Positions 1-24,894 of a stretch of DNA of 24,894 nt are shown in pieces. Every line of letters begins with the position of its first letter. Position 1 is the stretch's first letter. Below the pieces are notes generated by a model, which searched no databases, was not told the origin of the DNA, and saw only the letters and a list, made by a program, of their open reading frames with translations. The stretch is from positions 1 to 24,894 of the IMG/VR virus record IMGVR_UViG_3300002460_000155; one strand, 5' to 3'. The translations under genes and the position numbers were made by a program. The DNA is from a virus.

Positions 1-1
1 A

Positions 2-385
2 AGAGGATTGAAAGGTAATTACGTTTTCGTTCACGCAGACCCAAAGACGCAATGGGCCCATCCGGAAAGAGGAGTGGTTAAGAGAGCGGCCGATCCAAGT
101 GATGGTAGAATGGTTGATGCCAAAGTCTTCGCTGATTCGTATAGTTTAGGAGTAAAAAACCATCAGGCGTTCTACGAGGCCAACAGAGGCAACAAGAATG
201 CAAACTTCATCTTTCTAGAGAATTCAGGAACCCCGAAGAAGCTCGACGGAATTCCGAAAGAGATGTTGAATCTGGATCGGAAAGAATTGGCAAAGTTTGC
301 TGCTGATGTGGTAGCGAAGTCTGATGCTCCTCCGCATGTGAAAAGAGGAGCTTTGATGGGTGACAGAATTTGGGGAGATGATTGA
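2..385 (+). CDS. Zeta-toxin-like kinase family protein, C-terminal part (5' end outside window)
   Basis: The frame is open to the left edge. A TTG at 8 is possible as a start, but the protein begins in the middle of a recognisable domain, so I treat it as cut by the window. The visible part (YVFVHADP, then a charged stretch GRMVDAKVFADSY, then FIFLENSG and LDGIPKEMLNLDR) resembles the C-terminal half of zeta-toxin-like P-loop kinases that sit among phage head genes. The Walker A motif would lie upstream and is not seen. Zeta toxins phosphorylate UDP-N-acetylglucosamine; whether this phage homologue does so is unknown. The stop is followed after 2 nt by the ATG of a small gene, so the two are probably co-translated. 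The family call comes from pattern memory only. Confidence 0.5.
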   Translation, partial: RGLKGNYVFVHADPKTQWAHPERGVVKRAADPSDGRMVDAKVFADSYSLGVKNHQAFYEANRGNKNANFIFLENSGTPKKLDGIPKEMLNLDRKELAKFAADVVAKSDAPPHVKRGALMGDRIWGDD

Positions 386-387
386 CA

Positions 388-552
388 ATGGCTGAGAAAG
401 AGAAAAAACAGACATTTGAAGAGTGGTACAAAGAAGATGCTGAACGAGTGAACCAGATGTCTGATCAAGCTGTGAAGAGCAAGATGGTGGTTCAGACTGG
501 AGAAGGAAATCTTCCGAAGTTGAATGCTGATGGGACGTTGGTAGGAAAGTAG
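388..552 (+). CDS. Small hypothetical protein, 54 aa
   Basis: ATG lies 2 nt after the stop of the zeta-toxin-like gene. GGGGAG at 372-377 is a plausible ribosome binding site. The product is charged and begins MAEKEKKQTFEEWYKEDAER, helical in its first half, with a Gly/Asn-rich end (GEGNLPKLNADGTLVGK). No family is recognised. Tight spacing after the upstream gene and unbroken codons support it as a real gene. A partner or chaperone of the neighbouring proteins would fit, but there is no direct evidence for that. Confidence 0.55.
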   Translation: MAEKEKKQTFEEWYKEDAERVNQMSDQAVKSKMVVQTGEGNLPKLNADGTLVGK

Positions 553-558
553 ATGGCA

Positions 559-645
559 GCGTAGTCGCGGCCGTGTAGCCAGTTTCGAATCTGCATAGCA
601 AAGTACACGGACAGGTTAGATAACGCGGCTATTGCGATGCTACGC
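559..645 (+). ncRNA. Candidate structured RNA element, copy A (upstream of the MuF gene)
   Basis: This gap can fold into an outer stem of GCGTAG (559-564) with CTACGC (640-645), extended by TCGC (565-568) with GCGA (634-637). An inner stem pairs GTAGCC (575-580) with GGCTAT (627-632). The inner loop carries a core at 591-611 that matches 18 of 21 bases of a second element at 17902-17922; all three differences are transitions. The outer and inner stems occur in both copies with different sequences, which suggests conserved structure. An alternative helix 571-576/605-610 is possible only in this copy. It ends 20 nt before the GTG of the giant minor head gene. I do not recognise a known RNA class. 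Confidence 0.45.
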
Positions 646-664
646 GATTGAGCAAGGTGATAGG

Positions 665-3600
665 GTGGGTGTGTTAGCTCGAAGACGAAAACGAAAAGCC
701 TTCTGTCCGACAGGACCAGGAGGTGGAGTTGATCCAACCTGTGGGTCTGGTGGAAGGGGGGAGAGTGGTGCAGGTGTAGAGCGAATGTCTTATCTAAGAT
801 CTGAGTTGAAGCAGAGAAAAGAAGAATACGAGAAGATATCAAAAGAGAGACTTTCTGATTCACAGAGGATGACTCTATTTGATGAACATTCTGAGATATG
901 GGAACATATTGAGAAAGTGATTAAATTACAATCCAAAGCTCCTAGATGGGACATTGAAATCTATAGTGGCACCTCGGTAGATGCGGCCAAATCTATACTA
1001 TCTGAGGGAATGAAAGCGAGAATTCAGACAGGGGAAGGAGGAAATGTTTCTTGGGCTTCAAAGACTAAGAAAGAGGCAGGTGATTATGGTAAGGAGGTTG
1101 GAGGAGAAGAATATGCTTTGGTTGTAATTACTGATTACAAGAGGTCGGGATTTAAGGCTGTAGATGAAGGAGGAGAAAAACCCTTAGTGAATTATGTAGA
1201 TACTCCTGCAGAAGCTATTCGAGAAATTCAGATCTATAGGTCAGGAAAGCTATCAGATATCATCAAAAACCAAAATTGGGGGGGAATATCTTCTTCTAAA
1301 TCTCTCCTCGCCACCCAACTCATCAAAACCATCACCCAAGTCATCCGTCTGAAAGAAAGATCAAAACTCCCTGAACTCCAGAAAGCCGTTGCCAGATCAG
1401 TCTTTCTGAGTCAGTTCAAAGACATCGAAAAGACACTGACTGATAAGATAGAAGATTTGATTAGAAGGCAGGGGAAGAGTGCAGTCGAGAGGTTGAGAAA
1501 GATGTCGAGGGCAGATGTTGAGTTGATGACGAAAGCATTCTGTCCGACAGGACCAGGTGGAGGTGTTGATCCTACTTGTGGGTCTGGTGGAGGGAGAGGA
1601 TCGGAGAGAGATACAAGAAAATATGAAGTTAGTCGTCTAGAAGATTTGGAATCTGTGGTGGATGGGATGTTTGGAAGGAGGTTAGGAACAGGTGTTGAAT
1701 TGTTGAAGAATCTTGCTGATCTGTCTGGTGCTGAGCCAGGGAGTCTTGTGCGAATGAGTTGGTCGGATACGGGTATTATGGTGGATTCGAAGAGTGACGA
1801 TTTCAGAAGTATTCGTATCATAAAGGCTCGGCAAGGAGCTATGATTGTAAAAAATGATGAATTGTATGTAGCTAAAACGGGCGGTGGATTAGGAACAAAG
1901 ATTTTTCATCGTCAAGTCGAAGCAGCCGTTAGATTAGGGTTTGATAGGCTAGAGACAAGAGCAGTCAGAAATGAGTCGATGAACGGGGCATACACTTGGG
2001 CGAGGTTGGGTTACGATGGTGACTTGCCGTTCGAATCAAAATACAAACTTCAAGGAGATACCTCCGCCCCTGAATGGCTCAAATCAGCCAAAACCATTCA
2101 TGAACTAATGACCAGACCAGGTGGACGAGAATGGTGGATAAACAATTCATCATCTTTCCACGGAACATTCGACCTCAAAGAAGGTTCAAAATCAAGGAGA
2201 ATACTTGAATACTACATCGAAGAAAAAGGAAGACGAGCAGCAAGTCGAGAACCCGCCGGAGCTAAGTCAAGAGGACGAGGAGATATTGGACGAGATCTGG
2301 GACAAGATTGGGAGGGAAGAAAATCCGTCTCTCTACGACAAATCTTTAACCCCTCAGACTGGAACCACGAGTTAGTCAAGACAGTTCTTCCTCCTCTAGC
2401 CAAAATAATGGCAGAGTCGATGGTGGCTCAGACTCTTCAGATGAGACAGGATTTGAGGAAGAGAAAGAGTTTAGATGTAATGGGTATAAAATGTGGAGGA
2501 CCAGGAAGTGGCAGACCAGGTCCGTGTCCGGGAGGTGAAAATAAACGGTCAGATATACATGATTGGGTAGAATCAGATCAACAATTTGTCTTGCAAAATG
2601 TCGTTAGACAGGTAAGAGAATTTGCAGACTCAAGAAGGTTTGGTAGTTCATTATCTGCATGGGATATTTCAGAGCATTTTAGAACAAACAAGGAGAAGGC
2701 CGCAGATAAAGTGGTTGAAGCTTGGTTCTCAAACGGGTATCCGTATCCAGATATTCAGGGGTTTGAAGTTCTGAAGAGCGGGAAGCCTTACAAACATGAG
2801 GGCGCAAAATTCAGGGATTTTGTTCGGGAGTACACCCTTGGTTTCTTACCATCAAAATCCACCAAAGCCTCCACCGCCACAGATTGGTTAGACACCTACG
2901 GAGATGAAGACCTCACATTTGAAGATGAGCTTTTCGAGACTCCCTACGGTGATGTAACCATGAAATTTGCTACTGAATATCCTCAGTGGATGAAAGACAG
3001 AATCAAAGAAAGATTGAAAGAGACGTTTGAGCAACCTTACTGGAAAGGCATCAACGAAACGACTGGTGGAGATATCGACGCTCTTTTGGATAGAGGGTTG
3101 AGAGATGGGTTGTCGATTGAAGACATGGCGAAGGAGATGAATGAGAAGTTCGGTGGAGCCTATCCGAGATCAAGAGGGAGACTGATCGCACGAACAGAGG
3201 CCGGGAATGCCTTGAACGGAGCCCGATCAGATGCGATTGATGGATTGATTGAAGAATTGGGGATGGAACAGACGATAAAGAAGGTGTGGTTGTCCGTTCT
3301 GGGAAATACGACGAGAGACGAACACGCAGATCTGGATGGAGTTCCCGCTGATAAGAATGGGTTGTGGGACATGGTGGGGTATAAGGTTAGATGGCCCGGT
3401 GACGTTCATTTGCCTGCTGATTTGAGAATCAATTGCCAGTGCTCACTGATTTCTGCTTATGGGATGACGGATGAAGAAGCTGAAGAGTTAATAGCTGAGC
3501 ATCTGTTGAGACAGGGTTCAAGACAACGAAGAAAACCAGGTAAGGGAAGAGGAAAGAAGAAATCTTTTGAAGAAGAGAAAGCCTTCTGTCCGACAGGACC

Positions 3601-4147
3601 AGGAGGTGGAGTTGATCCAACCTGTGGGTCTGGTGGCGGAGGTTTGAGGTCAAAGGTTTTAGATGATCCTTCTGGAGGAGGGAGTAGATTACTCGACGAA
3701 GTAGAAGCGGATTTACCCAAGGCCTTTGCAGACTCGGTTAAAAGGCATGTGAAAGGTTTTAAGTTTTTCAACAATTCGGAAGAGGTATCACAGGCTGCCT
3801 TTGGAAATAAGAAGTTTGGGGCGGCGGGGGCTTTTGATGCCGATTCGAAGATTGTTTATGTTTCTCTTGATCCCCAAGGAATGTATCCCGGAGCCGTTCT
3901 TGCTCATGAGCTTGGTCATGCCCTGGATCATCAATCACAATTAGATTTCCCAATCAGCAAATCGATTGAATGGAGGTCTGCCTGGAGAACAGAGATAAAA
4001 GAAGGCAAGCTGTCAAAGTATGCGGCGACTTCGGAGGCTGAGGGTTTCGCTGAATTCGGGAGGTCAATCTATATGGATGCTGGCAAGACGAAAACCCAAT
4101 TTCCTGAATGTTGGAAGGTGTGGGAGAGTTATGGTTACGTTAATTGA
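665..4147 (+). CDS. MuF-type minor head protein with ART-like, GNAT-like and zincin-like modules (about 1160 aa)
   Basis: The core at about residues 770-930 has the phage Mu F / SPP1 gp7 signature: RLIARTEAGNA, TRDEHADLDG, WPGDVHLP and RINCQC. This is a minor head protein that helps head assembly and is often ejected with DNA. Modules in order: Cys/Gly tag (11-30); ART-like region with IYSGTS, SWASKT and a late REIQIY (about 95-195); helical segment; tag (290-309); GNAT-like region with GTKIFHRQVEAAVRLGF and NGAYTWARLGYDG (about 360-455); helical segment FNPSDW; tag (609-624); unknown module; MuF core; tag (972-991); zincin-like module with HELGH (1081-1085) and a downstream EAEGFAEF that could give the third zinc ligand. 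MuF proteins with C-terminal toxins are a known class. GTG 665 is chosen because AAGGTG lies 5 nt upstream; TTG 632 would overlap RNA element A. There is no in-frame ATG before about position 785. Confidence 0.85.
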   Translation: MGVLARRRKRKAFCPTGPGGGVDPTCGSGGRGESGAGVERMSYLRSELKQRKEEYEKISKERLSDSQRMTLFDEHSEIWEHIEKVIKLQSKAPRWDIEIYSGTSVDAAKSILSEGMKARIQTGEGGNVSWASKTKKEAGDYGKEVGGEEYALVVITDYKRSGFKAVDEGGEKPLVNYVDTPAEAIREIQIYRSGKLSDIIKNQNWGGISSSKSLLATQLIKTITQVIRLKERSKLPELQKAVARSVFLSQFKDIEKTLTDKIEDLIRRQGKSAVERLRKMSRADVELMTKAFCPTGPGGGVDPTCGSGGGRGSERDTRKYEVSRLEDLESVVDGMFGRRLGTGVELLKNLADLSGAEPGSLVRMSWSDTGIMVDSKSDDFRSIRIIKARQGAMIVKNDELYVAKTGGGLGTKIFHRQVEAAVRLGFDRLETRAVRNESMNGAYTWARLGYDGDLPFESKYKLQGDTSAPEWLKSAKTIHELMTRPGGREWWINNSSSFHGTFDLKEGSKSRRILEYYIEEKGRRAASREPAGAKSRGRGDIGRDLGQDWEGRKSVSLRQIFNPSDWNHELVKTVLPPLAKIMAESMVAQTLQMRQDLRKRKSLDVMGIKCGGPGSGRPGPCPGGENKRSDIHDWVESDQQFVLQNVVRQVREFADSRRFGSSLSAWDISEHFRTNKEKAADKVVEAWFSNGYPYPDIQGFEVLKSGKPYKHEGAKFRDFVREYTLGFLPSKSTKASTATDWLDTYGDEDLTFEDELFETPYGDVTMKFATEYPQWMKDRIKERLKETFEQPYWKGINETTGGDIDALLDRGLRDGLSIEDMAKEMNEKFGGAYPRSRGRLIARTEAGNALNGARSDAIDGLIEELGMEQTIKKVWLSVLGNTTRDEHADLDGVPADKNGLWDMVGYKVRWPGDVHLPADLRINCQCSLISAYGMTDEEAEELIAEHLLRQGSRQRRKPGKGRGKKKSFEEEKAFCPTGPGGGVDPTCGSGGGGLRSKVLDDPSGGGSRLLDEVEADLPKAFADSVKRHVKGFKFFNNSEEVSQAAFGNKKFGAAGAFDADSKIVYVSLDPQGMYPGAVLAHELGHALDHQSQLDFPISKSIEWRSAWRTEIKEGKLSKYAATSEAEGFAEFGRSIYMDAGKTKTQFPECWKVWESYGYVN
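695..754 (+). repeat. Cys/Gly boundary peptide, copy 1 (type 1)
   Basis: Encodes KAFCPTGPGG followed by GVDPTCGSGG. It precedes the ART-like module. The DNA matches copy 4 (3578-3637) at 59 of 60 positions. Confidence 0.85.
1532..1591 (+). repeat. Cys/Gly boundary peptide, copy 2 (type 1)
   Basis: The peptide is identical over 20 residues to copy 1, but the DNA differs at six synonymous third positions. It precedes the GNAT-like module. Confidence 0.85.
2489..2536 (+). repeat. Cys/Gly boundary peptide, copy 3 (type 2)
   Basis: Encodes KCGGPGSGRPGPCPGG. It sits after the helical FNPSDW segment and before an unrecognised module of about 100 residues inside the MuF protein. Confidence 0.75.
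3578..3637 (+). repeat. Cys/Gly boundary peptide, copy 4 (type 1)
   Basis: The same 20-residue peptide as copies 1 and 2. It sits between the MuF core and the C-terminal HELGH module. Near identity to copy 1 at DNA level suggests recent duplication or gene conversion. Confidence 0.85.
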
Positions 4148-4206
4148 AGACATCTTTTTAAGACCCGTTGAAAAGAACAATACCAGAGGAGATGTTCCTC
4201 TACCAA

Positions 4207-4224
4207 AGAACGAAAGCCCTCAAA
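4207..4224 (+). promoter_or_regulatory. AGAACGAAAG leader motif before the gene at 4225
   Basis: AGAACGA begins 18 nt upstream of ATG 4225 and reads AGAACGAAAGCCCTCAAA up to the ATG. It closely resembles the leader before 13431. This match is the main reason for choosing the 4225 start. Confidence 0.4.
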
Positions 4225-4566
4225 ATGATCAAAAACAGACGCAAGAAGAACAACGGCCAAGTGGTTCACAAGAACGTCTTGATGCCCAGTCATCCTGACA
4301 CTATTATGTTAGGAATAGCCGTTGAACAGAGATTTCTTCGACTTCTTGAAGACCATCTGAGAATTAAGTTTGAAGAAATCCATCCTCCCGTTGAACTTGA
4401 TCCTGATATGCTCCTCTGGAGAGAGATGAGACTGAGACACAGAAAAGGTGACTACAGAAACACGGATGATGAGTTGAAGGCGACTAGAAGAATAGCGGAT
4501 TGGACGCTGAAGGTGAATTGTGAGTTGAAGAATCAGACGTATGTTCCGACGGAATGGAGAGATTGA
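4225..4566 (+). CDS. Hypothetical head-region protein, 113 aa
   Basis: No family recognised. The N-terminus is very basic (MIKNRRKKNNG), followed by a helical, Glu/Leu/Arg-rich body (VEQRFLRLLEDHLRIKFEE, REMRLRHRKGDY). The frame stays open upstream to TTG 4168, and an ATG at 4192 is also possible. I prefer ATG 4225 because a leader motif shared with other genes sits 18 nt upstream, while TTG 4168 has no ribosome binding site. The stop abuts the ATG of the methyltransferase gene directly, so the two are coupled. The charge pattern would suit nucleic-acid or structural protein binding, but no role can be assigned. Confidence 0.65.
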   Translation: MIKNRRKKNNGQVVHKNVLMPSHPDTIMLGIAVEQRFLRLLEDHLRIKFEEIHPPVELDPDMLLWREMRLRHRKGDYRNTDDELKATRRIADWTLKVNCELKNQTYVPTEWRD

Positions 4567-5115
4567 ATGGAAGCAGTCGAACCCAGAATTTTTGATCATC
4601 AGAGAATCCTCACTCGAATTCTGTCTCAGATGGATCGACCGATGGCGGTTGAGGTCGGAGTCGCATCTGGAAATACGAGTGAATATCTTCTCAGAAACTG
4701 TCCAAATCTGTTTTTGGTAATGGTAGACCAATGGCTTTGCCCATCCTCTGGCACCAGAAAAACGCAACAGACGTACGACAGCGCCCGCGAGAAGGCAACA
4801 GAACGGACATCCTTCGCCCAAGACAGAAGGACGGTTGTTCATCATTCTTCGGCGATTGCGGCAGAAGCTTTTAAGGATACGAAGTTTGATTTGATTTTCA
4901 TCGATGCCAGCCATATCTATGAATCGGTCGCTGTTGATTGTTTGGTGTGGTGGCCTAGATTGAAACCAGGTGGAATTTTCTGCGGGCATGATATTGACAG
5001 CAGAAAAGACAAAGAAGGGGTTTGGGGTGTGAGAAAAGCAGTTGAAGAATTCAGTCGAGAGGTAGGTGTACCGTTTGAAGTTGAGAAAAACATTTGGATA
5101 ATGAGGAAGCCTTGA
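4567..5115 (+). CDS. Class I SAM-dependent methyltransferase (Methyltransf_24-like), 182 aa
   Basis: A Rossmann-type methyltransferase is supported by a glycine-rich SAM motif, VEVGVASGNTSEY (residues 28-40), the acidic strand LVMVDQW, and the motif FDLIFIDASHIYESVAVD (107-124) followed by LKPGGIFCGHD (132-142). These IDASH and PGG-GHD patterns are typical of the Methyltransf_24 group, which includes small-molecule and sugar methyltransferases as well as proteins of unknown substrate. The length suits a single domain. There is no DNA methyltransferase DPPY motif, so a DNA target is unlikely. It starts directly after the previous stop, and its TGA overlaps the next ATG. A methyltransferase inside a head gene block is uncommon; it may modify a virion component or be cargo. 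Confidence 0.85.
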   Translation: MEAVEPRIFDHQRILTRILSQMDRPMAVEVGVASGNTSEYLLRNCPNLFLVMVDQWLCPSSGTRKTQQTYDSAREKATERTSFAQDRRTVVHHSSAIAAEAFKDTKFDLIFIDASHIYESVAVDCLVWWPRLKPGGIFCGHDIDSRKDKEGVWGVRKAVEEFSREVGVPFEVEKNIWIMRKP

Positions 5116-5543
5116 TGTCAGCCATTCCTCTACTTTCTGACATCCAACCCGTCAGATATGAATTTCATGACGGAGATCGCGTCCTTTCCAGAGTTTCCGT
5201 TGACTTGACGAAAGACCAATACCAGAGAGTTGAAAGAGCAGTTAAGAAATTCACAAGAGCAGAAGTTCGAGTGTTGATTGTGAACCAGATGAAGGTTAGA
5301 ATTCTTCATCATCGGTTTGGTGGAGCAGTGACGACTCTTGTTGAGCCGGCTTTGAATGAATCTGCATTCGGATTAGGAGTTGCGAATTTGGATTGTTCCG
5401 TGGTGGATTTGAATCCGAATGATACGTTGGTAGTTCAGGTGCCTTTCATCAGTTCAGATTTTCAGAGGCAGACGATTAAAGATTGGATTCAGAGGTGGGC
5501 AGGAAAAGAGGTTGAGGTGGTAGTGAGTGCTCAGGGGATTTGA
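5115..5543 (+). CDS. Hypothetical protein, 142 aa
   Basis: Start is ATG 5115, overlapping the methyltransferase stop by one base (TGATG), with GAGG about 9 nt upstream; a TTG at 5094 is possible but less likely. The sequence alternates beta-type strands (VRYEFHDGDRVLSRVSVDL, VRVLIVNQMKVRILHH, NDTLVVQVPF) with a helical end (IKDWIQRWAGKEVEVVV). No family recognised. The VSVDLTKDQ segment loosely recalls VRIDLTEEEAEE at the start of the next protein, which may mean an old duplication, but the stretch is short. It follows the methyltransferase and directly abuts the next gene. Confidence 0.65.
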   Translation: MSAIPLLSDIQPVRYEFHDGDRVLSRVSVDLTKDQYQRVERAVKKFTRAEVRVLIVNQMKVRILHHRFGGAVTTLVEPALNESAFGLGVANLDCSVVDLNPNDTLVVQVPFISSDFQRQTIKDWIQRWAGKEVEVVVSAQGI

Positions 5544-7115
5544 ATGGCTACGATTTCGACAAGTTTGGTAGGAGACAGACTCAAGGTTAGAATTGATCTG
5601 ACTGAAGAGGAAGCTGAAGAATATGGAATCAAAGCCTTCTGTCCAACAGGACTAGGTGGTGGAGTAGATCCGACTTGTTCAGGAAAAGGCAGTAGTAGAC
5701 CAGGTGAAAAGGAGGCAAGGGAAAACTACAAGAAACTTTCGGAAAAGTATGGCGAGATCAATAAAGATTACATAGCGGCGAGCAAGAAATCTGATAAAGA
5801 CAAAACGCCTGAAGAAAGAGCCTCCGCTGCCGTTGATTTAGCTCGTACAACTAGGTTGAAGTCCGAAGTGTTATTTGATATGACAACTGAACGGATGTCG
5901 GTAGAGGCTTCGGATCCGTTGGCTTACAGATCGGCTCGAGAATCTTATCGGGAAAAGGTGCGGAAATGGCATGAAGAAGAAGAGGCCTTTATCGAGAAGT
6001 TGGTTAAGGACGGTGTGACAAATAGAGAGTATTTTAATCGAATTGATTCAGGTCAGATTGGAAATTGGTATGGTGATCCGAAAGACCCTAAGGTCTTGGA
6101 ATACAGGAGTAAAGATTATCTGGGGTTGAAATCGGAGCATATTGAGGTTGCTATTGATTTGAATAGAAGAAGACCAGATAGGTTTGTTGGTGATAAGAGT
6201 GTCTGGCAGGAGTTTGAAGAATCTCAGAAGAATGCTTATTATGGAGAGTCAACTGTTGTTCGAGATCTTCCAAGAACAGGTGGTTCTGATGCTTATTCGC
6301 TTCCTCCAAAGGCACTTAGAGGAGGAGCAGATGAGACAACTAAGGCTTTCATGGGTCAGGCTGAATTAGGGATTCAAATGAAGTTGAATTCACTTGAAGC
6401 ATTAGCATCTACTCGAGATGGATCATTTAAGAACGGATTTCAGAAGAATGTGGGAAGCGTGGGGAAGGGAAAATCTGGATATTTTCAAACGAGGAAGGAC
6501 AGAGAAGAAGAGATCCACGGAATACCTACATCGGCTTCCGCTGATCAGCGTCCAGTCTCTGGTTATCTCGAACACCCAGATCGAATTCTAAGAACTGGTG
6601 CTGAAATTGGAGGGAATTATGGAGGTGTTCAGGTTGTTCTAAAACCGGAGGTCAAACAGAGAACTACTTTCACGGTAGGTGATTCTCTTGATGATACGGG
6701 TAGAAACGGACTGTTTGCAGGTTCCGTTTCAGATCCACCTTCTCTGAATGGACACCCGACAGGGAAAAGGTTTGCAAGAGACAATCAACCTGTTCCTTCG
6801 TACAATGTATCTAGGAATACGTCCAGAGGTTGGATGACAGGAGGTAGACCATCTAATTCTCCGAGAGATGATTATGATGAGCCTCATGAGGTGTCTCTCA
6901 TCGAAGCTCAGATTTTTGGGAAGACAACGCTCAAGGATGTGAAAGAAATTCGAATACCGCGAGGATGGGCATTGTCAGATAAGGCTGAGAAAAGGTTTCA
7001 GAAAGAGGGAGTTAAGGTGGTTCGTGTTGCTCCTCCTCATCTAGAGGTCTATGCCTCTTCATATTCTTGGGATAGTATGACAGAAGAGCCAGAGGAACAT
7101 AGGAGTCACAAATGA
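5544..7115 (+). CDS. Cys/Gly-tagged phage protein with possible ART-like C-terminal domain, 523 aa
   Basis: About 29 N-terminal residues are followed by a type 1 tag (KAFCPTGLGGGVDPTCS, residues 30-46). A long helical, charged region (55-330) leads into a beta-rich C-terminal domain: RPVSGYLEHPDR (336-347), NYGGVQVVLKPEVKQRTTFT (358-377), GDSL, and EVSLIEAQIFGKTTLKDVKEI. From memory, a YGxVxVxLKxxVxxRTTFTxGDSL pattern with a late EAQIxG strand occurs in phage minor head-associated proteins and resembles ADP-ribosyltransferase-like folds; the catalytic assignment is not secure. ATG follows the preceding TGA directly. Its stop overlaps the next start (ATGA). With the MuF gene it forms a second multi-module virion or cargo protein. 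Confidence 0.7.
   Translation: MATISTSLVGDRLKVRIDLTEEEAEEYGIKAFCPTGLGGGVDPTCSGKGSSRPGEKEARENYKKLSEKYGEINKDYIAASKKSDKDKTPEERASAAVDLARTTRLKSEVLFDMTTERMSVEASDPLAYRSARESYREKVRKWHEEEEAFIEKLVKDGVTNREYFNRIDSGQIGNWYGDPKDPKVLEYRSKDYLGLKSEHIEVAIDLNRRRPDRFVGDKSVWQEFEESQKNAYYGESTVVRDLPRTGGSDAYSLPPKALRGGADETTKAFMGQAELGIQMKLNSLEALASTRDGSFKNGFQKNVGSVGKGKSGYFQTRKDREEEIHGIPTSASADQRPVSGYLEHPDRILRTGAEIGGNYGGVQVVLKPEVKQRTTFTVGDSLDDTGRNGLFAGSVSDPPSLNGHPTGKRFARDNQPVPSYNVSRNTSRGWMTGGRPSNSPRDDYDEPHEVSLIEAQIFGKTTLKDVKEIRIPRGWALSDKAEKRFQKEGVKVVRVAPPHLEVYASSYSWDSMTEEPEEHRSHK
5631..5681 (+). repeat. Cys/Gly boundary peptide, copy 5 (type 1, diverged end)
   Basis: Encodes KAFCPTGLGGGVDPTCS, then GKGSSRPG in place of GSGG. 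It lies near the N-terminus and precedes the whole helical plus ART-like part of the protein. Confidence 0.8.
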
Positions 7116-7348
7116 TACCAACGACTAAGGCAATCTATCTTAGTGAATCAGATCAGGTTGTTATAGGCGGGGCGAAAGTCCTCGGGTACGATCCAGATTA
7201 CGATCAACCATTGATCGATTTTGGGGCTGAGCTGACTACTCTTGAACAAGCCCGGCGCCAGGCGTGGGATGAGAATGAAGAGAGGTTTACAGAAGATGAA
7301 GTTAAGAAGATCTGGAAGGCTGTTGAAAGGCTGAAGGTGAATGCCTAA
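7112..7348 (+). CDS. Small hypothetical protein, 78 aa
   Basis: ATG overlaps the previous stop by 4 nt (ATGA), a common coupled arrangement. The product is acidic, with a beta-type N-terminus (KAIYLSESDQVVIGGAKVLGYD) and a helical C-terminus (TLEQARRQAWDENEERF, EDEVKKIWKAVERL). No family recognised. It overlaps the next gene by 8 nt. The overlap on both sides argues that it is a real gene rather than a chance frame. Confidence 0.65.
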   Translation: MIPTTKAIYLSESDQVVIGGAKVLGYDPDYDQPLIDFGAELTTLEQARRQAWDENEERFTEDEVKKIWKAVERLKVNA

Positions 7349-7589
7349 AGAACGATTTAACGATGTCATTAAAGACAATGAATCTCTCGTTCTTCTATTG
7401 AGAAATCTGAAGCAGTTCGAAAAGGCGTTCTGTGAGAATATGGTTGAAGGAAGAGATTTTACGATAAGACTTGAGGTGAGGGGTTGTCATGGAAATGTGA
7501 TTCATTGTCGGAACTATGCTGACGCGACAGAACGTCCGTTGAAGGGGAAAGGTGAAAAACTAGAGAGCAAGAATTCAACTTGCGATTAG
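7341..7589 (+). CDS. Small Cys-containing hypothetical protein, 82 aa
   Basis: Start ATG lies inside the end of the preceding gene in another frame (8 nt overlap). The product has an acidic helical N-terminus and a beta-like segment FTIRLEVRGCHGNVIHCRNY with two Cys and two His, then a basic tail ending STCD. A metal site is conceivable but the spacing does not match a known finger. It is the last gene before the 326-nt non-coding gap and its terminator. Confidence 0.6.
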   Translation: MPKERFNDVIKDNESLVLLLRNLKQFEKAFCENMVEGRDFTIRLEVRGCHGNVIHCRNYADATERPLKGKGEKLESKNSTCD

Positions 7590-7609
7590 AGTAGGTTGAT
7601 TCGTATAAT
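7580..7609 (+). promoter_or_regulatory. Sigma70-type promoter
   Basis: TTGCGA (7580-7585) and TATAAT (7604-7609) are separated by 18 nt. The -10 box is perfect, and the surrounding CGTATAATAGA is shared with a second promoter at 24361-24371. The -35 box overlaps the end of the preceding gene. Confidence 0.7.
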
Positions 7610-7715
7610 AGAGGAGAGCAAGACACATTCACCTCTAGTCAGAAAGGCAGGATGAGAAAATGAAGATCTAACTAAATACAATCAATAGCGACGATGCCGA
7701 TTTTACCGTTGGCAA

Positions 7716-7765
7716 AACACCCTCCTAAGAACTCAATCTTAGGAGGGTGTTGTCGTTTTCTTTTT
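7716..7765 (+). terminator. Strong intrinsic terminator
   Basis: AACACCCTCCTAAGA (7716-7730) pairs perfectly over 15 bp with 7737-7751 around a 6-nt loop and is followed by a T-rich tract (TTTTCTTTTT, 7756-7765). It ends transcription from the head module and from the promoter at 7580. Confidence 0.9.
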
Positions 7766-7849
7766 GTCCTTTGCAAATTTTCCGGAAGAAAGGGTATTGC
7801 GTCGGATAGACACTTCCTGTTATGCTCCTCCGTGTTGAGCACAGCCCTT

Positions 7850-7899
7850 AAAGCCTCGTCAACAGTCGAACGTCTAAGTTCCCTGTCAACGAGGCTTTT
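7850..7899 (+). terminator. Second hairpin, possible weak terminator or leader stem
   Basis: AAAGCCTCGT (7850-7859) pairs with ACGAGGCTTT (7889-7898) across a 29-nt loop. Only four T residues follow. It ends 16 nt before ATG 7916, so it may instead shape the leader of that gene. Confidence 0.45.
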
Positions 7900-7915
7900 G
7901 CATTAGAGGAAGAAA

Positions 7916-8497
7916 ATGCCCCACAATAACAACGTCCTTTTCTATTTGGGTCCGACAAATGGGTTGTCCGCTCGTCAGTTGACAATTCGAAGAATGATGA
8001 GGGCAGGAGACGATTCACTTCCTGCGGCGGAATTTGATTCGGACGTGGGGTTGGTTGATACAGAGGAAGTAGCTCTTCCCATCAACCAGATTTACCAAGC
8101 TACTCTCCAGGACACTCGAGCATCTGGGGAAGTGGGCAAGGCAATAGTTTTGAACTTCCACACTGGATCTCTTCAGTTTCCTGGGCCGGCAGCGGATCCG
8201 AGTGAGTCCCTGTTCAGAATTCTTTCGATGGAAGATCTGTCATCGAGCAGCTCTTCTAGTTCGAGTAGTTCTTCGAGCGTCAGTTCTTCAAGCTCTTCTT
8301 CAGTTAGCTCTTCGAGTAGCAGTTCGACGAGCTCTTCGAGTTCTTCGAGCAGCCATAGCTCTTCTAGTCAGAGCAGTGTGAGCTCTGGAAGTAGTTTGAG
8401 CTCGAGTAGTGCCAGCAGTGAGAGTTCGTCGAATTCGTCAAGTTCGAGCAGCTCATCGTCAAGTTCGAGCAGCTCATTGTCTAGCTCGTCGAGTTAA
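7916..8497 (+). CDS. Virion-associated protein with polyserine C-terminal tail, 193 aa
   Basis: ATG is preceded by AGAGGAAGAAA, a good ribosome binding site. Residues 1-108 form a compact domain (VLFYLGPTNGLSARQLTIRRM, then DDSLPAAEFDSDVGLVDTEEVALPINQIYQ) of unknown family. Residues 109-193 are about 83% or more Ser, broken only by V, T, H, Q, G, L, A, E and N, and end SSLSSSSS. The Ser codons mix TCN and AGY freely. The tail resembles that of the protein at 15504-16265. Such tails are disordered and may be glycosylated or mediate surface contact; this is inference. It opens the gene block leading to protease and capsid, so a head decoration or stabilising role is plausible. Confidence 0.7.
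   Translation: MPHNNNVLFYLGPTNGLSARQLTIRRMMRAGDDSLPAAEFDSDVGLVDTEEVALPINQIYQATLQDTRASGEVGKAIVLNFHTGSLQFPGPAADPSESLFRILSMEDLSSSSSSSSSSSSSVSSSSSSSVSSSSSSSTSSSSSSSSHSSSSQSSVSSGSSLSSSSASSESSSNSSSSSSSSSSSSSSLSSSSS
8240..8494 (+). repeat. Polyserine coding tract 1
   Basis: 85 codons, nearly all Ser, with mixed AGY and TCN codons built from imperfect AGTTCTTCGAGC-like units. It encodes the C-terminal tail of the 7916 gene. Confidence 0.85.
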
Positions 8498-8505
8498 TTC
8501 ATCTG

Positions 8506-8524
8506 AGAACGAAAAGGACAGAAA
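8506..8524 (+). promoter_or_regulatory. AGAACGAAAAG leader motif before the gene at 8525
   Basis: AGAACGA begins 19 nt upstream of ATG 8525. The following AAAGGACAGAAA contains the likely ribosome binding site AAAGGA. Confidence 0.45.
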
Positions 8525-8830
8525 ATGGCTCAACGCAAAATCGCGTCAAGTCCTCTCGGTCAAGGTCAATTCAATTCGACGATTCGATTTATCAAGTCGG
8601 CAAGACTTGAGACGTTGGAACCGTTGTTTCGAATTGTCGTCTTGAAACTTGGGAATCTTGACGTGAATTGCGATCCTACGAAAGCTGTTGCTGGAATACC
8701 AAATGGAAGTGATCAGGTTGACGTTGGGTCATTTGTAACGTGGCTGAATGGTGTAGCTGATGATGATCCGAACATTGTGGCTCAAGTGATTGCGATCGAA
8801 GCCACTATGAGAGTTCGAGTGAAAGGTTGA
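8525..8830 (+). CDS. Hypothetical structural protein, 101 aa
   Basis: ATG is preceded by AAAGGA and by the shared leader motif. The product looks beta-rich and compact (NSTIRFIKSARLETLEPLFRIVVLKLGNLDV, QVIAIEATMRVRVKG) and has no signal peptide or membrane segment. No family recognised. It lies between the Ser-tailed protein and another small beta-rich protein, 304 nt upstream of the protease gene, a region where head decoration or fiber-like small proteins are common. Confidence 0.65.
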   Translation: MAQRKIASSPLGQGQFNSTIRFIKSARLETLEPLFRIVVLKLGNLDVNCDPTKAVAGIPNGSDQVDVGSFVTWLNGVADDDPNIVAQVIAIEATMRVRVKG

Positions 8831-8834
8831 TCTG

Positions 8835-9131
8835 GTGTATCTGCTCTTCGAACAAGTGGTTGCGGATGCTACGGTAAAGACCGTATCTGGTTTGAATCCA
8901 CCACCAGAAGCTACCCATGCCGAAGTCCAGGCCACTGAGAATGATGTGTTTTATACGATGGATGGAGCGACAGATCCCACTCCTGGAGCAACCGGGTCTG
9001 GAATGGTGTTTCGAACGGCACATGAACCAAAGTCATTCTTAGTTGACGACATGAAGCGGATTCGATTTACTCGAGCGGCAGGTGCGGATGGTAAGATTTC
9101 TGTTCACTGGTTTGGTGGCCGTGACATTTGA
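8835..9131 (+). CDS. Small beta-rich phage structural protein, 98 aa
   Basis: Start GTG 8835, with AAAGG about 8 nt upstream. The sequence THAEVQATENDVFYTMDGATDPTPGATGSGMV, then FLVDDMKRIRFTRAAGADGKISVHWF, fits a small beta-sandwich protein seen often next to phage head genes, in which a V-Y-T-x-DG strand pair and a late RFTRAAGADGKISVHW-type strand recur. This family likeness is from memory. The role is probably decoration or stabilisation of the capsid. It ends 3 nt before the next ATG. Confidence 0.65.
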   Translation: MYLLFEQVVADATVKTVSGLNPPPEATHAEVQATENDVFYTMDGATDPTPGATGSGMVFRTAHEPKSFLVDDMKRIRFTRAAGADGKISVHWFGGRDI

Positions 9132-9134
9132 GAA

Positions 9135-11453
9135 ATGCCTTCTGTTAGAGCCAGAGAGACTGAATCAGGATTCGTAGAGCGTTGTATCCCGGTAGTGATT
9201 TCGGAAGGAACAGCCAAGGATGGAAAGCAGGCTGCGGCCATTTGTCATTCGATGTATCGAGAAAGTAAGAAGATGATTGACGTCAATCAGCAGTTGCTCG
9301 AAAAGATTCAAGAGAGGCAGACGAAGCAGACTCTCTTCAATGAGGGCATTCTGACTGCTGATAGGTGGGTCAAATCTCTTGAGTCTTGTGTAGGGATTGA
9401 TCTCTGTTACCGGTACGCCGCAAAAGGGAATACCAGTTTTAATGATCTTGTGAAGAGAGCATCATCTCTTCTTACTCACAACAATTCAGACATGATTTTG
9501 GAAGAGAATCTCGAGATTAAGGCAGCAAGTAATCTGCGAGATGTTGATCTAAATGATTTGACTCTTCCAAAGAATACGCTAATGCTGTTTCGTCATGTCC
9601 TAACGACACCGAAGAAAGATAGAGATGGTGATGTTCTTAGAACGCAAGGAGCAAAGGCTGATCCAAGAATGCTTCTTTTGTGGCAACACGTCCACACCCT
9701 TCCGATTGGCAAGATGCTTGGAGTGGCAGAACACAATTCGAAGAAGCTTTCACTCTATTCCGCTATCGTCGATATCAATGATTTGGCTCATGATGCAGCC
9801 GTAATGATTGACAATGGGATGGGCAGATTCAGTCACGGGTTTCGAGCGTTGGATTTTATGGAAGTCAAGGAAGATGATAGAAACGGTCGGACGACTTCTC
9901 CAGGAGGATTTGACATCAAGTCCTTCGAGATCATGGAAGAGAGTCTTGTTTCTGTTCCAGCGAACGTCGATTCTCAGACAGAGGAGGTGATCCTGTCTCT
10001 CGTTGAGGGTAAAAAACTCACGAGCTCGTTGATGAAGGGTTACGGAAGTACGATCCGAGAGAAGCGTCCGACTCAATCTGCTGTCGGTGGAAAGATTCCA
10101 TTGCAGCTTGATTTGCAAGTGACGATTAATGGGAAGGCTATCAATTCTGAAGAACGAGAGGAAGAAGATGAGCTCACAACCGAAACCAAACAGACCAGTG
10201 TTGAAACCAAGTGTGCCGGAAAGCCAGATTGTACCTGTGGATGTGGAGGAAAGCCCACACCAGAAAAAACAGATGAAAACTCCGAACACACAGAAGAAAA
10301 AGCATCCGACGACAAGGAAATGAAGATCTGCCCGAAGTGTGGTGGTGAGATTGTCAAGGGGGAGTGTCAGAAGTGTGGTTTTCGAATGGATGTTGTCGAG
10401 AAGAAGAGTGAAGAGATGATTGACGACAAGGCAGTGATTGATGATGAGGTGAAAGCTGTCTATTTGGGCATGGTTTCGGGGAGCTGGGAATACATCGAAT
10501 TAAAACTTCGAGAGACAGCAAAGAAATTCTTGGTATCGAACGGAATTGAAGTTGCCGAGAATTACTACGTAGGGTCAATTGGCACTTTTCCAGATTCTGT
10601 GATTTTGAGTGTGGAGAAGATGGGTGGAGGGCAGCCGCCAACTTACTACAGAGCATCTTGGAAGATGGATAAGTTGGAACCTGTCTACACCGGAACTCCG
10701 AAGTTGGTTGAAATTGATGTTTCGACAACAATTCTCGAGAAGATGGTTGGAAGGAAAGAGGGCAGAGTTCTTTCGAATCGAAACATCATCAATCTGACTC
10801 AGGCTCGTGACAACCTCCAAAGAATCAACGAGACAGAGCATCTTCTCACCAATCCAGGAAAGAAGATGTGCAAGGACGCTCATCGTCTTGTTGATGAGAC
10901 TATTCAGTCAGCGTCCAAACCGTTAGGAGATGTATTGCGTGAGACGTCGGTTTCAGTTACAGCAAAAGACGCAATGGCAATTTTCATCTCGAAAGCGACT
11001 TCAGAGCAGATTGACAAGATGATCAGGTCGCTGACTGCCCTGAAACAGATTGAGACGAGACAGAAAAGAACTGAGGCTTTTCAAAGAATCAAATGTGGCG
11101 GTGAGGGTGGAACGCCCGGACCGTGTCCGACAGGCGGTTCCAAACCTCCTGTCGGAGGGATTTCCGCGAAGGCGAACCATCTAACTGAATTAGCTCACAC
11201 GGCCACTGCCAAGGTAGCACCCTTAAAAAATGAAAGACTTCGACAGTTATCGGATGCGGCACTGGCCGCATCCAAGGCTGGAAACCATGGGGAGGCTATT
11301 GATTTACACACCGCCCTTGCAAAGATGCACCGAGAAAACTGGGCAGGAAGTTCTCGCCAAGAGGGACACAAAGATGCGATGAAAGCCCATTCCGCTGCGG
11401 CAGATGCACATTATGAGGCAGAGTATGGGGAGCCAAGAGGATTCGGGCGATAG
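9135..11453 (+). CDS. HK97-type prohead protease (S78-like) with zinc-ribbon, extra domain and Cys/Gly-tagged C-terminal module, 772 aa
   Basis: Residues 1-47 (RCIPVVISEGTAKDGKQAAAICHSMY) match a short N-terminal motif common on phage head proteases. Residues 130-290 are the protease: LWQHVHTLPIGK (candidate catalytic His 185 or 187), RFSHGFRALDF (candidate Ser 233) and EIMEESLVSVPAN (265-277). It should process scaffold and capsid precursors during head maturation. The protein then continues unusually far: Cys cluster CAGKPDCTCGCGG (360-372), zinc ribbon CPKCGG...CQKCGF (399-416), an alpha/beta domain (about 435-540), a helical part, a type 2 tag (653-668) and an Ala/His-rich helical module (about 675-765). 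A normal protease of this family has about 200 residues. The major capsid gene follows after 89 nt. Confidence 0.85.
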   Translation: MPSVRARETESGFVERCIPVVISEGTAKDGKQAAAICHSMYRESKKMIDVNQQLLEKIQERQTKQTLFNEGILTADRWVKSLESCVGIDLCYRYAAKGNTSFNDLVKRASSLLTHNNSDMILEENLEIKAASNLRDVDLNDLTLPKNTLMLFRHVLTTPKKDRDGDVLRTQGAKADPRMLLLWQHVHTLPIGKMLGVAEHNSKKLSLYSAIVDINDLAHDAAVMIDNGMGRFSHGFRALDFMEVKEDDRNGRTTSPGGFDIKSFEIMEESLVSVPANVDSQTEEVILSLVEGKKLTSSLMKGYGSTIREKRPTQSAVGGKIPLQLDLQVTINGKAINSEEREEEDELTTETKQTSVETKCAGKPDCTCGCGGKPTPEKTDENSEHTEEKASDDKEMKICPKCGGEIVKGECQKCGFRMDVVEKKSEEMIDDKAVIDDEVKAVYLGMVSGSWEYIELKLRETAKKFLVSNGIEVAENYYVGSIGTFPDSVILSVEKMGGGQPPTYYRASWKMDKLEPVYTGTPKLVEIDVSTTILEKMVGRKEGRVLSNRNIINLTQARDNLQRINETEHLLTNPGKKMCKDAHRLVDETIQSASKPLGDVLRETSVSVTAKDAMAIFISKATSEQIDKMIRSLTALKQIETRQKRTEAFQRIKCGGEGGTPGPCPTGGSKPPVGGISAKANHLTELAHTATAKVAPLKNERLRQLSDAALAASKAGNHGEAIDLHTALAKMHRENWAGSSRQEGHKDAMKAHSAAADAHYEAEYGEPRGFGR
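11091..11138 (+). repeat. Cys/Gly boundary peptide, copy 6 (type 2)
   Basis: Encodes KCGGEGGTPGPCPTGG at the junction between the protease fusion and its C-terminal helical module. Confidence 0.8.
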
Positions 11454-11522
11454 ATGAAAATTGATTACAGGGATCAAACCATAGCCTCCGGCGGTCGGAA
11501 AGCGTGGTAGTTTGTTGGTGTG

Positions 11523-11542
11523 AGAATTGAAAGGCATTGAAA
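11523..11542 (+). promoter_or_regulatory. Leader before the capsid gene, relative of the AGAACGAAAG motif
   Basis: AGAATTGAAAGG begins 20 nt upstream of ATG 11543. It matches the AGAACGAAAGG leaders except for TT in place of C, and AAAGG serves as ribosome binding site. Confidence 0.4.
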
Positions 11543-13273
11543 ATGCTGCTCACAAATCGCGTGAAGAATTGGCTCGTGAAGAATGAGTTCGTGGAAGCGA
11601 GCTCTGAAGACGACCAGTTCCGCAAAGCCGCCGGGGAAGCGATTGCCTCAGGCGAGCTTACGACTGAGAAGTTGATTGAGTTGACTACGACGAAGGAAGA
11701 CAAAGAAGCCGACGAATTCACCACTCTCATGAAGAGTCTGGGTGAGGCTGTCGGTGAGCTGAAGACTGCTCTTCTCGAAGATAACGAGGAAGAAATCGAA
11801 CTCGACGACGAGAAGGATGAAGAGGAAGTCGGGACGAAAGCCAAGAAGAAAAAGAAGCCGGCCCCTGTCATGGAAGATGAAGAGGAGGAAGACGAAGAAG
11901 AGAAGGAAGAGAAGCCCAAGAAGAAGTCGGTTGAACTCATCAAGACGAAGTCCAAGCCGAGCAACCTCGAACGGTTGATCACTCGGATGGGTGGAACTCC
12001 TGACGACGATGAAGAGAAGGAGTTCAGTGTCCGGGTGAAAGAGGCAGCGGAGAGCTATTCATCGACCAAGTCGGCGATGACGTATCCGTCGCACACCCAG
12101 AAGGGAAGGGTTCACCCATGGGCAGGACGCCCGGTGTTGGACTATGGCGAGAAAGGTAGGCAGATCGACAACCCGTCGGACCTTGACAAGGCAATTGCCG
12201 GAGCTTACGGCAAGTTCGCTGTGGCTCACGCGGTGAAGAAGAGCCGCAATTTCGCCTATCTGTCCCTTCCTCAGCATGACAAAGAGTTACTCCACTATGC
12301 GATGGAGAACTCGAAGTGGGGAGGTGTTGGACCTGACGGAGATCCGAAGAAGGAGTATGCGGATATCGTGAATCGGAAGCTCACTCCGCACGAGCAGAAG
12401 GCGTTGATCGACGACTCGACTTCAGGTGGCTTGGAAGCCGCTCCGATTGTGTTCGATGATCAGGTCATTCAGACTCCTCTTCTTCATGGAGAGCTGTTCC
12501 CCTTGGTGAACTCTATTCCTCTCGATAGAGGACGCCGGGTGGAGGGAGTCGCTACGGGAACGGTGACGGGGTCTTGGGGTGGTGTCGATGACACTGCCAT
12601 CGACCTCTTCGACACGACTGCCTATGTGACGGCTTTTGACACCACCATTTTCCGGTGGCAAGGAGCCGTCCGCGTTGGGCTTGACTTCCTCAGCGACACG
12701 CCGATTGACTTCGGAGCTCACCTGACCACTCAGTACGGTGAGAGATTGCTGGAGGACCTCGACGACGTGATCGCGACTGGCAATGGAACGACCCAGCCGG
12801 AAGGCGTCATGGTCAAGTCGGGAACGACGTCAGTGGCGTGGGGAGGAACGACTTCGATCGGCAATTACGAATCGTTGCGGTTTGGAGTTGCGAAGCCTGA
12901 GCATCGAGCGAATCTCAAGGCGACGGCGGTGTTCTGCGGGACGGAAACGAGCTACCAGAGAGCGAAGGCCATTCCGGTCGGAGCCTCGGACGCTCGGCGT
13001 CTGTCGAACACGACGAACATGCCCAATTACGACGATTATTCTTGGATGGACCGTCCGTACAAGATCAATGAGTCGTTGAGCAATGAGCAGATCTTCTACG
13101 CCATTCTTGGACGGTACCGACTTTACAGGCGCCGTGGATTGACCATGAGAACGTCAACTGAGGGTGACACGCTTATTCGCCGTAACGAGATGCTGCTCGT
13201 AGCGACCGCCAGATATGGTGGGCAATTAGAAAGGGGGGCGACGGCGGCGGTCACTTCGACCGCACCGGCGTAA
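11543..13273 (+). CDS. Major capsid protein, HK97 fold, with long charged N-terminal delta domain, 576 aa
   Basis: ATG 11543 is preferred over TTG 11537 because GAAAGG sits 8 nt upstream. Residues 1 to about 155 are highly charged (DDEKDEEEVGTKAKKKKKP, MEDEEEEDEEEKEEKPKKK) and should act as a scaffold-like delta domain removed by the protease upstream. The region after about residue 280 has HK97 capsid features: TSGGLEAAPIVFDDQVIQ, a long spine helix region, RVGLDFLSDTPIDFGAHLT, ERLLEDLDDVIATGNGTTQPEGV and a C-terminal domain ending RRNEMLLVATARYGG. About 576 residues is longer than HK97 gp5 (385). Third positions are visibly more G/C-rich than in its neighbours (AAG, GAC and GAG preferred), fitting strong expression. 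An intrinsic terminator follows. Confidence 0.9.
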   Translation: MLLTNRVKNWLVKNEFVEASSEDDQFRKAAGEAIASGELTTEKLIELTTTKEDKEADEFTTLMKSLGEAVGELKTALLEDNEEEIELDDEKDEEEVGTKAKKKKKPAPVMEDEEEEDEEEKEEKPKKKSVELIKTKSKPSNLERLITRMGGTPDDDEEKEFSVRVKEAAESYSSTKSAMTYPSHTQKGRVHPWAGRPVLDYGEKGRQIDNPSDLDKAIAGAYGKFAVAHAVKKSRNFAYLSLPQHDKELLHYAMENSKWGGVGPDGDPKKEYADIVNRKLTPHEQKALIDDSTSGGLEAAPIVFDDQVIQTPLLHGELFPLVNSIPLDRGRRVEGVATGTVTGSWGGVDDTAIDLFDTTAYVTAFDTTIFRWQGAVRVGLDFLSDTPIDFGAHLTTQYGERLLEDLDDVIATGNGTTQPEGVMVKSGTTSVAWGGTTSIGNYESLRFGVAKPEHRANLKATAVFCGTETSYQRAKAIPVGASDARRLSNTTNMPNYDDYSWMDRPYKINESLSNEQIFYAILGRYRLYRRRGLTMRTSTEGDTLIRRNEMLLVATARYGGQLERGATAAVTSTAPA

Positions 13274-13319
13274 CCAAGGATCGAGGGGGTTGCCGGCTCG
13301 CGTCGCAGCCCTTCCAAAG

Positions 13320-13365
13320 CTCGGTCCACCAGGTCTTTCGTTCTTCCTGGTGGTACCGAGTTTTT
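13320..13365 (+). terminator. Intrinsic terminator after the capsid gene
   Basis: CTCGGTCCACCAGG (13320-13333) pairs with CCTGGTGGTACCGAG (13346-13360) with one bulged T and a 12-nt loop, followed by TTTTT. It would limit read-through from the highly expressed capsid gene. Confidence 0.9.
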
Positions 13366-13376
13366 ACACAGAAGAA

Positions 13377-13430
13377 AGAACGATTTCACTCAAAACCGAA
13401 AGAACGAACCCAAGAACGAAAGAGGCTCAA
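13377..13430 (+). promoter_or_regulatory. Triple AGAACGA leader before the gene at 13431
   Basis: AGAACGA occurs at 13377, 13401 and 13413; the last begins 18 nt before ATG 13431 and runs into AGAGG. The block lies between the capsid terminator and the next gene. No convincing -10 box is seen. Confidence 0.45.
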
Positions 13431-14054
13431 ATGTCAACAGGATTGATGGACGAAAAAGTCAAGTCTTCAGTGCTCCCATTCGGCATTGAAATCGACCATC
13501 CAAGAAATTGTGATGTTCTTCTTCAGTGCATTCCGAATGCCCGCCTCAGATCAGCGATTGATGGAACCAAACCCGCCCTCGACAAAAAGACAGGAAACCT
13601 GATCGTTCCGCTTGACCAGAGTAAGGCATTCGCTGCCTTTCCAAGAACTCCTGGAATGCAGATACACGTCAATCCGTCAGAGCTCACCTATGTGATTCTC
13701 GATCCGCTTCACGGTGACAAGGAGATGATCGAACGGATCAAAATGTTCTTCAGGGCCACGTCAGGACAGATTCTCAGTGAGAGATTCGATGGTGTTCCTC
13801 CTCAGAATGGAACCCTCGACGTCCACCGGATGAAGTCTCTGTGTCGAGAGATGGTTTGGTTGGTCAAGGGTGTTGCACCCAATTTCGTTCCTGAGGCAAA
13901 AAGGTGCAAGGGAGCGATTCCAACCCTCACTGATATTGAAGAGTTGCCTGGTCATTTCTTGCTGAACCCAGGCAGTCAAGTAGGGAACACACAACCTCGG
14001 TACGAAAAGGACTGGGACCAGTGGGTTAATCGTTTGTCTGCTGGTGGTGGTTGA
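13431..14054 (+). CDS. Hypothetical head-tail connector-region protein, 207 aa
   Basis: The frame is open further upstream, but through the terminator. The real start is ATG 13431 with AAGAGG 6 nt upstream and the shared leader. The product has mixed alpha/beta character: VLPFGIEIDHPRNCDVLLQCIPNARLR, GNLIVPLDQSKAFAAFPRTPG, MIERIKMFFRATSGQI, then a C-terminal part rich in Pro, Trp and Gly ending NRLSAGGG. No family recognised. The position right after the capsid gene suits a connector or head-completion protein. Its stop overlaps the next start (TGATG). Confidence 0.7.
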   Translation: MSTGLMDEKVKSSVLPFGIEIDHPRNCDVLLQCIPNARLRSAIDGTKPALDKKTGNLIVPLDQSKAFAAFPRTPGMQIHVNPSELTYVILDPLHGDKEMIERIKMFFRATSGQILSERFDGVPPQNGTLDVHRMKSLCREMVWLVKGVAPNFVPEAKRCKGAIPTLTDIEELPGHFLLNPGSQVGNTQPRYEKDWDQWVNRLSAGGG

Positions 14055-14506
14055 TGAACAAAACTTTTGTTATTGGTTGTTTGGATCGTCTATCCAGTCT
14101 TTTTCTGAAATGCGGAGGACCAGGTGGCACGATGGGTCCTTGTCCGACAGGGCAAAAACCTGTTAGTGGGAAAACGTCTGCTCAGGCAAGAGCTGAAACA
14201 GTGGTGGCCAACAATGCGTCAGAACGGGCGGGGCGGCGTGATTTTGGGATTGCCAAGATTCCAGCCAAGGTCATGAGAGATGCTTCCATCGCCGCAAGAA
14301 GAGCAGTAGAAGCCAAGGATCCTTTCAAGGCTCATGAGCACCATCTAGCCGCTTCTCGAGCTCATACTAGAGCAGCAAAATACCACCAGCAGAATGGATC
14401 GGGCCCAGACCACAGAATAGCAGAGTCTGCTCATAATCAAGCAGCGAGGATTCACAATGAAGTGGCGTCCGCTGTGATTGGAATTGGACCAATGGACAGT
14501 GATTGA
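14054..14506 (+). CDS. Short leader plus Cys/Gly tag plus Ala/His-rich helical module, 150 aa
   Basis: Start ATG 14054 overlaps the previous stop by one base; TTG 14051 is an alternative. About 18 residues (MNKTFVIGCLDRLSSLFL) precede the type 2 tag KCGGPGGTMGPCPTGQ, then a helical module with regularly spaced His and Ala (HEHHLAASRAHTRAAKYHQQ, ESAHNQAARIHNEVASA). The module resembles the C-terminus of the protease fusion (LHTALAKMHRENW, KAHSAAADAHYEAEYG), and both follow the same kind of tag. This looks like one mobile module used once as a free protein and once as a fusion. The biochemical function is unknown. Coupling on both sides supports expression with connector genes. Confidence 0.75.
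   Translation: MNKTFVIGCLDRLSSLFLKCGGPGGTMGPCPTGQKPVSGKTSAQARAETVVANNASERAGRRDFGIAKIPAKVMRDASIAARRAVEAKDPFKAHEHHLAASRAHTRAAKYHQQNGSGPDHRIAESAHNQAARIHNEVASAVIGIGPMDSD
14108..14155 (+). repeat. Cys/Gly boundary peptide, copy 7 (type 2)
   Basis: Encodes KCGGPGGTMGPCPTGQ near the N-terminus of the 14054 gene product, preceding its helical module. Confidence 0.8.
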
Positions 14507-14985
14507 TGGCTGATTTTGTCTATAGGTCAGAAGCTCCTCCGAGTAAGGCCGTTCTAGAGGCTCAGGCCAGACGATTGGGTCGAGCCTCAGATGCAGTCGC
14601 TCGAACAGAATGGTTCATCGACGAAGTTCTTGACAAGGTCAACACGTCACTCAGACAGAGAGTAAAGATAGCGACTGAGTTGGTCAAGTCGAAAGTCGTT
14701 TTGAACATCAGTCGACCAGTAACGAAGATCAGAGTTGGGAACAGAACACGAATCACAGATAGATCGAAACCAGGGGAATTCCCGAAAGCAGACACCACAC
14801 TCTTGCTTAAGACGATCTTCGGGACAGTGATTGAAGAGCAGAAGGGAATTGTAGATGGGGTTGTCGGGACGCCTCTTTCGTATGGATTGATTTTAGAGTT
14901 GACAATGAATAGATCGTTCCTTGTCAGAACTCTAAATGAAGAACGGGACAAGGTGGTTCGTATCTTGACGGGACCGATAATTTGA
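14506..14985 (+). CDS. HK97 gp10-like tail-completion / neck protein candidate, 159 aa
   Basis: ATG 14506 overlaps the previous TGA (TGATG). The layout fits the HK97 gp10-like family: an N-terminal helix pair (ASDAVARTEWFIDEVLDKVNTSLRQRVKIATELVKS), a central basic loop (NISRPVTKIRVGNRTRITDRSKPGEFP), then VGTPLSYGLILEL followed by RSFLVRTLNEERDKVVRIL. The GTPLxYGLxLE plus RxFLxRTL pattern is characteristic as I remember the family. The length of about 160 residues is close to usual. It acts at the head-tail joint. The next gene overlaps by 4 nt. Confidence 0.7.
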   Translation: MADFVYRSEAPPSKAVLEAQARRLGRASDAVARTEWFIDEVLDKVNTSLRQRVKIATELVKSKVVLNISRPVTKIRVGNRTRITDRSKPGEFPKADTTLLLKTIFGTVIEEQKGIVDGVVGTPLSYGLILELTMNRSFLVRTLNEERDKVVRILTGPII

Positions 14986-15482
14986 CAGTAGCCTCCGCCG
15001 ACCTTCACACCGCAGTAATCACCCTCTGGAACAGTTCAGGGCTCAATGACATATTCAAAGCCTTCTGGGCAGCCGCTGATGAAGATGATTACTCAGTTTT
15101 GCATGACGAAGAAGCAGCGCCTGGTCAACCATTTCCCTACTGTGTTTTCAAGCAAGATGAAGGATCAACTACCAGCAGAATGACATCTGCTACATCAACA
15201 GGTAGGATGGAAATTCGAGATGTGCCTTGGGAATTTAGAATCTATACCAGGTCGTTTTTCGGAAATCCAAAATCAGCGAAACAGATAGCAGCAGAGTTGA
15301 TGGATGAGGTGATGAAGGTGTTTGGTGGCCATCCAACAGAATCAGCACAAGATTTGACACTTGAAAATGGATCAGTTCTCCAATCGACTTATTTGACAGA
15401 CATTCCCATCCGCAAAGGTGATTATGAGTGGGAATGGTTACTGAGATACAAGCTTCTTCTGGACGTTCCGGTAAGGACTTAG
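14982..15482 (+). CDS. Tail terminator-like protein, 166 aa
   Basis: TTG start at 14982 overlaps the previous stop by 4 nt. The protein has the expected size and order for a tail terminator: an N-terminal helix (AVITLWNSSGLNDIFKAFWAAA), the segment PFPYCVFKQDEGS, the strand VPWEFRIYTRSF followed by a helix (SAKQIAAELMDEVMKVFGG), and a final strand WEWLLRYKLLLDVPV. This resembles DUF3168 and lambda gpU-type folds, but similarity is by pattern and position only. It sits between tail-completion and tail-tube candidates, as expected. Confidence 0.6.
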   Translation: MTVASADLHTAVITLWNSSGLNDIFKAFWAAADEDDYSVLHDEEAAPGQPFPYCVFKQDEGSTTSRMTSATSTGRMEIRDVPWEFRIYTRSFFGNPKSAKQIAAELMDEVMKVFGGHPTESAQDLTLENGSVLQSTYLTDIPIRKGDYEWEWLLRYKLLLDVPVRT

Positions 15483-15503
15483 ACTCGTCAGGAGTTTTGA
15501 AAT

Positions 15504-16265
15504 ATGGCTAGAGCCCTTCAAAGCCCAAAAATCACGTTGCAGATTTCCGCAACGGTGAAGAACACGTCAGCTGTAACCGGACGAACGGCCAGTGGGAATG
15601 TAGCCTATTCGAAAGAAACTTCTCTTGAAGATGGCGTAAGTTCAGGTCAGGCTAATCGGGCATGGGAATGGGAAGGAGAGTTGCTGAGCGGGGCCAGCAT
15701 TACTCTAGATTTGAATACTTTTGCTGGATTTGATCTTGGGGCAGGTGATGGTAAAGATGTTCTTGGTCAGGATCTTGATCCGACTCTTGAAATTGTGGCG
15801 ATTGTCATCAGTAACGAAAATGCCATTAGTGACGATACGGGTATTCTTGAGATCGCTCCTGGAGCCACAAATGGGTGGACGCCTATCGGGACTCATAGTG
15901 CTGCGACGGGTGGAGGGTTGAGAGGGCAAGGTCAGTTATGCAAGACTCAACCGGCAGAGACTGGCTTTGTAATTTCAGGATCCTCAAAGACCATTACCCT
16001 TACCGCAAACGGTGGGGATGTTGATTACAAGGTGACATTGCTCGCTCGTCATGATACGGATGAGAGTTCATCGAGTTCCTCTTCAAGTTCAAGCTCGTCT
16101 AGTAGTTCAAGTTCTAGTTCGTCAAACAGCTCTTCGAGTAGTTCTTCGAGTAGCTCTTCGAGTAGCTCGTCAAGCAGCGTCAGTTCGTCCAGTTCATCTA
16201 GCACCTCAAGTAGTTCTAGTAGTTCATCGTCGAGTTCTAGCTCGTTGAGCAGTTCTTCGAGCTAG
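15504..16265 (+). CDS. Tail or virion-surface protein with polyserine C-terminal tail, 253 aa
   Basis: ATG with AGGAG 8-9 nt upstream. Residues 1-187 form a beta-rich domain (ITLQISATVKNTSAV, WEWEGELLSGASITLDL, TLEIVAIVISNEN, GWTPIGTHSAATGGGLRGQGQLCKTQP, KTITLTANGGDVDYKVTLLARH). Residues 188-253 are almost pure Ser with N, V, T and L and end SSLSSSSS, exactly as in the 7916 gene product, although the DNA differs. From memory, similar GWTPIG-H-A-GG proteins occur in phages with Ser tails, without known function. Its place beside tail tube and terminator genes suggests a tail-associated or decoration protein. Confidence 0.7.
   Translation: MARALQSPKITLQISATVKNTSAVTGRTASGNVAYSKETSLEDGVSSGQANRAWEWEGELLSGASITLDLNTFAGFDLGAGDGKDVLGQDLDPTLEIVAIVISNENAISDDTGILEIAPGATNGWTPIGTHSAATGGGLRGQGQLCKTQPAETGFVISGSSKTITLTANGGDVDYKVTLLARHDTDESSSSSSSSSSSSSSSSSSSSNSSSSSSSSSSSSSSSSSVSSSSSSSTSSSSSSSSSSSSSLSSSSS
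16065..16262 (+). repeat. Polyserine coding tract 2
   Basis: 66 codons, nearly all Ser, mixing TCN and AGY codons. It encodes the C-terminal tail of the 15504 gene. Confidence 0.85.
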
Positions 16266-16289
16266 TTTTCAAAGTAGAAGGAGATTTGA

Positions 16290-16718
16290 ATGTCGTCATT
16301 GAATACACTGACAGGCAGGAATGGCAAGTTTGTTGTCGAAGAGACTCTTGTCGCTCGGACGAAGAAGTGGGACGTGAGCAGGAGTCTTGCCAGCAAGAGT
16401 GAATGGGGTGATTCAGACTCGGCTGGGTACACGAATAGAGCTCCCGGAAGACGTGATGCGACCTTTAATTCTGAAGGTGTATACGATACCACTGCTGAGG
16501 TCTGGGATATCTTCGTGCCCGAGGATATCTCTGAGGTAGTTCTCTGGATGAATGCCACGGCTCTATATTGGGCGTTTCCTCGTGCTCTTTGTCATGATTT
16601 CAAGATCTCAGTGAATATCGACACCGAAGAAGTTATTGGCCACACTTCGGACTGGGGTGCTGACGGGATCTTCTACGGCCCGGGAGATGCTGGAGCACCT
16701 TCGCATACTCTCCCTTAA
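16290..16718 (+). CDS. Major tail (tube) protein candidate, 142 aa
   Basis: ATG is preceded by AAGGAG at 7-8 nt. The beta-rich sequence GRNGKFVVEETLVARTKKWDVSRSLASKSEWGDS, then APGRRDATFNSEGVYDTTAEVWDIF and DISEVVLWMNATALYWAFPRALCHDFKISVNIDTEEVI, fits a small tail-tube fold; W-D-V and GR-D-A-T strands recur in such proteins as I remember them. It directly precedes the chaperone genes, the usual place of the tail tube gene in siphoviruses. About 142 residues is short but within range. I see no fusion or insertion. Confidence 0.65.
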   Translation: MSSLNTLTGRNGKFVVEETLVARTKKWDVSRSLASKSEWGDSDSAGYTNRAPGRRDATFNSEGVYDTTAEVWDIFVPEDISEVVLWMNATALYWAFPRALCHDFKISVNIDTEEVIGHTSDWGADGIFYGPGDAGAPSHTLP

Positions 16719-16733
16719 TCTGATTTGAAATGA

Positions 16734-16769
16734 AGAACGAATGATTCTCGAGAACGAAAGAACGAACCC
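16734..16769 (+). promoter_or_regulatory. Triple AGAACGA leader before the chaperone gene
   Basis: AGAACGA occurs at 16734, 16751 and 16759. The second begins 19 nt upstream of ATG 16770 and the third runs into AACCC. Neither a clear Shine-Dalgarno nor a -10 box is seen, so the motif may itself aid initiation. Confidence 0.45.
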
Positions 16770-17429
16770 ATGTCCGAAGATGTCGCTAGGGCAGTAGGAG
16801 CAGCGGGACCTGAAACATTCACTATTGCCGGAAAAGAATGTCAGGTCCGTCCCCTTACAATTCGTGAACTTGCAGAAGTAGAACGAATTTGTATTGAGGA
16901 GTACAAGAGAGCGTACATTAAGACGTTCTCAGACAATCTTGATCTTCTCCCCGAAACCGAAAGATCAGGAATCATCTACAAGGCAACCAAAGAGGCCTCT
17001 GCCTTTGATTCTTCTTCGATGCCTTCAAAATACGCCTATGATCCGAGGCGCCTTCAAGTTACACCAAAGATCAAGGTTTGGTTGGAAGAGAATTTTGATG
17101 GTTTCAAGATCGATCCAAAACTCCCTCAAGACACGATTGACAAGATGTCAAAGAGAGCTGTTGCCACCGTCCTTGAAATGGGGTTGATGGATGATGGATT
17201 GTACGAAAACCTAGTCGGACACCCACCGAAGAAATCAAGAGTCAACTATTTCAGTTGGTGGGTGACAGGAACTCTCGATGGGCAGCTCACCATGGCATGG
17301 ATGGTGGTGAGAGGAAATGGAGTTACCAAAGATGAAGTGGCTAGAGAGCTTTCAGACAATCCTCTGCTCCTGAACGAAATTGCACGTGAGGTTGAGCATC
17401 TATCCGCTCCGGCAGTGGGAAATGGATAG
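16770..17429 (+). CDS. Tail assembly chaperone, short form (gpG-like), 219 aa
   Basis: The protein starts with a beta segment (ETFTIAGKECQVRPLTIRELAEVERI), common in tail chaperones of the gpG type, and is otherwise helical. It lies between the tail-tube candidate and the tape measure gene. Its last codons contain GGGAAAT in the correct 0 frame (G GGA AAT), followed by TAG and a hairpin, so part of the ribosomes should shift -1 and make a longer form. Position, size and slippage signal together make the call firm, although sequence likeness alone would be weak. It chaperones the tape measure protein during tail assembly. Confidence 0.8.
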   Translation: MSEDVARAVGAAGPETFTIAGKECQVRPLTIRELAEVERICIEEYKRAYIKTFSDNLDLLPETERSGIIYKATKEASAFDSSSMPSKYAYDPRRLQVTPKIKVWLEENFDGFKIDPKLPQDTIDKMSKRAVATVLEMGLMDDGLYENLVGHPPKKSRVNYFSWWVTGTLDGQLTMAWMVVRGNGVTKDEVARELSDNPLLLNEIAREVEHLSAPAVGNG

Positions 17430-17467
17430 GGCTCACTGCCAAAAAAGAAGAAGGTGACAGTGAGCCC
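17417..17467 (+). promoter_or_regulatory. Programmed -1 ribosomal frameshift signal
   Basis: Slippery heptamer G GGA AAT (17417-17423) is in frame with the chaperone gene and 3 nt before its TAG (17427-17429). After a 5-nt spacer, GGGCTCACTG (17429-17438) pairs perfectly with CAGTGAGCCC (17458-17467). The lambda G/GT site is GGGAAAG. Confidence 0.85.
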
Positions 17468-17866
17468 AATGAAGACATCATTTCCGATATGCTATGTGGC
17501 CTTTCCCCAAGAAACATCCGTCGATTGTGTGACAACGTCTTCGATGGAGGGCTTGGATTTTCTCCCCGAGAAGTAGGAGATATGACTCTCGATCAGGCAT
17601 TCATGCTATTGGTTGATAAAGAGAATTTGAGACTAGGTGATCAAAGATCAGTGAAATGTGAGAGTGTTTCTGTTGCGGCTTTGGTAGCCGACAAAGACGG
17701 ATACATCAAGGGTCGATCAGAAGACGGAACTCTTATTAAGGCTAAGATTGGTGGAAAGAGTTTAGCCAGCAGATTGAGAGAAGAAGCTCAAGCCAGAAGA
17801 GACGCTGAAAAGAAGAAACAAGATGAAGACAAGAAGAATAAACGAAAAAACAGACGAGGACGCTAA
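17423..17866 (+). CDS. Tail assembly chaperone, frameshift extension (gpT-like part of GT fusion)
   Basis: This frame is open from 17396 to the stop at 17866 and is entered by the -1 slip at 17417-17423, giving a fusion of 218 + 147 = 365 residues (join 16770..17423, 17423..17866). The first ATG in the frame is at 17489 and has no good ribosome binding site, so independent translation is less likely. The extension has a linker (LTAKKEEGDSEPNED), a compact part (GLSPRNIRRLCDNVFDGGLGFSPREVGDMTLDQAFMLLV) and a basic helical tail ending RKNRRGR. In lambda-like phages the extension recruits tail tube protein to the tape measure. The stop overlaps RNA element B. Confidence 0.8.
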   Translation, partial: WIGLTAKKEEGDSEPNEDIISDMLCGLSPRNIRRLCDNVFDGGLGFSPREVGDMTLDQAFMLLVDKENLRLGDQRSVKCESVSVAALVADKDGYIKGRSEDGTLIKAKIGGKSLASRLREEAQARRDAEKKKQDEDKKNKRKNRRGR

Positions 17867-17960
17867 ACCACACAGTTGTGGCTATAACGCCCACTTTCTG
17901 CCTGCATAATAAAGTACGCGGAAGGTGTAGAAGGCTGTTAAAAGCGTGACTGTGCGGTTT
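17865..17960 (+). ncRNA. Candidate structured RNA element, copy B (upstream of the tape measure gene)
   Basis: Outer stem AAACC-A-CACAGT (17865-17876) pairs with ACTGTG-C-GGTTT (17949-17960), 11 bp around one A-C mismatch. An inner stem pairs AACGCC (17886-17891) with GGCTGTT (17933-17939, one bulged T). The loop core 17902-17922 matches copy A at 18 of 21 positions. It begins in the stop codon of the chaperone extension and ends 6 nt before GTG 17966. It may control translation of the tape measure gene, but this is inference. Confidence 0.5.
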
Positions 17961-17965
17961 AGTGG

Positions 17966-20272
17966 GTGTTAAAACGGAGGTGTGTCATTGGAATAGAACT
18001 CGCCAGAGCTTATGTGAGAATCAGAGGTGATTCTGCAGGTCTCGAAGGAGACTTGAGTGGTGCTCAGACTATGATTGACAATAGTCTCAAGAGCATCGCA
18101 GCCGGAGCTGCCAGTCTACTTGGGACAGTTGCGGCTTTCGGTCGAGGAATCTTTCGAGAAGGATTAGCAGCGGCAGGGGAGTTTGAAAAGACTACAGTTG
18201 AGATGGAGACTATGATTGGGTCTGCAGAAGAGACTCAGAAGACACTAGCCGATCTGACAAAGTTCGCCGTCGAAACTCCTTTTGAAATGCCTCAGCTTCT
18301 TCAGGTCACTCAAGGTCTTATTCAGTTTGGCGAACGTGGTGATGAGTTGATGGAGACGATCAAAATCTTAGGTGATGCTTCTGGAGGAACAGCTTCGAAG
18401 TTCGGTCTTCTTGGATTGGTTTTTAATCAGATTCGTGGTGTTGGGAAACTTCTCACGCAAGACTTTCGCCAGTTGTCAACCAGAGGGATTATTTCTCTTC
18501 AAGACATTGCAAAACACTATAAGGTAACGACAAATGAAGCCCAGAAGATGCTATCGTCTGGAAAGGTTTCGTTTGAAGACTTCAAGAAGATTCTGAAAGA
18601 GTTGACGAGTGAAGGTGGTCGATTTGCCAATATGATGATCAAACAATCAGCGACACTGACAGGTCTTCAGAGTACGTTGAGTGATGCAATCAACATTGCC
18701 AAACGTGGTATTGCGGTGCCGTTGGTTCCTTTTGCCAAGGCTCTTACCACGGCGATGATTCAGTTGGCGAACGCGACAGAGGCTTTCGTCCGCAATGGTG
18801 GAGCGATGGTGTCATTCGGATTTGCAGGAGCGACGGCATTCTCAGTTCTGGGGGCATCAATTTTTGGAGCTACCTTAGCTTTGAAGTTATTAGGAATGAC
18901 CTGGTCAAAATTCTTTCTTGGATTGGTTTACGCTGTTCCTATTATTGCCCTTGGAGCAGCCGTCGGGATGTTAGTAGGCTGGTTAGCTCAATCCAAGACT
19001 GTGATGGATTCCGTGTCTGCTTCCTGGCAGATTTTCTCAAGTTATATAGACATGGCTGCAGATTCTTTCAATGCCTTCGTTTCAGAGCACTACTCAGAAT
19101 TAACAGCCATTAGGGATTTGTTTGTCGAGGTGATGGGCAATCTGGAAGAAACAATAGGCAATTTTGTAATTGCCGCTGGTGAGATGTTTGGTCAGCTCTG
19201 GATGTCGTTTACAGGTTCAACGAAAGGAATGACAGAGACTCTGTTAGATTGGGTTCGAGATTCATTAGATTGGTTAAGCCTCATGTCAACCGATTGGACT
19301 TTGACTTGGGAGTTGATAAAGACGAACGTAGCAATCATTCTGATGAAAATTGCTGATACGGCCCTAGTGGCTTGGAATACTATTGGGGCAGGTGTTCTGG
19401 GTCTTGGTGCCTATATCGGTTCTGTCTTTTCTGACACCTGGGCCTTGATTACTGGAATTTGGCAAGTTGGAATTGATACTCTTGCCTATGGCTGGGATAC
19501 GATGATCAATGGGTTTAAGATCGCTTGGGTGTCATTCAAGGATTTAGTGATTCAGGCAATTGTTGCCATTCTCAAGCCCATGTCTGAATGGGCAGAAAGT
19601 CTTTCGAAGATTTTGTATTTGTCAGGAGTGATTAATCTAGCTCAACGTGAGCAGTTCAAAGCCATGCCTGGTCAGATTGATAAGATTGGGAAAGAGTCAT
19701 CGAAGAGTAAAGAAAAAGAAATGGCAGAGATAGCTGAAGCCCAGAGACAAAGAGATCTTGCTTTTGAAGAAACAGATTCATTGACCGATGTGGTTGGCAG
19801 ATACGCTCAAGTCGGAGCAAATGCTGCAAGAGCTTATGATGCTGCTTTTGCGGCGAATATGGGAGCAGATTCTCCTCTAAAAGGGACGATTGATGTTTTG
19901 ACAAAAGATGCAGATCGCATTAAATCTCAGATGATAGACATTAGGGAAGATCGCAGAAAGAAACGAAAAGACGAGGAAGAAGACGCCGCAAGAAAAGAAC
20001 TAGAAAGACATGCCGGTCGAGGTGGTGTTGATTTCAAGGGAAAAGGAAAAATCGGAGGTGCAGCCGGACCTGACATTGCCAAGGCCTTTGACCTGAAAGA
20101 AGGACGTTATGGATTTCAGGACATCGGAACCAAGATCCAAGATTCACTTCTCGGAAAAGATAAAGATACGGGACAGAAACAAGTCGATCTTGCTCAACAA
20201 GGACTTGAGAAACAAGATGAACTTCTGAAGGCCACCAGAGACAACAAACCCGGTCCAGCCAAATTAGGGTAG
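17966..20272 (+). CDS. Tape measure protein, about 760-768 aa
   Basis: Residues about 70-250 have the phage tape-measure N-terminal domain: FEKTTVEMETMIGSAEETQKTL, FAVETPFEMPQLLQVTQGLIQFG, GDASGGTASKFGLLG, LLTQDFRQLSTRGI and FEDFKKILKELTSEGGRFANMM. Hydrophobic segments lie at about 283-310, 315-342 and 460-490, as usual for these proteins, which set tail length and help pass DNA through the host membrane. The C-terminus is charged and helical. The start is unclear: GTG 17966 is the outermost standard codon and lacks a ribosome binding site. ATT 17987, 6 nt after GGAGG (17976-17980), would give MGIELARAYVRIRG, a more typical beginning. The gene is short for a tape measure, suggesting a tail near 110 nm if about 1.5 A per residue applies. 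Confidence 0.9.
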   Translation: MLKRRCVIGIELARAYVRIRGDSAGLEGDLSGAQTMIDNSLKSIAAGAASLLGTVAAFGRGIFREGLAAAGEFEKTTVEMETMIGSAEETQKTLADLTKFAVETPFEMPQLLQVTQGLIQFGERGDELMETIKILGDASGGTASKFGLLGLVFNQIRGVGKLLTQDFRQLSTRGIISLQDIAKHYKVTTNEAQKMLSSGKVSFEDFKKILKELTSEGGRFANMMIKQSATLTGLQSTLSDAINIAKRGIAVPLVPFAKALTTAMIQLANATEAFVRNGGAMVSFGFAGATAFSVLGASIFGATLALKLLGMTWSKFFLGLVYAVPIIALGAAVGMLVGWLAQSKTVMDSVSASWQIFSSYIDMAADSFNAFVSEHYSELTAIRDLFVEVMGNLEETIGNFVIAAGEMFGQLWMSFTGSTKGMTETLLDWVRDSLDWLSLMSTDWTLTWELIKTNVAIILMKIADTALVAWNTIGAGVLGLGAYIGSVFSDTWALITGIWQVGIDTLAYGWDTMINGFKIAWVSFKDLVIQAIVAILKPMSEWAESLSKILYLSGVINLAQREQFKAMPGQIDKIGKESSKSKEKEMAEIAEAQRQRDLAFEETDSLTDVVGRYAQVGANAARAYDAAFAANMGADSPLKGTIDVLTKDADRIKSQMIDIREDRRKKRKDEEEDAARKELERHAGRGGVDFKGKGKIGGAAGPDIAKAFDLKEGRYGFQDIGTKIQDSLLGKDKDTGQKQVDLAQQGLEKQDELLKATRDNKPGPAKLG

Positions 20273-20273
20273 A

Positions 20274-21266
20274 ATGGCTTCAAACTTCGACGATACTTCT
20301 CTCTGGAGATTGACTTCGGTAGGTGCAACTGTACCTATCAAGTTCTTGAGTATTGATGGGGCGTTCGAAAAAGAAAACGGTACGGTCGTCTTTCGGGCAT
20401 TGATTCTAGCAGAAGATTTAGTTCCCTTTCTAATTGAGACATTCCCACCCACGATTTACGTCGGGAATGTTGCCCTTCCTCAATCAACTTCTTTACCAGG
20501 TCTTCCGGGACTGATCGCTAGAAAAGTCAGTTTCAAATCCCAAGACGATGGGAGGCCTTCTGATCCATTCGGGTTAGATCCATCCGCACCAGAAGGAACC
20601 TACCATCCGGTGGTAGAAGTTAGTGTCGAGTATGGGCCGAGAGAAGGCAAAACTCCTCAATCGACCAATCCATTCACCTTCTTAGAGTTGTCTGCTAATC
20701 ATTCAGGTGAGGTCATCAACACGACTTCACCAAAGGCTAAATGGCAGACACAGACAAGAGATCCTACAGAACCGTCTGATGATGCTGATCCTGCAGGCGA
20801 CCCTGATACCCCTCCAAACCAGGAGAAACCCGCGGTAGAAGGAACAAAAGAGACTGTCAAAGATCCTTCTCTTGCCATCATCATTCAGGTGCCCCAGACA
20901 GAGTGGTCGGTGAAGTGGAATCAGATTCCATTTGCGTATTTTTCGAATGTGCTGATTCACCGACTTCGATGGGCATTAGGTCGAGTCAATTCTACATTCT
21001 TTCCTCTACTCTTCAATGCTTATCCTGAGACAGTTTTGCTGACTGGATTTTCTTATTCTCAACAGTATACCTGGCGAGATGGACTTACATCTACTCCGCC
21101 GATCAATGTCGAGATGAAGTTCGTCGAGAAGAGAGTAGTTTGGAATGGTGTGATTCTTGGGCACAATCACTTCTGGCGCCCGTCTTATGGTTGGCAGAAA
21201 TTGTTGATTGACGGGACGAATCCGACGTATCAATCTAGAAATTTTAATGTCATCTTTCAGGTCTGA
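20274..21266 (+). CDS. Distal tail region protein, 330 aa
   Basis: ATG lies 1 nt after the tape measure stop. The N-terminal half is beta-rich (TVVFRALILAEDLVPFLIETFPPTIYVGNVALP, YHPVVEVSVEYG), a Pro/Asp/Thr-rich linker follows (about residues 160-200), and the C-terminal half is again beta-rich with many aromatics (LAIIIQVPQTEWSVKWNQIPFAYF, VLLTGFSYSQQYTWRDGLTS, NHFWRPSYGWQKLLI). No family is recognised with confidence. A gene directly after the tape measure often encodes a distal tail or hub protein, and the two-domain beta architecture fits that. Confidence 0.65.
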   Translation: MASNFDDTSLWRLTSVGATVPIKFLSIDGAFEKENGTVVFRALILAEDLVPFLIETFPPTIYVGNVALPQSTSLPGLPGLIARKVSFKSQDDGRPSDPFGLDPSAPEGTYHPVVEVSVEYGPREGKTPQSTNPFTFLELSANHSGEVINTTSPKAKWQTQTRDPTEPSDDADPAGDPDTPPNQEKPAVEGTKETVKDPSLAIIIQVPQTEWSVKWNQIPFAYFSNVLIHRLRWALGRVNSTFFPLLFNAYPETVLLTGFSYSQQYTWRDGLTSTPPINVEMKFVEKRVVWNGVILGHNHFWRPSYGWQKLLIDGTNPTYQSRNFNVIFQV

Positions 21267-21269
21267 TCA

Positions 21270-22010
21270 ATGAGAGAGACATTCAAAGATTTCAAACCAG
21301 GTGATATTCTCACCGCAGCGGATATCAATCTGCTGAATAGAGTGGCTAGGGCATGGGCAGGGATGGGGCCAGGGTCGAATTTGCATTCTGCTGGTGGTGC
21401 CCAGATTGGGAACATTCCCTTCGTTCAACGAATTCTCATAATCACAAGAGTCTTACATGAGTGGGATGATGACGACATAGAATCTGATGAATCGTCATAT
21501 TCATCGTCGTCACCTTCTTCTGCATCGATATCAGAATCATCTTCTTCGTCATCATCATCTGGATCACAATCATCTTCAGAAGCGATTCCTGTCATTTATG
21601 AGGTCCAGCCAAGGTACTTTGATTTTTCGGATAGAACCTGGAAAACGAATGAGGATGAAGGACCTTACAATTTTGACGCAAGTGATCTGGGATTCGGTTA
21701 CGCTGGAAAGTTAGAGGTCGATGATATCGTTTTTGGTTGGTGGGATCAACAGAGAGGAATGTTTGTCGGAGGTCCTTTATCTCCTGCGGCAGAAGAGACA
21801 TCAGTTACCTTCTACAAAGGGAAGACGAATGCTTCTCATGCCAAGGGAGCGAGTGGTGTGATCAAGATCTACAGCGGTGTCAAGGGAAGTGAAACAGATA
21901 CGGGTGAGAGGATCACGGCGTATAATACCTTTGCATCCCTAGGAAGCAATAAATGGTGCATCATTGCTTGGGTTGATGGAGGATGGGATTTGATTGCTGG
22001 TGAATGCTGA
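21270..22010 (+). CDS. Tail protein with internal Ser-rich linker, 246 aa
   Basis: ATG lies 3 nt after the preceding stop. The N-terminus FKPGDILTAADINLLNRVARAW is a motif often seen at the start of phage tail proteins near baseplate or fiber genes (memory). Residues 75-103 form a Ser-rich linker (SYSSSSPSSASISESSSSSS), encoded almost only by TCN codons, unlike the other two tracts. The C-terminal domain (about 104-246) is beta-rich (YFDFSDRTWKTNEDEGPYNF, VDDIVFGWWDQQRGMFVGG, NKWCIIAWVDGGWDLIAGEC). It may join a tail-bound N-terminus to an exposed C-terminal domain. Its TGA overlaps the next ATG. Confidence 0.65.
   Translation: MRETFKDFKPGDILTAADINLLNRVARAWAGMGPGSNLHSAGGAQIGNIPFVQRILIITRVLHEWDDDDIESDESSYSSSSPSSASISESSSSSSSSGSQSSSEAIPVIYEVQPRYFDFSDRTWKTNEDEGPYNFDASDLGFGYAGKLEVDDIVFGWWDQQRGMFVGGPLSPAAEETSVTFYKGKTNASHAKGASGVIKIYSGVKGSETDTGERITAYNTFASLGSNKWCIIAWVDGGWDLIAGEC
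21492..21578 (+). repeat. Polyserine coding tract 3 (internal linker)
   Basis: 29 codons, mostly Ser with some P, A, I, E, Q, G and Y. Codons are almost all TCA, TCG or TCT, which differs from the AGY-rich tracts at 8240 and 16065. Confidence 0.75.
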
Positions 22011-23008
22011 TGAAACTTCCTCTTAGATTTCAGAGTGACCCTCGAGATTGGGGGAGGCCCTGGCTTGATCCTCCGGGGTTCTTTTGGCCGAATTGTCCGT
22101 GTTGTCCGGTTTCACTCCAATTTTTGAAGGTGACTGGCGGAAGTGCTGGTGTTTCATCTAACAATGAGAGATATGATCTAACTTCAAATACCTGGTCAGT
22201 GGATACGAATTACCCATTTGCAGGCACACTTCAGGCAAACGGTGGATGTACTCTCAACAATAGTCCCTATGTGTTGAGTAGGGGATTCGATACTTCTTTT
22301 AATGTAAAAGAGATTCGTAAGTATGACAGCGGTGGGGTATGGACTGCAAAGACACCGAGTACAAACGGCAAGATGTTTGGTGTTTGTGCTGCAATAGAGG
22401 CGATCGGGTATGTCCAGGGGGCAGGTCATTCCACGTCAGGCGGAGGGAGTACAAACGCTTCTCTTGATGCCTATGATTCGGATTTGGATTCGTGGAGTGC
22501 GAAGACAGACGCTTTGAGTCAGAGACTTTTTCATCAAGCCACAACACTAAATGGTCTTGGTTATTCTATGGGCGGAGAATTACCGGGATCTGTTTTTGTA
22601 GATGATAATGATGAATATAATCCCACAGGAGATTCTTGGTCTGCAAAGGTTGCAATACCTGTCGGTGATAGGAGTCATGGTGGTCTCTGTAATATATCTG
22701 ATGTAGGTTACTTTTGTGGTGGCAGAGATGCGAACGGACATAACGATCATAATGCTTACGATCCAGTAGGAGATTCCTGGCTAACCAAGACTGTGATTCC
22801 TTTTGTGGCACTTGGTCTTTTTGGCCACGTCTACGTCGCTCTGTCTGGAAAAGGGTACATCGCAGGCGGAATAGACGCAGGTGTGCCCACAACCGTTTCC
22901 GATGAGTACAATCCATCCGGAGACGTCTGGGTGTTCAAGAGTTTTTCAACTTTCTGGGGTGCTCCAGTAAATGGGGGTCTTGATAGATCAGCGGGAATGA
23001 ATATATGA
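22010..23008 (+). CDS. Kelch-type beta-propeller tail protein, probable receptor-binding, about 332 aa
   Basis: TGATG overlap favours ATG 22010; ATG 22004 is also possible. After an N-terminal segment with a Cys cluster (FWPNCPCCP) there are six kelch-like units, each ending in a Y-x-x-x-x-x-W-pattern: ERYDLTSNTWS, RKYDSGGVWTAK, DAYDSDLDSWSAK, DEYNPTGDSWSAK, NAYDPVGDSWLTK and DEYNPSGDVWVFK, with intervening GYxxGG strands (GYSMGGE, GYFCGGR, GYIAGGI). Six units suggest a six-bladed propeller. Kelch propellers bind proteins or sugars. Placement after the tail genes makes a host-recognition role plausible. The propeller fold is clear; the ligand is unknown. Confidence 0.8.
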   Translation: MKLPLRFQSDPRDWGRPWLDPPGFFWPNCPCCPVSLQFLKVTGGSAGVSSNNERYDLTSNTWSVDTNYPFAGTLQANGGCTLNNSPYVLSRGFDTSFNVKEIRKYDSGGVWTAKTPSTNGKMFGVCAAIEAIGYVQGAGHSTSGGGSTNASLDAYDSDLDSWSAKTDALSQRLFHQATTLNGLGYSMGGELPGSVFVDDNDEYNPTGDSWSAKVAIPVGDRSHGGLCNISDVGYFCGGRDANGHNDHNAYDPVGDSWLTKTVIPFVALGLFGHVYVALSGKGYIAGGIDAGVPTTVSDEYNPSGDVWVFKSFSTFWGAPVNGGLDRSAGMNI

Positions 23009-23748
23009 CAGACAATGAGATTGAAGAATTGCTTTCTGACCACGTCGTGTATCACAGTGAATTTCAGGCTGACTTTTTGATCACAGTTCGTTCAGGTGGG
23101 ACTCTGTATGGATGTTATCGGCAGGCTCTCCGTGAATTGAGTAGTCGAAGAGCGTCATTACTCCAATCGAAGATTTCTTTGGAGAGTCTTGATTTGGATA
23201 TTGAAGACCTTCAGACAGAATCTTCTGGTTGGTTTGTTTCAAGTCGAAAGAGAAAGAGGATTCTATTGGAGCTCGAAAGAAAGCAACTTGAGAGAAAGGG
23301 ATTGCAGAAAACCATCTTAGAGATGAGTAGGGAACTTGGTGTTTTCTTTGCTCAGGCGTCTAAACTGAGGCAGCAAATCTGTGATGAGTGTCAGGTAGAT
23401 ACAATTTCTTCAGAACTGAAACGTCGTCTAGACGTTGAAATGTGGATTCACAATTTGAAGGTTCTAGCTGTAATCGACAGATTAGAATGTGGCCGTCTTC
23501 GAGAAAGAACCATCACTTTTCTTCAATCTCTACCCGCCGAGTTGAGAAGGCCTCTTGCGGATCAGATTTTACCCGCTTCAGCTGTTCCTGAATTACTTAA
23601 TTGGTTTTTTACCTATGAGCCTCAAATTCCAAGAAATGTCGAGTATTGGAAACCTTGTATTCCTGAGGCAGAGAAACGCTGTCATCTTGAGCCGTTTTAC
23701 CCTGTCAGAGAAATTGAGAATCTGGTTGGATCAGAATTTGTGGCCTGA
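23005..23748 (+). CDS. Coiled-coil hypothetical protein, 247 aa
   Basis: ATG overlaps the preceding stop by 4 nt (ATGA). The middle (about residues 40-130) is a strong coiled-coil candidate: ELSSRRASLLQSKISLESLDLDIEDLQTES, then RKRKRILLELERKQLERKGLQKTILEMSRELG. The second half has several Cys (CDECQ, ECGRLRE, KPCIPEAEKRC) and a Pro-rich end. No family recognised. Position after the kelch gene suggests a tail or adhesin accessory, or a chaperone for it. Confidence 0.65.
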   Translation: MTDNEIEELLSDHVVYHSEFQADFLITVRSGGTLYGCYRQALRELSSRRASLLQSKISLESLDLDIEDLQTESSGWFVSSRKRKRILLELERKQLERKGLQKTILEMSRELGVFFAQASKLRQQICDECQVDTISSELKRRLDVEMWIHNLKVLAVIDRLECGRLRERTITFLQSLPAELRRPLADQILPASAVPELLNWFFTYEPQIPRNVEYWKPCIPEAEKRCHLEPFYPVREIENLVGSEFVA

Positions 23749-23749
23749 T

Positions 23750-24034
23750 ATGCCTGATTACATAGGTGTGGTTTCTTTGCGATCTACTTTTCAGAGAATA
23801 GGATGGCATAGAATTCATGTTGAAGAATCATTTGAAGGGTGTGATGAAACCCTTTTGATTTTCCCCTCTTCCGCGTGGGCTTCTTATAAGAACTCAGGAA
23901 TCACATCAGTTCGCGAATGGTGTAGAGTTTTTGGGTTTAGGTGGTGGGGTTTTTCACCTTCAATTATTTCTGAGTCAGGTGAGTTGGTTGTTGATTTGGA
24001 AAATCTAGTTACTCAAGAATATGGATGCTGTTGA
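23750..24034 (+). CDS. Small hypothetical protein, 94 aa
   Basis: ATG 23750 lies 1 nt after the preceding stop; the frame is also open upstream inside that gene but without reason to use it. The product is rich in Trp and Phe (WHRIHVEESF, WCRVFGFRWWGF) and ends EYGCC. No family recognised. The stop overlaps the next ATG (TGATG), so the genes are coupled. Confidence 0.6.
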   Translation: MPDYIGVVSLRSTFQRIGWHRIHVEESFEGCDETLLIFPSSAWASYKNSGITSVREWCRVFGFRWWGFSPSIISESGELVVDLENLVTQEYGCC

Positions 24035-24333
24035 TGTCTGAACTGTCAAGATTCTATTCAGCCAAGAGAAGAGCGAGAATGAAAACCCTCAATCGAGAAC
24101 ATTGTGAAGATTGTGGAGCAGAACTTGCTCTCTCCCGAACTTCTCACTTCTGTCTTCCGTGTGAGCATGACAGAAAATTTGCACCAAAACCGGAAGAAAT
24201 CCAATCAATGTGCCTCGAAATTCAACAAACCTGGTCACCGAGAGAAAGAAAACTTCGAGAAGGAACACTGCACAATCGTGTAGAAATCAAGCAGATTCAA
24301 TTAAATCAAAGACAAACCAGAATTCAAGAGTGA
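24034..24333 (+). CDS. Zinc-ribbon hypothetical protein, 99 aa
   Basis: ATG 24034 overlaps the preceding stop (TGATG). A basic helix (RFYSAKRRARMKTLNREH) leads into a CEDC...CLPC pair (CEDCGAELALSRTSHFCLPC) that should bind one zinc ion; the rest is helical and polar, with Gln and Arg-rich ends. Basic helix plus zinc ribbon would suit nucleic-acid or protein binding, but no role can be assigned. It is the last gene of the coupled block; a gap of 83 nt with a new promoter follows. Confidence 0.65.
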   Translation: MSELSRFYSAKRRARMKTLNREHCEDCGAELALSRTSHFCLPCEHDRKFAPKPEEIQSMCLEIQQTWSPRERKLREGTLHNRVEIKQIQLNQRQTRIQE

Positions 24334-24335
24334 TT

Positions 24336-24368
24336 TTCTGGTGAGTTTTCTGAACTGAACCGTATAAT
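24336..24368 (+). promoter_or_regulatory. Sigma70-type promoter before the DUF6948-like gene
   Basis: TATAAT at 24363-24368 within CGTATAATAGA, the same string as in the promoter at 7580. The -35 region is poor (TTCTGG at 24336-24341, 21 nt away, or GGTGAG at 24340-24345 with 17-nt spacing). It starts a new transcript after the tail genes. Confidence 0.55.
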
Positions 24369-24396
24369 AGAACAGAGGAAGAATACAAGGAACTCA

Positions 24397-24416
24397 AGAA
24401 CGAAAGGGAAAGTGAC
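24397..24416 (+). promoter_or_regulatory. AGAACGAAAG leader motif before the gene at 24417
   Basis: AGAACGA begins 20 nt upstream of ATG 24417 and continues AAGGGAAAGTGAC; AAGGG or GGGAA is the likely ribosome binding site. Confidence 0.45.
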
Positions 24417-24710
24417 ATGGAAAACGAGAAGAAGTACGTGATTGTTCGGACTCAGAGTGCAGGAGTCTTCGCAGGGGAATTCGAATCTCGCAACGGTCAA
24501 GAAGTGGTCTTGCACAATGCTCGGCGTCTGTGGTATTGGGCGGGAGCGGCGAGTCTCAGTCAGCTGGCAGTTGACGGAACAGCTCAGCCCCAGAATTGCA
24601 AATTTCCGTGTGAGGTGCCTCGAGTCGAGCTTCTTCAGGCCATCGAAATTCTTGATGTTTCTGAAAAGGCCCAGAAGTCGATCAAGGAGGTGCCCGTATG
24701 GAAAATGTAA
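24417..24710 (+). CDS. DUF6948-like phage protein, 97 aa
   Basis: The sequence KKYVIVRTQSAGVFAGEF, followed by RRLWYWAGAASLSQLA, NCKFPCEVP and EAQKSIKEVPVW-type ends, matches a small phage protein family that I remember as DUF6948; its function is unknown. The length of about 95-100 residues is typical. It has its own promoter and leader motif. Its last 13 nt overlap the start of the Gly-rich repeat gene in another frame, a tight coupling that suggests the two act together. Confidence 0.8.
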   Translation: MENEKKYVIVRTQSAGVFAGEFESRNGQEVVLHNARRLWYWAGAASLSQLAVDGTAQPQNCKFPCEVPRVELLQAIEILDVSEKAQKSIKEVPVWKM

Positions 24711-24894
24711 TTCAAGACGGTTACGGTTCCGGTGACGGTTCCGGTTATGGTGACGGTTCTGGTTCTGGTTCCGGTTCCGGTTCTGGTTCTGGTTCTGATT
24801 CCGGTTCTGGTTACGGTGACGGTTACGGTGACGGTGACGGTTCCGGTTACGGTGACGGTTTCGGTGACGGTTCCGGTTTCGGTGACGGTTACGG
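24698..24894 (+). CDS. Gly-Asp-Ser/Tyr repeat protein, 3' end outside window
   Basis: ATG 24698 is preceded by AAGGAGG (24684-24690) with 7 nt spacing, an ideal start, and overlaps the end of the previous gene. After MENVIQ the whole visible product is a two-residue periodic repeat of Gly with D, S, Y or F: DGYGSGDGSGYGDGSGSGSG, and so on. The DNA is a matching 6-nt periodic repeat (GGT-TCC, GGT-GAC, GGT-TAC units). Such proteins are probably disordered or form beta-structured glycine-rich assemblies; the acidic residues could bind metal ions, but GDGSG is not a proven RTX motif. The family function is unknown. The gene continues past the window. Confidence 0.75.
   Translation, partial: MENVIQDGYGSGDGSGYGDGSGSGSGSGSGSGSDSGSGYGDGYGDGDGSGYGDGFGDGSGFGDGY

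Follow-up and report, generated by a model that had tools for sequence, protein, structure and literature searches.

The phage RNA c4 and its target originate from one transcript, from which c4 is cut, and c4 pairs with the target at two short sites. In phages P1 and P7, its short complementary stretches, likely located in loops, pair around the ribosome binding site (RBS) of phage mRNA and block translation (PMC12197685). Similarly, a stem-loop of the E. coli small RNA OxyS pairs with the ribosome binding site in the leader of its target fhlA and prevents translation (PMC2946933). In S. aureus, an anti-Shine-Dalgarno (anti-SD) sequence in a 3'UTR pairs with the Shine-Dalgarno (SD) sequence in cis (icaR) or in trans (RNAIII, RsaE; UCCC motifs) and stops ribosome loading (PMC3868564). 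Control by antisense loops and by 3'UTR anti-SD sequences is known. What appears to be new in the locus described here is a capsid terminator whose loop would carry a genome-specific seed that co-varies with its targets; we found no described family of this kind and, among open-licence papers, no description of a capsid terminator loop antisense to the leaders of structural genes.

The window analyzed here is a 24.9-kb fragment (24,894 nt) of an uncultivated tailed phage. Its recognizable genes lie on the plus strand, as do all features given below, and encode a minor head protein (Phage_Mu_F), an HK97-type major capsid protein (11543-13273; Pfam Phage_capsid, PF05065, E 1.4e-12), tail proteins and a tape measure (gene 17966, with the domain TMP_3 within 17966-20272); in addition, the product of gene 9135 matches head maturation proteases. 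Directly 3' of the major capsid gene lies a hairpin (13320-13365) composed of the 5' arm CTCGGTCCACCAGG (13320-13333), a 12-nt loop TCTTTCGTTCTT (13334-13345) and the 3' arm CCTGGTGGTACCGAG followed by TTTTT (13346-13365). The stem-loop folds as RNA with about -29 kcal/mol, and the loop is predicted to be unpaired with a probability of 1.0. The hairpin is placed at the end of the capsid mRNA and resembles an intrinsic terminator, as is expected of a 3'UTR-derived small RNA; the terminator scan left it unlisted, since only loops of 3-8 nt are admitted there. The entire loop is the reverse complement of AAGAACGAAAGA (13412-13423), which stands in the leader of the following gene (12/12 nt, duplex -15.6 kcal/mol), and the sole perfect minus-strand copy of AGAACGAAAG (13335-13344) falls inside the loop, a copy that had escaped the preliminary description of this DNA. 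The candidate target gene directly behind the hairpin (13431-14054) is conserved in 59 relatives; its product found no match in PHROGs and no fold match in viral fold searches.

Compared with the described systems, the likeness to c4 consists in a hairpin loop with short complementarity to the RBS region of phage mRNA, here read from sequence. The two differ in that c4, known from P1 and P7, has an immunity antirepressor under its control and does not form a capsid terminator, whereas the loop and the leaders of several structural genes co-vary here over about 60 phages. Rfam searches of the window and of eight relatives gave no match to c4 or to any other described RNA family (best E on the window 0.65, to a microRNA model). 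OxyS belongs to the stress RNAs of the host and uses Hfq, whereas the present hairpin ends a structural mRNA and its targets seem to be single-stranded leaders. The seed of RNAIII, RsaE and icaR is a fixed C-rich anti-SD; here, in contrast, the seed varies by genome and the targets change along with it. Tphi of phage T7 shares the place behind the capsid gene, the strong hairpin and the U run, but inspection of its loop revealed no complementarity to the leader of gene 11, whereas here a large loop carries antisense information.

The preliminary description had started from the leaders, in which it noticed the heptamer AGAACGA, and its coordinates are all correct: the motif begins at 4207, 8506, 13413, 16751 and 24397, that is 18, 19, 18, 19 and 20 nt ahead of the ATGs at 4225, 8525, 13431, 16770 and 24417. 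Also borne out were the triple copies in two leaders, those of gene 13431 (13377, 13401 and 13413) and gene 16770 (16734, 16751 and 16759), a relative of the motif 20 nt ahead of the ATG of the capsid gene at 11543 (AGAATTGAAAGG, 11523-11534), and the lack of the motif at genes coupled by overlaps. On both strands of the window AGAACGA occurs 14 times against 5.7 expected, a count reached in none of 100 shuffles, and the suggested position bias towards starts is found, with 9 of the 12 forward copies at most 60 nt ahead of a start (binomial p 5e-9, post hoc). In 2,000 leader shuffles no 7-mer was common to five leaders, the maximum being 4. The generalization that non-coupled genes have the motif holds for these five starts but fails at the uncoupled starts 7916, 15504, 16290, 17489 and 17966/17987, and the capsid gene has only the near relative. 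Ordinary SD sequences (GGAG, AGGAG) precede the other genes of the window, and the same is seen in most relatives.

The duplexes calculated for the loop with the five motif leaders all share a register, at -20 to -22 relative to the start, and range from -11.6 to -16.0 kcal/mol; the leader sites are predicted to be largely unpaired. Besides the site before gene 13431, these candidate target sites comprise one in the triple-copy leader of gene 16770 (16734-16765; best site 16750-16761, -16.0 kcal/mol), one before the DUF6948 gene 24417 (24396-24407, -14.7 kcal/mol), the relatives' loci having no orthologs of it, and those before gene 4225 (4206-4217, -13.4 kcal/mol) and gene 8525 (8505-8516, -11.6 kcal/mol). 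Duplexes with all other starts of the window are weaker, the nearest at -10.2 kcal/mol, and the capsid leader, which matches the loop only nearly, gives -9.1 kcal/mol. Candidate target gene 16770 (16770-17429), 3.5 kb downstream of the loop, immediately precedes the tape-measure region, and by this position only it is a putative tail-assembly chaperone; its product, for which the model is mostly helical, has no significant match in PHROGs or among viral folds.

Capsid profile searches yielded about 75 related IMG/VR records, which after removal of duplicates provided 60 loops. Nearly all of these relatives have a long hairpin (8-18 bp stem) directly 3' of the capsid gene, often followed by U runs, with a loop of 6-16 nt that is mostly pyrimidine-rich. 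Stem sequences vary freely, and stem, loop and leader all differ among the roughly 60 relatives, none of them cultivated, yet most loops still match the leader of their own genome. The leader of the next gene holds the complement of the own loop, often two or three times, as illustrated by the loop/leader pairs GTTCTTCG/CGAAGAAC in L100, CGTTCTC/GAGAACG in L108 (three leader copies), CCTGGTCCTT/AAGGACCAGG in L130, TAGGTTCTC/GAGAACCTA in L119, GGTATTC/GAATACC in L162 and CTCTCGATTCTCC/GGAGAATCGAGAG in L219, where the match extends over 13 nt. In several relatives (L112, L118, L120, L125, L139, L148 and L157) the leader of the next gene lacks a convincing match to the loop. On the capsid tree the loop class switches at least 24 times, so a single inherited state does not explain the pattern, and an invariant C-rich anti-SD (UCCC) seed is not what these loops share. 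Conservation of the motif at orthologous genes, whose absence in close relatives the preliminary description had named as a refutation, does not extend to the exact heptamer; each genome has its own version. Because the letters of the leader motif change in step with the complement of the loop that follows the capsid gene in the same genome, the motif appears to be targeted by an antisense loop.

The strength of this correspondence was evaluated with a control in which each leader was given the loop of another genome, so that compositional and SD-like features were retained. For the leaders of the next gene (orthologs of 13431), the longest match averaged 7.54 nt with the own loop and 5.39 nt with swapped loops (z 12.7, n=59), and a match of at least 7 nt was found in 76% of cases with the own loop versus 22% with swapped loops. 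An initial form of this test, with n=60, saw the observed mean reached in none of 20,000 permutations. The result was z 10.5 when only genomes unused in spotting the pattern were considered, and p 2.6e-6 when loop donors came from the three nearest relatives only. A second hairpin caller combined with duplex energies gave z -11.8 for the same gene. Twelve records added afterwards, of which two are near-identical and one closely resembles a genome used before, averaged 7.08 versus 5.47 nt, with 0 of 20,000 permutations reaching this value. Tree-based independent pairs lean the same way, although the four supported pairs are too few for significance. A generic anti-SD effect, by which any CU-rich loop would fit any AG-rich leader, was rejected, as loop swaps, including those among nearest relatives, explain only part of the match.

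Leaders further away from the hairpin differ in whether they follow the loop. Clear co-variation is seen for the orthologs of gene 16770, which lie about 3 kb downstream of it and before the tape-measure region (z 8.2, 0 of 20,000 permutations; z -7.6 by energy), and weaker co-variation for those of gene 4225, located 5-9 kb upstream (z 2.9, 60 of 20,000 permutations; z -3.4 by energy, 6 of 5,000). In the relatives the loop is not followed by the capsid's own leader (z -0.2; z -0.8 by energy), by orthologs of 16290 (z -1.1), by the leaders of 15504 and 14503, or by orthologs of 8525 (z 0.6), although gene 8525 is a candidate target in the window. Since the orthologs of 16770 and 4225 follow the loop and the others do not, the match is neither a genome-wide style of leader, which the capsid, 15504, 16290 and 14503 leaders rule out, nor confined to the neighbor of the hairpin. 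We read the loop as a genome-specific antisense element with a small set of target leaders, where the next gene is apparently targeted nearly always, the gene before the tape measure often and the far-upstream gene sometimes. The sites mostly lie at -10 to -17 in the 16770 orthologs, on the SD, whereas those of the next gene fall into two groups, near -13 to -19 and at -25 to -38. Plain masking of the SD leaves some cases unexplained, because in many relatives the best site (-25 to -35) precedes the SD.

The sequences themselves establish the complementarity, its restriction to certain genes and its co-variation over the relatives; that these matches reflect selected RNA pairing we consider very probable. 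In the mechanism we propose, the capsid hairpin loop (6-16 nt) would present an antisense seed to the ribosome-binding regions of a few other structural genes; loop and leader would pair as RNA, and pairing would hinder 30S binding and lower translation of the target. The 3' end of the capsid mRNA would thereby act in trans, holding low-copy assembly genes down relative to capsid. We lean, with modest confidence, towards this reading as a whole, that is translational control by loop-leader pairing, probably repressive and exerted in trans by the capsid mRNA 3' end. Taken separately, repression is likely once pairing is granted, and action in trans is more likely than not to form part of the mechanism. 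We infer trans action from the expected abundance of terminated capsid mRNA late in infection and from the location of two of the target genes kilobases away from the loop.

Pairing might instead be confined to cis, the loop contacting the adjacent downstream leader on a read-through transcript in a pseudoknot-like manner and setting the yield of the next gene only, with the distant matches being secondary. The match at the next gene is indeed the strongest and most general one, hairpin and leader are only about 30-70 nt apart, and no promoter-like site was found between them in the window. We nevertheless regard exclusive cis action as unlikely: the gene 3 kb downstream co-varies separately, as does the one 5-9 kb upstream more weakly, and leaders often hold two or three copies where one loop pairs with one. 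Both the co-variation at distant genes and the surplus of leader copies over what a single cis loop can serve favor trans action, with which cis pairing on read-through transcripts may coexist.

The direction of the effect could also be the opposite, with pairing opening a blocked RBS or protecting the mRNA, so that targets are activated or stabilized. A sequence cannot give the direction, and many sites lie upstream of the SD, where a small RNA could also activate; but the target sites are predicted to be largely open already, which leaves little to open, and many of them, above all at the 16770 orthologs, overlap the SD. Activation is improbable in our view. The preliminary description had proposed a ribosome-related role rather than a promoter, in the form of an enhancer or an unusual initiation site. 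A role in translation fits the distance to the ATG, the overlap or closeness to the SD and the unpaired sites. The specific proposal of a ribosome enhancer, S1 site or alternative initiation signal draws on the constant spacing of 18-20 nt and on purine-rich, largely unpaired sites, but ortholog leaders do not conserve these letters, which track the loop complement of the same genome, ordinary SDs are common in the relatives, and the capsid gene, expected to be highly expressed, has no loop-matched motif there, all of which makes this proposal very improbable. Hardly credible is an origin at the DNA level, in which template switching or gene conversion maintains an inverted leader copy in the loop without regulation, since, although template switching can create inverted copies and a test of G-U versus A-C mismatches did not favor RNA over DNA explanations, the inverted copy sits in the loop and not in the stem or elsewhere over about 60 diverged genomes, is limited to particular genes, one of them 3 kb away, and keeps its pairing to targets while stems change freely.

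Promoters, frameshifts and RBS strength are usually invoked to explain how tailed phages keep capsid and assembly proteins in proportion. Stoichiometry is a plausible purpose of the repression in trans favored here, as a plentiful capsid message would restrain genes whose products are needed in few copies. If true, the most abundant product would feed back directly at the RNA level, with the terminator loop of the capsid mRNA addressing the leaders of other structural genes. Tentatively, and with less than even confidence, we suggest that this phage family balances its structural proteins through a capsid-mRNA terminator loop that acts as a genome-specific code and represses in trans a regulon of low-copy assembly genes, and that code and targets co-evolve, insulating related phages from one another's signal. 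A co-varying code specific to each genome renders the idea testable by compensatory mutation, and the loop code could help to find target regulons in other uncultivated phages. The capsid searches found no relative among annotated phages and, among GTDB genomes, one remote match, in a Porticoccaceae MAG.

Among the related uncultivated phage records, in which the loop of the record's own hairpin was compared with its own next-gene leader, three gave matches that are unusually long or odd: 13 nt in L219 (3300033064_004157), 10 nt in L130 and 9 nt in L119.

Two similar TATAATAGA promoter-like sites are present in the window, one (7580-7620) ahead of the 7.6-7.9 kb intergenic region and the other (24365-24385) ahead of the DUF6948 gene at 24417. 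Downstream of the former lie two strong hairpins, at 7716-7751 and about 7852-7905. Elsewhere, a strong long-range hairpin (17850-17990) separates the ORF at 17489 from that of the tape-measure protein.

Within the coding regions, several unrelated structural proteins (632-4147, 5544-7115, 9135-11453 and 14051-14506) each contain a recurring glycine/proline/cysteine-rich peptide of the AFCPTGPGGGVDPTCGSGG or CGGPGSGRPGPCPGG type. The uncoupled genes at 7916-8497 and 15504-16265 carry long serine-rich tracts close to their C-termini, and comparable serine-rich coding sequence precedes the orthologs of the gene at 8525 in many relatives. At the contig end (24711-24894), GGT-(GAC/TCC/TAC/TCT) tandem repeats continue past the last base.
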